From Candidatus Cryptobacteroides excrementipullorum (lineage in GTDB: Bacteria; Bacteroidota; Bacteroidia; Bacteroidales; UBA932): 64,000 nucleotides of DNA. Below the pieces are notes generated by a model. That model ran no database searches. It was not told the DNA's origin and saw nothing but the letters and a program-made list of their open reading frames with translations. The stretch covers positions 48,315-112,314 of the forward strand of contig JADILZ010000040.1 of NCBI GenBank assembly GCA_017695065.1, given 5' to 3'. Position numbers and translations under genes: made by a program. Shown here piece by piece: positions 1-64,000 of this stretch; the first letter of the stretch is position 1, and each line of letters starts with the position of its first letter.

Positions 1-1181
1 GGGTGTTCCATCGGGTTGCTCACAAAGGCGGATATCTCTTCCGCGATGTCAAGCCCGTTGCCGTAAACCGGTCCGAGAAGCATGTGGTCCCGCACGAAAT
101 CGTTCACCGGGTAGTTCCACCAGATATATGCCTTGCGGCCTATCCGGCTGTTTATCCATTCTACCGACGGCCTGTCGATGCAGTGGACAACGGAGTTTCC
201 TGTCCACATGACCATTATATCCTTGTCGAGTGTCTCTCCGAGGGTCTTCAGGTATCCGCTGCTGTCATCAGACCATGCCCTGTTGTATTCTGTCGGGCAC
301 ATTATCAGAGGTGCGACGTCTTTTTTCTCCTTCACGAACTGCCTGTTTATGGTGTTCAGGAGCCCTGCCTGCCTGGCTGCATCTGTGCCTTCTCCGGATA
401 TGTCATCGAAAAACACTGCAAACGCCCTGATTCCCAGGTTGTACATAGACTCGAACTTGCTTATGAGCTTCTGCGTGTCGTCCCCGTCCCACTTTATGTC
501 CTGTCCAGGGTGTATAGCCCAGTAGAATATCACCCCGTTCTCTTTTGCCTTCTGTACGAGGGCCTTTATGTCCTCTGCCTCTTTCTCCGGATACGGCTCT
601 CTCCACATGGGGACACTGTGGTACGGGTCGTCCTTCGGCCCGTACAGATATACGTTCATCTTGTTCCTTCCGTAGAATTCCAGCTGTCCCATTCTTGCTT
701 CATGGCTCCACGGGGTCCCGTAGAATCCCTCTACCGTTCCTCTGTATGCCACTTCCGGCCAGTCTTTTATGGTACATTCCTCCAGTTTGCCCTCCCTGAG
801 CATGGATTCGATGCTTTTCACGCCGTAGAATGCCCCGCGCTCATTGTTGCCCATCACGGTTATCCCTGTGCCGGACACCTTTATATAATATCCTTCGGCC
901 TTGTCAGGGATAAGCGCGGAGTATTTCCTGGCTGCCTTTTCCCCGCGGATGGCCACTGTCACCCTGAATTCTGCCCCGTCTGTGTCTGCGGAAAACCTGG
1001 TCAGGGGTGCAGTCACATATTCCGGGCATGAAGAAATGATGTCCCATTCCTCCGGTGCGTTGAAGAGCCTTCCTGAAGACTCGGTCTGCTGCGGTACCGG
1101 GTTGATAAAGGAAATCTGCGCTGCGGCAGGCAGAGAAAGCAGCATCGAAACTGAGATGGCTGTAATGGCTGTTCTGTTCAT
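1..1181 (-). CDS. GH84 beta-N-acetylglucosaminidase (O-GlcNAcase-like), C-terminus beyond the window
   Basis: Reading the minus strand from the ATG at 1181 gives an open frame of about 393 codons that runs off the window start. It opens with a signal peptide (MNRTAITAISVSMLLSLPAA), so the enzyme is secreted or periplasmic. A GH20/84 N-terminal domain follows, ending near GAFYGVKSIESML. The catalytic barrel begins at VEGFYGTPWSHEAR and includes NKMNVYLYGPKDDPYH, YWAIHPGQDI and VFFDDISGEGTDAA. The paired Asp of FFDDI matches the GH84 catalytic Asp pair, which uses substrate-assisted hydrolysis of terminal beta-GlcNAc. The gene lies 19 bp downstream of surE on the same strand and probably shares its transcript. 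The downstream C-terminal domains cannot be seen. The family call is firm; the substrate (host O-GlcNAc or mucin glycans) is inferred. Confidence 0.88.
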   Translation of the reverse strand, partial: MNRTAITAISVSMLLSLPAAAQISFINPVPQQTESSGRLFNAPEEWDIISSCPEYVTAPLTRFSADTDGAEFRVTVAIRGEKAARKYSALIPDKAEGYYIKVSGTGITVMGNNERGAFYGVKSIESMLREGKLEECTIKDWPEVAYRGTVEGFYGTPWSHEARMGQLEFYGRNKMNVYLYGPKDDPYHSVPMWREPYPEKEAEDIKALVQKAKENGVIFYWAIHPGQDIKWDGDDTQKLISKFESMYNLGIRAFAVFFDDISGEGTDAARQAGLLNTINRQFVKEKKDVAPLIMCPTEYNRAWSDDSSGYLKTLGETLDKDIMVMWTGNSVVHCIDRPSVEWINSRIGRKAYIWWNYPVNDFVRDHMLLGPVYGNGLDIAEEISAFVSNPMEH

Positions 1182-1200
1182 TGCGGTAGTATGTCTTTTG

Positions 1201-2106
1201 TCAGAAATCCCGACGGTTTTTGAAATCCATGTTGAATCCGGCATCTTCCATCCGCCCGAGCTCCTGATAGTCCGTCGTGTCAAGGTTGTGGGCCACGATG
1301 GATATGTATCCTTCTTCCAGGAGCCTGTGGTCGGCCTTCTCCGTGTTTTCAGGGTCATCGATATAGTCTCCGACCATCATGTACAGCACCTCTCCTTCCT
1401 CTTTCTGCGGGATGCTGCTCTGGCCGAGGGTCTCCGGAGTGATTCCGAAGTGCCTGTAAACGTCAGGGTCCCAGTCCTTGAATTCACGGACCCACCTGCC
1501 TCTGCCCTGGCATCCTGCCCTGATGCCCTTTATCCTGTCAGCCGGGATGTCGGGAAAGTTGATGTTGTAATATATGCCGTACCTGTGCGGGAAGCCTGCC
1601 ATGACTATCCGGAAGATATCCGGGAAGAACTTCTCCACCGCACTGAAGTCCGCATCAGGGTATATCGTCGCAAGTGACACACCGATGGCTGGAATTCCGT
1701 TCAGGGCGGCTTCCTGTGCGGCCCCGAGGGTTCCAGAGTAGCATGATGCGGTAGATGCGTTGGACCCGTGGTTGATGCCGGACACCACCACGTCCGGGAA
1801 CTTGCCGCTGAAAACGGTGTTCAGCCCGAACTTCACGCAACTGGCCGGCGTGGCGTCGAGATAGGACCACCTGATGCCGTCGTGGCATGCCTTCTTTCCG
1901 GTGTCCCAGGTCTTCATCGCAGCTTCCATGGCCGACATCTCCTTGTATGCGATCTGCTTGAGACCGAGGGACACTGCCATGGACATTCCGGACTGGTGCT
2001 TTTTGGGAGCAATGACAGTGACACTGCCAAATTGGCACATTATTTCTGACAATACTTTTATGCCTTTCGCCTGATAGCCGTCGTCATTGGTGATAAGTAT
2101 GTTCAT
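1201..2106 (-). CDS. surE: 5'/3'-nucleotidase SurE
   Basis: A 301-residue SurE family survival protein, a metal-dependent phosphatase of nucleoside monophosphates. The N-terminus MNILITNDDGYQAKGIKVL carries the hallmark Asn-Asp-Asp metal site at residues 7-9, and VVVSGINHGSN is the second conserved loop. SurE proteins are usually about 250 residues. Here extra sequence in the middle (ETGKKACHDGIRWSYLDATP-like region) and at the C-terminus gives the longer form. It is transcribed divergently from gap across 126 bp, and a TATATTTG -7 box lies 18 bp before its start. The GH84 gene follows 19 bp after its TGA stop. The family assignment is secure; physiological substrates are not visible. Confidence 0.93.
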   Translation of the reverse strand: MNILITNDDGYQAKGIKVLSEIMCQFGSVTVIAPKKHQSGMSMAVSLGLKQIAYKEMSAMEAAMKTWDTGKKACHDGIRWSYLDATPASCVKFGLNTVFSGKFPDVVVSGINHGSNASTASCYSGTLGAAQEAALNGIPAIGVSLATIYPDADFSAVEKFFPDIFRIVMAGFPHRYGIYYNINFPDIPADRIKGIRAGCQGRGRWVREFKDWDPDVYRHFGITPETLGQSSIPQKEEGEVLYMMVGDYIDDPENTEKADHRLLEEGYISIVAHNLDTTDYQELGRMEDAGFNMDFKNRRDF

Positions 2107-2123
2107 CGATATGAATTTTGTGA

Positions 2124-2131
2124 CAAATATA
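2124..2131 (-). promoter_or_regulatory. -7 box TATATTTG for surE
   Basis: The complementary strand reads TATATTTG, an exact Bacteroidota TAnnTTTG -7 element, 18 bp upstream of the surE ATG. No convincing TTTG was seen about 19-21 nt further upstream. Confidence 0.5.
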
Positions 2132-2153
2132 GTGGATTATTCATTATTTTTCT

Positions 2154-2161
2154 TATTTTTG
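2154..2161 (+). promoter_or_regulatory. -7 box TATTTTTG for gap
   Basis: TATTTTTG fits the Bacteroidota TAnnTTTG -7 consensus and lies 71 bp before the gap ATG, facing away from the surE box 22 bp to its left. The -33 element is not obvious. Confidence 0.5.
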
Positions 2162-2220
2162 CACCGTTTTTGTAGGAAGCATCCCTTCGGAAACAAAATC
2201 TGGAATTTGTATTACTTTAA

Positions 2221-3231
<1,011 letters not shown>

Positions 3232-3254
3232 TCTGAATACCACAGCAAGAAAGT

Positions 3255-3280
3255 GAGCCGGCCGTCGGGCCGGCTCTTTT
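3255..3280 (+). terminator. Rho-independent terminator after gap
   Basis: A perfect 9-bp stem GAGCCGGCC/GGCCGGCTC (3255-3263 with 3268-3276) with a GTCG loop is followed directly by TTTT. It begins 23 bp after the gap stop codon and separates gap from the pigment operon. Confidence 0.85.
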
Positions 3281-3345
3281 CGTTTCATTTTTTCCTGTAC
3301 AGTCAATCTTGCGTCTTTGAAGTTTTTTCTAATACAAATAATCAT

Positions 3346-3353
3346 TATCTTTG
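3346..3353 (+). promoter_or_regulatory. -7 box TATCTTTG of the aryl-polyene operon
   Basis: TATCTTTG is an exact TAnnTTTG match. It lies 66 bp before the chosen ATG (3419) of the ammonia-lyase and 66 bp after the gap terminator. It is the only promoter-like element recognised between 3.3 and 25.4 kb, so it probably drives the whole operon. It also argues against the upstream ATG at 3317, which would lie ahead of the transcript. Confidence 0.6.
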
Positions 3354-3418
3354 CACACTGTCCGGTTTATCAGCGGATAATGTTAAGGGTTGTCGGATAC
3401 ATTGACAGGAGGCCAGCA

Positions 3419-4939
3419 ATGATTGTAGGGAATAGAATAGACTTGGATTCTATTGAAAAAATACTATTCGAAAATGAACTGATTGAAGTCTCTGAGGAGG
3501 CGGCGCACACAGTCAGCCGCAGTTTCCGTTTCCTGGAAAAATTCGCCAGGGAGAAAATAATATACGGTATCAATACTGGTTTCGGGCCCATGGCCCAGTA
3601 CAGGGTGGACGACAGCTCCCTGACAGAGCTCCAGTACAACATCATCAGGAGCCATGCCACCGGGGCCGGTGCTCCGCTGCCCTGCATCTACGTAAAGGCA
3701 GCCATGCTGGCAAGGCTCATGACTTTTCTCCAGGGCAAGTCAGGAGTGAGCCCTGAGCTGGTGGATGAAGTGGTGAAGTTCATCAATCTCGGTATTTTCC
3801 CATATATCCCGGAGCATGGGAGTGTCGGGGCCAGCGGAGACCTGGTGCAGCTTGCCCATATCGCCCTTGCCCTGATAGGTGAGGGTGAGGTGTTCTTCAA
3901 AGGGCAGCTTTCGCCTGCCGCCGAAGTCCTGGACAGTCTCGGGGTAAAGCCGTTCACTATACGCATAAGGGAAGGGCTTTCTGTCACCAACGGGACATCG
4001 GTGATGACCGGTATAGGGCTTGTGAACCTCATCTATGCCAGGCGTCTTTTCCGCACTGTGCTCACCGCATCGGTCCTGATAAACGAGGTGGCTTCTTCAT
4101 ACGATGACCTCATGTCCGAGGAACTGAATGCCGCCAAGCTGCACGAGGGGCAGAGGAAGGTGGCGGAGATGATGCGCAGCGATGCCTCTGGAAGCAGGTG
4201 TCTCAGGAAGAGGACTGCGGAGCTTTACAGCGGAAAACATACCGAAAGGCAGTTCGGGCACAAGGTACAGCCGTATTATTCTCTGCGTTGTGTGCCTCAG
4301 GTGCTCGGCCCTGTATATGACGAACTCGTGAATGCCGGCAAGGTCCTCGTGGCAGAGATCAATTCTGCCTGCGACAATCCTATAGTGGATCCTGATACGT
4401 CCAATGTCTATCATGGCGGGAACTTCCACGGTGACTATGTCTCTTTCGAGATGGATAAGCTGAAGATAGCGGTCACCAAGATGACCATGATGTGTGAAAG
4501 ACAGCTCAACTACTTGATGCATGACAAGATAAACGGGATTCTTCCGCCGTTTGTGAACATGGGAGTACTCGGGCTGAACTACGGAATGCAGGCATCCCAG
4601 TTCACAGCCACATCCACCACTGCGGAGTGTCAGACTCTTTCCAACCCGATGTATGTCCACAGCATCCCCAACAACAATGACAACCAGGATATCGTGAGCA
4701 TGGGCACAAATTCCGCCCTTATCGCCGCGAAAGTCATCGATAACGCATTCCAGGTGACAGCGATACATCTGGTTTCCCTGGCTCAGGCCGTGGACTGCCT
4801 GGATATCGCTTCAGGCCTGTCCCCGGTCACGCACAGACTGTACAGCGCTGTCAGGGAAATCGTCCCGGCATTCAGGGATGACAGACCGAGATACAGGGAG
4901 ATAGAGAAAGTGGCGGACTATATCAGAAACTCAAGATAA
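3419..4939 (+). CDS. Aromatic amino acid ammonia-lyase (HAL/TAL family), probable tyrosine ammonia-lyase
   Basis: A 506-residue member of the histidine/phenylalanine/tyrosine ammonia-lyase family, which removes ammonia from an aromatic amino acid to give an arylacrylic acid. The MIO cofactor triad Ala-Ser-Gly is at residues 138-140 in GSVGASGDLVQLAH, and the catalytic Tyr is in YGINTGFG (Tyr49). The start at 3419 follows an AGGAGG-type ribosome site at 3407-3412. The in-frame ATG at 3317 lies upstream of the -7 box. No hut genes are nearby. The next gene is a ketoreductase and the rest is a type II polyketide cluster, so the likely role is making 4-coumarate from tyrosine as the aryl starter unit. 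The selectivity loop (NIIRSHATGAG) looks HAL-like, so histidine cannot be excluded from sequence alone. Confidence 0.85.
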   Translation: MIVGNRIDLDSIEKILFENELIEVSEEAAHTVSRSFRFLEKFAREKIIYGINTGFGPMAQYRVDDSSLTELQYNIIRSHATGAGAPLPCIYVKAAMLARLMTFLQGKSGVSPELVDEVVKFINLGIFPYIPEHGSVGASGDLVQLAHIALALIGEGEVFFKGQLSPAAEVLDSLGVKPFTIRIREGLSVTNGTSVMTGIGLVNLIYARRLFRTVLTASVLINEVASSYDDLMSEELNAAKLHEGQRKVAEMMRSDASGSRCLRKRTAELYSGKHTERQFGHKVQPYYSLRCVPQVLGPVYDELVNAGKVLVAEINSACDNPIVDPDTSNVYHGGNFHGDYVSFEMDKLKIAVTKMTMMCERQLNYLMHDKINGILPPFVNMGVLGLNYGMQASQFTATSTTAECQTLSNPMYVHSIPNNNDNQDIVSMGTNSALIAAKVIDNAFQVTAIHLVSLAQAVDCLDIASGLSPVTHRLYSAVREIVPAFRDDRPRYREIEKVADYIRNSR

Positions 4940-4951
4940 AGCTCAGGGAAA

Positions 4952-5695
4952 GTGGAACAGAGGGAGAAAAAATACGCACTTGTGACAGGCGGAAGCCGTG
5001 GTATAGGCAGGGCTGTCTGCCTGAAGCTTGCCGGTATGGGATACAGTGTCATCGTGAATTACAGAAGCAACGATGATGAGGCTCATGTCACTCTCGGGAT
5101 GATCGAGTCTGCGGGGGGTGAGGGTGAGCTCCTGAAGTTCGACGTGGCTGACAGGCAGGATGTTGAAGAGGCCCTTTCCTCTTGGAAATCCGCGCATGAG
5201 GGGTCTTATATCTCCGTGCTTGTGAACAATGCCGGGTTCCGGGATGACAGCCTTCTGATATGGATGGAGGACAGCAGCTGGGAACAGGTGGTTGACGTGA
5301 CACTGAAGGGTTTCCTGAATGTGACGAGGTTCCTCCTCAAGGACATGCTTGTCGCCAGGTTCGGACGAGTGGTCAACATATCGTCCCTCTCAGGGATAAA
5401 AGGCCTGCCGGGACAGACAAACTATTCCGCAGCAAAAGGCGGTCTTATAGCCGCGACGAAGGCCCTTGCACAGGAGACTGCCAGAAAAAAGGTCACGGTA
5501 AATGCAGTGGCGCCTGGCTTCATATCCACAGACATGACCAGGGACCTGGACGAGAACGAGCTCAGGAAGCTCATCCCGGCAGGCCGTTTCGGGACTCCGG
5601 ATGAAGTCGCGGCTGCGGTAGGGTTCCTTGCCTCGGAAGAGGCGTCATACATTACTGGAACAGTCATATCAGTGAACGGAGGATTATATACTTGA
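4952..5695 (+). CDS. 3-oxoacyl-ACP reductase (FabG-like SDR) of the polyene pathway
   Basis: A 247-residue short-chain dehydrogenase of typical FabG length, expected to reduce beta-ketoacyl-ACP intermediates with NADPH during chain extension. The cofactor motif TGGSRGIGRAV is at the N-terminus, NNAG follows at about residue 90, and the catalytic Ser-Tyr-Lys set is in ISSLSGIKGLPGQTNYSAAKGG (shown here by its parts ISSLSG and YSAAK). The C-terminal ITGTVISVNGG is canonical. The frame begins with GTG at 4952, preceded by CAGGGAA, 12 bp after the lyase stop. No ATG occurs before the nucleotide-binding motif. It is followed 7 bp later by a ketosynthase. Confidence 0.92.
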   Translation: MEQREKKYALVTGGSRGIGRAVCLKLAGMGYSVIVNYRSNDDEAHVTLGMIESAGGEGELLKFDVADRQDVEEALSSWKSAHEGSYISVLVNNAGFRDDSLLIWMEDSSWEQVVDVTLKGFLNVTRFLLKDMLVARFGRVVNISSLSGIKGLPGQTNYSAAKGGLIAATKALAQETARKKVTVNAVAPGFISTDMTRDLDENELRKLIPAGRFGTPDEVAAAVGFLASEEASYITGTVISVNGGLYT

Positions 5696-5702
5696 CGGTA
5701 CT

Positions 5703-6926
5703 ATGAGGAGAGTTGTCATTACCGGCATGGGGATATACTCATGCATCGGCAGGAACAAGGAAGAGGTGACGGAATCGCTTTATGCCGGGAAATCCGGCAT
5801 CGGGACTGATCCCGTCCGCAAGGAAATGGGCTTTGCATCATCTCTGACCGGGATTATTGCGCGTCCTGACCTCAAGGGCATTCTTGACAGGAAGAAGAGG
5901 AACAGCCTTCCGGAGCAGGGCGAATACGCCTACATGGCTACGCTGGAGGCATTTGCACAGGCGGGGATTGACGGGGACTTCCTGCAGGGCCACGAGGTGG
6001 GTATCCTCTATGGCAACGACTGCAGCGCGGCCCCCATTGTCCGCTCCATTGATACCATAAGGGCTGAAAAGGACACCGCTATGGTAGGTTCCGGAGCCAT
6101 ATTCCAGTCAATGACATCCACCGTGTCCATGAACCTTTCTGTGATATTCCGCCTGACTGGCATAAACTTCACTGTGGCCGGGGCATGCGCAAGCGGTTCC
6201 CATGCCATCGGCATCGCCTATCTCCTCATACGCACAGGACTCCAGGACTGCATCCTGTGCGGAGGGGCGCAGGAGGTGAACCCGTATTCTGTGGGGAGTT
6301 TCGACGGGCTGGGAGCATTTTCCAAGCGGGAGGATGCACCCGAGAAGGCATCCAGGCCTTTCGACAGGAACAGGGACGGGCTTGTCCCGAGCGGCGGAGG
6401 TGCGAGCCTGGTGCTCGAGAGCTACGAGTCCGCTGTAAGACGCGGGGCGCCGATTCTGGCAGAGGTCATCGGATACGGCTTCTCATCCAACGGTGACCAT
6501 ATATCGGTTCCGAATGTGGGCGGTCCGAAACGCTCGATCGAGATGGCCGTGAAGGATGCGGGGATAGACCTCGGAAGCATAGCTTATGTCAATGCCCATG
6601 CGACTTCCACCCCTGTGGGAGACTTCAACGAGGCTAAGGCCATTGCCGAGGTTTTCCGCGGACATCACCCTCTGGTTGCATCCACCAAGTCAATGACAGG
6701 CCACGAGATGTGGATGGCCGGGGCAAGCGAGGTGATATATTCCATGCTGATGATGCAGAACGGCTTTGTTGCACCGAACATCAACTTCTCGGAGCCCGAT
6801 GAGGCTTCCGCCCTGCTGGACATACCTGCGGAGCGTGCCGATATCGGGTTCGATACTTTCCTATCCAATTCATTCGGGTTCGGAGGGACCAATTCCACCC
6901 TAATAGTCAGAAAATTCAAAAAATAA
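5703..6926 (+). CDS. Beta-ketoacyl-ACP synthase (FabF-type), KS 1
   Basis: A 407-residue KAS II-like condensing enzyme, complete from RRVVITGMGIYSCIG to SNSFGFGGTNSTLIVRKF. The triad is intact: Cys162 in VAGACASGS, His299 in NAHATSTPVGD and His334 in MTGHEMW, with Lys329 before it. It should catalyse decarboxylative Claisen condensation of malonyl-ACP with the growing polyene. It lies 7 bp after the ketoreductase and 11 bp before an ACP gene, consistent with a discrete type II system. It is one of three ketosynthases with a full triad in the operon. Which one starts, extends or ends chain growth cannot be told from sequence. Confidence 0.93.
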   Translation: MRRVVITGMGIYSCIGRNKEEVTESLYAGKSGIGTDPVRKEMGFASSLTGIIARPDLKGILDRKKRNSLPEQGEYAYMATLEAFAQAGIDGDFLQGHEVGILYGNDCSAAPIVRSIDTIRAEKDTAMVGSGAIFQSMTSTVSMNLSVIFRLTGINFTVAGACASGSHAIGIAYLLIRTGLQDCILCGGAQEVNPYSVGSFDGLGAFSKREDAPEKASRPFDRNRDGLVPSGGGASLVLESYESAVRRGAPILAEVIGYGFSSNGDHISVPNVGGPKRSIEMAVKDAGIDLGSIAYVNAHATSTPVGDFNEAKAIAEVFRGHHPLVASTKSMTGHEMWMAGASEVIYSMLMMQNGFVAPNINFSEPDEASALLDIPAERADIGFDTFLSNSFGFGGTNSTLIVRKFKK

Positions 6927-6937
6927 AGATTCTACAT

Positions 6938-7183
6938 ATGGACAGAGAAGAGACAATACAGAAAATCAGGGAGGCACTTGCGGAAGGCTTTGAAGTGGAC
7001 ATCGAGGAGATCCGGCCTGATGCCCCGATGATCCAGACACTCGACATGGACAGCCTTGATTTCGTCGATATGGTCGTTTTGATCGAGAAGAATTTCGGCT
7101 TCAAGGTCACTGCAAAGGATTTTGAAGGCATCCGCACTTTCCAGGACCTTTACGACATGATACTTTCAAGGACAGGGAAGTGA
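6938..7183 (+). CDS. Acyl carrier protein 1
   Basis: An 81-residue acidic ACP. The phosphopantetheine site is Ser39 within LDMDSLDFVDM, followed by the typical helix III segment LIEKNFGFKV. It carries acyl intermediates as thioesters between the ketosynthase, reductase and dehydratase. The stop codon overlaps the next start by one base (TGATG), indicating coupled translation with the acyltransferase. A second ACP is encoded at 11775, so the cluster has two separate carriers, which may split starter loading from chain extension, as inferred from other aryl-polyene clusters. Confidence 0.92.
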   Translation: MDREETIQKIREALAEGFEVDIEEIRPDAPMIQTLDMDSLDFVDMVVLIEKNFGFKVTAKDFEGIRTFQDLYDMILSRTGK

Positions 7184-8073
7184 TGGCTCAGGGATGGAAG
7201 GGGCAGACCAGAGGCGGGGTTTTCGGATACAGGTTCTTCATCTGGCTGATCCGTAAGGCCGGCATAAGGGCGGCATACGTTTTCCTGTATTTCGTTGTAC
7301 CTTATTTTGTCATTTTCGCCCCGCGCGCCGTGCGTTCGGTCTGGTCCTATTCCAGAAAGAGCCTCGGATACGGCAGGTGCAGGAGCGCAATCATGGTCCT
7401 GTCCAATTTCTATTCCCTCGGACAGATACTCATAGACAAAGTGGCCATAAACGGCGGCATGCCGGAGAAATACTCTTTCACTTATGAGAACAGGAGCCGC
7501 TTCCTGGAAATCCTCGACGGGGACACCGGGGTGGTGATGATCGGGGCCCATGTGGGGAACTGGGAGATAGGGGTGCCTTTCTTCGACAAATACGGGAAAA
7601 GACTGAACATCGTCATGTATGACAACGAACACGAGAAGGTCAAACGTGTACTTGAGTCCAATGCCATGTCGCACGACTACAAGGTGATTCCTGTCAACGG
7701 TGACAGCCTTGCACATGTGTTCTCCATCATGGATGCCATTAGGAACAGGGAGTATGTGTGCTTTCAGGGAGACAGGTACACCGGGAGCGATAAGACGTTG
7801 TCCTGCATGTTCCTGGGACATGAGGCCCGGTTTCCTATGGGACCTTTCCTGCTTGCCTCCAGGCTCAGGACCCCTGTGGTTTTCTATTTTGCCATGAGAG
7901 AGAAAGGGATGGAATACAGGTTCCATTTCGAGCCGGTCCTTCCGGAGGAGGGGAAATCCGACATGAGGTCCCTGCTTGAAAAATATGTGTCCGCCCTCGA
8001 GAGAACAGTCCGCAAATACCCGAGCCAGTGGTTCAATTATTATGATTTTTGGAATTATGCCCAGAAGAATTGA
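7183..8073 (+). CDS. LpxL/HtrB-like lipid acyltransferase
   Basis: A 296-residue member of the lipid A lauroyl/myristoyl acyltransferase family. An N-terminal hydrophobic segment (about residues 24-42) suggests anchoring to the inner membrane. The catalytic H-x4-E motif is in GAHVGNWEIGVPF, and the DRYTGSDKT segment fits the acceptor-binding region. In this setting it probably moves the finished polyene acyl group from ACP to a membrane lipid or other carrier, rather than taking part in lipid A biosynthesis proper. ATG at 7183 was chosen over the GTG at 7180 because it overlaps the ACP stop by one base. The following methyltransferase starts within its last 17 bases. Confidence 0.85.
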   Translation: MAQGWKGQTRGGVFGYRFFIWLIRKAGIRAAYVFLYFVVPYFVIFAPRAVRSVWSYSRKSLGYGRCRSAIMVLSNFYSLGQILIDKVAINGGMPEKYSFTYENRSRFLEILDGDTGVVMIGAHVGNWEIGVPFFDKYGKRLNIVMYDNEHEKVKRVLESNAMSHDYKVIPVNGDSLAHVFSIMDAIRNREYVCFQGDRYTGSDKTLSCMFLGHEARFPMGPFLLASRLRTPVVFYFAMREKGMEYRFHFEPVLPEEGKSDMRSLLEKYVSALERTVRKYPSQWFNYYDFWNYAQKN

Positions 8074-9124
8074 CAACAGCAAGACAGTCAGTGCCGAACA
8101 GGCTCAGCGCAATGCCCATCTGATCGCATCCGGAGCCATTGTGTTCCAGGTCGCCAGGGTGATGGTCAGGACTGGGATTTTCGCCTGCATTTCATCCGAA
8201 GGCCGTACCATGGAGGAAATAGCCGCCAGTACCGGACTCCCGCTGTACGGGGTGAAGGTGCTTCTTGAGGCGTCTCTGACTGCCGGTACTGTCGAAAAGA
8301 AGGACGGCCTGTGGAGCCTTTCCAAGACAGGATGGTTCCTGCTCAATGACCCGATGGTGAAGGTGGACATGGATTTCAACCATGATGTCAACTACAGGGG
8401 GTTCTTCTATCTCGAGGAATCTGTGAGGAACGGGAAGCCGGAGGGGCTGAAGACCCTCGGGGAGTGGCCGACAATATACGAGGGGCTCTCGAGCCTTGAG
8501 CCCCAGGTGCGGAAGAGCTGGTTCGCTTTCGACCATTTCTACTCAGACTCTTCATTCGGGAAGGCTCTGGAGATCGTGTTCGCTACACATCCGGCAAGGA
8601 TACTCGATATAGGCGGCAATACCGGGAAATGGGCCATGCAGTGCACTTCATATGACCCGGCGGTGGAACTGACCATAATGGACCTGCCGCAGCAGATAGG
8701 GCTGATGAAAGAGAACACCGCATCATTCCGGCATAGGGACAGGATATCCGGTTATCCCGCTGACATCCTTGACGTAAACACTGTTTTCCCGACCGGTTAC
8801 GATGTCGTGTGGATGAGCCAGTTCCTGGACTGCTTCTCTTCCGCTCAGGCCGCAGGCATACTGGAGCGTGCCAGGAAGGCCTTGGCTGACGGGGGCAGGA
8901 TATTCATCATGGAGACTCTGTGGGACCGGCAGAAATATGACACTGCAGCCTTTGATTTAACGCAGATAAGCCTCTATTTCACTGTGATGGCAAACGGGAA
9001 CAGCAAAATGTTCTCTACGGATGACCTTGTATCCTGTATCCGTGAGGCCGGTCTTTCCGTCGCAGCCATACATGATGACATAGGATACGGACATTCAATA
9101 CTGGAGTGTGTGCCTGAAAAATGA
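8057..9124 (+). CDS. SAM-dependent O-methyltransferase with N-terminal winged helix
   Basis: A 355-residue two-domain methyltransferase like the acetylserotonin/hydroxyneurosporene O-methyltransferase group. The N-terminal half (residues about 10-100) is a dimerisation winged helix with RTMEEIAASTGLPLYGVKVL. The C-terminal Rossmann domain has the SAM motif ILDIGGNTGKWA, followed by LTIMDLPQQI. The start at 8057 overlaps the acyltransferase by 17 bp; a longer frame from 7976 lies entirely inside the upstream gene and is unlikely. It ends in an ATGA overlap with the dehydratase-like gene. It probably methylates the phenolic head group of the aryl polyene, an inference from context. Confidence 0.88.
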   Translation: MPRRIDNSKTVSAEQAQRNAHLIASGAIVFQVARVMVRTGIFACISSEGRTMEEIAASTGLPLYGVKVLLEASLTAGTVEKKDGLWSLSKTGWFLLNDPMVKVDMDFNHDVNYRGFFYLEESVRNGKPEGLKTLGEWPTIYEGLSSLEPQVRKSWFAFDHFYSDSSFGKALEIVFATHPARILDIGGNTGKWAMQCTSYDPAVELTIMDLPQQIGLMKENTASFRHRDRISGYPADILDVNTVFPTGYDVVWMSQFLDCFSSAQAAGILERARKALADGGRIFIMETLWDRQKYDTAAFDLTQISLYFTVMANGNSKMFSTDDLVSCIREAGLSVAAIHDDIGYGHSILECVPEK

Positions 9125-9576
9125 TGGAATATACAGAACATATTGAAGGACAGGAACTTCTGGAGCTTGTCCCTCAAAGGCCTCCGATGCTTATGGTGGA
9201 CCAGTTCCTCGGGATATCGGACGGGGTGTCGTGGTCCGGACTTACTGTGAGGCCGGATAATGTCTTCTGCACCGGCGGGGTGTTTGCCGCGCCGGGGATA
9301 GTCGAGCATATGGCACAGTCTGCCGCTGCCAGGGCCGGCTATTCATTCAGGAAAGACGGATGTCCGGTACCGCTGGGTTTTGTCGCCTCCATAGAGAAAA
9401 TGCATTTTTCAGGCTCACTGCCGCGTCCGGGAGACAGCCTGAGGACTTCCGTGGAGGTGGTTGCGGACATATTCGGCATGAGCCTGGTGCATGCTGTGTG
9501 CTGGAGAGGGGAGGAGGTCCTGGCCGAGGGTGATATGAAGATTTATCTTGATACGGAAAGGGATGAGAAAGCGTAA
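9121..9576 (+). CDS. FabZ/ApeP-like hotdog dehydratase
   Basis: A 151-residue hotdog-fold protein resembling beta-hydroxyacyl-ACP dehydratases, which form the trans double bonds of a polyene. The N-terminal LVPQRPPMLMVD corresponds to the FabZ opening LxPHRxPFLLVD, with Gln in place of His. The central helix IVEHMAQSAAARAGY keeps the catalytic Glu and MAQ segment. The GHFPG loop of FabZ is missing: its place is taken by FCTGGVFAAPG, which has no His. It overlaps the methyltransferase by ATGA. The aryl-polyene dehydratase-like families are similarly divergent, so this may be a clade feature, but whether it is catalytic alone is unclear. Confidence 0.8.
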   Translation: MMEYTEHIEGQELLELVPQRPPMLMVDQFLGISDGVSWSGLTVRPDNVFCTGGVFAAPGIVEHMAQSAAARAGYSFRKDGCPVPLGFVASIEKMHFSGSLPRPGDSLRTSVEVVADIFGMSLVHAVCWRGEEVLAEGDMKIYLDTERDEKA

Positions 9577-9583
9577 GTCATTA

Positions 9584-10009
9584 ATGGACAAGGCCGCGCT
9601 TGTCAGCAGGACAAACGTCAGGATACGTTTCAGCGAGACGGATGCCATGGGTATCGTCTGGCATGGCAACTACGCCAGGTTTTTCGAGGATGGCAGGGAG
9701 GCTTTCGGGCACGAGTTCGGTCTGGACTACATGAGTGTCCGCAACGAAGGATATACCATCCCTGTTGTGGAGATGACCTGCAGTTACAGGAAATCGCTGA
9801 CTTTCGGGGAGGAGATAACGGTGGTGACCGGGCTTGTGCCGTGCGAAGCCGCCAAGATACAGTTTGAATATGCCATTTACAGGGCTTCAGACAACGAGCT
9901 GATGGCTTCGGGGAGCACGGTGCAGGTCTTTCTTGACCTGGAAGGGCAGCTCCAGCTTGTCTGTCCCGGGTTTTATCAGCAATGGAAACGGAAATGGAAC
10001 ATCATATGA
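9584..10009 (+). CDS. 4-hydroxybenzoyl-CoA thioesterase-like (YbgC/FadM type) hotdog protein
   Basis: A protein of about 141 residues with the 4HBT thioesterase signature: RIRFSETDAMGIVWHGNYARFFEDGREAF, seen here as SETDAMG and HGNYARFFE. The Asp in the TDAMG segment is the usual catalytic acid. It should hydrolyse acyl-thioesters, either to release the polyene or to clear stalled chains from ACP. The start at 9584 gives an N-terminus MDKAALVSRTNVRI of normal length. An alternative ATG at 9563 would overlap the preceding gene by 14 bp. It ends in ATGA shared with the next ketosynthase at 10006. Confidence 0.87.
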   Translation: MDKAALVSRTNVRIRFSETDAMGIVWHGNYARFFEDGREAFGHEFGLDYMSVRNEGYTIPVVEMTCSYRKSLTFGEEITVVTGLVPCEAAKIQFEYAIYRASDNELMASGSTVQVFLDLEGQLQLVCPGFYQQWKRKWNII

Positions 10010-11433
10010 ACGATGTGTACATAGGTGCATCTTCACTCATAACAGCCTTGGGGCGCGGGGTGAAGGTAAATGCGGATGCGGTGGAGAACTGCCTCTCGGG
10101 GGTGACCCTGCACGAGTCCGCGGATTTTTCTTCCGGGCCGCTGTATGCCGCATCCATACCGGAGAGTGTTTACAGGGAAGCGGTTTCAGAGTACGGGGAG
10201 CTTCCACGTGCGGAGCTGCTTCTTTCAGCTGTTGTCGGAGACGTACTGAAGGAGTCCGGGACGGACCTTTCCGACCCTGAGACAATGCTTGTAATATCCA
10301 CTACCAAAGGGGATGTGGAGCTGCTCGACCCTTCTGACAGCATGCCTGACGGGCGTACCTATCTGTGGAAGACAGGGGAGAATGTGGCCAGGCGCTTCGG
10401 GGCAGGGGACAGGTTCATCGTCATCTCCAATGCCTGTATATCAGGGGTCTCTGCCATGATTGTGGCCATGAGACTTGTCTCTTCCGGGAGGTGTCGAAGG
10501 GCTGTCGTTGCCGGCTGCGACGTGCTTTCACGCTTCGTGGTGAGCGGTTTCTCCTCGTTCAAGTCGTTGAGCTCCGGCCGGTGCCGTCCTTATGACGCAA
10601 GCCGCGACGGGCTGAATCTCGGTGAGGCCGCAGGGGCTGTTGTGCTCGGCTGCGGGCCTGAAGACGGGCAGGTGGTGATTTCCGGAGGTTCCATAAGCGA
10701 TGATGCCAACCATATTTCCGGACCGTCCCGTACCGGGGACGGGCTTTTCTTCGCCATGCGGGATGCCATGCGGGAGGCCGGGGTGACCCCTGACGAAATC
10801 AGCTTTATGGAGCTCCACGGTACGGCTACGGTGTATAACGACGAGATGGAATCCAAGGCGATAGCCCTGGCCGGAATGTCCCCGGTACCTGTCCAGAGCC
10901 TGAAACCTTACTTCGGCCATACTCTGGGAGCTTCGGGTGTGATAGAGACCATAATGAGCATAGAGCAGATGAAGCGCGGGGTGGTATGGGGCACACCCGG
11001 TTTCGTGACCATGGGAGTGCCCGAGCCGGTGAATGTCTCTGCGGAGCACAGGAAATGCCGCATGAGGCACTGTCTTAAGGCAGCTTCCGGATTCGGAGGG
11101 TGCAATGCTGCCATAGTCCTGAGCCTTCCGGAGTACGTGACGGACAGGGAAGACCGCTGGAGCCTGTCCCGTAACAGCGCCACGGAGGCTGAAGTGCTGC
11201 GTACTGTAGAAATCAGTGACGGAAGGATTCTCAGGAACGGACACGAGGTCTTCAGTTCCAAGGAACAGGATTTCGGAGATTTCGCCAGGGAAGCCTACAG
11301 GGCTTCAGGGCGCACCTATATGAAGTTCTTCAAGATGGACAACCTCTGCAAGCTCGGCTATCTTGCCGCTGAAGAGCTGCTTGACGGGATCGGTTTCGAG
11401 CCGCTTGAGACTGCTCTTGTCCTGTCGAACTAG
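10006..11433 (+). CDS. Beta-ketoacyl-ACP synthase (KS 2), C-terminal extension cut by an in-frame TAG
   Basis: The translated part is 475 residues. Residues 1-370 form a complete ketosynthase: Cys144 in SNACISGVS, His271 in MELHGTATVYND, His305 in YFGHTLGAS, ending near ASGFGGCNAAIVLS. From about residue 380 a second segment begins, with YMKFFKMDNLCKLGYLAAEEL and ETALVLSN, resembling the start of another thiolase-fold half. TAG at 11431-11433 stops this segment in its middle. The same frame then stays open for 107 more codons. The start at 10006 overlaps the thioesterase stop by ATGA; the ATG at 9982 lies inside that gene. The first ketosynthase domain should be made normally. Whether the truncated protein works depends on the lost tail. 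Confidence 0.85.
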   Translation: MNDVYIGASSLITALGRGVKVNADAVENCLSGVTLHESADFSSGPLYAASIPESVYREAVSEYGELPRAELLLSAVVGDVLKESGTDLSDPETMLVISTTKGDVELLDPSDSMPDGRTYLWKTGENVARRFGAGDRFIVISNACISGVSAMIVAMRLVSSGRCRRAVVAGCDVLSRFVVSGFSSFKSLSSGRCRPYDASRDGLNLGEAAGAVVLGCGPEDGQVVISGGSISDDANHISGPSRTGDGLFFAMRDAMREAGVTPDEISFMELHGTATVYNDEMESKAIALAGMSPVPVQSLKPYFGHTLGASGVIETIMSIEQMKRGVVWGTPGFVTMGVPEPVNVSAEHRKCRMRHCLKAASGFGGCNAAIVLSLPEYVTDREDRWSLSRNSATEAEVLRTVEISDGRILRNGHEVFSSKEQDFGDFAREAYRASGRTYMKFFKMDNLCKLGYLAAEELLDGIGFEPLETALVLSN

Positions 11434-11757
11434 AGCTCGTCCCTGGACTCCGACCTGAGGCATCTGGAGGAGGTAGCCCTTCACGGCGAGCAGGGTGCGA
11501 GCCCTGCGGTGTTCGTATATACCTTGCCGAATGTGGTTTCCGGAGAGATTTGCATCCGTCACAGGATAAAGGGCGAGAACACGTTTTTCATCACCAGGGA
11601 ATACGCTCCCGGGAAACTGCGCGGATATGCCTCTATGATAATGTCCGGGTGCGGCTACCGCTACTGTATCGCAGGCTGGTGCGAGATGCTCAAGGGCAGG
11701 TACATGGCCAGGTTCGAGCTGCTCGGCCCTGGGACCATTTCAGGGAATGAAGTTTAA
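11434..11757 (+). pseudogene. In-frame continuation of KS 2 after the TAG (ketosynthase-like C-terminal segment)
   Basis: These 107 codons continue the KS 2 frame directly after TAG and end at TAA 11755-11757. The reading is conserved-looking: SSSLDSDLRHLEE, then ASPAVFVYTLPNVVSGEICI and RHRIKGENTFFI. These read as one block with the upstream ALVLSN, as in the non-catalytic ketosynthase-like halves of polyene clusters. The position expected for a nucleophile Cys is in VYTLPNVV, which has none. No good start codon or ribosome site lies between TAG and the first conserved block, so independent translation is unlikely. The ACP gene follows 17 bp later. One base change at the TAG would restore a 583-residue protein. 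Confidence 0.7.
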
Positions 11758-11774
11758 AACAATACAGGAACATA

Positions 11775-12032
11775 ATGGAAAATATCAACGAAACTTTTAA
11801 AAGACAGCTTGTCGAGGCCCTTAACCTTGAAGATGTCAGGCCGGAAGACATAGATGACAATGCTCCTCTGTTCGGCGACGCAGGACTGGGACTCGATTCC
11901 ATAGATGCTCTCGAGATCATCCTCATTCTCGAGAGGAACTACGGCGTGAAGGTGGAGAACCCTAGGGAAGGAAAGGAGATATTCTATTCCGTATCCACCA
12001 TAGCGGACTATATCAGGAAGCACAGGAAATGA
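11775..12032 (+). CDS. Acyl carrier protein 2
   Basis: An 85-residue ACP with the phosphopantetheine serine at position 42 in GLGLDSIDALE and a typical following helix ILERNYGVKVEN. It differs clearly from ACP 1: an LDSID motif in place of MDSLD, and a longer loop before helix IV (REGKEIFYSVSTIADYI). It sits between the TAG-interrupted KS 2 and KS 3, sharing ATGA with the latter, so it is probably the carrier used by that ketosynthase pair. Confidence 0.92.
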   Translation: MENINETFKRQLVEALNLEDVRPEDIDDNAPLFGDAGLGLDSIDALEIILILERNYGVKVENPREGKEIFYSVSTIADYIRKHRK

Positions 12033-13219
12033 CAAGGGTCCTGGTGACCGGGCTCGGAGTCATATCCGCCATCGGAAAGGATCTTCGGGAGAACATGGCA
12101 TCCCTGCGCGGAGGAAAGCACGGGATAGGGCCTGTCGTCCATTTTCATACTGAGCTCGGATTTCCTGCCGGCGAAGTGAAGCGGGACAACAGTGACCTGA
12201 AGGGGATGCTCGGCATAGCTCCCGGCAGGACTGTCTCCAGGACAGCCCTCCTGGGGCTTGCCGCCGCTTCGGAGGCTGTCGCCGATGCTTCGGCTGACAT
12301 GCAGCCATGGCAGCGGGTCGGGCTTGTTTCCGCCACTTCAGTCGGAGGGATGGACCTGACTGAATGTTTCTACGAAGATTTCAGGGAGAATCCCGGGCGC
12401 GGAAGACTAAGGGACGTGGCCATGCATGACTGCGCTGCGAGCACTGAATTCATTGCCGATGCTCTCGGGATAAAGGGATTTGTCACCACGGTCAGCACAG
12501 CCTGCTCTTCCGCCGGGAATGCTCTGATGCTCGGGGCGAGAATGATAAGGCACGGGCTTCTCGACACTGTGATAGCAGGAGGGACGGATGCCTTGTGCAG
12601 GTTCACCCTCAACGGGTTCAATTCACTGAAAATCCTCGATACCGGGCACTCGCGCCCGATGTCCGCAGACCGCAACGGCCTGAATCTCGGTGAAGGGGCG
12701 GGATTTCTTGTCCTCCAGTCCGAAAGGGCGGCACGCCGGACTCCATACTGCGAGCTCCGTGGCTTCGCGAACGTGAATGAGGCCTATCACCAGACTGGCA
12801 GTTCCCCTGAAGGAGACGGTGCATACATGTCCATGACGGAAGCTATGCGGGATGCGGGTATAGCACCGGACGAGGTGGACTACATCAACGTCCACGGTAC
12901 AGGCACATTCCAGAACGACCTGTCCGAGAGTGTGGCCATGAGGAGGATTTTCGGAGACAAAGTTCCGATGTTCAGTTCCGTGAAGCCGTTCGTCGGCCAC
13001 ACTCTCGGGGCGTCGGAAGGCATCGAGGCTGTGTATTCCGCCATGTCGGTGGCTGAGGGAACAGTCTATCCCAACCTCAACTTCACGTCCGCCATCCCCG
13101 AGACCGGCCTGGTCCCTGTCCTTTCATGGAAGGACTCTCTCGGGATACGGAACGTACTTTCCAATTCGTTCGGATTCGGGGGCAACAACTCTACGCTTGT
13201 CTTTTCACGCTGCAGATGA
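12029..13219 (+). CDS. Beta-ketoacyl-ACP synthase (FabF-type), KS 3
   Basis: A 396-residue complete ketosynthase. Triad residues are Cys159 in TTVSTACSSAGNAL, His289 in NVHGTGTFQND and His324 in PFVGHTLGASEG, and the C-terminus SNSFGFGGNNSTLVFS is canonical. It overlaps ACP 2 by ATGA and is followed 7 bp later by a Cys-less ketosynthase-like gene. This KS plus Cys-less order is the arrangement of a KS-chain-length-factor heterodimer, such as ApeO-ApeC of the Escherichia coli aryl-polyene system. It is therefore the best candidate for the iterative extending condensing enzyme. Confidence 0.93.
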   Translation: MTRVLVTGLGVISAIGKDLRENMASLRGGKHGIGPVVHFHTELGFPAGEVKRDNSDLKGMLGIAPGRTVSRTALLGLAAASEAVADASADMQPWQRVGLVSATSVGGMDLTECFYEDFRENPGRGRLRDVAMHDCAASTEFIADALGIKGFVTTVSTACSSAGNALMLGARMIRHGLLDTVIAGGTDALCRFTLNGFNSLKILDTGHSRPMSADRNGLNLGEGAGFLVLQSERAARRTPYCELRGFANVNEAYHQTGSSPEGDGAYMSMTEAMRDAGIAPDEVDYINVHGTGTFQNDLSESVAMRRIFGDKVPMFSSVKPFVGHTLGASEGIEAVYSAMSVAEGTVYPNLNFTSAIPETGLVPVLSWKDSLGIRNVLSNSFGFGGNNSTLVFSRCR

Positions 13220-13226
13220 CAGATAT

Positions 13227-14063
13227 ATGGTACCGGTATATATAGACAGGGTCTCATACGTGGACGGCTCATCCCTGAAGGATCTGCCGCTTGCTTCGCT
13301 CATAGGCAACCCCAACATGCTCAGGCGTATGTCCCGGCTGATCAGGATGGGTGTGGCCGCAGGCCTGATGTGCCTTGACGGACTTTCCCCGGATGAGGTG
13401 GATGCCATTGTCACCGCCACTTCCCTCGGCGGACTTGAGGATACGGGCAAGTTCCTGGAGGAAATCTCCTCACGCAACGAGTCCTCCCTAAACCCGACTC
13501 CGTTCATGCGTTCTACATTCAATACCGTCGGGGCCCAGATTGCTCTGCTCAAGGGAATCAGGGCATACAATGTGACTTATGTCCACCGGGGGCTGAGTCT
13601 CGAGAGCGCATTGACCGATGCCATGCTCCAGATTGCGGAAGGGAGAAGGAATGTCCTGGCAGGGGCATTTGACGAGATCACACCGGAGTCGCATGCGGTG
13701 AAAGAGAGGCTCGGCTTCTCGCGCAAGGGCTGGACGGACAGTGAAGGAGCCGGTTTCATGCTTCTCTGCAGTGAACCTTCGGAAAGCACTCTTGCCGAGT
13801 TGTGCGGTCTGAGGACCTGGAGGGGGACCATGGACGCGGACGGGGCCGGAGATGCCGTCAGGTCTTTCCTCGGGGAGCACGGGCTCGGAATGTCCGATGT
13901 GACCTTCTTTTCGCCTGAAACCGCAGGCTGCTCCTGGACAGGCTCTGCCGGAAGGATATGCGGGGCAGCCGGGGCGGTCGGTGACGCGGGGACAGGGTAT
14001 GTGGCTGTTTACAGCTGCAGCACAGGCATGTATCATTCTGCTGTTCTCTTGAGGAGGCCATAA
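13227..14063 (+). CDS. Ketosynthase-like chain length factor, lacking the catalytic Cys
   Basis: A 278-residue protein covering only part of the thiolase fold. It has ATSLGGLEDTGKFL and STFNTVGAQIALL, matching the N-terminal half of a ketosynthase. The nucleophile elbow reads VTYVHRGLSLESAL, so the position of Cys is taken by Gly (about residue 122). SEGAGFMLL matches the later GEGAGFLVL strand. The His motifs are not found. This is the pattern of a chain length factor partner that shapes the acyl tunnel of KS 3. The ATG at 13227 lies 7 bp after KS 3; an in-frame ATG at 13197 would overlap KS 3 by 23 bp. Confidence 0.82.
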   Translation: MVPVYIDRVSYVDGSSLKDLPLASLIGNPNMLRRMSRLIRMGVAAGLMCLDGLSPDEVDAIVTATSLGGLEDTGKFLEEISSRNESSLNPTPFMRSTFNTVGAQIALLKGIRAYNVTYVHRGLSLESALTDAMLQIAEGRRNVLAGAFDEITPESHAVKERLGFSRKGWTDSEGAGFMLLCSEPSESTLAELCGLRTWRGTMDADGAGDAVRSFLGEHGLGMSDVTFFSPETAGCSWTGSAGRICGAAGAVGDAGTGYVAVYSCSTGMYHSAVLLRRP

Positions 14064-14080
14064 GGCGGGGAGGTAGGGTC

Positions 14081-14797
14081 ATGGCGGTGATTGCGGTTGC
14101 TGTAGCGTCTGTTCTGGTGGCGGTCCTGGTGCTTTTCCTGGCATACGGGGCTGCCGACATTTCATCCGGGGTCTATCTCAAGGCGCTGTGCAGGGTGAAG
14201 ACAGAGGAGAGGAGAGTATGGCTCACTTTCGATGACGGCCCTTCCGCCGGGGAGACGGAGAAGGTGCTCGATGTATTGAAGGCACACGGTGCGAAGGCCA
14301 CGTTCTTCTGCACAGGCAGGAACCTGGAGGAGAATCCGGGGATAGCCGCCCGCATTGCCCGTGAAGGACACGGGATCGGGAACCACTCGTGGTCCCATGC
14401 TCCATCATTCCCGCTTTACGGGTTACGGCGCATGAAGGAAGACGTTCTCAGGTGCTCTGCAGCCCTGGAGAAGGCCACCGGATACGGAGCGGCAGTATTC
14501 AGGCCTCCTTTCGGTGTGACGAATCCAACGGTAGCCAGGATGACCAGAGATCTTGAGTATAATGTAATTGGCTGGAGTATAAGGACTTATGATACTGTCC
14601 GCAATCCGGACAAGGTCCTTGGTGCCGTTAAGTCCGGTCTCCGTCCGGGAGCTGTCATCCTGCTTCACGACAGGCTTCCGCAGTGCGCCGGCACGCTGGA
14701 ATCGGTACTTGCGCTTCTGGAAAGAGAGGGATACAGCTTCGACAGGAGCATTGTGGTCCCGGACCATGTGGAAAGAAAATATGTAACAGGAATATGA
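14081..14797 (+). CDS. Polysaccharide deacetylase (NodB/CE4) family protein
   Basis: A 238-residue CE4 esterase-family protein with an N-terminal membrane segment (residues 1-23, VIAVAVASVLVAVLVLFLAY). The metal and catalytic motifs are complete: TFDDGPS (Asp51, Asp52), NHSWSH (His102, His106), FRPPFG and a late VILLHD. It should deacetylate an amide on the outer face of the inner membrane. It lies inside the pigment operon, 17 bp after the chain length factor and sharing ATGA with the LolA-like gene. This suggests it acts on an acylated amino sugar or similar head group of the polyene lipid, an inference with no direct support. Confidence 0.85.
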   Translation: MAVIAVAVASVLVAVLVLFLAYGAADISSGVYLKALCRVKTEERRVWLTFDDGPSAGETEKVLDVLKAHGAKATFFCTGRNLEENPGIAARIAREGHGIGNHSWSHAPSFPLYGLRRMKEDVLRCSAALEKATGYGAAVFRPPFGVTNPTVARMTRDLEYNVIGWSIRTYDTVRNPDKVLGAVKSGLRPGAVILLHDRLPQCAGTLESVLALLEREGYSFDRSIVVPDHVERKYVTGI

Positions 14798-15441
14798 ACG
14801 GTAAAAAAATAATATCTTTGCTGGCGGCTGTTTTCCTGCCGGCCATGCTGGCGCCATGCGCCTTTTCACAGGAGCTTGTGGAGTTGGACGATGTCCGGGG
14901 TTTTGAAAAGAGGCTTGAGGAGACAGCGGCTTCGATACGGACTATAGACAGCCGTTTCATGCAGCGCAAATACATGGATGTTCTTCAGAAGGACATGGTG
15001 TCGGAGGGGACTTTCAGGTATATGGCGCCGGACAAGGTGAGGATGGAATACGAGACCCCGGTACAGTATGTCATGGTGATGAACGGTGATTCCATGAAGA
15101 CGGTCTCCGGGGGAAAAGAGAATGTGATGAGGGACACCGGAAGTCCCATGTTCTCCCAGCTGCGCAGTCTGATGACAGCATGCATGACCGGGGCCCTCGG
15201 GGCACTGAATGATAATTTCAAGGTCAGGTTTTTTTCCGGGGACGGCGAATATGTACTGAGACTTGAGCCTCTGGACGAGTTCATGAAAGACTATATCAGC
15301 ATGATAGAGATGCATATAGACATGAAGGAGATGAAGCTCGTCAGGCTCAGGATGAACGAAGGCGGGACAGACTATACCGAGTACCTGTTCAGCGACATAA
15401 AGTACAACACTCTTGAGGATGAGGGCATTTTTGAAATATAG
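14794..15441 (+). CDS. LolA-like outer membrane lipoprotein carrier
   Basis: A 215-residue secreted protein with a signal peptide ending near CAFSQ. The mature part has LolA family features: a first strand block with SIRTIDSRFMQRKYMDVL, then GTFRYMAPDKVRMEYETP and the repeated antiparallel beta pattern. LolA proteins chaperone lipid-modified cargo through the periplasm. Homologues occur in aryl-polyene and flexirubin clusters, where the cargo is thought to be the polyene lipid, so it is probably the periplasmic shuttle here. It starts in ATGA overlap with the deacetylase. The next gene, a lipoprotein, begins inside its last 23 bases. Confidence 0.82.
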   Translation: MNGKKIISLLAAVFLPAMLAPCAFSQELVELDDVRGFEKRLEETAASIRTIDSRFMQRKYMDVLQKDMVSEGTFRYMAPDKVRMEYETPVQYVMVMNGDSMKTVSGGKENVMRDTGSPMFSQLRSLMTACMTGALGALNDNFKVRFFSGDGEYVLRLEPLDEFMKDYISMIEMHIDMKEMKLVRLRMNEGGTDYTEYLFSDIKYNTLEDEGIFEI

Positions 15442-15934
15442 GCTTCCTGTGGCGCTTGCCCTTGTACTTGCGGCTTCCTGCTCTCCCAAGGTCATGCCGG
15501 AGCCGGCCGGGCTGCCGTCATCGTGGATAAGCGGCGTGGAAGGCACCTGCGGTGCCTACGGCATGAGAATCACATTCAGGTCACTGTCAGAGTCATGCAT
15601 GCTTGCCGTGCGCAGGACAGGCGACGGAGTCAGGGCCCAGGCCGTGACCTGGTTCGGGATGAGCCTTTTCGATGTGCATGTGGGGAAGGACGGTTTGTCC
15701 GTGAACTCATGCGCTGCATTCCTCGACAGAAGGCCTGTGCTGTCCGTCATCGGGAATACCCTCAGGTGTGTATTCATGGACGGGGGACGGACTGCGGTGA
15801 AGGGTGGCACTACCGTTACCAGGAGAGCAGGGGTGGTCTGCACCCGAGTATCGCTCCCGGACGGCAGGCGGGTCCTGTCTGTGAAGCACAGGCTTTCAGG
15901 TATGGGGATGGAATTGGAAGGACTGGAGGATTGA
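15419..15934 (+). CDS. Small lipoprotein of the polyene cluster (possible LolB-like or DUF3261-like partner)
   Basis: A 171-residue lipoprotein. MRAFLKYRLPVALALVLAASC has a lipobox ending at Cys21, so the mature protein is lipid-anchored. The rest is beta-rich without a recognised motif. It overlaps the LolA-like gene by 23 bp; the ATG at 15419 is preferred over a TTG at 15413. Aryl-polyene operons of proteobacteria also pair a LolA-like carrier with a small lipoprotein. A receiving role at the outer membrane, similar to LolB, is plausible but only inferred from position and size. Confidence 0.7.
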   Translation: MRAFLKYRLPVALALVLAASCSPKVMPEPAGLPSSWISGVEGTCGAYGMRITFRSLSESCMLAVRRTGDGVRAQAVTWFGMSLFDVHVGKDGLSVNSCAAFLDRRPVLSVIGNTLRCVFMDGGRTAVKGGTTVTRRAGVVCTRVSLPDGRRVLSVKHRLSGMGMELEGLED

Positions 15935-15944
15935 GACAGCATAT

Positions 15945-17132
15945 ATGGACGGACATAAGGAAAATGAAGGAATGAGGCATGATGTGGTGGCTGTGGTCCC
16001 GACTTACAACAACGGGAGGACCCTGCGCGATGTCGTTCTCGGGATAAGGGAATATCTCCGGGATGTCATTGTCGTGGACGACGGCTCCACTGATGATACT
16101 CCTTCTGTCCTGTCGTCGCTCGGGGATGCTGTCCGGGTGATCAGGCATCCGTCCAACAGAGGAAAGGGAAATGCCCTCAAGACAGGGCTCTCCGAGGCGC
16201 GCAGGTCCGGATACAGGTATGCCATCACGATTGATTCCGACGGCCAGCATTTCCCGTCGGACATCCCTTCTTTCCTTTCAGAGATAGAAAAGACCCCGGG
16301 CGCAGTGCTTGTCGGGGCGAGGAACATATCCGCGGAGAACATGCCGGGAAAGAACAGCTTCGCCAACAGGTTCTCCAACTTCTGGTACAGGCTCGAGACC
16401 GGGAACCGCCTTTCGGACACACAGTCAGGGTTCCGGCTATATCCGGTACAGGATACGGATTATTCAAAATGGTGGTACACAGGTAAATATGAGTTTGAAC
16501 TCGAAGCTATTGTGTTCGCTTCATGGAGAGGCGTGACAGTCAGGAATATCCCGGTGAAAGTGTATTACCAGCCTCCCGGTGAAAGAGTGTCGCATTTCAG
16601 GCCCTTCAGGGATTTTTTCAGGATAAGCGTCCTCAACACCGTGCTTGTGCTTGTATGTGCGCTATGGATATGGCCGAGGAATTTCCTGCGTAACTTCAGC
16701 CGGAAGAACATCGGAGCCTTCTATCGCCGGCACATAGCCAATGCTACAGAGTCCAACTTCAGGATTGCCGCTGCTGTCGCCCTGGGCGTGTTCATGGGCA
16801 TAGTGCCTATCTGGGGATACCAGATGATAACAGCTGTCGCCATAGCCCATTTCCTGAGGCTTAACAAGGTGATTACTGTCGTGGCATCCAATATAAGCAT
16901 CCCACCGATGATACCGCTGATCCTCTACGGTAGCTATTACACAGGCTGTAAGGTACTGGGACGCCCTTGTTCACTGAGCATGGGCGACATTTCGCTCGAG
17001 AACACTTTCTCAGTCCTTGAACAGTATGTGACAGGAAGTTTCATATTCGCTGCGGCATGTTCGCTCCTGGCCGGTCTGCTGACCTGGGCCCTGCTGTGCC
17101 TGTTCAGAAGGAGGAGGTCAACATGGGCATGA
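15945..17132 (+). CDS. GT2 glycosyltransferase fused to DUF2062
   Basis: A 395-residue fusion. Residues about 10-230 form a family 2 glycosyltransferase, with AVVPTYNNGRTL, the Asp motif VIVVDDGSTDDT and the metal site ITIDSDGQHFP. From about residue 235 a membrane part follows: one helix (VLNTVLVLVCALWIW), then FRIAAAVALGVFMGIVPIWGYQ, the DUF2062 signature, and a terminal helix. Such fusions are found in aryl-polyene clusters and probably add a sugar, or build a carrier-linked head group, on the inner membrane. An alternative start at 15972 would shorten it by nine residues. The next gene begins 10 bp before its end. Confidence 0.85.
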   Translation: MDGHKENEGMRHDVVAVVPTYNNGRTLRDVVLGIREYLRDVIVVDDGSTDDTPSVLSSLGDAVRVIRHPSNRGKGNALKTGLSEARRSGYRYAITIDSDGQHFPSDIPSFLSEIEKTPGAVLVGARNISAENMPGKNSFANRFSNFWYRLETGNRLSDTQSGFRLYPVQDTDYSKWWYTGKYEFELEAIVFASWRGVTVRNIPVKVYYQPPGERVSHFRPFRDFFRISVLNTVLVLVCALWIWPRNFLRNFSRKNIGAFYRRHIANATESNFRIAAAVALGVFMGIVPIWGYQMITAVAIAHFLRLNKVITVVASNISIPPMIPLILYGSYYTGCKVLGRPCSLSMGDISLENTFSVLEQYVTGSFIFAAACSLLAGLLTWALLCLFRRRRSTWA

Positions 17133-20100
17133 TATTCATAAGCATATACCGTTATTTCAGGAAGCACAGGGGAGTGTTCTATGCTGTCATGGGACTCTCT
17201 TCAGTCATCTTCGCCCTGTTCGCGTCCAGAGTGGAGTTCGAGGAGAACATAAACAGCTTCCTTCCCGATGACGGGGACAGCCATCTGGCAGTGGAGGTAT
17301 TCGACAAGCTTACGGTAAAGGACAAGATTGTCGTGATGGTGTCAGGCTCTTCCGACAGGGACAGCCTGATCTCGGCGGCGGACGGGATAGCGGCCTCCCT
17401 GAAGAACAGTGAGGGAGCCGGCCTGATCAGGGACATTATGTCCAGGGTGGACAATTCGGTGGTAAGGGAGGCTTCGGAAATGGTGTATTCTCATCTGCCC
17501 GTATTCATGGACAGCACATCCTACGCCCGCCTGGACAGTCTCACTGCACCTGACGCCATAAGGGAGAGGGTCAGGGGCGCTTATGCCGGACTGTTCCTTC
17601 CATCAGGGCTGGTCACCAAGGAATTCATATTGAAGGACCCTCTTTCCCTGGCATCCCCGGTGCTGGAAAGGCTCAGGGACTTCCAGGTGGAGTCCGACTA
17701 TGCGGTTTACGGAGGTCATCTCTTCTCCAGGGACGGTTCAACTCTGCTGATGGTCATCACTCCTGTTTACGGTACAGGAAGCACGGGGATGAACAAGCCG
17801 CTGATAGAGACCATAGAGAAGGAGCTTGAAAAGGCCAGGGAAGCATCGCCTTCGCTGGACATCGAGTATTTCGGCGGGCCATCCGTCGGGGTGTACAACG
17901 CGATGCAGATCAAGAAGGACACATTTCTGACATCGGCTGTTGCCCTTATTGTCATCATAACATTCATATCCCTTGCATTCAAGAAGAAGCGCTCTATACC
18001 GCTGATACTTGCACCTGTGCTGTACGGTGCCCTGTTCTCGCTGGCGGCGGTCTTCTTCATAAAGGGGGACATTTCCGCCATTGCCGTCGGTGCCGGATCT
18101 TCCGTGCTCGGAATAGCCCTTAGCTATTCTATCCATGTGCTGGCGCACCAGAACCATGTAAGGAACGTGGAACAGCTCATAAAGGAACTGGCCTACCCTC
18201 TGACTGTGGGGAGCTTCACCACGATAGGCGCTTTCCTCGGACTGCTGTTCACTTCTTCCGCGCTGCTTCAGGATTTCGGCCTGTTTGCCTCTCTGGCCCT
18301 GGTCGGGACTACGCTGTTCTGCCTTGTATTCCTGCCTCAGTTCCTTGAGGGCCAGGAGGATGAGCCGCAAGGCAGGCTGCTTTCCATCCTGGAGCGTTTC
18401 AACGCCATCCGTTTCGATAAGAGCAAGTTCCTGCTTGTCTTTCTGTCAGTGCTGGCTGTCGTGTGTGTATTCACGTCGAGGCGTGTCCCGTTTGATGACA
18501 ACCTGAACAGCATCAACTACGAGCCGGAGCATCTGGCGGAGGCGGAGGCCAGGCTTGCGTCCCTCTCAGACGGGGACAGCAAGAACGTGCTGTTCGTGAG
18601 TGTCGGAAAGACCGTCGGGGAGGCATCGGAGCAGTATGCCAGGACAGACTCCATACTGTCGTACTTTGCCGGAAGGGGGTACATAGACGGCTTTTCATCT
18701 GCGGAGAGGTTTGTGGTGCCACGCAGCGTCCAGATGGAGCGGATCGCCATGTGGAACAGATACTGGACTCCGGAAAAGAAGGCCGAAGTGATGGAAAATA
18801 TACGCAGGGCTGCCGTAGAGACGGGTTTCAGGGAAAACTCGTTTGACGGATTCTCCGGGCTGCTGGACAGGGAGTACTCTCCTGTGGACTACGAGGAAGC
18901 CTCGGTGTCCGGGCTCTTCGGAAACTGGATGGCCTTCTCTGACAGCCTGGTCATGCTCATTTCCAACGTCAGGATTCCGGACTCCTCCAAGGAGGAGGTT
19001 TACGGAAGTTTCGTTTCCGAGCCGTCAACCGTGGTCTTCGACCGCTCGTATTTCGTGCAGAAATGGGTCTCGGCCGTGAACGATGACTTTTATCTCGTGC
19101 TGTACATATCGTCCCTTCTCGTCTTCTTCGCCCTGTGGCTCTCCTACGGAAGGCTTGAACTCGCGCTGCTCAGCTTCCTACCGATGTTCGTCAGCTGGAT
19201 AATCATAATCGGCATCATGGGCATGTTCGGGATGAAGTTCAACATCATAAACATCATCCTTTCCACATTCATATTCGGTATCGGGGACGATTTCAGTATC
19301 TTCATCATGGACGGGCTTGTCAGCAAGTACAAGTACGGAAGGGACCTTCTCAGCCATCACAAGACTGCAATCTTCTTTTCCGCGTTCACCATCCTTGTGG
19401 GTATAGGCTCGCTGATATTCGCCGGACATCCGGCCCTGAAGTCCATAGCGGTCATCTCCATTTTCGGAATAGTGGCGGTGGTGCTTGTGGCATACATCAT
19501 ACAGCCGGTCATATTCAGGATATTCATTTCCTCTCCTGTGTCCAGAGGCTTCCCTCCGTTCACTATCTCGGGAATCCTTCGCTCCGCAGTGCTTTTCTTC
19601 CTTTTCATCGTGGGATGCCTGCTGGCCAGCGCCCTGATCTTCCCCCTGTATCTGGTACCTGTGAGGAAGAAGAGAAAAAGGCTTCTGGTGTCGTGGATAA
19701 TGCACTATTCCTGCCGTATGCTGGTGTCATTGGCCGTGTTCCTTGATTTTGTGAAGAGCAACCCTTACGGGGAGACTTTCTCGAAGCCGTGCATCATCAT
19801 CGCCAACCACCAGTCCTTCCTGGACATTATCCTGATGCTAGCCCTTACCCCGAAGGTGGTGATGCTGACCAACAGTTGGGTGTGGCGGTCGCCGCTCTTC
19901 GGGAGGATGATACATTATGCGGGATTCGTCTGTACCGACTCAGGGTATGAGCATGTCTGCGGACACATCAGGGAGATGCTTGATGACGGCTACAAGGTGG
20001 CCGTCTTCCCTGAGGGGACCAGGTCTGCCGACGGGGAGATAAGGCGTTTCCACAACGGGGCGTTCTACATCGCCGGGAAGACAGGGGCCGACATTGTCCC

Positions 20101-20953
20101 TGTCATATTCTACGGACACTGGATGGCCCTGCCGAAGTCGAGGCCGTTCTATTTCAGACGGGCCACTGTCGGCTGCAGGATACTGGAGAGGATCTCTCCT
20201 CACGACATTTCTTTCGGATCCAGCCCCGGCGAGAGGGCAAGGGCGGTATGCAGCTACATGCGTTCCAGGTACAGGGAGATGTGCCGGGAGTACGGGACAG
20301 CCCGCAATCCGTATTTCAGGGAATCACTGATCGGCGGGTACATATACAAGGGGCCTGTAACGGAGTGGTACATGAGGGTCAAGCTGAAGATGGAGGACTA
20401 TTATTGCTTCTTTGACTCGGTGGTGCCAGAGAAGGGACAGGTGACGGACATAGGTTGCGGGATGGGGGCCCTGTGCCACATGCTGTCCATGCTCTCCCCG
20501 TCAAGGGAAGTGACCGGGATTGACTATGATGAAGACAAGATAGCCATCGCCTCCAACATCCATATCAGGGAGTCCCGTGCCGTGTTCATCTGCGCGGATG
20601 CCTCCGAGTCATGCCTGCCTGAGAGCGATGTGTTCATAATGAACGACATGCTTCACTATCTGGAGGACAGGAAGCAGGATGACCTTGTGGCCAGATGTGT
20701 GGAGAGGCTCAGGCCGCACGGAATCATAGTGATAAGGGACGGTAATTCCGAGAGTGTTGAAAAACACCGTCTTACCAGGCTCACTGAAATGTTCTCCACG
20801 GAGATCCTCAAGTTCAACAAGACTTCCGGGCCTCTCCATTTCATCGGCAGGAGCAAGGTGCAGGAATGGGCCCGCAAATACGGACTGGTGCTCAGGGAGG
20901 CGGACAACGACAGATATACTTCCAACAAGATCTATATCCTTACAGGCAAATGA
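17123..20953 (+). CDS. Three-part fusion: MMPL exporter, PlsC acyltransferase, SAM methyltransferase
   Basis: A 1276-residue protein with three modules. Residues 1 to about 830 are an MMPL/RND exporter: two large periplasmic loops and two membrane bundles, including VALIVIITFISLAF and the second bundle with IFGIGDDFSIFIMDG. Residues about 880-1060 are a PlsC-type acyltransferase with NHQSFLD (His about 895, Asp about 900) and FPEGTRSADG. Residues about 1100-1276 are a class I methyltransferase with VTDIGCGMGALCHM and GIDYDEDKIAIA. The start at 17123 has a strong GAGGAGG site at 17111-17117 and overlaps the GT2 gene by 10 bp. It likely joins export of the polyene lipid with acyl transfer and methylation. 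Confidence 0.9.
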   Translation: MGMIFISIYRYFRKHRGVFYAVMGLSSVIFALFASRVEFEENINSFLPDDGDSHLAVEVFDKLTVKDKIVVMVSGSSDRDSLISAADGIAASLKNSEGAGLIRDIMSRVDNSVVREASEMVYSHLPVFMDSTSYARLDSLTAPDAIRERVRGAYAGLFLPSGLVTKEFILKDPLSLASPVLERLRDFQVESDYAVYGGHLFSRDGSTLLMVITPVYGTGSTGMNKPLIETIEKELEKAREASPSLDIEYFGGPSVGVYNAMQIKKDTFLTSAVALIVIITFISLAFKKKRSIPLILAPVLYGALFSLAAVFFIKGDISAIAVGAGSSVLGIALSYSIHVLAHQNHVRNVEQLIKELAYPLTVGSFTTIGAFLGLLFTSSALLQDFGLFASLALVGTTLFCLVFLPQFLEGQEDEPQGRLLSILERFNAIRFDKSKFLLVFLSVLAVVCVFTSRRVPFDDNLNSINYEPEHLAEAEARLASLSDGDSKNVLFVSVGKTVGEASEQYARTDSILSYFAGRGYIDGFSSAERFVVPRSVQMERIAMWNRYWTPEKKAEVMENIRRAAVETGFRENSFDGFSGLLDREYSPVDYEEASVSGLFGNWMAFSDSLVMLISNVRIPDSSKEEVYGSFVSEPSTVVFDRSYFVQKWVSAVNDDFYLVLYISSLLVFFALWLSYGRLELALLSFLPMFVSWIIIIGIMGMFGMKFNIINIILSTFIFGIGDDFSIFIMDGLVSKYKYGRDLLSHHKTAIFFSAFTILVGIGSLIFAGHPALKSIAVISIFGIVAVVLVAYIIQPVIFRIFISSPVSRGFPPFTISGILRSAVLFFLFIVGCLLASALIFPLYLVPVRKKRKRLLVSWIMHYSCRMLVSLAVFLDFVKSNPYGETFSKPCIIIANHQSFLDIILMLALTPKVVMLTNSWVWRSPLFGRMIHYAGFVCTDSGYEHVCGHIREMLDDGYKVAVFPEGTRSADGEIRRFHNGAFYIAGKTGADIVPVIFYGHWMALPKSRPFYFRRATVGCRILERISPHDISFGSSPGERARAVCSYMRSRYREMCREYGTARNPYFRESLIGGYIYKGPVTEWYMRVKLKMEDYYCFFDSVVPEKGQVTDIGCGMGALCHMLSMLSPSREVTGIDYDEDKIAIASNIHIRESRAVFICADASESCLPESDVFIMNDMLHYLEDRKQDDLVARCVERLRPHGIIVIRDGNSESVEKHRLTRLTEMFSTEILKFNKTSGPLHFIGRSKVQEWARKYGLVLREADNDRYTSNKIYILTGK

Positions 20954-20954
20954 G

Positions 20955-22439
20955 ATGGAATATGATGCAGTCATAATAGGCAGCGGACTCGGCGGACTCG
21001 AGTGCGGGGCCATCCTGAGCAAGGAGGGCTGGAACGTGTGTGTCCTGGAGAAGAACCGTCTTTTCGGAGGGTGTCTCCAGACGTTCACCAGGTACGGATA
21101 CAGCCTTGACACCGGGCTTCACTATCTCGGAAGCATGGAGGACGGCCAGATCCTGAACCAGTGTTTCAGGTATCTCGGCATAATGGACAGGTTAAGGCTC
21201 AGGAAGCTGGATGAGGACCGTTTTGACAGGATATGGCTCGGAGGAAAGCTTTATGACTATGCCTGCGGACCGGAGCATTTCACGGAGGTGATGTCCGGCT
21301 ATTTCCCGCAGGAGAGCGACGGACTGCGGGAATACATAGGGAAGGTGTGCGAAGTCGGACGGCTGGTGTCCGTCGAAAATCTCGGCAAGGGATTCGTCTC
21401 CTCTCCGGTCGGGCTGAAATACATGTACGAATCGGCTTCTGATGTCATCTGTTCCTCTGTCAGGGACAGCACCCTCCGCAACATCCTTTCAGGGAATGCC
21501 CTCCTTTACGGAGGAGAACGCGACAAGTCCACTTTCTATGAGCACGGGATGATACTGTACTCCTACCTTGAGGGAGCTTACAGATGTGTGGACGGATGCA
21601 TGCAGATCGCCGACCTTCTCGTGGAGGAGATACGCCGCAACGGCGGTACTGTCCTCAACATGTCCTGTGTGGACAGGATAGCGGTCAGTGACGGCAGGGT
21701 CACCGGGGTGGAGCTTTCTGACGGCACCTTCATCGGGGCCGCCAATGTCATATCAGACATACATCCTGCGGTCACTCTCTCTATCCTGGACCGGACTCCG
21801 CTTGTAAAGCCGGCATACAGGATGAGGGTGGAGTCGCTCGACAACACATACGGTGTATTCACCATGTACCTGATGATGAAGCCCGGCACTTCACCTTATG
21901 CCAACTACAACATCTACCTCCACCGCGGGACTTCCGTGTGGTACGAGAGGGGACAGGACAGGTTTTCATCCTGCATGCTTTCCATGCAGGCCTCATCGGA
22001 AGATCCCGGGCATTCCTGCGTATTGTCAGTGATGGCGCCGATGTGCATGGACCAGCTGACTGCCTGGAAGGACACTCTCCCCGGGCACAGGGGCGAGGAC
22101 TACACATCCTTCAAACAGATGAAATGCGGGGAACTGCTCGGCTTCATCAGCGAATGCGGGTTGGGGATACCGGGTGAAGTGAACCGCACCTTTGCCACTA
22201 CACCGTTGAGCTACAGGGATTTCACCGGCACTGTGGACGGGTCTGCATACGGGATAATAAAGGACTGGCACAACCCCTTGCTGAGTATGATCTCTCCCAG
22301 GACCAAGCTTGGGAACCTGTTCTTTACCGGACAGAATGTAAATGTCCACGGTGTGCTCGGTGTCACACTGACATCCGTGATGACATGTTCAGAGCTTCTC
22401 GGACAGGAATATTTGACAAAAAAGATAGCCTATGTTTAA
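20955..22439 (+). CDS. FAD-dependent phytoene desaturase/retinol saturase-like oxidoreductase
   Basis: A 494-residue flavoprotein. The N-terminal dinucleotide motif is AVIIGSGLGGLECGAIL followed by CVLEKN, with GGCLQTF next, and a C-terminal FAD segment GNLFFTGQNVNVHGVLG. The overall plan is that of the CrtI/retinol saturase group that acts on long conjugated chains. In the pigment operon it may introduce or reduce a double bond, or oxidise the head group. It starts one base after the fusion gene stop. Its last eight bases overlap the C45 gene. The reaction cannot be decided from sequence. Confidence 0.85.
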   Translation: MEYDAVIIGSGLGGLECGAILSKEGWNVCVLEKNRLFGGCLQTFTRYGYSLDTGLHYLGSMEDGQILNQCFRYLGIMDRLRLRKLDEDRFDRIWLGGKLYDYACGPEHFTEVMSGYFPQESDGLREYIGKVCEVGRLVSVENLGKGFVSSPVGLKYMYESASDVICSSVRDSTLRNILSGNALLYGGERDKSTFYEHGMILYSYLEGAYRCVDGCMQIADLLVEEIRRNGGTVLNMSCVDRIAVSDGRVTGVELSDGTFIGAANVISDIHPAVTLSILDRTPLVKPAYRMRVESLDNTYGVFTMYLMMKPGTSPYANYNIYLHRGTSVWYERGQDRFSSCMLSMQASSEDPGHSCVLSVMAPMCMDQLTAWKDTLPGHRGEDYTSFKQMKCGELLGFISECGLGIPGEVNRTFATTPLSYRDFTGTVDGSAYGIIKDWHNPLLSMISPRTKLGNLFFTGQNVNVHGVLGVTLTSVMTCSELLGQEYLTKKIAYV

Positions 22440-24093
22440 GAAAATCCTGAAATATACCGCACTTGCAGCCGTGCTCATTGCATCAGGCATATTGCTGTGG
22501 GCCTGGTGTCTGTACGCATCCGCCGACATGAAGATGCCGGAGCATTCATTCGACGATGACGGCAGCCTGTATTTCTCGGACAGCCTCAGGACCTATGACG
22601 GGAACTGGCTCAGGCTCGGGAAGGACGGCATCTGGGAGATGAAGGTCTCAGGAAACAGCTTCGAGAGGGGCTATGCCATCGGACAGATGTCTTCCGACCT
22701 GCTGTATTACCAGGAGAATGTGTTCGTGGAGCAGATACGCCGGCTCATCCCGTCGGACTCATATCTGAAATTCCTGAGGTTCTTCATCATAATGTTCAAC
22801 AGGAATCTCGGCGAGAATGTGGATGAGGAATACCGCAACGAGATATACGGCATATCCGCTTCCTGCACCCATGAGTTCGATGCCATAGGGACTCCGTACG
22901 AAAGGCAGATGCAGTACCATTCCGCACATGACATAGGTCATGCGATGCAGGATTTCATGATGGTCGGGTGCACATCTTTCGCGGCCTGGGACGGGATGAC
23001 TGCGGACGGAGGCCTGCTTGTGGGGCGCAACTTCGACTTCTACATGGGGGACGATTTCTCCCGCAACAAGCTCGTGTCGTTCTTCTGCCCGGATGACGGG
23101 TACAGGTTCGCCTCTGTCAGCTGGCCCGGGATGATCGGGGTGCTTTCCGGAATGAACGAGAAGGGGCTCACTGTCACCATCAATGCGGCCAGGTCCGACA
23201 TCCCCACATCTTCAGCCACGCCCATATCCATCCTTGCCAGGGAGATTCTGCAGTACGCCTCCGATATAGGCCAGGCATACAGGATAGCCTCCAGGCACAG
23301 GACTTTTGTCTCAGAATCCATCCTGATAGGATCCGCGGCAGACCACATGGCCGCCGTCATAGAAATATCCCCTGATAAAATGTCGCTTTTCGCTCCCGAA
23401 GGGGACAAGGTGATATGTACCAATCATTTCCAGTCCAATGAATTTATGTCCGACAGGCGCAATTCAGAGAATATACGCACATCCGACAGTCCTTACAGGT
23501 ACAAGAGGACCGAAGAGCTTGCAGCCGGGCTGGCTCCGCTCGACCGCGCTGACGCGGCGGCAATCCTGCGTGACAGGTACGGGCTTGGCGGATGCGAGCT
23601 CGGACTGACCAACGAGATGGCTGTCAACCAGCTTATAGCCCACCACAGTGTCATTTTCATGCCTGACTCGCTCATGATGTGGGTAAGCACAGCCCCGTGG
23701 CAGTGCGGTAAATATGTGGCATACGACCTGAGGCGGATATTCTCGGACAGCACGGTCCCTTCAGGGGAGATATGCATTCCGCAGGACAGTATCGCACATG
23801 ACCCTTTCCTTGACGGGAAAGGATATTCCGACGCTTTGGAATACAGACGCATCCACAAGGTGCTGAGAGCTTGTGCAGATGCCGGGACACCCGGGCCCGA
23901 CGGGATTGTGGACAGCCTTGTGGCCGTCAATCCTCATTTCTACGGGACCTATGACATTGCCGGGGACTATTATTTTTGCACCGGTGAACATGAGAAGGCC
24001 GTGGCATGCTGGGAAAAGGCCCTGGCACTGCCTGTGCCGAAGACAGGAATAAGGGATTCGATAGAAAAGAAGATAAAGAAGTGCAAGATATGA
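22432..24093 (+). CDS. C45 family Ntn-hydrolase (acyl-CoA:6-APA acyltransferase-like), membrane-anchored
   Basis: A 553-residue protein with one N-terminal membrane helix (residues 8-27). The core is a C45 (choloylglycine/penicillin acylase-like) Ntn fold. Cys180 in VGCTSFAAWDG is the expected nucleophile exposed by self-cleavage, and GGLLVGRNFDFY follows at the usual distance. Later motifs include NEKGLTVTINA and VICTNHF. C45 enzymes cleave or form amide bonds to acyl chains. On the periplasmic side, in this operon, it could transfer or remove the polyene acyl group from an amine. A carboxy-terminal stretch (about 490-550) looks like a TPR-type helical tail (AGDYYFCTGEHEKAVACWEKA region). 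It overlaps the FAD gene and shares ATGA with the ligase. Confidence 0.82.
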   Translation: MFKKILKYTALAAVLIASGILLWAWCLYASADMKMPEHSFDDDGSLYFSDSLRTYDGNWLRLGKDGIWEMKVSGNSFERGYAIGQMSSDLLYYQENVFVEQIRRLIPSDSYLKFLRFFIIMFNRNLGENVDEEYRNEIYGISASCTHEFDAIGTPYERQMQYHSAHDIGHAMQDFMMVGCTSFAAWDGMTADGGLLVGRNFDFYMGDDFSRNKLVSFFCPDDGYRFASVSWPGMIGVLSGMNEKGLTVTINAARSDIPTSSATPISILAREILQYASDIGQAYRIASRHRTFVSESILIGSAADHMAAVIEISPDKMSLFAPEGDKVICTNHFQSNEFMSDRRNSENIRTSDSPYRYKRTEELAAGLAPLDRADAAAILRDRYGLGGCELGLTNEMAVNQLIAHHSVIFMPDSLMMWVSTAPWQCGKYVAYDLRRIFSDSTVPSGEICIPQDSIAHDPFLDGKGYSDALEYRRIHKVLRACADAGTPGPDGIVDSLVAVNPHFYGTYDIAGDYYFCTGEHEKAVACWEKALALPVPKTGIRDSIEKKIKKCKI

Positions 24094-25388
24094 AAAGGGA
24101 ACCTGACATACAATTCCGTTCTCCTGAGGAAATCAGGAGATACCAGGAAAAGAGGCTGGCGGAGGCGCTCGAGTACCTCGCCGCCAACTCGGAATTCTAC
24201 AGGAGGATGTTCCGGGAGTATTCGATCGACATAAGGAAGGTGAGGAAAATCGAGGACCTTGTGACCATCCCCCTGACCACCAAGACCGACCTCCAGCTCC
24301 ACAACAGGGAGTTCCGCTGTGTGCCCGACTCGGAGGTTATCGATTACGTAACCACATCGGGCACACTGGGAGATCCGGTGACATTCGTCCTTACAGACAA
24401 TGACCTGGACAGGCTTGCCTATAACGAATACCTTTCTTTCACGACCGCAGGGTGCACACGCGATGACATCCTCCAGCTCATGACCACCATCGACCGCAGG
24501 TTCATGGCAGGCCTTGCCTACTACATGGGAGCGAGGGAGCTCGGAATGGGTGTGGTGCGCGTCGGAAACGGCATTCCGGAACTCCAGTGGGACACCATAG
24601 GGCGGATACACCCGACATGCGGAATGGTTGTCCCTTCTTTCATCATGAAGCTCATTGACTTCGCCGAGAAGAACGGCATAGACTACAAGGGGTCGTCCAT
24701 GCGCAAATGCATCTGTATAGGAGAAGCCCTCCGGCAGCCGGACACATTCTGTTTCAACACTCTCGGCAGGAAGATAAACGAGAGATGGGGCAACCTCCAG
24801 CTTTATTCCACATACGCCTCCACCGAGATGCAGGCATCCTTCACGGAATGCGGGCATTTCTGCGGCGGCCATCTCCAGCCCGAACTCATAATAGTGGAGT
24901 TCCTCGATGAAAACGGGAACCCTGTAAAGGAGGGGGAACCCGGGGAGGTCACTATCACGACACTCGGGGTGACAGGCATGCCTCTGCTGAGGTTCAGGAC
25001 AGGTGACATCTGCCATCACTACACCGGGCACTGTTCTTGCGGGAGAAACACTGTAAGGCTGAGTTCTGTCCTGGGGAGAAAGGGACAGATGATCAAATTC
25101 AAGGGCACCACCCTGTATCCGCCTGCTCTTTATGACATACTGGACAATATACCCAAGGTGGTCAACTACATCGTTGAGGTCTATACCAACAGCCTCGGGA
25201 CTGACGAGATCACCATTCGGGTAGGCTCCGAGGACCACAGCGATGTATTTGTCAAGGAAATAAAGGACATGTTCCGGGCAAAGGTGAGGGTGGCCCCCTC
25301 CATCACGTTCGAGTCTCCTGAGTACATCGCCAAGCTGCAGTTTCCTCAGATGAGCCGCAAGGCGGTGAAATTCATAGACTTGAGATGA
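24090..25388 (+). CDS. Phenylacetate-CoA ligase (PaaK)-like adenylate-forming enzyme
   Basis: A 432-residue ANL-superfamily ligase of PaaK size. The phosphate loop is VTTSGTLGDPVTFVLT, the aromatic motif is YASTEMQASFTEC, the A8-type motif is MPLLRFRTGDIC, and a Cys-rich HCSCGR follows, as in PaaK. It should activate an aryl carboxylic acid as the AMP ester and pass it to CoA or directly to an ACP. With the ammonia-lyase at the other end of the operon, 4-coumarate is the natural substrate. It starts in ATGA overlap with the C45 gene and is the last gene of the operon. A repeat stub follows about 90 bp after its stop. Confidence 0.87.
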   Translation: MKREPDIQFRSPEEIRRYQEKRLAEALEYLAANSEFYRRMFREYSIDIRKVRKIEDLVTIPLTTKTDLQLHNREFRCVPDSEVIDYVTTSGTLGDPVTFVLTDNDLDRLAYNEYLSFTTAGCTRDDILQLMTTIDRRFMAGLAYYMGARELGMGVVRVGNGIPELQWDTIGRIHPTCGMVVPSFIMKLIDFAEKNGIDYKGSSMRKCICIGEALRQPDTFCFNTLGRKINERWGNLQLYSTYASTEMQASFTECGHFCGGHLQPELIIVEFLDENGNPVKEGEPGEVTITTLGVTGMPLLRFRTGDICHHYTGHCSCGRNTVRLSSVLGRKGQMIKFKGTTLYPPALYDILDNIPKVVNYIVEVYTNSLGTDEITIRVGSEDHSDVFVKEIKDMFRAKVRVAPSITFESPEYIAKLQFPQMSRKAVKFIDLR

Positions 25389-25455
25389 GGCATGGCCTGA
25401 GTCTGGTACAACGCGGCCGTTAACGGGGTTCGGGAAACTGTTCCAGATTCCTTGA

Positions 25456-25470
25456 ATACCGGTCCGGTAT
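25456..25470. repeat. Short dyad between the pigment operon and the next gene
   Basis: ATACCGG and CCGGTAT face each other around T25463 (7-bp arms, 1-nt centre). The centre is too tight for a normal hairpin terminator and no T-tract follows, so it may be a protein site or chance. The rest of 25389-25513 shows no gene. Confidence 0.3.
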
Positions 25471-25481
25471 AATTGAAACCA

Positions 25482-25503
25482 ATTCGTCGTACTGACGTCA
25501 TAA
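25482..25503 (-). repeat. Degenerate stub of the ACGTCAGTTCGACGAAT repeat
   Basis: The minus strand reads TATGACGTCAGTACGACGAA, which matches the outer end of the 97-bp element at 49962 (AACGTCAGTTCGACGAA) with few mismatches. Only this end is present. It lies 10 bp before the ATG of the hypothetical gene at 25514. Confidence 0.5.
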
Positions 25504-25513
25504 TACTGTTTTT

Positions 25514-26107
25514 ATGAAGAGATTTTTATTTGCAATGATGTTTTTGGCCTCGGGCCTGCTGTGTGCCGGCCAGGATGCTGAGGCTCTCGGGAAGATTGGC
25601 GGATTCACCCTGTACGGGGTGGACTTCTCGCAGACGGAAGTCTTTGCCGCAGATGAAACTGCTGATGAGTTCATCAATGCTTTTGAAGGGATTAACATCC
25701 TTCTGCTGAGGGAACGCGACAAATATGTAGGTACTCTTGAAAAGAAGCTCGGCAAGACAGCCATCAAGACAAACCTCACTTCTGTCATCGGCGCCCTCGA
25801 TTCTATTGACAGGTCCTCGCTTGTCACTTTATCCGGCGTGTCCCGTCTGTCGCAGGAGCAGATAGAGGCAGCGGTGGAAAGGCTCGACACAGGTGATGAC
25901 AGCGGCACAGGACTGCTTGTCGTGGCCGACTATCTCGACAAGAGCAGGGCTGTAGGAGCATACACATTCGTCTTCTTCGACATAGCCACAAGACAGATCA
26001 TTACTTCTTGGAAGCAGGATGGCAATGCCATGGGATTCGGTCTCAGGAACTACTGGGCGGGCTCTCTCCACTATGCCATCAGGCACATACGCATTTCGGG
26101 GAAATAA
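25514..26107 (+). CDS. Secreted hypothetical protein
   Basis: A 197-residue protein not recognised as any named family. It begins with a signal peptide (KRFLFAMMFLASGLLCAGQ), so it is exported. The middle has GFTLYGVDFSQTEVFAADET and INILLLRERDKYVGTLEKKL. The end has TFVFFDIATRQIITSWKQD and SLHYAIRHI, giving an alternating alpha/beta pattern. Similar small secreted proteins of unknown function are frequent in Bacteroidales. It has its own upstream gap of 125 bp and ends 12 bp from a convergent hydrolase gene, so it is probably transcribed alone. No function can be given. Confidence 0.75.
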   Translation: MKRFLFAMMFLASGLLCAGQDAEALGKIGGFTLYGVDFSQTEVFAADETADEFINAFEGINILLLRERDKYVGTLEKKLGKTAIKTNLTSVIGALDSIDRSSLVTLSGVSRLSQEQIEAAVERLDTGDDSGTGLLVVADYLDKSRAVGAYTFVFFDIATRQIITSWKQDGNAMGFGLRNYWAGSLHYAIRHIRISGK

Positions 26108-26119
26108 ATCCCTGGCATG

Positions 26120-27598
26120 TCAGTGCATGCCTTCTGCCTGAGCACCGGCTTCAAGGGAGGAAATCCATTCCGCGATGTCTTTGAGAAGATCCCTGGAGAA
26201 GGTCTCTATCAGTTCTCCGTATTCGCTCGGACTGCCGCTTTTGCAGTGCTGGAACAGGTGGTTCAGTCCCGGATACTCCCTGATGACGCTGTGGGGATTT
26301 GCCGGCAGGAGATCCCTTAGCGTACCGAGGTTCTGTCCGGCATCCACCTGCGTGTCGAGACTGCCGTTGGCGGCGAACACCGGACATGCCACACCGTCCA
26401 GGAACTCCTGCGGCGTGCAGGAGATGAAACTGTCTATCCATGGTGAATCCTGCGCAAGCACTGCCGCAAGGTTGTCCAGGGCACCTTTCGGGAGAGCCGA
26501 ACCTGTGCTTCCGGCCAGAGAGTCCACGATTCCCCTTGCCTTTACTGCGGCCTGAGCGGCATTGCCTGTGTCACGCTGCCCTTTCATCTGTATCCTGCAG
26601 TCCAGGACTTTTTCCAGCATGGTGCAATAGTCCCCGGTGATTGCCTGGGGTGTTCCGGCCTGCTCGAGTGCTGTCCTGTTCTGCGAGAGCAGTATCTCCT
26701 TTCCGCTTACGGCTGCACCGGCCAGGCTGATCACGAAGTCCGCCTTGCCTTCCGCCCCTGCCATAAGGGCCAGCGTGCCGCCTTCGCTGTGTCCGAGTAT
26801 CCCTGTCATGCTGAAGCATCCGAGCGAATCGAGCAGAGCCAGCCCTGCCATTGCATCCGAAAAGTTGGACTGCATGGTCACGGAGGACGGGTCCCCTGTG
26901 GAGCTGCCTGTACCGCGGTCATCGTACCTGAGGGATGCGATGCCGTTGCGTGCCAGATAGTCAGCTATGACGAGAAAGGGCTTGTGGCTGAAGATTTCCT
27001 CGTCCCTGTTCTGCTGGCCGCTTCCTGTGACCATGATGACTGCAGGCACTTTCATGTCCTTTTCCACTGAGTATCCGACGGGGTAGGTGAGTGTGCCGCT
27101 GAGGAGGGCGTCTCCGTTGCGGAATGTCACTTCTTCAGTCCGGTACGGGAACGGAGCCACAGGTGTCTGGGGTCTGAATATGATAGGCTTCCCGTACTTC
27201 AGGTCAAGAGGCATGGCCATCCCGTTCTGCCTGAATGTCCCTTTTGCTGATGTTATTTCCCCGCTCACGCTGTCCGTGAGCAGCCGGCCCGAATAGGATG
27301 CACTGATGCCGGGGACAGTGATGGCGATGGAGTCCGCGCCTGCAATCTCTACCGTGGCAGGAAAGAGGCCGCTGCCCTGGTCCGGACTCTCCATTGTGCA
27401 GGTAAGGTTCCCGTCCTGGTCCTTGCTGAAATTGAACACTATGTTCAGGGAGGCCGGTCCGATGGAAAGTTTCCCGGACCATGACCCGGAAATCTCCGGC
27501 CACTGCTGCACCTGTTCTCCGGCTGATGCCTCAAGACAGGAGCCGAGAATGAAGAAAGCGGTGCAGATGGCTGTAACTAATTGCTTTGCAGATGTCAT
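26120..27598 (-). CDS. Secreted alpha/beta hydrolase with N-terminal beta domain
   Basis: A 492-residue protein with a signal peptide (residues 1-27). Residues about 30-135 form a beta-rich domain (SWSGKLSIGPASLNIVF). An alpha/beta hydrolase of the COG1073 type follows. The oxyanion region is VMVTGSGQQNRDEEI, then SLRYDDRGTGSSTGD. The nucleophile Ser is in GILGHSEGGTLALM, the acid is probably in ANGSLDTQVD, and the His is in YPGLNHLFQ. The substrate is likely an ester, but the family is broad. It is transcribed towards the hypothetical gene at 25514 with 12 bp between the two stops. Confidence 0.87.
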   Translation of the reverse strand: MTSAKQLVTAICTAFFILGSCLEASAGEQVQQWPEISGSWSGKLSIGPASLNIVFNFSKDQDGNLTCTMESPDQGSGLFPATVEIAGADSIAITVPGISASYSGRLLTDSVSGEITSAKGTFRQNGMAMPLDLKYGKPIIFRPQTPVAPFPYRTEEVTFRNGDALLSGTLTYPVGYSVEKDMKVPAVIMVTGSGQQNRDEEIFSHKPFLVIADYLARNGIASLRYDDRGTGSSTGDPSSVTMQSNFSDAMAGLALLDSLGCFSMTGILGHSEGGTLALMAGAEGKADFVISLAGAAVSGKEILLSQNRTALEQAGTPQAITGDYCTMLEKVLDCRIQMKGQRDTGNAAQAAVKARGIVDSLAGSTGSALPKGALDNLAAVLAQDSPWIDSFISCTPQEFLDGVACPVFAANGSLDTQVDAGQNLGTLRDLLPANPHSVIREYPGLNHLFQHCKSGSPSEYGELIETFSRDLLKDIAEWISSLEAGAQAEGMH

Positions 27599-27637
27599 AA
27601 TATGGATGAGTTTATTCTGGGGACGCCGGATTCTGTC

Positions 27638-28258
27638 CTACTGTTCAGGAAACAGTCCGTAGAGCCTTGCGTCTATCATGTCGGTTATGCAGGAGAAATC
27701 TTCCGGCCTGTTCTCGAAATCAAGGCTGTCCGCATCGATGGTGAGGACTTTACCCTGATACGACCTTATCCAAGCGGCGTACCTGTCGTTCAGCCCTGAA
27801 AGGTATTCGAGGCTCATGCCCTTCTCGTATTCCCTGCCTCTTTTCTGTATTTTTGCCACGAGGTGCGGTATGGACGATTCCAGGTATATGAGCAGGTCGG
27901 GGAGCTTCACCACGGACATCATCACGTGGAAGAGGTCCATGTAAGTGTCGAAGTCACGCTGGGAGATGTTGCCCATGTCCTTGTTGTTGGCTGCGAAGAT
28001 ATAAACACCTTCAAGTATTGTACGGTCCTGGATTACAGTCTCTTCCGACTGGGATATCTCGAGGATGTCCCTGAATCGCTGTGTCAGGAAATACACTTCC
28101 ATGTTGAACGACCAGCGGTGTATGTCCCTGTAATAGTCCTCGATATAAGGGTTGTAGGTGACGGCCTCGAATTTCGGAGTCCACCCGTAATGGTCGGCGA
28201 GCATCCTTGTAAGGGTAGTCTTTCCGCTCCCGATGTTTCCTGCTATTCCTATGTGCAT
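27638..28258 (-). CDS. Deoxynucleoside kinase
   Basis: A 206-residue kinase of the deoxyadenosine/deoxyguanosine kinase family, which phosphorylates deoxynucleosides for salvage. The P-loop GNIGSGKTT is at residues 6-14. The substrate-site motif VIQDRTILEGVYIFA corresponds to the family DRS/DRT motif, and a lid segment with KRGREYEKG follows. Length is normal. The ATG at 28258 is 76 bp from the divergent EamA gene at 28335. The hydrolase gene lies 39 bp downstream on the same strand, so both may share a transcript. Base specificity cannot be read from sequence. Confidence 0.9.
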   Translation of the reverse strand: MHIGIAGNIGSGKTTLTRMLADHYGWTPKFEAVTYNPYIEDYYRDIHRWSFNMEVYFLTQRFRDILEISQSEETVIQDRTILEGVYIFAANNKDMGNISQRDFDTYMDLFHVMMSVVKLPDLLIYLESSIPHLVAKIQKRGREYEKGMSLEYLSGLNDRYAAWIRSYQGKVLTIDADSLDFENRPEDFSCITDMIDARLYGLFPEQ

Positions 28259-28301
28259 TTTACTGAAATATTATCAAATGCGAAAATACTCAAAATTTGC
28301 T

Positions 28302-28309
28302 TATCTTTG
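28302..28309 (+). promoter_or_regulatory. -7 box TATCTTTG for the EamA transporter
   Basis: TATCTTTG is an exact TAnnTTTG match 25 bp before the ATG at 28335. It also argues against the longer frame beginning at 28233, inside the divergent kinase gene. No clear -33 element. Confidence 0.5.
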
Positions 28310-28334
28310 CGCCCCGATAAACCGATACAGGCAG

Positions 28335-29252
28335 ATGAACAGATTTAAAGGCGTCCTTTACGGCATGGCGACGTCGGTCACTTTCGGGCTGATACCGCTT
28401 TTCACCCTCCCGCTCATGGGCAAGGGCATGGTTTACGACTCAATACTTTTCTACAGGTTCCTGTTCGCTTCAATGGCCCTGGGGACCGTCATGCTCATCA
28501 AGAAAGAGTCATTCAGGGTGGAATGGAAAGACGTCCCTGTCTTCGTGATGCTGTCCGTGTTCTACACTTTCTCTTCGCTTTTCCTGCTGTGGGGATACGG
28601 GTATATGGGCGCCGGGGTGGCCACTACGCTGCATTTCACCTATCCGGTATTTGTCACACTGATAATGTTCTTCATATTCCGTGAGAGGTCCTCATGGCTC
28701 ACGTGGGTGGCGATTGCCCTGGCGGTGGGCGGAGTGGCCATGCTTTCCCTGCCATCAGGCGGAATGGAAGCAGATGTGGCCGGTGTGGTCATAGTGCTCC
28801 TGTCTGCCGTGGGATACGCCAGCTACATAACCGGTGTCAACAAGTCCAGGGTCAGGAACATGAACAGCCGCAAGCTCGCTTTCTATGTTTTCGTGTTCAC
28901 CACTGTCATCTTCGGCTGCAAGGCCGTTTTCTGCGGAGGGGTGCAGCTCCCTCCTGATCCTGCTTCCGTGGGTAACCTCGCGCTGCTCGCTGTGCTTCCG
29001 ACGGTCGTTTCCAACATAACCCTGGTGCTCGCCGTGCAGAACATAGGCGGCACGCTCACGTCTGTCCTCGGGGCTCTCGAGCCGCTGACAGCGGTATGCA
29101 TAGGCGCACTTGTGTTCGGGGAGGATTTCACTGCCAGGGAGGCCGGCGGCATCATGCTTGTGCTGGTGGCGGTGACTCTCATCATCCTCACAGGTACTAT
29201 CCAGGGGACTGTCTCCAAGGTGTTCAGGAAGATACGGCCGAGACATGCCTGA
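28335..29252 (+). CDS. EamA (DMT) family transporter
   Basis: A 305-residue inner-membrane protein with about ten hydrophobic segments in two homologous EamA halves (about residues 1-140 and 150-290). Recognisable parts are FLFASMALGTVML, GVATTLHFTYPVFVTLIMF at the end of the first half, and LGALEPLTAVCIGALVFGE at the end of the second. DMT-superfamily members export metabolites such as amino acids, or import nucleotide-like compounds. The substrate is not predictable. It ends 12 bp from the convergent aldehyde dehydrogenase gene. Confidence 0.9.
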   Translation: MNRFKGVLYGMATSVTFGLIPLFTLPLMGKGMVYDSILFYRFLFASMALGTVMLIKKESFRVEWKDVPVFVMLSVFYTFSSLFLLWGYGYMGAGVATTLHFTYPVFVTLIMFFIFRERSSWLTWVAIALAVGGVAMLSLPSGGMEADVAGVVIVLLSAVGYASYITGVNKSRVRNMNSRKLAFYVFVFTTVIFGCKAVFCGGVQLPPDPASVGNLALLAVLPTVVSNITLVLAVQNIGGTLTSVLGALEPLTAVCIGALVFGEDFTAREAGGIMLVLVAVTLIILTGTIQGTVSKVFRKIRPRHA

Positions 29253-29264
29253 ATCCTGGAGCGG

Positions 29265-30695
29265 CTATCTGAGGAACCGGCGTATTATCCTGTCCTTCAT
29301 TTTCCCGTAAGGCTGGTATCTCATCGGGAGATCGAGCCATACCGGCTTGTCTACTATGCTTTTCAGATGGGAGAATGTCTCGAAGCCGTATCGCCCGTGG
29401 TAGTTTCCCATACCGCTTTCCCCGACACCGCCGAAAGGCATTGCCTCTGTGGCGAGGTGTATGATGGTGTCGTTCACGCAACCTCCCCCGAAATGCAGTC
29501 TGCCGAGCAGTGTCTCCCTTGTTTTCCTGTCCTCGGTGAATATATATGCGGCAAGTGGTCTCGGATGTCCGTCCACGTATCTTATGACCTCGTCCATGTC
29601 AGTGTATGACAGTACAGGGAGGACCGGTCCGAATATCTCTTCCTGCATGATGGTGTATCTTTCCGCAGACGGTCCGGATATGCTTCCGGCTCTGACTATT
29701 GTCGGCTCTATCTTCAGTCTTCCTGCATCGGCCCTTCCCCCGTGGACAATCCTCGCGGCGCCGTCCACAGCCTCCTGCGTCCTGACGTTTTCACCGCCTA
29801 TTTCCCCGAGCCATGAGACGAGCCGGTCAAAATGCTTCCTGTTCACTATTTTCCCGTAGTCCGGATTGCCTATCGGGTCATCGCCGAACATCGCCGCTGT
29901 CTCCGCCTTGCATGATTCCACGAATGCGTCTGCCACATCCTCGTGCACAAGGACATAGTCAGGGGCGACGCAAGTCTGTCCGCAGTTGAGGAATTTCCCG
30001 AAGACAATCCTTCTTGCCGAGGTCCTGATGTCCGCTGTCCTGTCCACGATGACGGGGCTTTTCCCTCCGAGCTCGAGTGTCACAGGCGTGAGGTGCACTG
30101 AAGCCTTGCTCATGACCAGGCGTCCGACTGCCTTGCTTCCCGTGAAGAAGATGTAGTCGAATTTCTGTTCCAGCAGGCCGGCATTGACATCCCTGCCGCC
30201 TTCCGCCACGGCCACATACTCTTCCGGGAACACCTTCCCGACGAGTTTCTTTATCACCGCTGATGTCGCAGGTGAATATGCGCTCGGCTTCAGTATCACT
30301 GTGTTTCCTGCCGCGACAGCACTTGTCAGCGGGGCGAGACTGAGCAGGAAAGGATAGTTCCACGGGCTCATTATCAGTACGTTGCCATAAGGCTCGGGAA
30401 TGATGTAGCTCTTTGCCGGGAACTGCGAGACAGGGGTATGGACCCTTCGGCGCCTCGAATATTCCCTGATGTGCCTCACTGCATGGCCGAGCTCGGAAAG
30501 AGTCATGCCGGTCTCGCACATGTACGACTCGACGGGGCTTTTGCCGAGGTCTTCCTTCAGAGCGGCGCTGATTTCCCCGTCCATCCCCGATACAGCATCG
30601 CGCAGGTCCTTCAGGTACTGCTTCCTGAAAGACACGGAAAGCGTCTTCCCGGTACGGAAAAACGCTTTCTGTCTGTCAAGTATGTCCTCTATCAT
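29265..30695 (-). CDS. Aldehyde dehydrogenase (ALDH3-like)
   Basis: A 476-residue NAD(P)-dependent aldehyde dehydrogenase of the class 3 type, without a C-terminal membrane tail. PWNYPFLLSLAPL begins the cofactor domain, LELGGKSPVIVD carries the general base Glu, and FLNCGQTCVAPDYVL carries the catalytic Cys. EEIFGPVLPVLSY and GGVGESGMGNYHG are the usual C-terminal motifs. It oxidises medium-chain or aromatic aldehydes. It lies 28 bp downstream of recA on the same strand and probably reads through from the recA promoter. Confidence 0.93.
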   Translation of the reverse strand: MIEDILDRQKAFFRTGKTLSVSFRKQYLKDLRDAVSGMDGEISAALKEDLGKSPVESYMCETGMTLSELGHAVRHIREYSRRRRVHTPVSQFPAKSYIIPEPYGNVLIMSPWNYPFLLSLAPLTSAVAAGNTVILKPSAYSPATSAVIKKLVGKVFPEEYVAVAEGGRDVNAGLLEQKFDYIFFTGSKAVGRLVMSKASVHLTPVTLELGGKSPVIVDRTADIRTSARRIVFGKFLNCGQTCVAPDYVLVHEDVADAFVESCKAETAAMFGDDPIGNPDYGKIVNRKHFDRLVSWLGEIGGENVRTQEAVDGAARIVHGGRADAGRLKIEPTIVRAGSISGPSAERYTIMQEEIFGPVLPVLSYTDMDEVIRYVDGHPRPLAAYIFTEDRKTRETLLGRLHFGGGCVNDTIIHLATEAMPFGGVGESGMGNYHGRYGFETFSHLKSIVDKPVWLDLPMRYQPYGKMKDRIIRRFLR

Positions 30696-30723
30696 GATAT
30701 GTCTTTGCCGTGACGGGAGTTTC

Positions 30724-31755
30724 TCAGTCCTGTACCGACTTGAGGGCTTCCCTGATTCTTGCCTCTATCTCGTCACAGAGTTCCACGTTGTCCGTGAGGA
30801 GCTGTTTCACTGCCTCGCGTCCCTGTGCCAGCTTGGCGTCGTTGTAACTGAACCACGAGCCGCTCTTCCTGATTATGTCGAGCTCCACGCCCAGGTCAAT
30901 GATCTCACCCACGTGCGATATGCCTTCGCCAAACACGATGTCGAACTCCGCCTTCTTGAAAGGAGGGGCCAGCTTGTTCTTCACAATCTTCACCCTTGTC
31001 CTGTTTCCGAGGGCTTCCTCTCCGTCCTTTATCTGGCTTGTGCGGCGCACGTCCACGCGGACGGATGCATAGAACTTCAGAGCGTTTCCTCCTGTGGTGG
31101 TCTCCGGATTGCCGAACATGACGCCGATCTTGTCACGCAGCTGGTTGATGAAGATGCAGCATGTGTTGGTCTTGCTGATGTTCGCTGTCAGTTTCCTTAG
31201 CGCCTGGCTCATGAGCCTTGCCTGGAGACCCATCTTCGCGTCACCCATCTCGCCTTCGATCTCGGCCTTCGGCGTGAGGGCTGCCACAGAGTCGATCACG
31301 ATTATGTCGATGGCACCTGAGCGGATCAGGTTGTCTGCGATCTCGAGGGCCTGTTCCCCGTTGTCAGGCTGGGATATGAGCAGGGTTTCCAGGTTCACTC
31401 CGAGATTCTTCGCGTATGTCCTGTCGAAAGCGTGCTCCGCATCTATAATTGCAGCTATGCCGCCCTGTTTCTGGGCCTGAGCTATCGCATGAATTGCCAG
31501 AGTGGTCTTTCCGCTGGACTCGGGCCCGTATATCTCTATCACCCTGCCGCGCGGATAACCCCCGATTCCCAGAGCGTGGTCCAGTGCAATCGAACCGCTC
31601 GGAATGACTGAAACCTCCCCGTTTGGCTGATCTCCCAACTTCATGATCGTCCCTTTCCCGTAATCCTTCTCAATCTTGTCGATCGTAGCCTGCAAAGCCT
31701 TGAGTTTCGCGGCATTGATGTCGGCTGTTCCTTCCTTTTCTACTTCTTTAGCCAT
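30724..31755 (-). CDS. recA: Recombinase RecA
   Basis: A 343-residue RecA, the ATP-dependent strand-exchange protein. The N-terminus [21 protein letters not shown] leads into [16 protein letters not shown]. Walker A is GPESSGKTT, Walker B is [10 protein letters not shown], and the loop [18 protein letters not shown] is diagnostic. The ATG at 31755 is preferred over one at 31833: the longer form adds 26 unrelated residues, and the promoter at 31835-31865 would then leave no leader. The promoter matches the full Bacteroidota consensus. No SOS-type box was recognised. An aldehyde dehydrogenase follows after 28 bp. Confidence 0.97.
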
Positions 31756-31834
31756 AAAAAACAATTTGGTTGGTTTGAATGTCCTTGAAAATGTGCCGCT
31801 GCCAGAGTCTTCACTGTGGCACCGGCACATCATA

Positions 31835-31865
31835 CAAAGTTATTCGATTAATGTTGAATTTCAAA
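31835..31865 (-). promoter_or_regulatory. recA promoter, TTTG-N19-TAACTTTG
   Basis: On the minus strand TTTG (31865-31862) is followed after 19 nt by TAACTTTG (31842-31835). Both parts and the spacing match the Bacteroidota promoter. The predicted leader before the recA ATG is about 70 nt. The -33 part touches the end of the upstream GH2 gene region (stop at 31868). Confidence 0.75.
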
Positions 31866-31867
31866 TT

Positions 31868-34375
31868 TTATTTGCTCTCAAGCCTTATGACGGCTTTTTT
31901 CAGTCCTTTCGCCGTCGCTTCGAGAGTGATTTCCCCCGGAGTCTCAGTCGAAGACACTATTGCGGTCATCATGCCTGAGAACACTTTCATTTCCGGTTTC
32001 TGGAACGGCTCGAGAGATGTAGGGTCTCCGTTTGCACCGGCGCGGTAGTATCCGTTTCCTTTCACCTTGAAGCTGATGCGGTCAGAGGCAAGAGGGCAGA
32101 GGTTCCCGTCCTTGTCCACCACCTTCACTGTTATGAAGGAGAGGTCCTTGCCGTCGGCCTTTATGGCGGTACGGTCAGCGGAAAGTTCGATTGCGTACGG
32201 CTTTCCGGCCGTGTGCATCTCCTTTTCGGCTACCGCGTTGCCGTTCTCGTCATAAGCCACGACTTTCACTGTACCAGGCTCATACACGGTGTCCATCCAC
32301 ATCAGGCGGTAGCGGCTCTGTCTCTTGAATGTGGCCTGGGAGAGAGAGTCCGCGCTGTTGTACACCGTCACTGACATGTCCTTGGTCCTGCGCCCCTGGC
32401 TCTTACCGTTGATGAACAGCTCGGCTGAAGGATAGTTCGTATATACGAATACGGGCGTCACTTCGCCTTCACGCCCTTCCCAGTTCCAGTGCGGGAGTAT
32501 GTGAAGGGTCTCGTCTTTCTTGTTCCAGTGGCTCCTGTACAGGTAGTAGCGGTCCTTCGGAATCCCTGCCAGGTCTATGATACCGAACAGGGAGGAGTGG
32601 CTCGGCCAGTCGGAATAATAAGGGGTAGGCTCGCCGAGATAGTCGAACCCTGTCCAGACGAACTCCCCAATGCAGTACGGGAGATCATCGTGCTGGATGA
32701 AGTCATCTTCCGGCAGGTTGGACCATCCGCAGTGCTCTACATCGTATGAAGATGCCTGGTGGTCAGGGTATTTAGGCATTGAGCGCCTTTCTACAGGGAA
32801 CTTGTACACCCCTCTCGAGCTGATGGTCGAGGCAGTCTCGCTTCCGAGGATGAGACGCTGCGGGAGCTTGCTGTAGTTTTCAATGTACCTGTGCGGACGG
32901 TAGTTGAATCCCGGGACATCGAGGACGGCTGCCATGTTGTTGTTTACCACGGCGTCAGGCGCGTCCATCCCGTTGGTGACCGGCCTGGTGGGGTCCTCCC
33001 TGTGGCAGATGTCCTGGAGCATGAGGGTGAGCTTAGGGCCTTTGTCCCCGTTCCACTGGTCCGGGACTTCGTTGCCGATGCACCACATCACCACTGAAGG
33101 GTTGTTGCGGAAATGGCGCACGAGGTTCACCAGGTCCTTTTCCACCCATTCGTCGAAGAGCTTGTGGTATCCGTTCTGTACCTTGGCCGAAGCCCATTCA
33201 TCGAAAGACTCTGCCATAAGCATCATGCCCATCTCGTCACAGGCTTTTACAAGCTCAGGGGCAGGCATGTTGTGGGATGTGCGTATCGCATTGCATCCCA
33301 TATCCTTGAGTATCCGGATCTGGCGTCGGATGCCTGCCTCGTTGGCGATTCCTCCCAGAGGGCCGAGGTCATGGTGGTTGCACACGCCCTGGAACTGGAC
33401 TCTTTCCCCGTTGAGGAAAAATCCCTTCCCGTGTATGATCTCCGCGGTACGGATACCGAATGTGGTGGTGTACTCATCCTTGAGTGTGCTGCCTTCGTAA
33501 ACCTTTGATACTGAAGTGTACAGATATGGAGTCTCCGGAGTCCACAGATGAGGCTCCTTCACTGTGAAATCCTGTCTGAACACATCCCCGTCGAAGATGC
33601 TTCCGGGAGTCTTTGCCGACGCCACGGTGTTGCCGTCCATGTCCTTTATCTCGGTGACAAGGACGTAGTCGGCAAATGACTTGTCCTCAGGGAATTCCAG
33701 AGAAGTCCTCTGGCTCACTTTCGCGAAGTTGGAGCCTGTCTCTTCGGTGATGACCTGTGTTCCCCATACCGGTACTGCGGCATCTTGTGTGACTATCAGA
33801 TGCACGTTCCTGTACAGTCCTGCTCCGGGATACCACCTCGAGCTTTCTGTCCTGTTCTCAAGCCTTACGGCCAAAACGTTGTTGCCCGGCACAAGGTAGG
33901 GCGTCGCATCGAACCAGAAAGAGTTGTATCCGTAAGGCCACCGGCAAGCCTCCTTGCCGTTTATGAAGACTTCCGCATGGCTCATCGCCCCGTCGAACAG
34001 AAGGGTGCATCTGCGTCCGTCAGTGAGAGCCGGCATCTCGAAATCGAGCCTGTACCATCCTGTTCCCACGAAAGGGAGCCCCCCGGTGCGCCCTGCATGC
34101 TCCATCGGGTCTGACTGCCCGTCCTGCACGATGGCGGTGTGCTGTTTGTCATTGTCCACGCTGAAAGGCCCGTAGATTGCCCAGTCATGAGGGACGGTCA
34201 CGTCCTGCCACTGCGAGTCATCGTACTGCACCTCAGAGAACGAGCCGCTGTCATCCCTGGTGAATTTCCAGCCTTTCTCCAGCAGAGTCTCTGTGCGGAC
34301 CTGTGCGGACAGGCATAGCGGCAGCAATCCTGACAGAACTGCCGGCAACAAATTTAAGATTCTCATTTTCTTCAA
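31868..34375 (-). CDS. GH2 family glycoside hydrolase (beta-galactosidase-like), secreted
   Basis: An 835-residue enzyme with a signal peptide (cut near CLSAQ). Domain order is: GH2 sugar-binding domain (WKFTRDDSGSF, VPHDWAIYGPF, FDGAMSHAEVFINGK), immunoglobulin-like domain, TIM barrel from about residue 310, then C-terminal beta domains of the DUF4982/Big type. The acid/base Glu is in VMWCIGNEVPDQW (about residue 430) and the nucleophile Glu in GEFVWTGFDYLGEP (about residue 570). It should release terminal beta-linked sugars in the periplasm. No SusC/SusD pair is adjacent, so it is not part of a visible PUL. The -7 box at 34402-34409 is 27 bp upstream. An internal ATG nine bases later could also start it. 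Confidence 0.92.
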   Translation of the reverse strand: MKKMRILNLLPAVLSGLLPLCLSAQVRTETLLEKGWKFTRDDSGSFSEVQYDDSQWQDVTVPHDWAIYGPFSVDNDKQHTAIVQDGQSDPMEHAGRTGGLPFVGTGWYRLDFEMPALTDGRRCTLLFDGAMSHAEVFINGKEACRWPYGYNSFWFDATPYLVPGNNVLAVRLENRTESSRWYPGAGLYRNVHLIVTQDAAVPVWGTQVITEETGSNFAKVSQRTSLEFPEDKSFADYVLVTEIKDMDGNTVASAKTPGSIFDGDVFRQDFTVKEPHLWTPETPYLYTSVSKVYEGSTLKDEYTTTFGIRTAEIIHGKGFFLNGERVQFQGVCNHHDLGPLGGIANEAGIRRQIRILKDMGCNAIRTSHNMPAPELVKACDEMGMMLMAESFDEWASAKVQNGYHKLFDEWVEKDLVNLVRHFRNNPSVVMWCIGNEVPDQWNGDKGPKLTLMLQDICHREDPTRPVTNGMDAPDAVVNNNMAAVLDVPGFNYRPHRYIENYSKLPQRLILGSETASTISSRGVYKFPVERRSMPKYPDHQASSYDVEHCGWSNLPEDDFIQHDDLPYCIGEFVWTGFDYLGEPTPYYSDWPSHSSLFGIIDLAGIPKDRYYLYRSHWNKKDETLHILPHWNWEGREGEVTPVFVYTNYPSAELFINGKSQGRRTKDMSVTVYNSADSLSQATFKRQSRYRLMWMDTVYEPGTVKVVAYDENGNAVAEKEMHTAGKPYAIELSADRTAIKADGKDLSFITVKVVDKDGNLCPLASDRISFKVKGNGYYRAGANGDPTSLEPFQKPEMKVFSGMMTAIVSSTETPGEITLEATAKGLKKAVIRLESK

Positions 34376-34401
34376 TGGATTAACAAGTTATCAAAATCTC
34401 T

Positions 34402-34409
34402 CAAAGATA
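34402..34409 (-). promoter_or_regulatory. -7 box TATCTTTG for the GH2 gene
   Basis: The complementary strand reads TATCTTTG, an exact TAnnTTTG match 27 bp before the GH2 start at 34375. Confidence 0.5.
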
Positions 34410-34438
34410 ATACAATTCTTCCAGAATCCATTGTCCTG

Positions 34439-34494
34439 ATCCATGCAATAATGCAGCTTCATAGCGCGGAATGCGCTCTCACTGCTGCATGGAT
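34439..34494 (-). terminator. Nested hairpin after the aldo/keto reductase gene
   Basis: ATCCATGCA (34439-34447) pairs with TGCATGGAT (34486-34494), enclosing a second stem AGCGC/GCGCT (34463-34467, 34472-34476). It lies 55 bp past the reductase stop codon and before the GH2 promoter box. There is no T-run after it, so it may slow or process the transcript rather than act as a classic terminator. Confidence 0.45.
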
Positions 34495-34548
34495 GGATGA
34501 AAGACGGATGCCGCTGCCGCAACCAGTGCAGCCATAATCATCCTGGCC

Positions 34549-35949
34549 TTAAAGGGTGTCCTGCCTGAGTTTTTCCACATAGTCGTTTATGCGTTGCATT
34601 TCCTTCGGGATGTCTATACGCTGAGGACAATGCGGGCTGCACTGGTTGCAACCTATGCAGTGGTCCGCCTGGCGCAGTTTGGGCACACTCCTGTCATACC
34701 CCACGAGATATGCCCTGCGTGCCTTCCTGTACCCTTCCTCACGGGAGGATGCCGGTGTGTTGCCTTCGTTCAGGCATTTGTTGTAATGCAGAAGTATGGC
34801 CGGGATGTCTATGCCGTAAGGGCATGGCATGCAGTACTTGCAGTCGTTGCACGGGATGGTGTCGAACTGCATCATGCGGGTGGCGATGTCCTGGAGGAAG
34901 TCCAACTCCTCTCCGGTGAGCGTGTCCAGGGGCGAGTAGGTGCGTAGGTTGTCCTGCAGATGTTCCATCCTTGTCATCCCGCTCAGGACTGTGAGCACTC
35001 CGGGATAGCTGCCGGCAAACCTGAACGCCCAGGAAGCCACGCTCTTTTCCGGCTCGCGCTGCTTGAGCAGCGCCACGATGTTGTCAGTCACGTTGGAAAG
35101 CCGGCCTCCAAGCAGAGGCTCCATTATCACGACAGGGATGTTTCTGGATGCCAGCTCGTTGTAAAGATACTCAGCGTCTGTGTTGTTGGGATTGATCTGT
35201 TTGGCGTATCTCCAGTCGAGGTAGTTCATCTGTATCTGGACGAAGTCCCACTTGTAGAAATCATGCCTTGAAAGCAGGTAGTCGAACACTTTCACGTCCC
35301 CGTGGTACGAGAACCCGAGGTTGCGGATTCGCCCCGCCTTGCGTTCCTCAAGCAGGAAATCCAGCACTCCGTTGTCGATGTATCTGGCGTTGAACTCTTC
35401 CATTCCGTTTCCCATACCTATCCCGTGAAGGAGCATGTAGTCAATGTAGTCCACCTGAAGCTCCTTCATGGAGTTGAGGTACATTGCCCTGGAGGCTTCG
35501 AAACTCCACGTGGAAGGGGCGAAATTGGACATCTTGGTGGCAATGAAGTACTTGTCGCGAGGATGACGGCTCAGCGCTATGCCTGTGGCACGTTCGGACT
35601 TGCCCCTGCAGTATGCGGGGGACGTGTCGAAATAGTTTACCCCGTGCGCAATGGCGTAGTCCACGAGGGAGTTCACCATTTCCTGGTCAATCTCTTCATT
35701 GCCCTCCCGTGCGCTTCTTCCCCCTACGGACGGCCAGCGCATGCAGCCGAATCCTAGAAGGGACACCTTGTCTCCGGTGGACGGGTTGGTGCGGTATGTC
35801 ATCTGCCCCTCGGGCACTTCATTGCCGGATGCAGTGGAACTGCCGTTGCCTCCTGCACATGCCGGGAGGCCTGCTGTGGCGATACCTGCCGCACCCATTG
35901 TACGGAGAAAGTCTCTCCTTGATATGTTTCTGTTGTCTTTGCTTGACAT
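34549..35949 (-). CDS. Tat-exported aldo/keto reductase with C-terminal ferredoxin domain
   Basis: A 466-residue protein with three parts. The N-terminus SRRDFLRTMGAAGIATAGLP is a twin-arginine signal (Arg11-Arg12). It is followed by Cys31 in GLPACAGG, which could be a lipobox, so a Tat lipoprotein is possible. Residues about 50-350 are an aldo/keto reductase barrel (LLGFGCMRWP, NYFDTSPAYCRGKSE, IATKMSNF, DYIDYMLLHGIG). The C-terminus has CNDCKYCMPCPYGIDIP and CIGCNQCSPHCP, two 4Fe-4S cluster motifs. The start at 35949 follows the polyferredoxin gene by 64 bp; the longer frame from 36045 overlaps that gene and masks the signal. A periplasmic iron-sulfur reductase fed by the upstream membrane protein is the likely reading. 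Confidence 0.88.
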   Translation of the reverse strand: MSSKDNRNISRRDFLRTMGAAGIATAGLPACAGGNGSSTASGNEVPEGQMTYRTNPSTGDKVSLLGFGCMRWPSVGGRSAREGNEEIDQEMVNSLVDYAIAHGVNYFDTSPAYCRGKSERATGIALSRHPRDKYFIATKMSNFAPSTWSFEASRAMYLNSMKELQVDYIDYMLLHGIGMGNGMEEFNARYIDNGVLDFLLEERKAGRIRNLGFSYHGDVKVFDYLLSRHDFYKWDFVQIQMNYLDWRYAKQINPNNTDAEYLYNELASRNIPVVIMEPLLGGRLSNVTDNIVALLKQREPEKSVASWAFRFAGSYPGVLTVLSGMTRMEHLQDNLRTYSPLDTLTGEELDFLQDIATRMMQFDTIPCNDCKYCMPCPYGIDIPAILLHYNKCLNEGNTPASSREEGYRKARRAYLVGYDRSVPKLRQADHCIGCNQCSPHCPQRIDIPKEMQRINDYVEKLRQDTL

Positions 35950-36013
35950 GTTAGGGAATTTTGATGTTTGGACTTCAATGTGCCATGCCTTTTCCGGCGG
36001 CTGTGGAGGAAGG

Positions 36014-37537
36014 TCAGATCTCGCTGTGCACTTCGTGACCTTCAACGTATATTGCCGAGAACGGCCTTGCAGGGCAGAGGTTCTCGCAGGCCCCGCAGCC
36101 GATACATCTGGCGGTATTCACCACGGGAATTTTCGGAGAGTCCGGATCCGCAGGGTCATACGGGACCATCTGGATGGCTCCCGCAGGGCAGTGCCTTGCG
36201 CAGTTTCCACATTCGACACCGTCTGTAAGAGGTACGCAGTTCTCCTTTACCCATACAGCGTGACCTATCTGTATCGAGGACTTCTCCTCGGCAGTCACAG
36301 GATGTATCGCCCCGGCCGGGCAAACATCCGAGCACCGTGTGCACTCGGGGCGGCAGTATCCGCGCTCATAGGACATCTCCGGCTGCATCATGTCCAGGAG
36401 TCCTGTGGAAGGGCGCAGCACCTGGTTGGGACATACCGACACGCAGAGCTGGCAGGCGGTGCAGTGCCGGGCGAAGTTCCTGATTCCGAGGGCTCCGGCA
36501 GGGACTATCTTCACGGCCCTTTCCGGGACTTTCTTGCCCTCTATTGCCGCCAGGCCTCCATCGACTTTCTTCTCCTGGGCCCGGACAGTAGCGGTAGCTG
36601 CCATCAGTGCGGTGATGGACAGGAACTTGCGTCTGGAAGTGCCTGCGGCCGGAGAAGCTTGGCCGGATGCCGTAGCATCATGGTTCACTGTGCCGGACAA
36701 CGTATCTTTCCGTGAGCCGGCTGAGAAAGTGATGGCCCCGTGTGTGCATGTGCCGATGCAGTCAAAGCAGTCCACGCAGCGGCTGTAGTCTATGCTGTGG
36801 TTCACGTAGTCTATGCATGCCGCCTTGCATCCCCTGGTGCACAGGCTGCATGACTTGCATTTGGACTCGTCTATCCTTACCTTGAAAATCGAGAATCTGG
36901 AGAGGAACCCGAGGACTGTCCCCACGGGGCAGATGGTGTTGCAGTAGGTTCTGCTGTTCCTCCATGCCAGGAACACTATCACGATGAAAGTGACAACGGC
37001 TATGATGAAGGTAGGGATGCTCTTCAGCCATACTTCACTCTCATAGAAGGCATAGCTTCCGGCCCTTTCGGCAATATATGCCAGAAGGTTGTTGCCCCAC
37101 CGGTACAATGGGGAGAACAGGTTTGAGGCTATGCGTCCGTAAGAGCTGTACGGGGCCAGAAGCGCCACGAATGAGCCTACTCCTGCTATGAGGGCCGCCA
37201 CGAAAAGCACGAGCGTCCCGTAACGCAGCCAGGACTTTGCCGGCGAGTAGGAGAACCGCATCCTGTTTTTCCTGCCCCTTCTTCCGTTTATCCAGGAGAC
37301 AATGTCCTGGAACACCCCCATCGGGCAGATGACCGAGCAGTAGATACGGCCGAAAACGAGTGTGAGGGCGACGAGGAGAATCACCACGCCCAGATTGAGT
37401 GCCAGCAGAGCCGGCAGGAACTGTATTTTCGCCATCCATCCGAACCATGCGTGGATTGTCCCCGTGAAGTCGAGGAAAAGCAGGGTAATGATACAGAAAA
37501 ACAGTGTGGCAAGAGTGAGTCTGATTTTCTTCAACAT
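36014..37537 (-). CDS. NapH/NapG-like membrane polyferredoxin (fusion)
   Basis: A 507-residue protein. Residues 1-270 resemble NapH/CcoG membrane ferredoxins: helices at about 5-24, 43-63, 105-128 and 173-192, CysxxxCysPro motifs at 67-71 and 199-203, and cluster motifs CKSCSLCTRGC (227-237) and CVDCFDCIGTC (254-264). After a linker there is a second export-like segment, SRRKFLSITALMAATATVRA (301-320). Four more ferredoxin-type motifs follow, as in NapG: CTACQLCVSVCP, CTRCSDVCP, CGNCARHCP and CIGCGACENLCP. It should carry electrons from quinol through the membrane to periplasmic clusters. The aldo/keto reductase gene follows 64 bp downstream and is the likely partner. Confidence 0.87.
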   Translation of the reverse strand: MLKKIRLTLATLFFCIITLLFLDFTGTIHAWFGWMAKIQFLPALLALNLGVVILLVALTLVFGRIYCSVICPMGVFQDIVSWINGRRGRKNRMRFSYSPAKSWLRYGTLVLFVAALIAGVGSFVALLAPYSSYGRIASNLFSPLYRWGNNLLAYIAERAGSYAFYESEVWLKSIPTFIIAVVTFIVIVFLAWRNSRTYCNTICPVGTVLGFLSRFSIFKVRIDESKCKSCSLCTRGCKAACIDYVNHSIDYSRCVDCFDCIGTCTHGAITFSAGSRKDTLSGTVNHDATASGQASPAAGTSRRKFLSITALMAATATVRAQEKKVDGGLAAIEGKKVPERAVKIVPAGALGIRNFARHCTACQLCVSVCPNQVLRPSTGLLDMMQPEMSYERGYCRPECTRCSDVCPAGAIHPVTAEEKSSIQIGHAVWVKENCVPLTDGVECGNCARHCPAGAIQMVPYDPADPDSPKIPVVNTARCIGCGACENLCPARPFSAIYVEGHEVHSEI

Positions 37538-37574
37538 GCTTTCAGAGTTTAGATCCAGTGATTTATACCGGTTG

Positions 37575-37582
37575 CAAATATA
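37575..37582 (-). promoter_or_regulatory. -7 box TATATTTG for the polyferredoxin operon
   Basis: The complementary strand reads TATATTTG, an exact TAnnTTTG match 38 bp before the ATG at 37537. Confidence 0.5.
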
Positions 37583-37700
37583 CTATGCCACTGCCGAATA
37601 ACCTTACATGAATTACAGATTTTCAAGCATATTTTCCGGAAAAACACATCTGGTCCCGAAATTTCTCTGCGGAAAAGGTACAACATGTCATTTTTCTTCA

Positions 37701-37708
37701 TACATTTG
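37701..37708 (+). promoter_or_regulatory. -7 box TACATTTG for the efflux operon
   Basis: TACATTTG fits TAnnTTTG and lies 42 bp before the TetR ATG (37750). The predicted start of transcription, about 7 nt further, falls at the left edge of the palindrome at 37712-37735. Confidence 0.55.
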
Positions 37709-37711
37709 CCC

Positions 37712-37735
37712 ATGTTTAACAATGGTGTTAAACAT
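37712..37735. promoter_or_regulatory. Palindromic operator candidate for the TetR regulator
   Basis: ATGTTTAACA and TGTTAAACAT form a perfect 10-bp inverted repeat around ATGG, 24 bp in total. It begins 4 bp after the -7 box and ends 15 bp before the regulator ATG. TetR repressors bind such palindromes near their own start, so autoregulation of the whole efflux operon is expected. Confidence 0.65.
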
Positions 37736-37749
37736 ATTTGTCTATCATT

Positions 37750-38406
37750 ATGGTTGAATCAAGCGGACATACTTCCACGGAGCAGGCCATCCTCGATGCG
37801 GCCGAGGAGCTTTTCTTCGAAAAAGGCTACAAGCTCGCCACCACCACTGCCATAGCCGCGAGGGCCGGTGTCACCCATGCCATGCTGCATTATTATTTCA
37901 GGACCAAGGAGCAGATCTTCCTCAGGGTTCTGGACAAGAACATGAACGAGATGTTCGCAATGCTCCAGACCGTGATGTCGCCCGATCTCTCTGTCAAGGA
38001 AGTACTGAAGGAGGTGGTGGACCTTCATTATACTTTCCTTTCACGGCATGAGAAGCTGCCTTCCCTCATCCTCGAGATTGCCGGCACATACCCCGAACTG
38101 TTCCAGAGGTACAAGCCCAGGCTCTGTGAGACAGTCAGCACAGAGATCCTTAACCACAGGCTGAGGTTCGGGCGGGAGATGGAAGCCGGTACGATGAACA
38201 GGATAGACTGGCAGCAGATGATGTTCATGATCATCTCGATGAACCTTTCCACATATCTCGCACTCCCTGTCATGAGGAATGTCTTCGGGATGGGAGGGGA
38301 GCAGGAGAAGGCTTTTCTCGAAGAGAGAAAAAAGGAGATAATCAGGACATTGTATGCCAGGCTTTTCGGCAAGGACCTGCCGGAGGAGTCGGCTTTGCGG
38401 CAATGA
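37750..38406 (+). CDS. TetR/AcrR family transcriptional regulator
   Basis: A 218-residue TetR-type repressor. The N-terminal DNA-binding domain is typical: AILDAAEELFFEKGYKLATT, then IAARAGVTHAMLHYYFRTKEQ with the recognition helix. The C-terminal part is helical and variable, and would bind an inducer. ATG at 37750 is preferred; a TTG lies 12 bp upstream. It is the first gene of an operon ending in a complete ABC efflux system, and a perfect palindrome overlaps its probable transcription start. It most likely represses the operon until the exported compound binds. Confidence 0.92.
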   Translation: MVESSGHTSTEQAILDAAEELFFEKGYKLATTTAIAARAGVTHAMLHYYFRTKEQIFLRVLDKNMNEMFAMLQTVMSPDLSVKEVLKEVVDLHYTFLSRHEKLPSLILEIAGTYPELFQRYKPRLCETVSTEILNHRLRFGREMEAGTMNRIDWQQMMFMIISMNLSTYLALPVMRNVFGMGGEQEKAFLEERKKEIIRTLYARLFGKDLPEESALRQ

Positions 38407-38449
38407 GGGCAAAATTATACAGACTGACGTTATTTAAAATGTATTTTGT

Positions 38450-39748
38450 ATGATGGAAAAGATTGTACACGCAGGTGCGGTCCTGTTCCTTTCCCTGTTC
38501 CCGGCATCACTGGTGTCGGCCCGCTGCATCGACGGGGCTGATACGTCTGCAGTGGAGGTCACTCTGGAGGAATGTCTGGATATGGCCAGGGACAACTATC
38601 CTCAGATAAGGCAGCTCGGTCTTATAGACGCGACGGAGAAATATGACCTTGCGATAGCGTCTTCAAGCTGGATACCGCAGTTTTCCGTCTCCGGAAAGGC
38701 CACATGGCAGTCGGATGTGGTGGAGATGCCTTTCGAGATTCCGGGATTCGAGCTGGACATGCCGCATGACCAGTATTCGGTCAATGCCAACGTGACGCAG
38801 CACCTTTGGGACGGCGGGGCGAGCTCGAGTCAGAAGGAGGCTGTCAGGGCAGGGGCCGAAGTGCAGAGGAAGCAGACAGAAGTGACTCTTTACTCCGTGA
38901 AGGCGAGGGTCCAGAATGTCTATCTGGGTATCCTCCTTCTGGACGAGCAGATCAGGCAGAACAACCTCCTGATGGAGAGTCTGGAAAGGAATGCGGACGA
39001 GGTAATGGCCATGATTGACAACGGAATGGCCTACAGGTCGGACCTCGACATGGTGAACGTGAATATACTGGACTGCAGCCAGCAGACAGATGCGCTCAGA
39101 GCCGACAGGAAGGCGTATGTGAAGATGCTCGGCCTTCTGACGGGCCGTGACATGGAAGGGGTGGCGCTGGCCGTGCCGTCCGACGCGGGGCTGGTGGATA
39201 CAAGGTCTGTGCTCAGACCTGAGCTGGAGCTTTACGCCGCCAGGCTGCGCCAGAACGAGGCACAGATGAAGCAGCTCAACGCCAGGATTTCCCCGCAGTT
39301 CGACCTGACCCTCCAGGGCGGTTTCGGGCGTCCCGGGCTGAACATGCTCGAGAACGAGTTCGCGCCGATGTTCATCGCTGGGATAAAGATGCAGTGGAAC
39401 ATCGCTTCCCTCTATACCAGGAAAAACGACAAGCGTAAGATAGAGTCCCAGAAGCATGACATCGAGGTGGAGAAGGAGACATTCCTTTTCAACACTGAGC
39501 TGGATGCTACCCAGCAGCAGACAGAAGTGGACAAGGCCAGGATGATGCTGGAGAAGGATGACGAGATCATCAGGCTCCGCTCTTCCATCAGGCTTGCCGG
39601 GGAGGAGCAGTACCGCAACGGCACAATAAAGATGACAGACCTGATGGACATGATAGACGACGAGCACAATGCCAGGCTCGCACGCTCCGTCCACCATATC
39701 CAGTTGCTGATGGCTATCTACGACCTTAAGAACACCGTAGGGCAGTAG
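38450..39748 (+). CDS. TolC-family outer membrane efflux protein
   Basis: A 432-residue outer-membrane channel protein with a signal peptide (cut near VSARC). It has two repeats of long helices with short strands, such as VTLEECLDMARDNYPQIRQL at the start, and late coiled-coil segments (EKETFLFNTELDATQQQTEV region, SSIRLAGEEQYRNGTIKMTD). It should form the exit duct for the adaptor and ABC proteins encoded downstream. It lies 43 bp after the regulator. The sequence GACTGACGTTATTTAA between them resembles part of the intergenic repeat. A 182-bp repeat-bearing gap separates it from the adaptor gene. Confidence 0.92.
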   Translation: MMEKIVHAGAVLFLSLFPASLVSARCIDGADTSAVEVTLEECLDMARDNYPQIRQLGLIDATEKYDLAIASSSWIPQFSVSGKATWQSDVVEMPFEIPGFELDMPHDQYSVNANVTQHLWDGGASSSQKEAVRAGAEVQRKQTEVTLYSVKARVQNVYLGILLLDEQIRQNNLLMESLERNADEVMAMIDNGMAYRSDLDMVNVNILDCSQQTDALRADRKAYVKMLGLLTGRDMEGVALAVPSDAGLVDTRSVLRPELELYAARLRQNEAQMKQLNARISPQFDLTLQGGFGRPGLNMLENEFAPMFIAGIKMQWNIASLYTRKNDKRKIESQKHDIEVEKETFLFNTELDATQQQTEVDKARMMLEKDDEIIRLRSSIRLAGEEQYRNGTIKMTDLMDMIDDEHNARLARSVHHIQLLMAIYDLKNTVGQ

Positions 39749-39759
39749 GATTGGCTCAT

Positions 39760-39919
39760 CAGCCCCACCGGGGCTGTCACCGTCAGGTGACTGGGGGTGG
39801 ACAGACAGGATTTCTGCCTGTCATAAATGATAAAATATTGATTTTCAGGATAATATTGTTAAACATAAATTCGTCGAACTGACGTTAATATAAACATAAA
39901 TTCATCGGACAGACGTTAA
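39760..39919 (-). repeat. Intergenic repeat, copy A (inverted, between the TolC and HlyD genes)
   Basis: Read on the minus strand it begins with two tandem versions of the 31-bp end unit (TTTAACGTCTGTCCGATGAA, then TTAACGTCAGTTCGACGAAT). The core continues almost identically to 49964-50032 (67 of 69 bases). A 26-bp block at 39787-39812 is identical to 50071-50096. It ends with GTGACAGCCCCGGTGGGGC. The right-hand inverted terminus of copies B and C is missing. Confidence 0.75.
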
Positions 39920-39930
39920 ATCAGAACGAT

Positions 39931-40827
39931 ATGGACTTTAGGAGAATGATTGCGGCAGCAGTACTGCCGATTATGGCCGCAGGATGCGGGAACCGGGACA
40001 TCGAATTCGATGCCTGCGGACAGATTGATGCCACCGATGTCACCGTGTCGGCCGAGAGCAGCGGGAGGATACTTTCCCTCGGCATAGAGGAGGGTGACAA
40101 GATTGTCGCCGGGCAGTTGCTCGGGGCGATAGATTCGGTACAGATATGGCTGCAGAAGAAAGAACTTCAGGAACGCAAGGAAGGGGCGCGCTCAAGGATA
40201 GTGGACATCGGGAAGCAGATAGCTCCTTCCGTCTCGCAGCTGGAGAACCTGAAGAAGGACCACGGACGTTTCGTGTCCCTGCTATCCAAAGATGCCGGTA
40301 CACGCAAGCAGCTGGATGACAACGAGTCGCAGATTGCCGTGCTTGAAGGTCAGATTGCTGCGCAGAAGCAGACATACGAGCAGAACAACGATGCCACGAT
40401 GTCAGAGATCGGCATGTACGATGTGCAGATAGCACAGAGGGAGGACCAGCTCCGCAAATGCAGGATAACGGCTCCCGTGAGCGGGACCGTGCTGACGAAA
40501 TATGCCGAGGCGGGGGAGACTGTCGTATCAGGCAAGCCTCTTTTCAAGGTGGCTGATATGGACAGGGTCTTCGTCCGTGCCTACTTCACCACAGCCCAGC
40601 TCGCATCCCTGTCTGTCGGGGACAAGGTCACTGTCATCCCGGATGACGGCACCGCCTCTCCCAAGGAGTATGAAGGGACTGTGACATGGATATCCGACGA
40701 GGCGGAATTCACCCCGAAGAATATCCAGACAAGGGATGAGAGGGCCGACCTCGTGTATGCGGTCAAGGTATCTCTCGTGAATGACGGGAATCTCAGACTC
40801 GGCATGTATGCGTATGTAAGAAAATGA
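39931..40827 (+). CDS. HlyD-family periplasmic adaptor (membrane fusion protein), lipoprotein
   Basis: A 298-residue adaptor with a lipobox: MDFRRMIAAAVLPIMAAGCG ends at Cys19. The lipoyl-like domain is split around a coiled coil. Its first part is VSAESSGRILSLGIEEGDKI, the hairpin spans about residues 75-165, and its second part is CRITAPVSGTVLTKYAEAGE. A beta-barrel domain follows (YFTTAQLASLSVGDKVTVIPDDG region). This is the YbhG/EmrA-like layout linking inner-membrane permeases to TolC. It ends in an ATGA overlap with the first ATPase gene. Its upstream region is a repeat, which may carry or disrupt local signals. Confidence 0.92.
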   Translation: MDFRRMIAAAVLPIMAAGCGNRDIEFDACGQIDATDVTVSAESSGRILSLGIEEGDKIVAGQLLGAIDSVQIWLQKKELQERKEGARSRIVDIGKQIAPSVSQLENLKKDHGRFVSLLSKDAGTRKQLDDNESQIAVLEGQIAAQKQTYEQNNDATMSEIGMYDVQIAQREDQLRKCRITAPVSGTVLTKYAEAGETVVSGKPLFKVADMDRVFVRAYFTTAQLASLSVGDKVTVIPDDGTASPKEYEGTVTWISDEAEFTPKNIQTRDERADLVYAVKVSLVNDGNLRLGMYAYVRK

Positions 40828-41744
40828 ATGCCATAGAAATACATAACATAGGCAAAAGTTACGGAAAGGTACGTGCGCTTTCCGGAATTTCGCTCCAGGT
40901 GAAGAAAGGCGAGATATTCGGACTTATCGGTCCGGACGGGGCGGGGAAGACCACTCTGTTCCGTATCCTCACCACCCTGCTTCTCGCGGATGAAGGTACC
41001 GCCACTGTGGCCGGGCTTGACGTGAGGAAGGACTATGCCGGTATCAGGCGCCTGATCGGATATATGCCTGGAAGGTTCTCCCTGTACCAGGATCTGAGCG
41101 TGGAAGAGAACCTGGAATTCTTCGCCACTGTCTTCGGGACCACCGTCGCGGAGAACTATGATGTGATCAAGGACATCTATTCGCAGATAGAGCCTTTCAA
41201 GGACCGCCGTGCAGGCGCACTTTCCGGAGGTATGAAGCAGAAGCTCGCACTGAGCTGCGCTCTTGTGCACAAGCCTTCCGTCCTGTTTCTCGACGAGCCT
41301 ACCACGGGAGTGGATGCGGTGAGCAGGCGTGACTTCTGGAACATGCTCGCCCGTATCAAGGCCTCGGGCGTCACCATATTTGTCTCCACACCGTACATGG
41401 ACGAGGCATCTCTGTGCGACAGGGTCGCGCTGATAATGCACGGGAAGATCATCGACTCGGGAACCCCTGCCGGTATAGTGTCGAAATACCCTTATACCCT
41501 GCTGTCCGTCAAGGGGACGCCTATGTACCCGCTGCTGAAATACCTGCGCGGGAAGAAAGGCGTGATCGGATGCTTCTCGTTCGGTGCCGTGCACCATGTC
41601 TCAATAGACAGCCGGGAGACCTGCGCGGATGATATCCTTGCCTGCATTTCCGCGGCTGGCTTCAAGGACTGCGAAGTGCATGAGACCAGTCCGGGTATAG
41701 AGGACTGCTTCATGGACCTGGCCGGACGGGACCATAAGGAATGA
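40824..41744 (+). CDS. ABC transporter ATP-binding protein (YbhF N-half-like)
   Basis: A 306-residue ABC ATPase. Walker A is GPDGAGKTT, the signature is LSGGMKQKL and Walker B is VLFLDEPTTGVD, all intact. A C-terminal extension of about 90 residues follows the nucleotide-binding domain. It resembles the first half of the tandem ATPase YbhF, whereas here the two halves are separate genes. It overlaps the adaptor gene by ATGA and is 16 bp from the second ATPase. It energises export by the two permeases. Confidence 0.93.
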   Translation: MNAIEIHNIGKSYGKVRALSGISLQVKKGEIFGLIGPDGAGKTTLFRILTTLLLADEGTATVAGLDVRKDYAGIRRLIGYMPGRFSLYQDLSVEENLEFFATVFGTTVAENYDVIKDIYSQIEPFKDRRAGALSGGMKQKLALSCALVHKPSVLFLDEPTTGVDAVSRRDFWNMLARIKASGVTIFVSTPYMDEASLCDRVALIMHGKIIDSGTPAGIVSKYPYTLLSVKGTPMYPLLKYLRGKKGVIGCFSFGAVHHVSIDSRETCADDILACISAAGFKDCEVHETSPGIEDCFMDLAGRDHKE

Positions 41745-41760
41745 TATATAGAATAGAACA

Positions 41761-42498
41761 ATGGAGAACGTTATCGAAATACACGGACTTACCAAGAAAT
41801 TCGGGAACTTCACCGCAGTGGACAACATAAGCTTCAATGTCCGCAAAGGGGAGATCTTCGGCTTCCTCGGGGCGAACGGTGCCGGCAAGACCACGGCCAT
41901 GAGAATACTCTGCGGACTTAGCGTGCCTACTTCCGGAGGAGGGACCGTGGCCGGATATGACATTGTCCGGGAACCGGAGAAGATAAAGAGGCACATCGGG
42001 TACATGAGCCAGAAGTTCTCATTGTACTCGGACCTGAAGGTGTGGGAGAACATAAGGCTTTTCGGCGGTATTTATGGCTTGTCAGACAAGCAGATAGCAT
42101 CGAGGACAGAAGATATTCTCTCGGGGCTGGGCATGGAGGACGTGCGGAACTCCTTCGTTTCTTCCCTGCCTCTGGGGTGGAAGCAGAAGCTTTCTTTCAG
42201 CATAGCCATGATACATGACCCGCGCATAGTGTTCCTGGACGAGCCTACCGGGGGTGTGGATCCCGAGACGAGGCGGAGGTTCTGGGAGCTGATTTATGAG
42301 GCAACCTCCAAGGGGGTGACCGTGTTTGTCACCACGCACTACATGGACGAGGCCGAATACTGCGACCGTGTCTCCATCATGGTGGACGGGAGGATAGAGG
42401 CGCTCGACTCCCCGGCGGAGCTCAAGCGCATGTACGGTGCGTCTGGCATGGATGCAGTATTCAGGATGCTGGCCGGAAGGGCCAGGAGGGAAGAATAG
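41761..42498 (+). CDS. ABC transporter ATP-binding protein (YbhF C-half-like)
   Basis: A 245-residue ABC ATPase. Walker A is GANGAGKTT and Walker B is IVFLDEPTGGVD. The signature reads LPLGWKQKL instead of LSGGxxQ, as is usual for the second ATPase domain of YbhF-type transporters. The pair is therefore probably asymmetric, with one canonical and one modified signature site. It lies 12 bp before the first permease gene. Confidence 0.92.
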   Translation: MENVIEIHGLTKKFGNFTAVDNISFNVRKGEIFGFLGANGAGKTTAMRILCGLSVPTSGGGTVAGYDIVREPEKIKRHIGYMSQKFSLYSDLKVWENIRLFGGIYGLSDKQIASRTEDILSGLGMEDVRNSFVSSLPLGWKQKLSFSIAMIHDPRIVFLDEPTGGVDPETRRRFWELIYEATSKGVTVFVTTHYMDEAEYCDRVSIMVDGRIEALDSPAELKRMYGASGMDAVFRMLAGRARREE

Positions 42499-42510
42499 GA
42501 GGACGATCAG

Positions 42511-43623
42511 ATGAAAGAGTTTGCCGCATTTGTAAAAAAGGAGTTCAGGCATATCCTGAGGGACAAGAGGACAATCCTGATTGTCCTGATCATGCCTGTG
42601 GTGCAGATGATACTGTTCGGGTATGCGGTCAGGACAGAGATAGAGCATGCACGTGTGGATGTCGTGGGGGATATGGCCGATCCTGCCGTGAGGAAGATTG
42701 TGGACAGGATAGACAACAACAGGTATCTGGACATAAACGGGATACTTCCTTCCACCGGGCTGATAGCCTCCAGGTTCCAGAAGAACGAGGCTGATGTGGC
42801 AGTATGCTTCGGCAGGGACTTCGGGGAGGAGCTCCGCAAGACAGGGCGGGGGAGCGTCAAGATAATAGGCGACGGGTCAGATCCCAACTCCGCCCAGATG
42901 ATAGTGAACTATGTCATCGGTGTGCTGCAGAGCGAGCAGACGGAGATTTCAGCCGGGCTTTCCGGACAGGACGGTACGGGTTCATTCGCCCCGTCGGTGC
43001 ATCTGATGTACAACCCTGCCATGAAGTCGGCATACAATTTCGTTCCGGGGGTCATGGGACTCATCCTCATGATAATATGCTCGATGATGACATCAGTGTC
43101 GATAGTCAGGGAGAAGGAGACCGGGACTATGGAGCTGCTGCTTGTGTCGCCTGTGAAGCCGATGTGGATCATAGTCAGCAAGGTACTGCCTTATCTTCTC
43201 GTTTCCACGGTCAATTTCATAACCATCCTCATCCTGTCCAGGTACATGATGGGTGTTCCTCTGCGCGGCAGCCTGATGCTTCTTTCCGGGGTGGCTGTCC
43301 TGTTCGTGTTCACGTCACTCTCTCTCGGACTTCTCATCTCGGTGGTGGCGTCCACCCAGAAATCGGCCCTGCTCCTGTCCGGGATGGGACTGATGATGCC
43401 TACTGTCCTGCTTTCCGGTATTATCTTCCCGTGTGAGAACATGCCGGGCATCCTGCAGTGCCTGTCCCATCTTATCCCTGCCAAGTGGTTCATCATCATG
43501 GTGAAGAAGATAATGATACAGGGGGCCGGCTTCCCTTATATCCTCAAGGAGTTCAGCATACTTGCCGGCATGACGGCTTTCCTGCTTGCAGTGAGCGTCA
43601 AGAAATTCAGAATAAGACTGTGA
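42511..43623 (+). CDS. ABC-2 type permease 1 (YbhS/YbhR-like)
   Basis: A 370-residue inner-membrane permease. One helix near the N-terminus (TILIVLIMPVVQMILFGYAV) is followed by a large extracytoplasmic loop of about 140 residues. Five more helices lie in the last half, including VMGLILMIICSMMTSVS and REKETGTMELLLVSPV between them. This is the ABC-2 layout of drug and lipid exporters. It lies 24 bp before a second permease of identical length; the two probably form a heterodimer. Confidence 0.92.
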   Translation: MKEFAAFVKKEFRHILRDKRTILIVLIMPVVQMILFGYAVRTEIEHARVDVVGDMADPAVRKIVDRIDNNRYLDINGILPSTGLIASRFQKNEADVAVCFGRDFGEELRKTGRGSVKIIGDGSDPNSAQMIVNYVIGVLQSEQTEISAGLSGQDGTGSFAPSVHLMYNPAMKSAYNFVPGVMGLILMIICSMMTSVSIVREKETGTMELLLVSPVKPMWIIVSKVLPYLLVSTVNFITILILSRYMMGVPLRGSLMLLSGVAVLFVFTSLSLGLLISVVASTQKSALLLSGMGLMMPTVLLSGIIFPCENMPGILQCLSHLIPAKWFIIMVKKIMIQGAGFPYILKEFSILAGMTAFLLAVSVKKFRIRL

Positions 43624-43647
43624 TTAAACGGAAGAAAAAGGTTTGCC

Positions 43648-44760
43648 ATGTGGAAATATTTGATTGAGAAGGAATTCAAGCAGTTTTTCAGAGATCCGAT
43701 GCTGCCCAGGATAGTGATAGTATTCCCTATCGTCATGATGCTGGTCTTCCCTTTCGCGGCCAACATGGAGATAAGGAACATCAACCTGGTGGTAGTGGAC
43801 AATGACCGCACCGACCTTTCAGCAGAGCTTGTGGAGAAGTGTACCGAATCCGGATATTTCCGGCTGAAGGATGTGTGCAGCGATCCCCGTGCCGCCCAGG
43901 AGATGATGGACAAGAACACTGTAGATGCCATCCTTACCATAGAGAACGGGTTCAGCCGGAGCGTTGTCACCGGGGAGGGCTTGCCTGTCGGAATAAAGGT
44001 CAATACGGTCAACGGCACGAAGGGCAGCATCGGCTCGCAGTACCTTTCAAACTGCGTAATGATGTTCATGCAGTCTCTTCAGGGAGGGAACGCCGCCTCT
44101 CAGGACAGCTCATCCGGCGCAGTGATCGACGCTGCCCCGAAATACTACTACAACCCCTACATGGACTACAAGGTCTTCATGGTACCGGCCCTGATAGTTA
44201 TCGCTGTGACTATGGTGACCGGGTTCTTCCCTGCGCTCAACATAGTGGGCGAGAAAGAGGCGGGGACTATCGAGCAGATGAACGTCTCCCCGATAAGCAA
44301 GACCTCATTCATCGTATGCAAGATGATCCCGTACTGGGTGATCACCTTCTTCATGCTGGGGATGTGCCTGCTGATAGCGTGGCTCGTGTTCGGGTATGTG
44401 TGCAGGGGCAGCCTGTGGGGTGTGGTCCTGTTCACCGTCCTGCACATCATGGTGACGGCAGGACTCGGCCTGCTGATCTCCAACTATAGCGAGAATGCGC
44501 AGCAGGCCATGTTCATCATGATGTTCTTCGTGCTGATATTCATGCTCATGAGCGGAGTGTTCACCCCTGTCTCCTCAATGCCGGAATGGGCACGTGCCAT
44601 AACATACGCCAATCCTCTGCGCTACTATGCCGATGCCATGCGCGCCATCTTCCTGAAGGGAAGCTCGGTGGCTGATGTATGGTATGATGCTGCAGGGCTT
44701 CTCGGCATCGGGTCCTTGGCCCTGACGTGGGCAATCCTCAGCTACAGGAAGACCTCCTGA
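43648..44760 (+). CDS. ABC-2 type permease 2
   Basis: A 370-residue permease with the same plan as its neighbour: N-terminal helix (MLPRIVIVFPIVMMLVFPFA), long extracytoplasmic loop to about residue 165, then GEKEAGTIEQMNVSPI and five further helices ending in a helix near GLLGIGSLALTWAIL. It closes the efflux operon. Its last 19 bases overlap the 3' end of the convergent DUF169 gene, so transcription of the two genes meets head-on without a visible terminator. Confidence 0.92.
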   Translation: MWKYLIEKEFKQFFRDPMLPRIVIVFPIVMMLVFPFAANMEIRNINLVVVDNDRTDLSAELVEKCTESGYFRLKDVCSDPRAAQEMMDKNTVDAILTIENGFSRSVVTGEGLPVGIKVNTVNGTKGSIGSQYLSNCVMMFMQSLQGGNAASQDSSSGAVIDAAPKYYYNPYMDYKVFMVPALIVIAVTMVTGFFPALNIVGEKEAGTIEQMNVSPISKTSFIVCKMIPYWVITFFMLGMCLLIAWLVFGYVCRGSLWGVVLFTVLHIMVTAGLGLLISNYSENAQQAMFIMMFFVLIFMLMSGVFTPVSSMPEWARAITYANPLRYYADAMRAIFLKGSSVADVWYDAAGLLGIGSLALTWAILSYRKTS

Positions 44761-45479
44761 CCGTCTTTACCTGCATTGATCCTGCCCCGTATCCTGTTCC
44801 ATCCCGGTGTCCCTGAAAGACAGCATGAGGACATGGTCCGGACCATCCCGGCGAACCTGCATGCAGGGATGACGAAACTCAGTATGCCCGGGTCGAACCA
44901 CTGCCTTGCGGATGGGTCTGTGAGCCCGACGAAGGTCCTGAACCCGTTCCTGCTGTTCTCTCTGGCGGCATTTGCCACGATTGATGAGCATCCGGACCCG
45001 AAGACAAGAGACACGGTCTGCGGGTCGTTGCTGTCATAGAACGCCCAGGAGCAGAGACCTGAAATCACGTCAGGGGAGGCAAGGAAAAGCAGCCCCTCCA
45101 TCCCGTCGAAGCTTGCGGCCTTGTCCACCCTTATGAAGTTGAGGTATTTCTTCCCGGTCCTCACCGGGCCGGAAGTGTCGAGATATGCTTTGACAAGGTC
45201 CGGGCAGCTCTTGTATTTTTCCTTTTCCGATACAAATACGGGCACGTGGTCCGGCATCGGGGTGAACCCTGCATAGAATTTTCCCCCTCCGCAGGTCATG
45301 TTGTCCGTGCTCAGGCTCACCGGAGTGCCCCCGAGCGCTGCAGGAAGGTATCTCAGGAAGCATCCCGGCACTTTTTCCGTCTCTGCGGCCGGAGAGTCGC
45401 TGTAATAGAATATGAGAGGCAGGGGAGCCGCTTGTCCGAAGGCTTCCCTGTACATGCTGACAAAAGTGTGTGTATCCAT
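44742..45479 (-). CDS. DUF169 domain protein
   Basis: A 245-residue protein of the DUF169 family, found widely in anaerobes and not biochemically defined. Typical features are PLPLIFYYSDSP near the N-terminus, the Cys-containing segments MTCGGGKFYAGF and PGCFLRYLP, and the late VFGSGCSSIVAN and SFVIPACRFAGM. The Cys-rich layout has suggested metal or cofactor binding in this family, which is not proven. It has its own TAACTTTG -7 box at 45502-45509, 23 bp upstream, paired back to back with that of the alcohol dehydrogenase. Its 3' end overlaps the efflux permease gene by 19 bp. Confidence 0.82.
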   Translation of the reverse strand: MDTHTFVSMYREAFGQAAPLPLIFYYSDSPAAETEKVPGCFLRYLPAALGGTPVSLSTDNMTCGGGKFYAGFTPMPDHVPVFVSEKEKYKSCPDLVKAYLDTSGPVRTGKKYLNFIRVDKAASFDGMEGLLFLASPDVISGLCSWAFYDSNDPQTVSLVFGSGCSSIVANAARENSRNGFRTFVGLTDPSARQWFDPGILSFVIPACRFAGMVRTMSSCCLSGTPGWNRIRGRINAGKDGQEVFL

Positions 45480-45501
45480 GCCATAACGTTTTATTGCGGG
45501 C

Positions 45502-45509
45502 CAAAGTTA
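45502..45509 (-). promoter_or_regulatory. -7 box TAACTTTG for the DUF169 gene
   Basis: The complementary strand reads TAACTTTG, 23 bp before the DUF169 start, and is the mirror of the box at 45532-45539. Confidence 0.5.
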
Positions 45510-45531
45510 ATATATTGAAGCGAGAAAATGC

Positions 45532-45539
45532 TAACTTTG
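45532..45539 (+). promoter_or_regulatory. -7 box TAACTTTG for the alcohol dehydrogenase gene
   Basis: TAACTTTG lies 38 bp before the ATG at 45578. It supports this start over the longer frame from 45470, which would begin upstream of the promoter. Confidence 0.5.
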
Positions 45540-45577
45540 GGGCTTTTGAACGGCGATACCGTAAAAACACACCTTAT

Positions 45578-46612
45578 ATGTTGGCATACACATACGTCAG
45601 GAAAGGGGAATTCAGGCTCATGGAGAAGCCTGTCCCGGAGATACAGGACCCTGGTGACGCCATTGTCAGGGTCACACTCGGAAGCATCTGCACCAGCGAC
45701 CTGCACATCAAGCACGGGAGCGTGCCGCGTGCCGTGCCAGGGATTACTGTCGGGCACGAGATGGTGGGAGTCGTGGAAAAGACCGGGTCCGGAGTCTCGT
45801 CTGTGAAGCCCGGGGACAGGGTCACTGTCAATGTGGAGACTTTCTGCGGCCGCTGCTTCTTCTGCCGTCACGGATATGTGAACAACTGTACCGACCCCGA
45901 CGGGGGATGGGCGCTCGGCTGCAGGATAGACGGAGGGCAGGCCGGGTATGTGAGGGTGCCTCATGCCGACTGCGGTCTTGACAGGATTCCCGACGGGGTT
46001 ACTGACGAGCAGGCCCTGTTTGTCGGGGACATCCTCGCCACGGGATTCTGGGCCGCACGCATCTCGGAGATAAAGGACGGGGACACCGTACTGATAATAG
46101 GGGCTGGTCCGACCGGAATATGCACTCTGCTTTGTGTGATGCTTAAGCATCCGGGGCGGATAATCGTCTGCGAGAAGTCCCCGGAAAGGAGGAGGTTTGT
46201 CACGGAGCACTATCCCGGGGTCCTTGTGACCGGACCGGAAGACTGCAAGTCCTTCGTCATGCGGAACAGCAGCCACGGAGGCGCTGATGTGGTGCTTGAG
46301 GTGGCCGGTACGGAAGACACCTTCAGGATGGCCTGGGACTGTGCCAGGCCCAATGCGGTGGTCACTGTCGTGGCCCTTTACGACCGTCCACAGGTCCTTC
46401 CCCTTCCTGATATGTACGGGAAGAACCTGACTTTCAAGACAGGAGGTGTGGACGGATGTGACTGCGCGGAAATACTCAGGCTGATAGCTGAAGGCAGGAT
46501 TGATACCACTCCGCTCATCACCCACAGGTTCCCTTTGTCCGGGATAGAGGAGGCTTACCGTATATTCGAGAACCGTCTTGACGGGGTGATAAAGGTGGCC
46601 GTCACCTGCTGA
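45578..46612 (+). CDS. Zinc-dependent alcohol dehydrogenase (MDR family)
   Basis: A 344-residue medium-chain dehydrogenase. The catalytic zinc ligands are Cys in GSICTSDLH and the His-Glu pair in VGHEMVGVVE. The structural zinc site has the four Cys of CGRCFFCRHGYVNNC. The cofactor fold is VLIIGAGPTGICTL. Overall it resembles sorbitol/threonine dehydrogenase-like or secondary alcohol dehydrogenases. The substrate is not visible. It has its own promoter box and its last 11 bases overlap the convergent helicase gene. Confidence 0.92.
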   Translation: MLAYTYVRKGEFRLMEKPVPEIQDPGDAIVRVTLGSICTSDLHIKHGSVPRAVPGITVGHEMVGVVEKTGSGVSSVKPGDRVTVNVETFCGRCFFCRHGYVNNCTDPDGGWALGCRIDGGQAGYVRVPHADCGLDRIPDGVTDEQALFVGDILATGFWAARISEIKDGDTVLIIGAGPTGICTLLCVMLKHPGRIIVCEKSPERRRFVTEHYPGVLVTGPEDCKSFVMRNSSHGGADVVLEVAGTEDTFRMAWDCARPNAVVTVVALYDRPQVLPLPDMYGKNLTFKTGGVDGCDCAEILRLIAEGRIDTTPLITHRFPLSGIEEAYRIFENRLDGVIKVAVTC

Positions 46613-48755
46613 CACCGGATTTCCCGTATTCAGGGCTTTCCATGTATTCCCTGACCATATCAAGGATTTCCTCCCCGTATTTCTCGGTTTTGCGTTTTCC
46701 GAAATACGGGATGCCTGAAAGCGTCTCACTGTCCTGAGGCAGGATGTTGCTGATACCGAGGACGGTCTGCTGCCTGAGGACTGTATATGCCGGCACACCT
46801 TCGGCTTCGGCCCTGGCTTTCCTCCATCCGGTTATCCTCCGGTACAGTCCCGGGTGGAGTATGTCGGAGGGGATTTCCGCCTTGCCGCCCTGGGAGGCGG
46901 AGGCCTTTTTCTTCCTGAGTCCTGACGGTGCGTCCTCAAGTGCAAGCATTGCCTTTTTCTTCAGGTACCCGGATGTGTCGAAACCATCCTCGACTACAGA
47001 CCCGAGCAGTGCTGTCTTCCTGTATATCAGCCCGTCGGCTTCCTTGAGCGTATCTTTCAGCCTTTTCTTAAGCTCCTTGTTGTCAGGGTCGGGCAGGGCA
47101 TCGGAAAACGCCTTCGCAAGAGCTTCTGTCTTTTCCTTGAAATACAGTGCACCGGAGTGTATCCTCTCCTGCAGGGCTTTGTCAGAGGTGCAGTCCGCAG
47201 ACGACATCGCCATCCTTGTATATTGCACCCTGAATTTCCCGGCCACATCTACCGCATCGGCGGAAAAAGTGCGCAGTGCTTCCTTGTATCCGGCTATCTG
47301 CTTCGGGTACAGTTCCGCGAAATACCCTTCCGCCGTCCTGACATATTTCCACAGCGCGGAGACAATGGGAGGAAAGTCGAACAGCCCGGAGAGCAGCTCG
47401 AGGAAATATGCTCGCTGCAGGGATATTATCCTTGCCGGGTCCGGCTCATCCTGCCTGGCCTGTTCCGTGAATTCCCTCACCGCCTTGTCGTTTATGACGG
47501 CCCTTTCATGCAGAGGGGAACCAAGCACCAGCCCTTCGAGTGTCCTGCAGCGGCTCAGCGCCACGTATGCCTGGCCATGGGCGAATGAATATCCGGCATC
47601 TATGACGGCATGCTCGAAAGTGAGCCCCTGGCTCTTGTGGATGGTTATGGCCCATGCGAGCCTGACGGGAATCTGGCGGAATGTCCCTTCTATCTCCTCT
47701 CTGATTTCCCTGGTCTCTTCATCCAGGACATACTTCGCGTTGGTCCATTCCTCTTCCCCGAGAGTGAACTCTTCCCCAGTGTCCTTTACCCTGACTTCGA
47801 CAGATGAGTCCGAAATGCCTGTTATCTCTCCTATCATGCCGTTGAAGTACCTGCGTCCGCCGGAAGTGTCGTTCTTCACGAACATTATCTGGGCCCCCTT
47901 CTTCAGCTCCAGCCCGGCTTCCGTGGGGTAGGAATATTCGGGGAACTTACCGCTTACCGTAGCCTTGAACCTGAATACCGGGCCGTCCAGCTGCTCCAGC
48001 TCTGACTCGTTGATACGCTGTGCCTGGAAGTTGTGTGTGACAAGACGTATCCACCCCTCTTTCCTGTCCGGCCTGAAGTCCGGTATGTACCTTCTGTTCA
48101 GCGCACCGAGCACCTGCCTGCCGCACCTTCCTTCCCTCACGCTGTTGAGTATCTCCAGGAAGGCGCTGTCTTTCTGCCTGTACACCGTCCTTAGCTCGAT
48201 CATGCAGTATCCGGTCTGTCTGAGCGCCATGCTCGAGAAGAAATACGGGGTATCGTAGAACTCCTTGAGCATCTGCCATTCGTCATCCTTCACCACGGGA
48301 GGAAGCTGCTGCAGGTCGCCTATCATCAGGAGCTGCACCCCTCCGAATGGTTTTCCCTTGTCCCTGTATTTCCGGAGGACGCTGTCCACTTCATCCAGCA
48401 GGTCTGCCCTGACCATGCTTATCTCGTCTATCACAAGCAGGTCCATGCTGCGGATGATCCTGACTTTCTCCTTGCCGAAACGGAAACTGTACCTGGCGTT
48501 ACCGGAAGGGCTGAAGGCAGACTCAGGGATATAGGGGGCGAATGGAAGCTGGAAGAAGGAATGGATTGTCATGCCCCCAGCGTTTATTGCCGCAATCCCG
48601 GTAGGGGCGAGCACCACCATCCGCTTGGGGCATTCCCTTTTCAGCATATGCAGGAATGTGGTCTTGCCTGTCCCCGCCTTTCCTGTCAGGAAAAGGCTCG
48701 TGCCTGTCTTTTCTATGAAATCCCTTGCAAGGGAGAGTTCCGGGTTCTGTTCCAT
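46602..48755 (-). CDS. Pif1-like helicase with C-terminal HRDC domain
   Basis: A 717-residue superfamily 1 helicase related to Pif1/RecD. Motif I is LTGKAGTGKTTFLHML, motif Ia LAPTGIAAINAGGMTIHSF, motif II LLVIDEISMV, motif III MIGDLQQLPPV, and motif VI VALSRCRTLEGL. Residues about 640-717 read as an HRDC-type nucleic-acid-binding domain (YTVLRQQTVLGISN, LSGIPYFGKRKTEKYG). It probably unwinds structured DNA during replication or repair. A possible -7 box (TAATTTTG) is at 48815-48808 on its strand. It overlaps the alcohol dehydrogenase gene by 11 bp at the 3' ends. Confidence 0.9.
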   Translation of the reverse strand: MEQNPELSLARDFIEKTGTSLFLTGKAGTGKTTFLHMLKRECPKRMVVLAPTGIAAINAGGMTIHSFFQLPFAPYIPESAFSPSGNARYSFRFGKEKVRIIRSMDLLVIDEISMVRADLLDEVDSVLRKYRDKGKPFGGVQLLMIGDLQQLPPVVKDDEWQMLKEFYDTPYFFSSMALRQTGYCMIELRTVYRQKDSAFLEILNSVREGRCGRQVLGALNRRYIPDFRPDRKEGWIRLVTHNFQAQRINESELEQLDGPVFRFKATVSGKFPEYSYPTEAGLELKKGAQIMFVKNDTSGGRRYFNGMIGEITGISDSSVEVRVKDTGEEFTLGEEEWTNAKYVLDEETREIREEIEGTFRQIPVRLAWAITIHKSQGLTFEHAVIDAGYSFAHGQAYVALSRCRTLEGLVLGSPLHERAVINDKAVREFTEQARQDEPDPARIISLQRAYFLELLSGLFDFPPIVSALWKYVRTAEGYFAELYPKQIAGYKEALRTFSADAVDVAGKFRVQYTRMAMSSADCTSDKALQERIHSGALYFKEKTEALAKAFSDALPDPDNKELKKRLKDTLKEADGLIYRKTALLGSVVEDGFDTSGYLKKKAMLALEDAPSGLRKKKASASQGGKAEIPSDILHPGLYRRITGWRKARAEAEGVPAYTVLRQQTVLGISNILPQDSETLSGIPYFGKRKTEKYGEEILDMVREYMESPEYGKSGVSR

Positions 48756-48807
48756 GTGTATTCCAGTCCAAATCCGGGGTAAAAATATATCTCCGTACCG
48801 ACAAGAC

Positions 48808-48815
48808 CAAAATTA
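48808..48815 (-). promoter_or_regulatory. -7 box TAATTTTG for the Pif1-like helicase
   Basis: The complementary strand reads TAATTTTG, a TAnnTTTG match 53 bp before the ATG at 48755. No clear -33 element. Confidence 0.4.
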
Positions 48816-48857
48816 TGTGCCGTAATCACGGATATTTTTACGAATCCTTTTATTTTT

Positions 48858-49940
48858 ATGCCCCATAAGTTACTTCATGATGGAAAAACAGACAGTCCCT
48901 GCCACGGCGATGTCCCGGAACTCGAGTCTATTAAATTCTGGGGTGCCGCATGGGGGGCGGTCCTGCGCCCGTGTGTCCCGCTCTTCGTGATGATTACAGG
49001 TGCGCTTCTCCTGCCTGTGAGGGAGGATGCCGGCCCGTTCTACAGGAAACGCATCGGACGCGTGTTCTGGCCTTTCCTCATCTGGTCTGTCATCTATAAC
49101 CTTTTCCCATGGATCACCGGATTTCTCGGGTTGAGTCCTGATGTCATCCTGACATTCTTCCCGTATTCGGGAGAGGACGTGACGAGACAGTCGCTGCCGG
49201 TGTCTCTGGGATATATAGCAGACATCCCGCTCAACTTTTCCATAGTGGATGTCCACATGTGGTATATCTATCTTCTTATAGGCCTGTATCTTTTCATGCC
49301 TGTCTTCTCCGCCTGGGTGGAAAAGGCCTCCGAAAAGGCCAAGCTGTGGTTCCTGGCTGCATGGGGTATCACCCTTTTCGTCCCGTATGCAAGGGAATAT
49401 CTGTCCCCGTACATCTGGGGAGCATGTTCGTGGAACGAGTTCTACATGCTGTACTATTTCGCCGGATTCAACGGTTACCTCCTTCTGGGACACTGCCTCC
49501 GTACCCGCACAGTCTCTCTTAAAAAGACCCTCGCCTGGGGGATACCGTCTTTCATGGCAGGATTTGCAGTGACATTTGCGGGATTCAGGCATGTAACATC
49601 CCTTCCTGAATACACGCCCGAGCAGCTGGAGCTGTTTTTCTACTATTGTTCGCCCAATGTCGTGATGATGACTGTACCCGTATTCATGCTGTGCAAGCAT
49701 GTCAAAGTCAGGTCAGCCCGTATCCGGGCCATGCTCGCGAATCTCACTGCCTGCGGATTCGGGATATACATGGTGCACTATTTCTTCACCGGGCCGGGAG
49801 TTGCCCTTATGAGGGCTGCCGGAGTACCTGTCTGCCTTCAGATACCCGCAGCCGCGGTGGCGGCTTTCGCTGTGTCCTGGCTCATAGTGCTCGGTATCAG
49901 GAAGATTACAGGCAAGACATCCCGTTACTGGGTCGGATAG
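48858..49940 (+). pseudogene. Acyltransferase-3 family protein with lost or frame-shifted N-terminus
   Basis: The open frame codes 360 residues. From residue about 35 it matches membrane O-acyltransferases of the OafA/WecH type: LRPCVPLFVMITGALLLPV, then about nine hydrophobic helices, ending in a basic tail. The first helix of the family, with its conserved Arg and His, is missing. The first 28 residues (MPHKLLHDGKTDSPCHGDVP) look like a wrong frame. In the next frame, ATG 48877/48880 gives MEKQTVPATAMSRNSSL, the normal kind of opening, which shifts out of frame near 48920. A deletion of roughly 100 bp around 48915-48935 would explain both. It may be inactive, or expressed from the shorter frame. 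Confidence 0.6.
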
Positions 49941-49961
49941 GATAGAGGTGATTATTACACA

Positions 49962-50058
49962 CATTAACGTCAGTTCGACGAATTTATGTTTAACAGTATT
50001 ATCCTAAAAATCAATATTTTATCATTTATGACCGGAAACCGTCACACTGACGTTAATG
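49962..50058 (+). repeat. MITE-like repeat, copy B (13-bp terminal inverted repeats)
   Basis: The 97-bp element is bounded by CATTAACGTCAGT (49962-49974) and its exact inverse ACTGACGTTAATG (50046-50058). The interior is AT-rich. Copy C at 63790-63885 has the same ends and nearly the same interior, and copy A at 39760-39919 shares the left two-thirds. No open frame is present. No target duplication is visible around this copy. Confidence 0.75.
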
Positions 50059-50070
50059 ATTTCCTCCGGA

Positions 50071-50319
50071 AATCCTGTCTGTCCACCCCCAGTCACTCCG
50101 TGACAGCCCCGGTGGGGCATGCGGCTGCGCTTCGCTGCGCCGGCACCTCCACTGCTTCGGTTTCCCTGACGGAAACCTCGCTGACGCTCCGGTGCGGCCC
50201 TGTTGGGCCCTGCTACAGAATTCCTGTCTGTCTAAACCCCAGTCACTTAGTGACAGCCCCTTGTTAAGGGGCGCCACCCCCATCCACCCCCTCGCTGGGG
50301 GCCCTGTCGCAGGCCACAG
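50071..50319 (+). repeat. GC-rich multi-hairpin repeat module
   Basis: This stretch fills most of 49941-50379, which holds no gene. It contains two AGTCAC..GTGACAGCCCC units (50091-50110 and 50241-50260). The second is followed by CCCCTTGTTAAGGGG and CCCCTCGCTGGGG, and ends in CTGTCGCAGGCCACAG. The part 50237-50319 recurs at 63917-64000 with only a few differences. Positions 50071-50096 recur exactly in inverted form at 39787-39812. Strong foldback potential suggests a mobile or RNA-structured intergenic repeat. Confidence 0.65.
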
Positions 50320-50337
50320 GCCTGCTCCTTAATAGGT

Positions 50338-50375
50338 AATTCGATGTAATTTAATGAATTAAATTACATCGAATT
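50338..50375. repeat. Perfect 18-bp inverted repeat with 2-nt spacer
   Basis: AATTCGATGTAATTTAAT (50338-50355) is exactly inverted at 50358-50375, with GA between. It lies 5 bp past the stop codon of the minus-strand LolA-like gene. It may act as a two-way terminator, but the stem is AT-rich and no separate T-run is needed or obvious. Confidence 0.6.
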
Positions 50376-50379
50376 AACG

Positions 50380-51045
50380 TTACCGTAGGTCTGTGACAAT
50401 CCATTCACTGCCAAGGGATTCCACATCGAATGTGAATCTCCCGGCATCTTTCCTGGGACCGTATGCGAAATCAACTATACTGAAATCAGTGACTACACTG
50501 TCCGAAGATTCGACAGATGCCCCTATGAGGATATCACTTTCATCTGTACCGTATCTGAAATACAGGGTGACACCTCTGAGTCCCGGATAAGATTTAGGGA
50601 CGAGAACGACCTTGGTGGCCTTCTTGCCGGAGTATTCGGCAACTGATTGTGAAGAAACCTCGAAAAGATCAGATACATTGTGCAAAAGCAGTGCGGGATT
50701 GGCCGCCAAGTCAGCGGAATGACTGTCATAATGCTCGATGACAAGCTCTTCCGCCCCCCTGTCTATCGTCCATCTGGTCTTGCCGTCACACCGTATTTCC
50801 AGTCCATCCACCTCAAGGATGAACGACTCTCCCTGAAGGATGACGCTCCCCTGCCCTTTCATGCCGACTTTCATCCCGGAAACATCATAAGTATATGAAA
50901 AGGTAATCTCAGATGACTTCATCATATCTTCAAGCCTCTCCAGAGGAGAAGAAGTGGAATCCGCACATGAAAGGCGGTGCTGGCTCCCGAGAAATCCGGC
51001 AACAGCCAGGCAAATGACAGACAACAGACTTCTTAAAGACGACAT
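50380..51045 (-). CDS. lolA: LolA-like outer membrane lipoprotein carrier
   Basis: A 221-residue secreted protein with a signal peptide (LLSVICLAVAGFLGS). The mature part has LolA features: LERLEDMMKSSEITFSYTYD, GQGSVILQGESFILEVDGLEIRCDGKTRW (read in parts as GQGSVIL and EIRCDGKTRW), and a late DVESLGSEWIVTDLR. It should carry lipoproteins to the outer membrane. It follows ftsK by 3 bp on the same strand, an order common in Bacteroidota, so this is probably the housekeeping LolA. The homologue in the pigment operon at 14794 is distinct and shares little sequence. Confidence 0.82.
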   Translation of the reverse strand: MSSLRSLLSVICLAVAGFLGSQHRLSCADSTSSPLERLEDMMKSSEITFSYTYDVSGMKVGMKGQGSVILQGESFILEVDGLEIRCDGKTRWTIDRGAEELVIEHYDSHSADLAANPALLLHNVSDLFEVSSQSVAEYSGKKATKVVLVPKSYPGLRGVTLYFRYGTDESDILIGASVESSDSVVTDFSIVDFAYGPRKDAGRFTFDVESLGSEWIVTDLR

Positions 51046-51048
51046 AGG

Positions 51049-53676
51049 CTATTTCATATAAGCTTTCAATATATCATCCAGTTCTCCGAGATCGCTGACA
51101 AGCACCTGCCGCGGTTTCGAGCCTTCCTGCGGGCCTACTATGCCTGCGGCCTCGAGCTGGTCCATGACACGCCCTGCACGGGCATATCCCATCCCGAGTT
51201 TCCGCTGGAGGGTGGATGTAGAGCCCTGCTGGTAAGTCACCACCATTTTGGCAGCCTCCTCGAACATAGGGTCAAGATTCTGCATATCCACCATGCCACC
51301 GCTTCCGGAGTCCGCATCATCTGTCTGAAGTTCAGGCAGATAATAAGGAGTGCTGCAGCATGCATGGAAACCGTTCTGGCTCCCTATGTACTCCGTGACC
51401 CTGTTTATCTCGTCCATGTTCACGAGGGCGCACTGCACACGCTCCATATCCACACCTGCATAATACAGCATATCGCCTTTTCCTATAAGCTTCTCTGCCC
51501 CCGGCTTGTCCAGAATCGTAGCGGAATCCACCCTGGTGACTACCCGGAAAGCTATGCGTGTCGGGAAGTTGGTCTTGATTAGCCCTGTTATCACATCCAC
51601 GGAAGGACGCTGGGTGGCGATTATGACATGTATCCCGGCCGCACGCCCCTTCTGTGCAAGCCTGATGATGGAGGATGTTATGCTTCGCGCCTGTGAACGG
51701 GATTCAGCCCCCATCCCTCCGGACATGATAAGGTCCGCATACTCATCTATCACCACGACGATATAAGGGAGGAAACGGTGCCCGTCGGTAGGCAGAAGAT
51801 GACGGTTGACGAACTTCTCGTTGTACAGCTTCAGATTGTTGACCCCGGACTTGCTCAGCAGGACATAGCGTTCGTCCATCTCAAGACACAGGGAACGCAG
51901 GATCTCGTCAGCCTGTTTCGGGTGCTTCACAATGGCCTTGTCCATCTCGTCCGACTCACTCGCAGCTGTAGGCATTACCGCCAGATAATGCTTGAGCAGC
52001 TTCGCATAAGCAGAGAACTCCACCATCTTGGGGTCTATGAATACGAACTTCAGCTCAGACGGATGCTTTGCATACAGCAGGGAGGTTATGATGACATTCA
52101 GCCCCACGGACTTTCCCTGCTTGGTAGCTCCGGCGACAAGAAGGTGAGGAGCATCCGCCAGGTCGAATGTCTTGACCTTCTGCATGATAGTGTATCCGAT
52201 GGCAACAGGCAGCTCCGCCTTGCTGTTCCGGAACGAGTCATCGTTCAGCATCGCCTTCAGAGGGACGATGGACGGCCTGTCATTGGCCACCTCTATACCT
52301 ACGGCATCTGTAAGGATAACTACTCGTACTCCCTTTATCCTCAATGCAATAGCTATATCCTCTTCGAGATTCTTGATCGCAGACACCTTCACTCCGGGAG
52401 CCGGCACCACCTTATACAATGTGACAGTAGGCCCGACGCACGCGGATACCTTCTCCACCTGTATCTTGTAGTTGAGCAGCGTAGCCCGTATCTTGTTGTT
52501 GTTGCGCTCCAGCTCCTCCGGTGCGACATCGTATCGTCCATCCTTGTAGTCGTTCAGCAAGTCGAGCGGAGGGAACCTGAAATTCTCGAGACCCTCCCTG
52601 GTATCTATGCGAGGAAGCTCCTTTGTCACATCCGGGAAATCAGGTCCCTGTATGACCTCCAGTCCCTCGCCGGCGGCCACGTCTTCATGTACGGCTGCAC
52701 GGTCTCCACCGCCTTCAGCAACGGACCCCCCTGCCGCCGGAGTACCGAATCCGGATTCCACAGACACAGTCCCGGCTGATGTCTCCGGTACGCTATCCCC
52801 GTCACTGAACGGAGGGTCGTCATCGAAATCAATACCGGGCACGATATCCTCCACCACATGACCGTCAGTCTCGTCTTCCGCGTGACTTTCATATATGTCG
52901 CCAGCAACAGACTCCACATCCGGATCCACGGCGTGCCTTTCCATGGTCACACTCTCAGAAGCACCGGCCGCTGCCCGGACGTTTTTTCCCGCAGGACGTT
53001 CGCCTAAGGTAACGAGCCACCTGGAGAATCTCCCGCTCGCATACAGCAGCCAAATCACTGCAAGTACAAAGAGCAGTATGAATGTAACTACCTTCCCGAC
53101 AAGATTCACACACAGGGAAGAAATCTCAGCGCCGCAGTCTCCACCAAGCCCGCCTCCGAATATGGTGTCCGGTCCGGCAAGCGAAGATATGAAAGAAAGT
53201 ATCACGGAGACAAGGAGGGCACCCGAAACTGTCTCCACAAGAGATTTGACCACTCCGATGCTCCTGTTGCGGAAAAACAGCCTCACGAATATGACTGCAA
53301 GCAAAATGACCAGGGCATAACTTCCGAGTCCCAGGCACCTTCCCACCAGGAAATGGCCCCACCGATACCCGAGTTTGCCTCCCATATTGTGCACGCTTAC
53401 ACTGGTATCAAGCATGTCAGTCTCCGTGAGGAGGCTCTGGTCAGCCTTCCATGTAAACAGGTATGAGGTCACGGACACGAAAGTGAAAACGGCGAGAACA
53501 CCGACCAGCAGACCGGCCACCTTCATTATCCTGACCCGTCTGTCTTCAGGCATGGCAGACCATCTTGACCTGAAACGCAGTCCTTTGCCACGCTTGTCCT
53601 GCCTGGTCTTCTTTTCAGACCTGGCAGCCTTGTCCTGTGACTTTCCGGATGGCATCTGAATCCCCTTTTTCTTCAT
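51049..53676 (-). CDS. ftsK: DNA translocase FtsK
   Basis: An 875-residue cell-division DNA pump. The N-terminal part has four membrane helices (for example VAGLLVGVLAVFTFVSVTSYLF), then an acidic linker of about 150 residues. The motor has Walker A LLVAGATKQGKSVGLNV, Walker B PYIVVVIDEYADLIM and the downstream IATQRPSVDVITGLIK. The C-terminal gamma winged helix is SSTLQRKLGMGYARAGRVMDQLEAAG (read in parts as LQRKLGMGYARAGR). It aligns chromosome ends for dimer resolution at the septum. It overlaps the DUF4290 stop by one base and is followed 3 bp later by the LolA gene, forming one operon. Confidence 0.95.
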   Translation of the reverse strand: MKKKGIQMPSGKSQDKAARSEKKTRQDKRGKGLRFRSRWSAMPEDRRVRIMKVAGLLVGVLAVFTFVSVTSYLFTWKADQSLLTETDMLDTSVSVHNMGGKLGYRWGHFLVGRCLGLGSYALVILLAVIFVRLFFRNRSIGVVKSLVETVSGALLVSVILSFISSLAGPDTIFGGGLGGDCGAEISSLCVNLVGKVVTFILLFVLAVIWLLYASGRFSRWLVTLGERPAGKNVRAAAGASESVTMERHAVDPDVESVAGDIYESHAEDETDGHVVEDIVPGIDFDDDPPFSDGDSVPETSAGTVSVESGFGTPAAGGSVAEGGGDRAAVHEDVAAGEGLEVIQGPDFPDVTKELPRIDTREGLENFRFPPLDLLNDYKDGRYDVAPEELERNNNKIRATLLNYKIQVEKVSACVGPTVTLYKVVPAPGVKVSAIKNLEEDIAIALRIKGVRVVILTDAVGIEVANDRPSIVPLKAMLNDDSFRNSKAELPVAIGYTIMQKVKTFDLADAPHLLVAGATKQGKSVGLNVIITSLLYAKHPSELKFVFIDPKMVEFSAYAKLLKHYLAVMPTAASESDEMDKAIVKHPKQADEILRSLCLEMDERYVLLSKSGVNNLKLYNEKFVNRHLLPTDGHRFLPYIVVVIDEYADLIMSGGMGAESRSQARSITSSIIRLAQKGRAAGIHVIIATQRPSVDVITGLIKTNFPTRIAFRVVTRVDSATILDKPGAEKLIGKGDMLYYAGVDMERVQCALVNMDEINRVTEYIGSQNGFHACCSTPYYLPELQTDDADSGSGGMVDMQNLDPMFEEAAKMVVTYQQGSTSTLQRKLGMGYARAGRVMDQLEAAGIVGPQEGSKPRQVLVSDLGELDDILKAYMK

Positions 53677-54356
53677 TAATGGTTGTTACGCATCCTCTGG
53701 CGCATGGCGTTGCCCGTCCTCTGGCGCTGGACGCCGCTGTTTCCGGACTTCACCGGATTGAGGCTCGGTTTGGCAAAGACGGCATTCGACGAAATGCGCG
53801 TAAGCTGCATTCCCTCAGGGACCTTTATCCTGTAGTCGGAAAGTTTCTCTATATCCTGGAAAATGGTCTCGTCCGATACGCTGTCCTTGTTCCATATAAG
53901 GTACTGTTGCCTCATGTATATTGCAAGCGAACGGATCATCGCCGTCTTGGTATCCCCTTCCGGCTGGTCCGCGATAAGATCGATTATACCCTCGATGTTC
54001 CTGCCGTAATGGGTGGCCTTGATAGGTTTCCTCTTCACCGGTATCATCGCCGGACGGGCTGAAAGCTGCCCTGGCTCCGGAGCCGGATACGGAGAGTCAA
54101 CATCTATGTCAAAGCCGGAAATGGCGTGGAGATGGTCCCATAACTTCTGCTCCCAGTTCTCCTGCTGGTGACCCTGGACATTCAAGGTGTCCATCACCCT
54201 GATTACAGCCCTTGCCTGTTCGTCACGTTTTTCCTTGTCCGGAATATTCTTCACATACTCTATCATTTTCTGCACATTACGGCCATATTCCGGCATCCGG
54301 AGTTTTTCTCTCTGGGTGTTGTAGTCAAGCCCCACTTTTTTCATTTCATTATCCAT
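53676..54356 (-). CDS. DUF4290 family protein
   Basis: A 226-residue protein of the Bacteroidota-specific DUF4290 family, function unknown. It opens with MDNEMKKVGLDYNTQREKL, then PEYGRNVQKMIEYVKNIPDK, and has a second similar motif HYGRNIEGIIDLIADQPEG, suggesting two related helical repeats. The C-terminus is basic and Arg/Asn-rich. The ATG at 54356 is preferred over one at 54392. A full promoter at 54430-54461 lies upstream, and its stop overlaps the ftsK start by one base. Its constant place before ftsK hints at a link with chromosome or envelope processes. Confidence 0.88.
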   Translation of the reverse strand: MDNEMKKVGLDYNTQREKLRMPEYGRNVQKMIEYVKNIPDKEKRDEQARAVIRVMDTLNVQGHQQENWEQKLWDHLHAISGFDIDVDSPYPAPEPGQLSARPAMIPVKRKPIKATHYGRNIEGIIDLIADQPEGDTKTAMIRSLAIYMRQQYLIWNKDSVSDETIFQDIEKLSDYRIKVPEGMQLTRISSNAVFAKPSLNPVKSGNSGVQRQRTGNAMRQRMRNNH

Positions 54357-54429
54357 AACTGGCTGATCTTCAAGAAATCTAATATTATGCAAAATTCTTC
54401 GTCAGAAAATTTCCATCGTTTGCAACCTG

Positions 54430-54461
54430 CAAATGTACAAAGAAGCCGAGAGCCTCGCAAA
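54430..54461 (-). promoter_or_regulatory. Promoter of the DUF4290-ftsK-lolA operon
   Basis: On the minus strand TTTG (54461-54458) is followed after 20 nt by TACATTTG (54437-54430). Both elements and spacing match the Bacteroidota consensus, leaving a leader of about 65 nt. Confidence 0.7.
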
Positions 54462-54506
54462 TAAAAATTCGCCATGCCTGCCCTTGACGGTCATGTGCCG
54501 CCGCCA

Positions 54507-57500
54507 TCACGGCTGCCTGACCTCCCCGGTGACAAGATACCACAGCGAGGCTGAGACATTTCCATATCCCATGCGCCTGTATATATCGGCATAACGTGCC
54601 ACCTGGCGGATATAGCCGTTACGGTGTTCTCCGAACTTGTAGTCGACGACGGTCACCGTATCGTCCTTTATGATCACCCTGTCTGGACGGTACATGCTGC
54701 CGTCCGTATCGACAAGCGTGACCTCAGTCCTTACCGTTGAAGGGTCATCAGGGAACCATCCCCTGTCCATGACACTGCGGATACGTTCGGAAAGCAGATC
54801 ACGGGCCTCGTCAGCCTCCTTCCTGTCGAGGTCTCCGGAAATCAGTGCGGACTCGATTGCCGGACCGAGGTCGGACGGTACCGTGACTCTTGACAATATG
54901 TCATGCAGGACAATCCCCTTCAGCCTCTGTGAGGCCGATGTCCCGGTCTGTCCGTCCGCAGAAAAGAAATCGGCGGCATCAGCGCTGAACTTCAGACGGC
55001 CGCGCTCACCCACCGGCACAGGATCCCCGCCACAGTCCGCATCCTGCTCCGGAAAGTCCCCGTCTATAGGCCATGAAGGATACCCGGAAGGGATGGACTG
55101 GATGTCAGAGACGTCGCCCTTCTTCCCGGAAGGTATGACCTGACCGCATGAGAAACGCACACTCCCGTCTTCTTCGTCCACCCTGACCATTCTGACAGAC
55201 TCGCCGTCACTCGGGACGAGCTGGCCACTAGAAGAGCAGGAAATATGTGAAAACCAGTACAATATCTGGGAAAAATCGGAGAAAGGCGGGGTGTCTCCCC
55301 CGTCCAGTTTCGACATGAACGAGGCAGACGGAGTCCTGGAAATCAGGATCATGCCCTCCGATGCACGGGTAAGGGCGACATAAACGGTATTCAGGTTGTC
55401 CACATACTGGAGTCTGAGCTCCCGGCGGTAGTCTCCGTCAAAAAGCGTGGAGAGGCTCCCGGATGAAAGGTTCACATCATACAGGCCTTCAGCCTTTCCT
55501 GCGAGCGGAGTGCCTTCAAGGTCCGGAGAGCACCAGTGGTTACCCGGCTTGAACAGGGTAACATTCTCCACATACGGGAATATGACATACGGGAAATCAA
55601 GACCTTTGGACTTGTGCACGGTCATGATACGGACAGCATCAGTGACAGCCGGCGAGGAGATGTACGGATCGGCCTCATCCCAGGTCTTGAGGAAGCCGTG
55701 CAGGTCATTGCCGCTGGAAGAAGCATAATCCTGAAGGTAATCCATGAATGACTGTACATAAAGGACCTCGCTGTCAAAAGCCTGCGTGTCGAAAGCCCTG
55801 ACTTTCCTTATCAGCGCCTCACAGAGATCCACAATAGAATGGTATTCCGTGATGACATCGGCACCAATGCTTCTGGCAAGGTAGCCGCTGACCGTGTCGG
55901 AAGGGTTGTCGGCACAGGAAAGAAGAGACACCACTCGCCTGACAGTGACGGAAGACTTGACTTTCAGGGAATCGTCTGTGAGGATATCCACCCCGTTGGC
56001 TATCAGGAATGATGATATGTCAGCACCTGACCGGTTGTTCCTCACGAGTACGGTGATCTGGCCGCGGGATACTCCCGCAGCCTCCAGGGTACGGATGGCC
56101 TCCAGCACTTTAGCATTCTCCGAATCCCTGTCACAGAACAACATATCAACAAAGCCCTTTTCCGGGCCAGACCTGGCGGCTTTCTGCTCCGCACCTTCAT
56201 ACAGGGACGCTATTGAATCCATGCCAGGGGTGCTGCCGCTGCTCCCGTACTGGCTGTCAAGGACGGCCGCAACGAGAGGGAAGAAGGTGTTGTTGAACTT
56301 CACAATCCCCCCGAGACTCCTGAAATTGGTGTCAAGGTCCGTATTGCGGCAGGCAGGGAACTCCTCCTGGAGTTCCCTGTGGAAAAGGTTCCAGTCAGAC
56401 CCGCGCCACCTGTATATGCTCTGCTTGACATCCCCGACGATGAGATTGTCGGCACCCTGGGCCTCACTGTTGCGGAGAAGAGGGCGGAAATTGTCCCACT
56501 GTATCCTGGACGTGTCCTGGAACTCGTCCAGCAGGAAATTCTCGAAACGCACACCGAGTTTCTCATAGACGAAAGGGGCGTCGCTTCCGTCGATGATGCC
56601 TTTGAGTATGGTGTTGGAGTCATCGATGCTGAGTACGTTCTTTTCCTTCATAAGTGCATTGAATTCCCGGTATAGCTCACCGGCTATCCCGAGATTGTAC
56701 AGCTGCCCGCGCAGAATCCACGCAGTGTTATAGACCTTGAACGGCTTTCCGAAAAGGGAGCGCAGATCATCGAAAGGCGCCTCGAGGAAAGGGTACACCC
56801 GCGGCTTCAGGGTCCCGGACTTGGACTTGGCGAACCACTGGTCAGGGTCAGCAGACCTGGACATGAAACTGTCGGAAGGGGCGCATATCCGTACATCAGG
56901 ACAGGCATCCCGGAGCACATACAGGGCCTTCATGAACCCTCTGTTCGACTCGGCCGGATCCACACCTGCGTCATGCAATATGGCAAGGGCCTTGTCCGCC
57001 GCCTCCTTCACAGAACCTGCAAACTGGCTTATAGTCCGCGAGCAGGCCTGCCTGATGGACGAGAGGTTTTCCTTGGAGTACATCATGCCCTCATCGAGAC
57101 CGAGAGCCTCCACCATGGTCCTGTGCTCGTCCGACTTCAGCCTTCGGGACATGGAGACAAGCCCGCTTTCCAGGTTGTAGCGTCCCCCGGCCTCAATCTG
57201 TTCCATCACACTCTCCGTAAGCCAGTCGAGAAGGCCTCTGTCAGACTCGGTAAGGGAGTCCAGAACTCTGTCGACACTCTCGGCCACAAGTGAATCCTTG
57301 TCCAGCTCCACCTGATAGGAGGCAAACTGCCCTATCTCTCTGGAGAATGCCTTGAGGGTATGCTGGAAGAAACGGTCTATGGTACTCACGGCAAAGGCGC
57401 TGTAGTCATGCAGTATGCTGCACAGCAGAGTCCGTGCACTGTCAGCCAGGGAGGCGAGAGTAATCTTCTGGCCCGGCTTTCCCGGAAGTTCCTTGACCAT

Positions 57501-57773
57501 ATCCTCATCCCCGATGCCCTCATGGACAGAAGCAGGCAGCCCCTCAACCATGAAATATCCGAGGTACCCGGATTTTTCCGGTGCGGTTGAAAGCACATGC
57601 AGTTCCTTGAGAATGCGGCGTTTCATCTCGTCCGTGGCTTTGTTGGTAAAGGTCACGGCAAGTATATGCCTGTATGCATACCTGTCCTGCTTCTTGAAAA
57701 GAAGGGTGATGTATTTCCTTGCAAGGTTGAATGTCTTTCCCGACCCTGCGGATGCCTTCATTATCTCAAGCAT
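54507..57773 (-). CDS. addA: AddA-like UvrD helicase-nuclease (recombination)
   Basis: A 1088-residue UvrD/RecB-type protein. Motif I is MKASAGSGKTFNLARKY, motif Ia HILAVTFTNKATDEMK, motif II NFLLDEFQDTSRIQW, and motif III region VGDVKQSIYRWRGSD. A late helicase motif is TVHKSKGLDFPYVIF. The C-terminal nuclease domain of the PD-(D/E)XK type has RPDRVIIKDDTVTVVDYKFG. It pairs with the AddB-like protein encoded 5 bp upstream to process double-strand breaks before RecA loading. The start at 57773 has a GGGAGG site eight bases ahead; the one at 57791 would overlap the previous gene and lack such a site. Confidence 0.88.
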   Translation of the reverse strand: MLEIMKASAGSGKTFNLARKYITLLFKKQDRYAYRHILAVTFTNKATDEMKRRILKELHVLSTAPEKSGYLGYFMVEGLPASVHEGIGDEDMVKELPGKPGQKITLASLADSARTLLCSILHDYSAFAVSTIDRFFQHTLKAFSREIGQFASYQVELDKDSLVAESVDRVLDSLTESDRGLLDWLTESVMEQIEAGGRYNLESGLVSMSRRLKSDEHRTMVEALGLDEGMMYSKENLSSIRQACSRTISQFAGSVKEAADKALAILHDAGVDPAESNRGFMKALYVLRDACPDVRICAPSDSFMSRSADPDQWFAKSKSGTLKPRVYPFLEAPFDDLRSLFGKPFKVYNTAWILRGQLYNLGIAGELYREFNALMKEKNVLSIDDSNTILKGIIDGSDAPFVYEKLGVRFENFLLDEFQDTSRIQWDNFRPLLRNSEAQGADNLIVGDVKQSIYRWRGSDWNLFHRELQEEFPACRNTDLDTNFRSLGGIVKFNNTFFPLVAAVLDSQYGSSGSTPGMDSIASLYEGAEQKAARSGPEKGFVDMLFCDRDSENAKVLEAIRTLEAAGVSRGQITVLVRNNRSGADISSFLIANGVDILTDDSLKVKSSVTVRRVVSLLSCADNPSDTVSGYLARSIGADVITEYHSIVDLCEALIRKVRAFDTQAFDSEVLYVQSFMDYLQDYASSSGNDLHGFLKTWDEADPYISSPAVTDAVRIMTVHKSKGLDFPYVIFPYVENVTLFKPGNHWCSPDLEGTPLAGKAEGLYDVNLSSGSLSTLFDGDYRRELRLQYVDNLNTVYVALTRASEGMILISRTPSASFMSKLDGGDTPPFSDFSQILYWFSHISCSSSGQLVPSDGESVRMVRVDEEDGSVRFSCGQVIPSGKKGDVSDIQSIPSGYPSWPIDGDFPEQDADCGGDPVPVGERGRLKFSADAADFFSADGQTGTSASQRLKGIVLHDILSRVTVPSDLGPAIESALISGDLDRKEADEARDLLSERIRSVMDRGWFPDDPSTVRTEVTLVDTDGSMYRPDRVIIKDDTVTVVDYKFGEHRNGYIRQVARYADIYRRMGYGNVSASLWYLVTGEVRQP

Positions 57774-57778
57774 AATCC

Positions 57779-60745
57779 TTACCTCCCGCAAATTATCCTG
57801 AAATCACAATACGTGCACACCTCCCTGTCTTCCGTCCTGCGGAACGGCACAGACAGGTCGCAAAGCTCCCCGAGAAGGCCAGTGAGCCTCTCTTCCATAA
57901 GGCTGTAGAACGACTCGCCCATAGGGACAGACTCAGGAAGGGCACTGAAGAGACGGGCCGTGGAATAAACCGAATCGAAGATCTGACGACCCCTGTCGAT
58001 ACCGTTCTTCCTGAGCAGCATGTCATAGAAGAAAAGCTGGAAAGCTATCTTCGGCTTCCCTGCATATGGGCCATCCCCGAAAAATGCCTCCACAGTATCC
58101 GCAGCGTTCTCATCTGTTATCTCCAGGTCTTCAGGCAGGACTTTCCCCGTCTTGTAGTCCACCACCCGGAGCTCACCTTCCACGAAACTGTCCAGCCTGT
58201 CGATAAATCCCTTGACCCTGAAGTCCCCGACCTTCGCACCGAGCTTCATCTCCAGACCCTCTATACGGAACGAATCGACACCGCGCTTCTCCATAAGCTC
58301 AAGATCGCGCTGCAAAGTCTTGCGGACATACCTTACAATCACATCCTCGATCACCAGGTTGCGCCCTGTAATCTCCCGGTCCCTAAGCTGCTCCTCCATC
58401 AGGGATCGCACCTTGGCCTTTATCTGCGGAACCCTGCCTGTCCAGTCCCTTATATACGCACGGTCCACGCTCCGCAACCCAGGTCCTGTAGCGCGTCCTG
58501 TCTGCCCGGACGCGGACATCATTGCATCCTCTCCCTGATAAAGCGCCTGCATGACAGCATGATAGACATTGCCTATCATGGCTGCATCCATTGACTCCGA
58601 CACCTCCTCTTCCGGGGCAAGGCCCTTGACGGCCGAATAATAGAACTTTGCAGGACATGCGATATAACTCTGTATTGAAGACGCGGAAAGGGGCACGGAC
58701 TTCATCGTCCTCACATCGTCCTCAGTCTTGGGGATTTCCTCCTCCACTTCAACGGTCCTTGCCCTGGCATCTGCGGCCGAGCGCCTCAGTGGAAGACCGA
58801 AATGATATTCAAGCTGCTTGATATACCTGCTTTCCTCCCCGCTCTTCATGCCCTCCGTCCTGGAATCATACAGGATCCAGACGTTTTCAGCCCGTGTGAC
58901 CATCCTGTAGAAATAGTATGCCCACACGGCATCCTGATATTCATAAGTTGGAAGTCCGAATCCTTTCCGGAGTTCAGGCGGAATGAAGGATGAACTGACG
59001 CTTCGCCTCGGGAAAATGCCCTCATTGGCCGACAGAAGGACAATGTTCCTGAAATCCAGGGCCCTGGTTTCCAACGGTCCCATTATCTGCAGTCCTTTCA
59101 GTGGTTCTCCCTTGAAAGGGACTGACACTCCGGCCGAGAGCTGTTCCAGTATCCTTATGAAAGTAACCGGAAGCACACCGAGGCCCATGCTCCTCAACCG
59201 GTTTACATTCCTGAAATATTCTTTCGCGAACTCCAGCTCCACGGCAAGTCCAGGGTCATCCTTAAGAAGAGGGGCGATATGGCTGACCACGTCCGTAAGA
59301 TAAGCCGCAAGCGCATCGGTCGAATCCTTCCCGGCGGACCTGGGGTCAGTGACAACAGGCCTGAATACCGTCCCGAACAGAGGGCAGCACTTCAAGTCCT
59401 GCTCTGGAATGTAGAGTTTCGCGCCTTCTTTCACGGACTTTGCGGCAGCAGCCCCGGCCTCGCCCATCGCCTTTCTGAAGACGCTGTTGGAAAACATGGC
59501 CCATACCTGCCTGTAATAGAAGCACCATCCGTCTGCACGTCTGCGCAAATGGAGTTGCATGGCTGCAATCTCAGACATGAGGGCATAGAACGAACTGGCT
59601 GTCATCGGATAGCCCATAGTCACATTGACAGCCTCTATCTCAGGAGGCACGGTATTCAGAAGAGGGGTCAATAGGCTTTCGTCAGGCAGGACAACGGCGC
59701 ATCCGGCATCCGGAGCCCCTGACTTCCTGTCCGGTATTGCCCCCACCCTGGACATGTCACCTCCAGCCTGCTCCGCGGCTATTTTCTCTAGGATGGCAGG
59801 AATCTGCTTCACCTGGCCGACCGACGAAGGCACGCTTATGACATTGAAACATGGCACACCGACACCATCGGGGTCAGGATTGAATTTCTGAGGGAACTCC
59901 TTCACATTCCCGCTCATGAAGAATGACGACCTGTTCCCGGAATCTCGTATGATGTCTCCTGAATAATCCCAGCAGAACTCTGCAATCCCGGCATCCCTCA
60001 TCTTGCGCATAAGAACCTTTTCACACTCGTTCAGCGCGTTGAGCCCCACGAAGACATATTTCATCCTTCTGTGGAAAGCAGATTCGAGCATGTCAGTCAC
60101 AGATTCTGACCCCAGCCTCTCAGCTATACCTCTATAGACCATGCCCTCGTATGAAAGTCCTTTGGATTCCAGGACCCGGCCGAACCGGCGGTACAGCGGG
60201 TACAGGATATTCCAGATCTGGAGGAAGCGCTCTTTCACATTGGGGTTCGCGGAACCTGGATCAACGGTCAGACGCCCGCTGCGGTCATTGAAATGGCTGA
60301 CAAATCCCTCTATAGCAGCCCTTTGGGTGTCAGTAAGATACTCAAATGTATCCTGCATTGCCCTGAAATCGGCCACATTGGCATAAAGACGAGATGGATC
60401 CGCAAGGTACTTGTCCACATCATTGAAATCCCCGAGTATGATATCCCCCCAGAAGATAAACTCGTCGAGAGTCTCGGCCCTGGGATTGAGCTCCCGGTAG
60501 CAGCCGTACAGCTCGAGCAGCAGTGTCACCCTGTCTGCGGTCCTTCCGCCATGTATGCGGGCAAAGAAATCATTGACTGTGAACATCTCCGGAGCCATGA
60601 GCGGAGAGTCCCCGAGTACGGCCACCGTATCGGCAAGATATTTTCGGAAAAAGACCATGGACCTGCGGTTCGGAAAGATGAAGCACAGGTCTGCGGACAT
60701 TCCGGGAAAGTATTCCCTGACTACCTGTTCAAGAAATGGTACCAT
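57779..60745 (-). CDS. addB: AddB-like PD-(D/E)XK nuclease subunit
   Basis: A 988-residue protein with an inactive helicase-like N-terminal part (LCFIFPNRRSMVFFRKYL, resembling but lacking a classic P-loop) and a C-terminal nuclease. The nuclease has ASSIQSYIACPAKFYYSAV, the active-site strand LRVVDYKTGKVLPED, and a final CTYCDFRIIC. The Cys of ACPAKFYY plus the three in the last motif fit the iron-sulfur staple of AddB. The domain plan matches AddAB, the Bacteroidota counterpart of RecBCD. It is followed 5 bp later by the AddA-like gene on the same strand. Confidence 0.87.
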   Translation of the reverse strand: MVPFLEQVVREYFPGMSADLCFIFPNRRSMVFFRKYLADTVAVLGDSPLMAPEMFTVNDFFARIHGGRTADRVTLLLELYGCYRELNPRAETLDEFIFWGDIILGDFNDVDKYLADPSRLYANVADFRAMQDTFEYLTDTQRAAIEGFVSHFNDRSGRLTVDPGSANPNVKERFLQIWNILYPLYRRFGRVLESKGLSYEGMVYRGIAERLGSESVTDMLESAFHRRMKYVFVGLNALNECEKVLMRKMRDAGIAEFCWDYSGDIIRDSGNRSSFFMSGNVKEFPQKFNPDPDGVGVPCFNVISVPSSVGQVKQIPAILEKIAAEQAGGDMSRVGAIPDRKSGAPDAGCAVVLPDESLLTPLLNTVPPEIEAVNVTMGYPMTASSFYALMSEIAAMQLHLRRRADGWCFYYRQVWAMFSNSVFRKAMGEAGAAAAKSVKEGAKLYIPEQDLKCCPLFGTVFRPVVTDPRSAGKDSTDALAAYLTDVVSHIAPLLKDDPGLAVELEFAKEYFRNVNRLRSMGLGVLPVTFIRILEQLSAGVSVPFKGEPLKGLQIMGPLETRALDFRNIVLLSANEGIFPRRSVSSSFIPPELRKGFGLPTYEYQDAVWAYYFYRMVTRAENVWILYDSRTEGMKSGEESRYIKQLEYHFGLPLRRSAADARARTVEVEEEIPKTEDDVRTMKSVPLSASSIQSYIACPAKFYYSAVKGLAPEEEVSESMDAAMIGNVYHAVMQALYQGEDAMMSASGQTGRATGPGLRSVDRAYIRDWTGRVPQIKAKVRSLMEEQLRDREITGRNLVIEDVIVRYVRKTLQRDLELMEKRGVDSFRIEGLEMKLGAKVGDFRVKGFIDRLDSFVEGELRVVDYKTGKVLPEDLEITDENAADTVEAFFGDGPYAGKPKIAFQLFFYDMLLRKNGIDRGRQIFDSVYSTARLFSALPESVPMGESFYSLMEERLTGLLGELCDLSVPFRRTEDREVCTYCDFRIICGR

Positions 60746-60847
60746 ATAGCGTCAGTTTCGGCGTTTTTTCCTTTAAACGATTACAGTCATTCCGCGTGAA
60801 TTCATTCCATCCCAAGACGGACATTACCCGAACCATAGATCCACCTC

Positions 60848-62710
60848 TCAGAACGGGAACAGGAGCGGAAGGACAAGTATCATCACAACTCCCATGATCA
60901 CCTGCAGAGGAAGACCTACCTTCACATAGTCCATGAATGTGTACTGCCCGGCCCGCATCACGAGCGCATTCGGAGGCGTGGAGAACGGGGAAGCGAAACA
61001 CATGCTCGCCGCCACCGTCACCGCAAAAAGGAAAGGCACAGGACTTACCCCTATCTGAACGGCGCTGTGCAAGGCTATCGGGGCCATGAGGACAGCGGTG
61101 ACCGTATTGCTTATGAACATTGTCATGAGGGAAGTCGTGAAGTATATGCCCGCCATCAGGAGCATAGGGCCCTGGGAACCGAGACCGTCGGCCATCGCCT
61201 CAGATATGTACTCGGATATGCCGGTCTTCTCAAGTGCCAGGGACATAGGAAGCATTGCGGCGAAAAGGACTATGGTCTCCCAGTTAATCGTCTTGTACGC
61301 CGCCTCGACATTCCTGAAACATCCTGTAAGGACCATGAGCATCCCGGCTATCATCACAGCAGTGACAGGAGCCACAGGTATGAAGTCAAAGACCATCATC
61401 GCCACCATGAGTATCATGATGACAGCAGCCACCGGGGCCTTGTAGTCGAGGGTAACCTTCTGGGCCTGGGCAAGCGGCTCTCCGAGCACCACCCACTCCG
61501 TATCCTCCTTGCCGAGCCGTGCGATATCCGGCCATGTCCCCTGCACAAGAAGGACATCCCCGTCATGGACCACAGCATCCCCGAGTTCGTGAAGGATATA
61601 TTCCTTCTTGCGCCTGATACCGAGTACATTGACGTTGAACTTGTCCCTGAATCCGGCCTCCTTCACAGTCTGGTTCACTATCCTGGAGGAATTGGTAAGC
61701 AATATTTCGGCTATGCCTATATCATAGAAAGCCAGAGACTTGCGAGGATCGGAAGTGGCCATCTCCGTAGTATGTTCATCCAGCATCTCCAAGCCGTAAT
61801 CCCCGGCGAAACGGTTCACGGCCGCTATATCCCCGCTCACATACAGCACATCCCCGTGCCTGATCACCGTATCCGCCGAAGCAAGTTTCTGGGTCACAGT
61901 CTTCAGAAAACGGTGCTGTGCAGCTTCTATCCTTCTGACTTCCAAAACATTGAGTCCATAGACTCTGCGCACGTCAAGCTGCATGATAGTTTTCCCGACC
62001 GCTCCGGACGAGGACACGGCCCTGAGCCTGAACAGATTGCTGGAAAGCCCGTATTCTTTCACAAGCTGGTTCAGCGACTTTCCCGGCACAGATCCTCCCT
62101 CTTTCTTCTTTTTCCCGGACAGGAACCATCTGGTCAGAGGGAGCAGGACGAGGATGCCGGTGACTATGCAGACCAGCCCCACAGGAGTGAATGAGAAAAA
62201 TGAAAGCGGCTCATATCCGGCTGCGGAAAGAGTGTCACTGACAATAAGGTTCGGCGGGGTACCGATAAGGGTCATCATTCCGCCCATGCTGCTGGCAAAT
62301 GCAAGAGGCATGAGAAGTCTCCCGGAAGTGATGCCCGCATTGTTTGCAAGGCTCACCACGATAGGAAGCATTAGAGCCACGGTTCCGGTATTGCTCACGA
62401 AAGCCCCTATCGCCGAAGTGACCAGCATCACAAGCAGGAACAGCTTGATCTCGCTGTTCCCCGCCAGTTTAAGAATACGTGAACTTATCATCTTGGCCAG
62501 TCCTGTCTGGAAGATTGCACCTCCGACGACAAAAAGACCTATCATCATGATAACCACATTGTTGGAGAACCCTGAAAGGGCCTCTTCAGGAGTCAGGACA
62601 CCAGTCACCATAAGAGCAATAAGGGAACAGAGCGCCACAATGTCAGAGCGGACTTTTCCGGACACGAAAAAGGCAGACGCAATGACGAGAATCACTAAAG
62701 TTATTATCAT
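60848..62710 (-). CDS. SLC13/DASS-type sodium:anion symporter with two TrkA-C domains
   Basis: A protein of 620 residues (ATG at 62710), or 644 from an upstream ATG at 62782. Membrane helices surround two cytoplasmic RCK-C/TrkA-C domains between about residues 200 and 385 (NVLEVRRIEAAQHRF and NVNVLGIRRKKEYIL begin the two). The transport motifs are SNTGTVALMLPIV, LIGTPPNLIVSD in the first half and ISNTVTAVLMAPIAL, FSTPPNALVM in the second, as in divalent-anion (sulfate, dicarboxylate) carriers. The shorter start places the first helix (IITLVILVIASAFF) right at the N-terminus. The substrate is not predictable. It lies alone, 103 bp from addB. Confidence 0.9.
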   Translation of the reverse strand: MIITLVILVIASAFFVSGKVRSDIVALCSLIALMVTGVLTPEEALSGFSNNVVIMMIGLFVVGGAIFQTGLAKMISSRILKLAGNSEIKLFLLVMLVTSAIGAFVSNTGTVALMLPIVVSLANNAGITSGRLLMPLAFASSMGGMMTLIGTPPNLIVSDTLSAAGYEPLSFFSFTPVGLVCIVTGILVLLPLTRWFLSGKKKKEGGSVPGKSLNQLVKEYGLSSNLFRLRAVSSSGAVGKTIMQLDVRRVYGLNVLEVRRIEAAQHRFLKTVTQKLASADTVIRHGDVLYVSGDIAAVNRFAGDYGLEMLDEHTTEMATSDPRKSLAFYDIGIAEILLTNSSRIVNQTVKEAGFRDKFNVNVLGIRRKKEYILHELGDAVVHDGDVLLVQGTWPDIARLGKEDTEWVVLGEPLAQAQKVTLDYKAPVAAVIMILMVAMMVFDFIPVAPVTAVMIAGMLMVLTGCFRNVEAAYKTINWETIVLFAAMLPMSLALEKTGISEYISEAMADGLGSQGPMLLMAGIYFTTSLMTMFISNTVTAVLMAPIALHSAVQIGVSPVPFLFAVTVAASMCFASPFSTPPNALVMRAGQYTFMDYVKVGLPLQVIMGVVMILVLPLLFPF

Positions 62711-62746
62711 CTGAAAAAAAATATTTATCAAGAGGACCGGATTACG

Positions 62747-62847
62747 ATATACGCAGAAGCCGTGAGCAGGGCAAGTTTTCATTCACCGTGCCGTGGCACA
62801 ACAGTATAAATGGCCGTAAGGCCAAATATACGCAGAAACCGGGAGCA
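62747..62847. repeat. 22-bp direct repeat, two copies
   Basis: ATATACGCAGAAGCCGTGAG (62747 on, 22 bp) recurs as ATATACGCAGAAACCGGGAG (62826 on, 22 bp) with two mismatches, 79 bp apart. The first copy lies in the 5' region of the SLC13 gene. Besides this and the rubrerythrin promoter, nothing is seen in 62783-63063. Confidence 0.4.
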
Positions 62848-62937
62848 TCACAAAAAAAAATTGCATTGCCATGGCTACGGGGCATACGGCACACTGCCGG
62901 CACCGGACGGATGCGAATAAGTTTTTTGGCAGAAAAA

Positions 62938-62968
62938 TTTGCCGAATCTGGAAAATTGACTACATTTG
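62938..62968 (+). promoter_or_regulatory. Rubrerythrin promoter, TTTG-N19-TACATTTG
   Basis: TTTG at 62938-62941 and TACATTTG at 62961-62968 are separated by exactly 19 nt, a full match to the Bacteroidota promoter. The predicted leader before the ATG at 63064 is about 90 nt. Confidence 0.75.
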
Positions 62969-63063
62969 CCGAGGTTTTCAGATTTGAATAATTCAAAATT
63001 AGGTCATTCTGTCCGAAAACCCTGACTACAATTTTTTTACAACAATTAAAAGGAGATTGAGAT

Positions 63064-63618
63064 ATGAAAAAGAAATTCAGATGCCTTGTGTGCGGTTATG
63101 TATATGAAGGGGAAAACCCTCCTGCAGAGTGCCCTCTGTGCCATGCAAAGGCCGACAAATTCGTTGAAGTCGTAGAGACAGAAGGCGCAAAGGCATGGGC
63201 TGACGAGCACAGGCTCGGAGTAGCGAAGGGAGTTGACCCTGAGATCGTGGAGGGACTCCAGGCACATTTCAACGGTGAATGCTCTGAAGTGGGGATGTAC
63301 CTTGCCATGAGCCGCCAGGCTGACAGGGAAGGCTACCCTGAAATAGCAGAGGCATTCAAGAGATATGCTTTCGAAGAGGCAGACCACGCTTCAAGGTTCG
63401 CCGAACTGCTCGGTGAAGTGGTATGGGACACCAAGACCAACCTCGAGAAGAGGATTGAGGCAGAGGCAGGCGCATGCGAAGACAAACTCCGCATAGCAAA
63501 GCTTGCAAAGGCCCAGAACCTCGATGCCATCCATGATACTGTACATGAGATGTGCAAGGACGAGGCCCGTCACGGAGCCGGTTTCCAGGGACTGTACAAC
63601 CGCTACTTCAAGAAATAA
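63064..63618 (+). CDS. Rubrerythrin with N-terminal rubredoxin domain (reverse rubrerythrin)
   Basis: A 184-residue cytoplasmic oxidative-stress protein. The rubredoxin domain is N-terminal: [10 protein letters not shown] (Cys8 and Cys11 region) and [11 protein letters not shown]. The rest is a diiron four-helix bundle with the iron ligand motifs [22 protein letters not shown] and [11 protein letters not shown]. Classical rubrerythrin has the rubredoxin at the C-terminus, so this is the reversed form, which reduces peroxide in anaerobes. GGAG lies 7 nt before the ATG. It has a full promoter and a downstream hairpin, so it is probably monocistronic. Confidence 0.93.
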
Positions 63619-63691
63619 CCGCAGTACGGGAGAAAAGCCTGTGTCCCTGCACTGGAAAGTGAACGGGCCGGGCTTCCGGGATAAAAAGACA

Positions 63692-63731
63692 GGAGGTGAC
63701 CTGAAAGTCGAAGGACTTCACGGTCACCTCC
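63692..63731 (+). terminator. Long hairpin after the rubrerythrin gene
   Basis: GGAGGTGACC (63692-63701) pairs perfectly with GGTCACCTCC (63722-63731), and the inner bases TGAAAGTC/GACTTCA extend the stem with one bulge. TTTT occurs six bases after it. It lies 73 bp past the stop codon, probably a terminator. Confidence 0.6.
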
Positions 63732-63789
63732 ATTGGTTTTACGTCAGCGACAGGTTTCCCTGCACCATAAAAAGGGGCAGTCCGATTAA

Positions 63790-63885
63790 CATTACGTCAG
63801 TTCGACGAATTTATGTTTAACAATATTATCCTAAAAATCAACATTTTACCGTTTATGATCGGAATCCGTCACACTGACGTTAATG
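63790..63885 (+). repeat. MITE-like repeat, copy C, with possible 5-bp target duplication
   Basis: The element runs from CATTACGTCAGT (63790-63801) to ACTGACGTTAATG (63873-63885). It is about 90 percent identical to copy B, and the left end has lost one base. ATTAA stands directly before (63785-63789) and directly after (63886-63890), which fits a 5-bp target duplication but may be chance in this AT-rich flank. Confidence 0.72.
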
Positions 63886-63916
63886 ATTAAACTTGCGTTT
63901 AATCATATAATCTAAT

Positions 63917-64000
63917 CCCCAGTCACTTCGTGACAGCCCCTTGTTAAGGGGCGCCACCCCCTTCCTTCCCCCTCGCCGGGGGACCTGTCGCAGGCCACAG
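63917..64000 (+). repeat. GC-rich multi-hairpin module, second copy, cut by window end
   Basis: It repeats 50237-50319 with a handful of substitutions and one indel: AGTCACTTCGTGACAGCCCC, CCCCTTGTTAAGGGG, CCCTCGCCGGGGG and CTGTCGCAGGCCACAG. It follows copy C of the MITE-like repeat, as the first copy follows copy B, so the two parts seem to travel or persist together. Confidence 0.65.

What the first reader, a model, noticed from the sequence alone, without database searches (positions are those of the whole stretch)
3346..25388. Complete ~22-kb aryl-polyene-type operon with an unusual tailoring set
Twenty genes run in one direction from a single TATCTTTG box, nearly all overlapping or within 20 bp. 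The core (ammonia-lyase, ligase, KR, dehydratase-like, two ACPs, KS/CLF, MMPL, LolA-like) matches aryl-polyene pathways. The extra set is less usual: a CE4 deacetylase, a C45 Ntn-hydrolase, an FAD desaturase-like enzyme, two methyltransferase modules and two acyltransferase modules. DarA/DarB were not found, so the product is probably an aryl polyene lipid and not a full flexirubin. The head group or lipid anchor could be new.
Basis: partly seen in the sequence, partly recalled or inferred. Interest (0 to 1): 0.75.

Follow-up and report, generated by a model that had tools for sequence, protein, structure and literature searches.

The report
Flexirubin-type pigment operon missing half-dehydratase
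This 22-kb stretch is a Bacteroidales version of the known flexirubin pigment gene cluster, predicted to make a yellow membrane polyene without the resorcinol half; its real oddity is that this genome and four sister species lack the gene for one half of the cluster's two-part dehydratase, a step that would have to be done by another enzyme, likely the ordinary fatty-acid one.

Summary
The observation largely holds. Twenty co-directional genes (3419-25388) form one tight operon, and DarA/DarB are absent genome-wide. 'Unusual tailoring set' does not hold: CE4, GT2, MMPL fusion, FAD enzyme, C45 and ligase lie in this same order in 39 of 89 loci read, among them Chitinophaga pinensis, Flavobacterium, Bacteroides and Phocaeicola vulgatus, and four NCBIfam Flx equivalogs exceed their cut-offs. 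DarB was also not found in 15 of 15 nearer relatives searched (13 of 14 others have it). So: a DAR-free flexirubin-type aryl-polyene cluster; its product is predicted, not shown.

(1) The ApeI-like dehydratase subunit with the catalytic His (FlxS-type), present between CE4 and GT2 in 54 of 55 comparable loci, is gone, while its Glu-bearing, His-less partner stays. Four sister species share this operon and loss; their genomes hold only a FabZ-size homologue. Housekeeping FabZ likely supplies the activity. (2) The second ketosynthase has an in-frame amber stop private to this assembly; an intact 99%-identical copy exists.

A new variant of a known kind, moderately interesting.

The parts
3346..3353 (+). 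TATCTTTG, possible Bacteroidota -7 box
   Evidence: 4 copies in window vs 1.36 expected, so weak
3419..4939 (+). FlxA tyrosine ammonia-lyase
   Evidence: NCBIfam FlxA 838.5 bits, cut-off 700
4952..5695 (+). FlxB ketoreductase (SDR)
   Evidence: NCBIfam FlxB 392.1, cut-off 340
5703..6926 (+). KS1, FabB/F-like ketosynthase, Cys-His-His kept
   Evidence: Pfam; residues
6938..7183 (+). ACP1
   Evidence: PF00550
7180..8073 (+). Lipid A acyltransferase-like protein
   Evidence: PF03279
8057..9124 (+). FlxJ-family methyltransferase
   Evidence: NCBIfam FlxJ 542.8, just under cut-off 560; 65-69% to sister species
9121..9576 (+). FabZ-like dehydratase subunit without the catalytic His, with the Glu (ApeP-like half)
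   Evidence: no Pfam match
9584..10009 (+). 4HBT thioesterase
   Evidence: PF13279
9982..11757 (+). KS2, ketosynthase with C-terminal domain, interrupted by TAG
11431..11433 (+). In-frame amber codon private to this assembly
   Evidence: 0 of 54 aligned homologous loci have a stop there
11775..12032 (+). ACP2
   Evidence: PF00550
12029..13219 (+). KS3, elongating ketosynthase, Cys-His-His kept
   Evidence: Pfam; residues
13227..14063 (+). KS-like chain-length-factor protein, no Cys at the nucleophile place (by eye)
   Evidence: PF13723; sequence
14081..14797 (+). CE4 deacetylase, N-terminal membrane anchor (by eye)
   Evidence: PF01522; Asp51, Asp52, His102, His106 in 59 of 59 matched loci
14794..15441 (+). 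LolA2_flexi periplasmic carrier
   Evidence: NCBIfam 173.3, cut-off 125
15419..15934 (+). Putative lipoprotein (lipobox-like N-terminus, by eye)
   Evidence: no Pfam match
15935..15944 (.). Place where the FlxS-type (ApeI-like, His-bearing) dehydratase gene lies in relatives; absent here
15945..17132 (+). GT2-DUF2062 glycosyltransferase
   Evidence: PF00535 + PF09835
17123..20953 (+). MMPL exporter fused to PlsC-type acyltransferase and methyltransferase
   Evidence: PF03176, PF01553, PF13649
20955..22439 (+). FAD enzyme of the CrtD/CrtI type
   Evidence: TIGR02733/02734 below cut-off
22432..24093 (+). C45 Ntn acyltransferase/hydrolase, N-terminal membrane anchor (by eye), nucleophile Cys180
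   Evidence: NCBIfam 231.3, cut-off 85; Cys in 60 of 60 matched loci
24090..25388 (+). FlxY 4-coumarate ligase
   Evidence: NCBIfam FlxY 702.7, cut-off 520

Best explanation
This is a 20-gene flexirubin-type (flx) aryl-polyene operon with no dialkylresorcinol genes in the genome, predicted to make a tyrosine-derived polyene acid that is likely fixed to an outer-membrane lipid, and in this genome and four sister species it lacks the His-bearing half of its dehydratase, whose work housekeeping FabZ would likely do. Inferred steps: FlxA makes 4-coumarate and FlxY activates it; KS1-KS3 with the chain-length-factor protein, FlxB and dehydration build the polyene; FlxJ methylates it. The envelope genes would then anchor and export it: GT2 would make a lipid-linked amino sugar, CE4 would deacetylate it in the periplasm, C45 would move or trim an acyl group there, and MMPL, LolA and the lipoprotein would carry the product out. 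Shown here: gene content, order, orthology, absence of DarA/DarB and of FlxS from the assemblies, conserved catalytic residues, and the amber codon. Not shown: any product, any enzyme activity, and which enzyme replaces FlxS.
For: Four flexirubin equivalogs over cut-off. Same gene order in G298 and G056 and nearly so in G055, and in sister species G640, G603, G530 and G546; nine genes from ACP2 to the ligase in this order in 39 of 89 loci, named Bacteroides, Phocaeicola, Flavobacterium and Chitinophaga included. The polyene pathway and the TAL and ligase activities are published for C. pinensis (PMC3992019). DarA/DarB absent genome-wide; DarB at E <= 1e-20 in 0 of 15 nearer relatives and 13 of 14 others. 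FlxS lies between CE4 and GT2 in 54 of 55 loci that have KS3, CE4 and GT2 on one strand, out of 89 examined. A FlxS profile finds one FabZ-size ORF (146-152 aa) in each of the five genomes and nothing else at E <= 0.1. Split site: the FabZ His column is a gap in 28 of 28 partner subunits and His in 2 of 2 FlxS; the Glu column is Glu in 28 of 28 and Gln in 2 of 2. FlxS and the partner match chains A and B of one solved entry, 6QSR, and a paper states that ApeI/ApeP is a heterodimer with a single active site (PMC8041823 passages). The five species form one clade, 100/99.
Against: No chemistry or expression data. FlxJ scores just under its cut-off (542.8 of 560). The partner subunit matches FabZ chains better than 6QSR chain B (8.3e-9 against 7.8e-4), and FlxS is below the Pfam ApeI cut-off though over the FabA one. 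The amber in KS2 could mean that the operon is failing in this strain, although a 583-aa, 99%-identical copy exists elsewhere. FlxS is not rare to lose inside this genus: of 13 same-genus loci with KS3, CE4 and GT2, 10 lack it, 6 of them with the rest of the reductive genes. FabZ as the replacement rests on its being the only homologue found and on four reduced same-genus clusters lying next to fab genes, not on any interaction test. The role of C45, CE4 and GT2 in lipid attachment is inferred; six of the 16 same-genus loci read lack both C45 and the FAD enzyme.
Confidence: 0.75

Rival explanations
1. The operon is decaying: loss of FlxS and then the amber codon in KS2 mean that no polyene is made in this lineage any more.
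For: Missing dehydratase subunit and a private in-frame TAG.
Against: Four sister species keep the same 20 genes at full length with KS2 intact at 587-603 aa; a 99%-identical intact KS2 with 64 member sequences exists; the catalytic residues checked in KS1-3, CE4 and C45 are kept.
Confidence: 0.15
2. The orphan subunit has become a self-sufficient dehydratase, perhaps using the His at position 124 that is fixed only in the FlxS-less clade.
For: His124 in 5 of 5 FlxS-less subunits and 0 of 23 others; positions 57 and 89, near-invariant in the others (21 of 23 and 22 of 23), are changed in all five.
Against: The five are one clade, and ten columns past the start codon set them apart, as shared ancestry alone would; no structure places His124 at the active site.
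Confidence: 0.15
3. A new head group or lipid anchor made by an unusual tailoring set.
For: CE4, C45 and FAD genes are present.
Against: The same set in the same order is standard in flx clusters of many genera.
Confidence: 0.1

Closest known systems
flx polyene cluster of Chitinophaga pinensis (flxA-flxY)
   Same: TE, KS2, ACP2, KS3, CLF, CE4, LolA, FlxS, GT2, MMPL, FAD, C45 and ligase in this order in L169, FlxS excepted here; a FlxJ relative at 46%; the paper's TAL FlxA and ligase FlxY
   Different: No DarA/DarB in this genome (L169's genome has DarB); FlxS-type dehydratase missing; FlxJ lies between KS2 and ACP2 there but before the dehydratase here; KS2 and its second domain are separate ORFs of 382 and 203 aa there, one gene split by an amber here
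flx clusters of Bacteroidaceae (P. vulgatus ATCC 8482 L114, B. acidifaciens L118)
   Same: Same genes in the same order as far as the 10-kb flanks reach, no DarB match; a B. xylanisolvens arylpolyene cluster was likened to the C. pinensis flexirubin cluster in print (PMC12940132 passages)
   Different: They keep FlxS
Proteobacterial aryl polyene (ape) clusters of E. coli, Xenorhabdus, Acinetobacter
   Same: Two ACPs, KS/CLF, KR, LolA/LolB-like/RND export, split dehydratase ApeI/ApeP (PMC8253772, PMC8041823 passages)
   Different: 4-hydroxybenzoate starter there, tyrosine ammonia-lyase here; extra CE4, C45 and FAD genes here; no ape cluster was compared by sequence apart from the 6QSR chains

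Membership tests
flx aryl-polyene cluster | FlxA tyrosine ammonia-lyase equivalog | tested here: met
   838.5 of 700 bits
flx aryl-polyene cluster | FlxB reductase and FlxY ligase equivalogs | tested here: met
   392.1 of 340; 702.7 of 520
flx aryl-polyene cluster | LolA2_flexi carrier | tested here: met
   173.3 of 125
flx aryl-polyene cluster | FlxJ methyltransferase (often present, not taken as defining) | tested here: inconclusive
   542.8, cut-off 560; 46-59% to matches in 19 of 89 loci
flx aryl-polyene cluster | Gene order from ACP2 to the ligase as in C. pinensis and P. vulgatus | tested here: met
   39 of 39 loci that match all nine genes, of 89
flx aryl-polyene cluster | Second, His-bearing dehydratase FlxS (usual, 54 of 55 loci; not taken as defining) | tested here: not met
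   hence filed as a variant
full flexirubin pathway | DarA and DarB in the genome | tested here: not met
   so not filed as a flexirubin producer
full flexirubin pathway | Polyene-resorcinol ester in cells | not testable with these tools
   needs mass spectrometry
ApeI/ApeP split dehydratase | Two subunits, one active site (His from one, Glu from the other) | tested here: not met
   only the Glu subunit is present

The most novel reading that the evidence does not exclude
In this clade of Bacteroidales the pigment's dehydratase is a hybrid enzyme: the pathway's orphan Glu-bearing subunit pairs with the housekeeping FabZ, which lends the His. Related same-genus clusters go further, dropping ketoreductase and both dehydratase halves and sitting beside fabH-fabK-fabF-fabZ. 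Aryl-polyene synthesis is thus being merged step by step into membrane fatty-acid synthesis.
Probability: 0.3. Interest if true: 0.55.

Novelty: new variant of a known kind. Interest (0 to 1): 0.4.

Why it matters
[quoted passage not shown] DarB-free clusters that keep these genes suggest the envelope genes act on the polyene itself and not only on resorcinol esters. The five species that lost one half of a split dehydratase give a natural test of whether polyene and fatty-acid enzymes can exchange subunits.

Tried and rejected
Unusual tailoring set: rejected, because the set and its order are conserved across genera.

TAG as a recoded codon: rejected, because no stop occurs at that place in 54 aligned loci, the four sister species have one open KS2 and an intact 99%-identical protein exists. 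I did not search for a suppressor tRNA outside the window.

FlxS hidden elsewhere or fused: a single FlxS protein finds in this genome only a partial FabZ match and one at E 0.5; a profile finds only FabZ-size ORFs. A fusion to GT2 does exist in G707 but not here. Hidden DarA/DarB: none.

Literature: a search for Cryptobacteroides with arylpolyene gave two papers; the passages read in one did not bear on this. A search for ApeI, ApeP, dehydratase and aryl polyene gave four papers; by title none concerns Bacteroidales. That the ApeI-less state is not in print rests on these two searches only. That 6QSR is the Xenorhabdus ApeI:ApeP complex is recalled; the tool shows only its molecule names. The name FlxS follows the paper's statement that FlxF and FlxS are the dehydratases, together with gene position; its tables were not seen.

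Errors of mine: the query named FlxJ_MT was translated one base out of frame, so its numbers there mean nothing; one search repeats it in frame. In one search the KS2 match of three of the 39 loci (L154, L168, L183) falls on KS3, so KS2 is left out of that count. The script stopped half-way on a missing file. The tree's label left G039, G485 and G705 unlabelled because their loci lack CE4 or the ketosynthases.
Full report
What was checked. The window lies at G000:C7:48315-112314 in a 2.76-Mb, 97.8%-complete genome. Two same-genus genomes have contigs of the same length as records titled 'uncultured Bacteroidales bacterium' and 'Bacteroidales bacterium' (G716:C5 = 129,524 and G659:C49 = 137,849), and their ligases fall together with those of L125 and L130 at zero branch length, so the host is an uncultured Bacteroidales. 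Its habitat is not told; 'gut' is inferred from relatives. Twenty genes run from flxA (likely start 3419) to the ligase (end 25388), every junction between -28 and +17 bases (six starts and flxA's re-chosen by hand).

What it is. NCBIfam equivalogs for FlxA (838.5, cut-off 700), FlxB (392.1, 340), LolA2_flexi (173.3, 125) and FlxY (702.7, 520) are passed; FlxJ is just under (542.8, 560). The C. pinensis flexirubin paper (text parts 1-2 of 5 read) describes flxA-flxY with a lyase, ketosynthases, dehydratases, a deacetylase, an acyltransferase, LolA, a glycosyltransferase and an exporter, and measures the lyase and ligase activities. 39 of the 89 match all nine of ACP2, KS3, CLF, CE4, GT2, MMPL fusion, FAD enzyme, C45 and ligase, and in all 39 the nine lie in the window's order on one strand. 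Many of the rest are cut by contig ends or by the 10-kb flank; others have real rearrangements or lack genes (for example L158, L117, L119). P. vulgatus ATCC 8482, B. acidifaciens and C. pinensis are among the 39. FlxJ is less constant: 19 of 89 loci, absent from the Flavobacterium loci, moved in C. pinensis.

No resorcinol half. DarB and DarA were taken from the G266 cluster. In 16 genomes, strong DarB matches occur in 8 and DarA matches in 7; this genome has neither. Of 30 further genomes asked (of the 80 loci), 29 were held, and DarB at E <= 1e-20 is in 13: none of 15 nearer relatives (titled Bacteroides, Phocaeicola, Parabacteroides, Alistipes, Rikenellaceae, Salinivirgaceae or unplaced; the grouping by title is mine) and 13 of the 14 others, the exception being L172. 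DarA was not searched in these 29. Two Bacteroidales-titled genomes, L142 and L193, do have DarB, so the rule is not for the whole order. G298 has a DarB relative without a DarA match.

The missing half-dehydratase. In relatives a 120-126-aa protein, nearly always with HFPxxPxxPG, lies just before GT2. It is there in 54 of the 55 loci (of 89) that have KS3, CE4 and GT2 on one strand; L138 is the exception, and L135 departs from the motif. In the window the lipoprotein ends at 15934 and GT2 starts at 15945. A single FlxS protein finds only a partial FabZ match in this genome, besides one at E 0.5; a FlxS profile finds one FabZ-size ORF in each of G000, G640, G603, G530 and G546 and nothing else at E <= 0.1 (G000's is FabZ by its sequence, the other four by size and score). 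The retained partner (9121-9576) is FabZ-like, but the His column of FabZ is a gap in 28 of 28 such subunits while the Glu column is Glu in all 28; the two FlxS aligned have His and Gln there (22 of the 23 comparison subunits come from loci with FlxS in view, L146 does not). The FlxS profile's best PDB match is chain A of 6QSR (2.9e-8); the partner profile also matches chain B of that entry (7.8e-4), though FabZ chains score better (8.3e-9). By Pfam, FlxS passes the FabA cut-off (29.3, 23) and is under the ApeI one (20.7, 28.5). A paper states that ApeI/ApeP is a heterodimeric dehydratase with a single active site (PMC8041823, passages only). So half of an enzyme is gone.

It is not a one-off. 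Sister species G640, G603, G530 and G546 (GT2 73-75%, ligase 84-85%; completeness 98, 99, 89 and 90%) have the same 20 genes in the same order, full-length KS2 (587-603 aa), and no FlxS. With the window they form one clade, 100/99, in a ligase tree of 50 rows; the FlxS-less label, put on 12 rows, needs 4 changes there. Of the 16 same-genus loci read, 13 have KS3, CE4 and GT2: 10 (the window not counted) lack FlxS; G739 and G716 keep it and G707 has it fused to GT2. Six of the ten (G013, G741, G725, G686, G649, G506) also lack FlxA, KR, KS1, the partner subunit, the thioesterase and the FAD enzyme in the stretches read. Four of these six lie beside four ORFs that look like fabH, fabK, fabF and fabZ; NCBIfam was run on G506 alone, where FabZ, FabF and FabH pass their cut-offs and FabK is just under. 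This favours the view that fatty-acid enzymes can serve such clusters, but it is circumstantial. The window's clade is the only one met here that keeps the Glu subunit while the CE4-GT2 interval, in view, lacks FlxS. Its subunit differs from the others at ten columns past the start codon, among them positions 57 (Glu in 21 of 23 others, Ala in all five) and 89 (Gly in 22 of 23, Ala in all five), and has a His at 124 (5 of 5 against 0 of 23); shared ancestry alone could give this.

The amber codon. KS2 is interrupted by an in-frame TAG at 11431-11433. None of 54 aligned homologous loci has a stop there. The protein search (8000 best candidates scored, 120 listed) gives a 583-aa copy, 99% identical over 98% of the query, with 64 member sequences on 16 contigs. 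The stop is therefore a strain variant or an assembly error.

How it likely works. Activities of FlxA and FlxY are by homology to tested enzymes; elongation follows published ape and flx schemes (PMC8253772 passages and section 6; PMC8358021 passages). GT2 scores far below the cut-off of a polyprenyl-phosphate N-acetylgalactosamine synthase family (83.8 of 370), CE4 and C45 have N-terminal membrane anchors by eye (sequences), and C45 keeps its nucleophile Cys in 60 of 60 matched loci. From this I infer periplasmic work on an amino-sugar lipid; it is untested. In E. coli most core ape deletions abolish pigment (PMC8253772 section 6; the phenotypes of apeI and apeP are not named in the text I saw), so a lost dehydratase half should matter unless replaced.

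Prevalence. C45 of this type (E below 1e-120) is in 24 of 296 phylum genomes, this one included; 33 of 296 have any match at 1e-3. In the genus, GT2 at E <= 1e-30 is in 127 of 400 genomes, this one included; in 20 of these the match runs through the DUF2062 part as well. FlxA over cut-off is in 8 of 61 genomes, this one included.

Verdict. An ordinary flx cluster in kind, a new variant in detail.

Noticed in passing
L247 (G506) 3123-6771 (fab genes) and 9208-19901 (flx genes, going on into L248); also G686, G649, G725: Reduced flx clusters without lyase, ketoreductase or dehydratase genes lie next to fabH-fabK-fabF-fabZ.
   Followed up: partly
L117, L119, L121 near 8600-15900: Three MAG loci (two titled Salinivirgaceae, one Bacteroidetes) carry LolA-lipoprotein-GT2-MMPL fusion with no polyene synthase genes matched in the stretch held.
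   Followed up: partly
G485 (L256) 8187-16267 and G705 (L258, from 13649, on into L259): A four-gene block of GT2, MMPL fusion, C45 and ligase without ketosynthases nearby; in G485 a glutamate synthase gene follows.
   Followed up: partly
L035 17238-18605 (G055): A B12-binding radical SAM protein stands where FlxJ methyltransferase lies in the window.
   Followed up: no
L254 15775-17268 (G707): FlxS-type dehydratase fused to the N-terminus of GT2.
   Followed up: partly
P0002: A metagenomic KS2 whose first part is nearly identical to the window's and whose second part is not (by eye): recombinant or chimeric contig.
   Followed up: no
G298:C2:983121-984245: A DarB relative (47%) in a genome with a full flx cluster but no DarA match.
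   Followed up: no
G000:C41:21401-22774 (L197): A second aromatic amino acid lyase in the same genome, 654.8 bits to the Pfam lyase family but below the FlxA cut-off (350.3 of 700), probably histidine ammonia-lyase.
   Followed up: no
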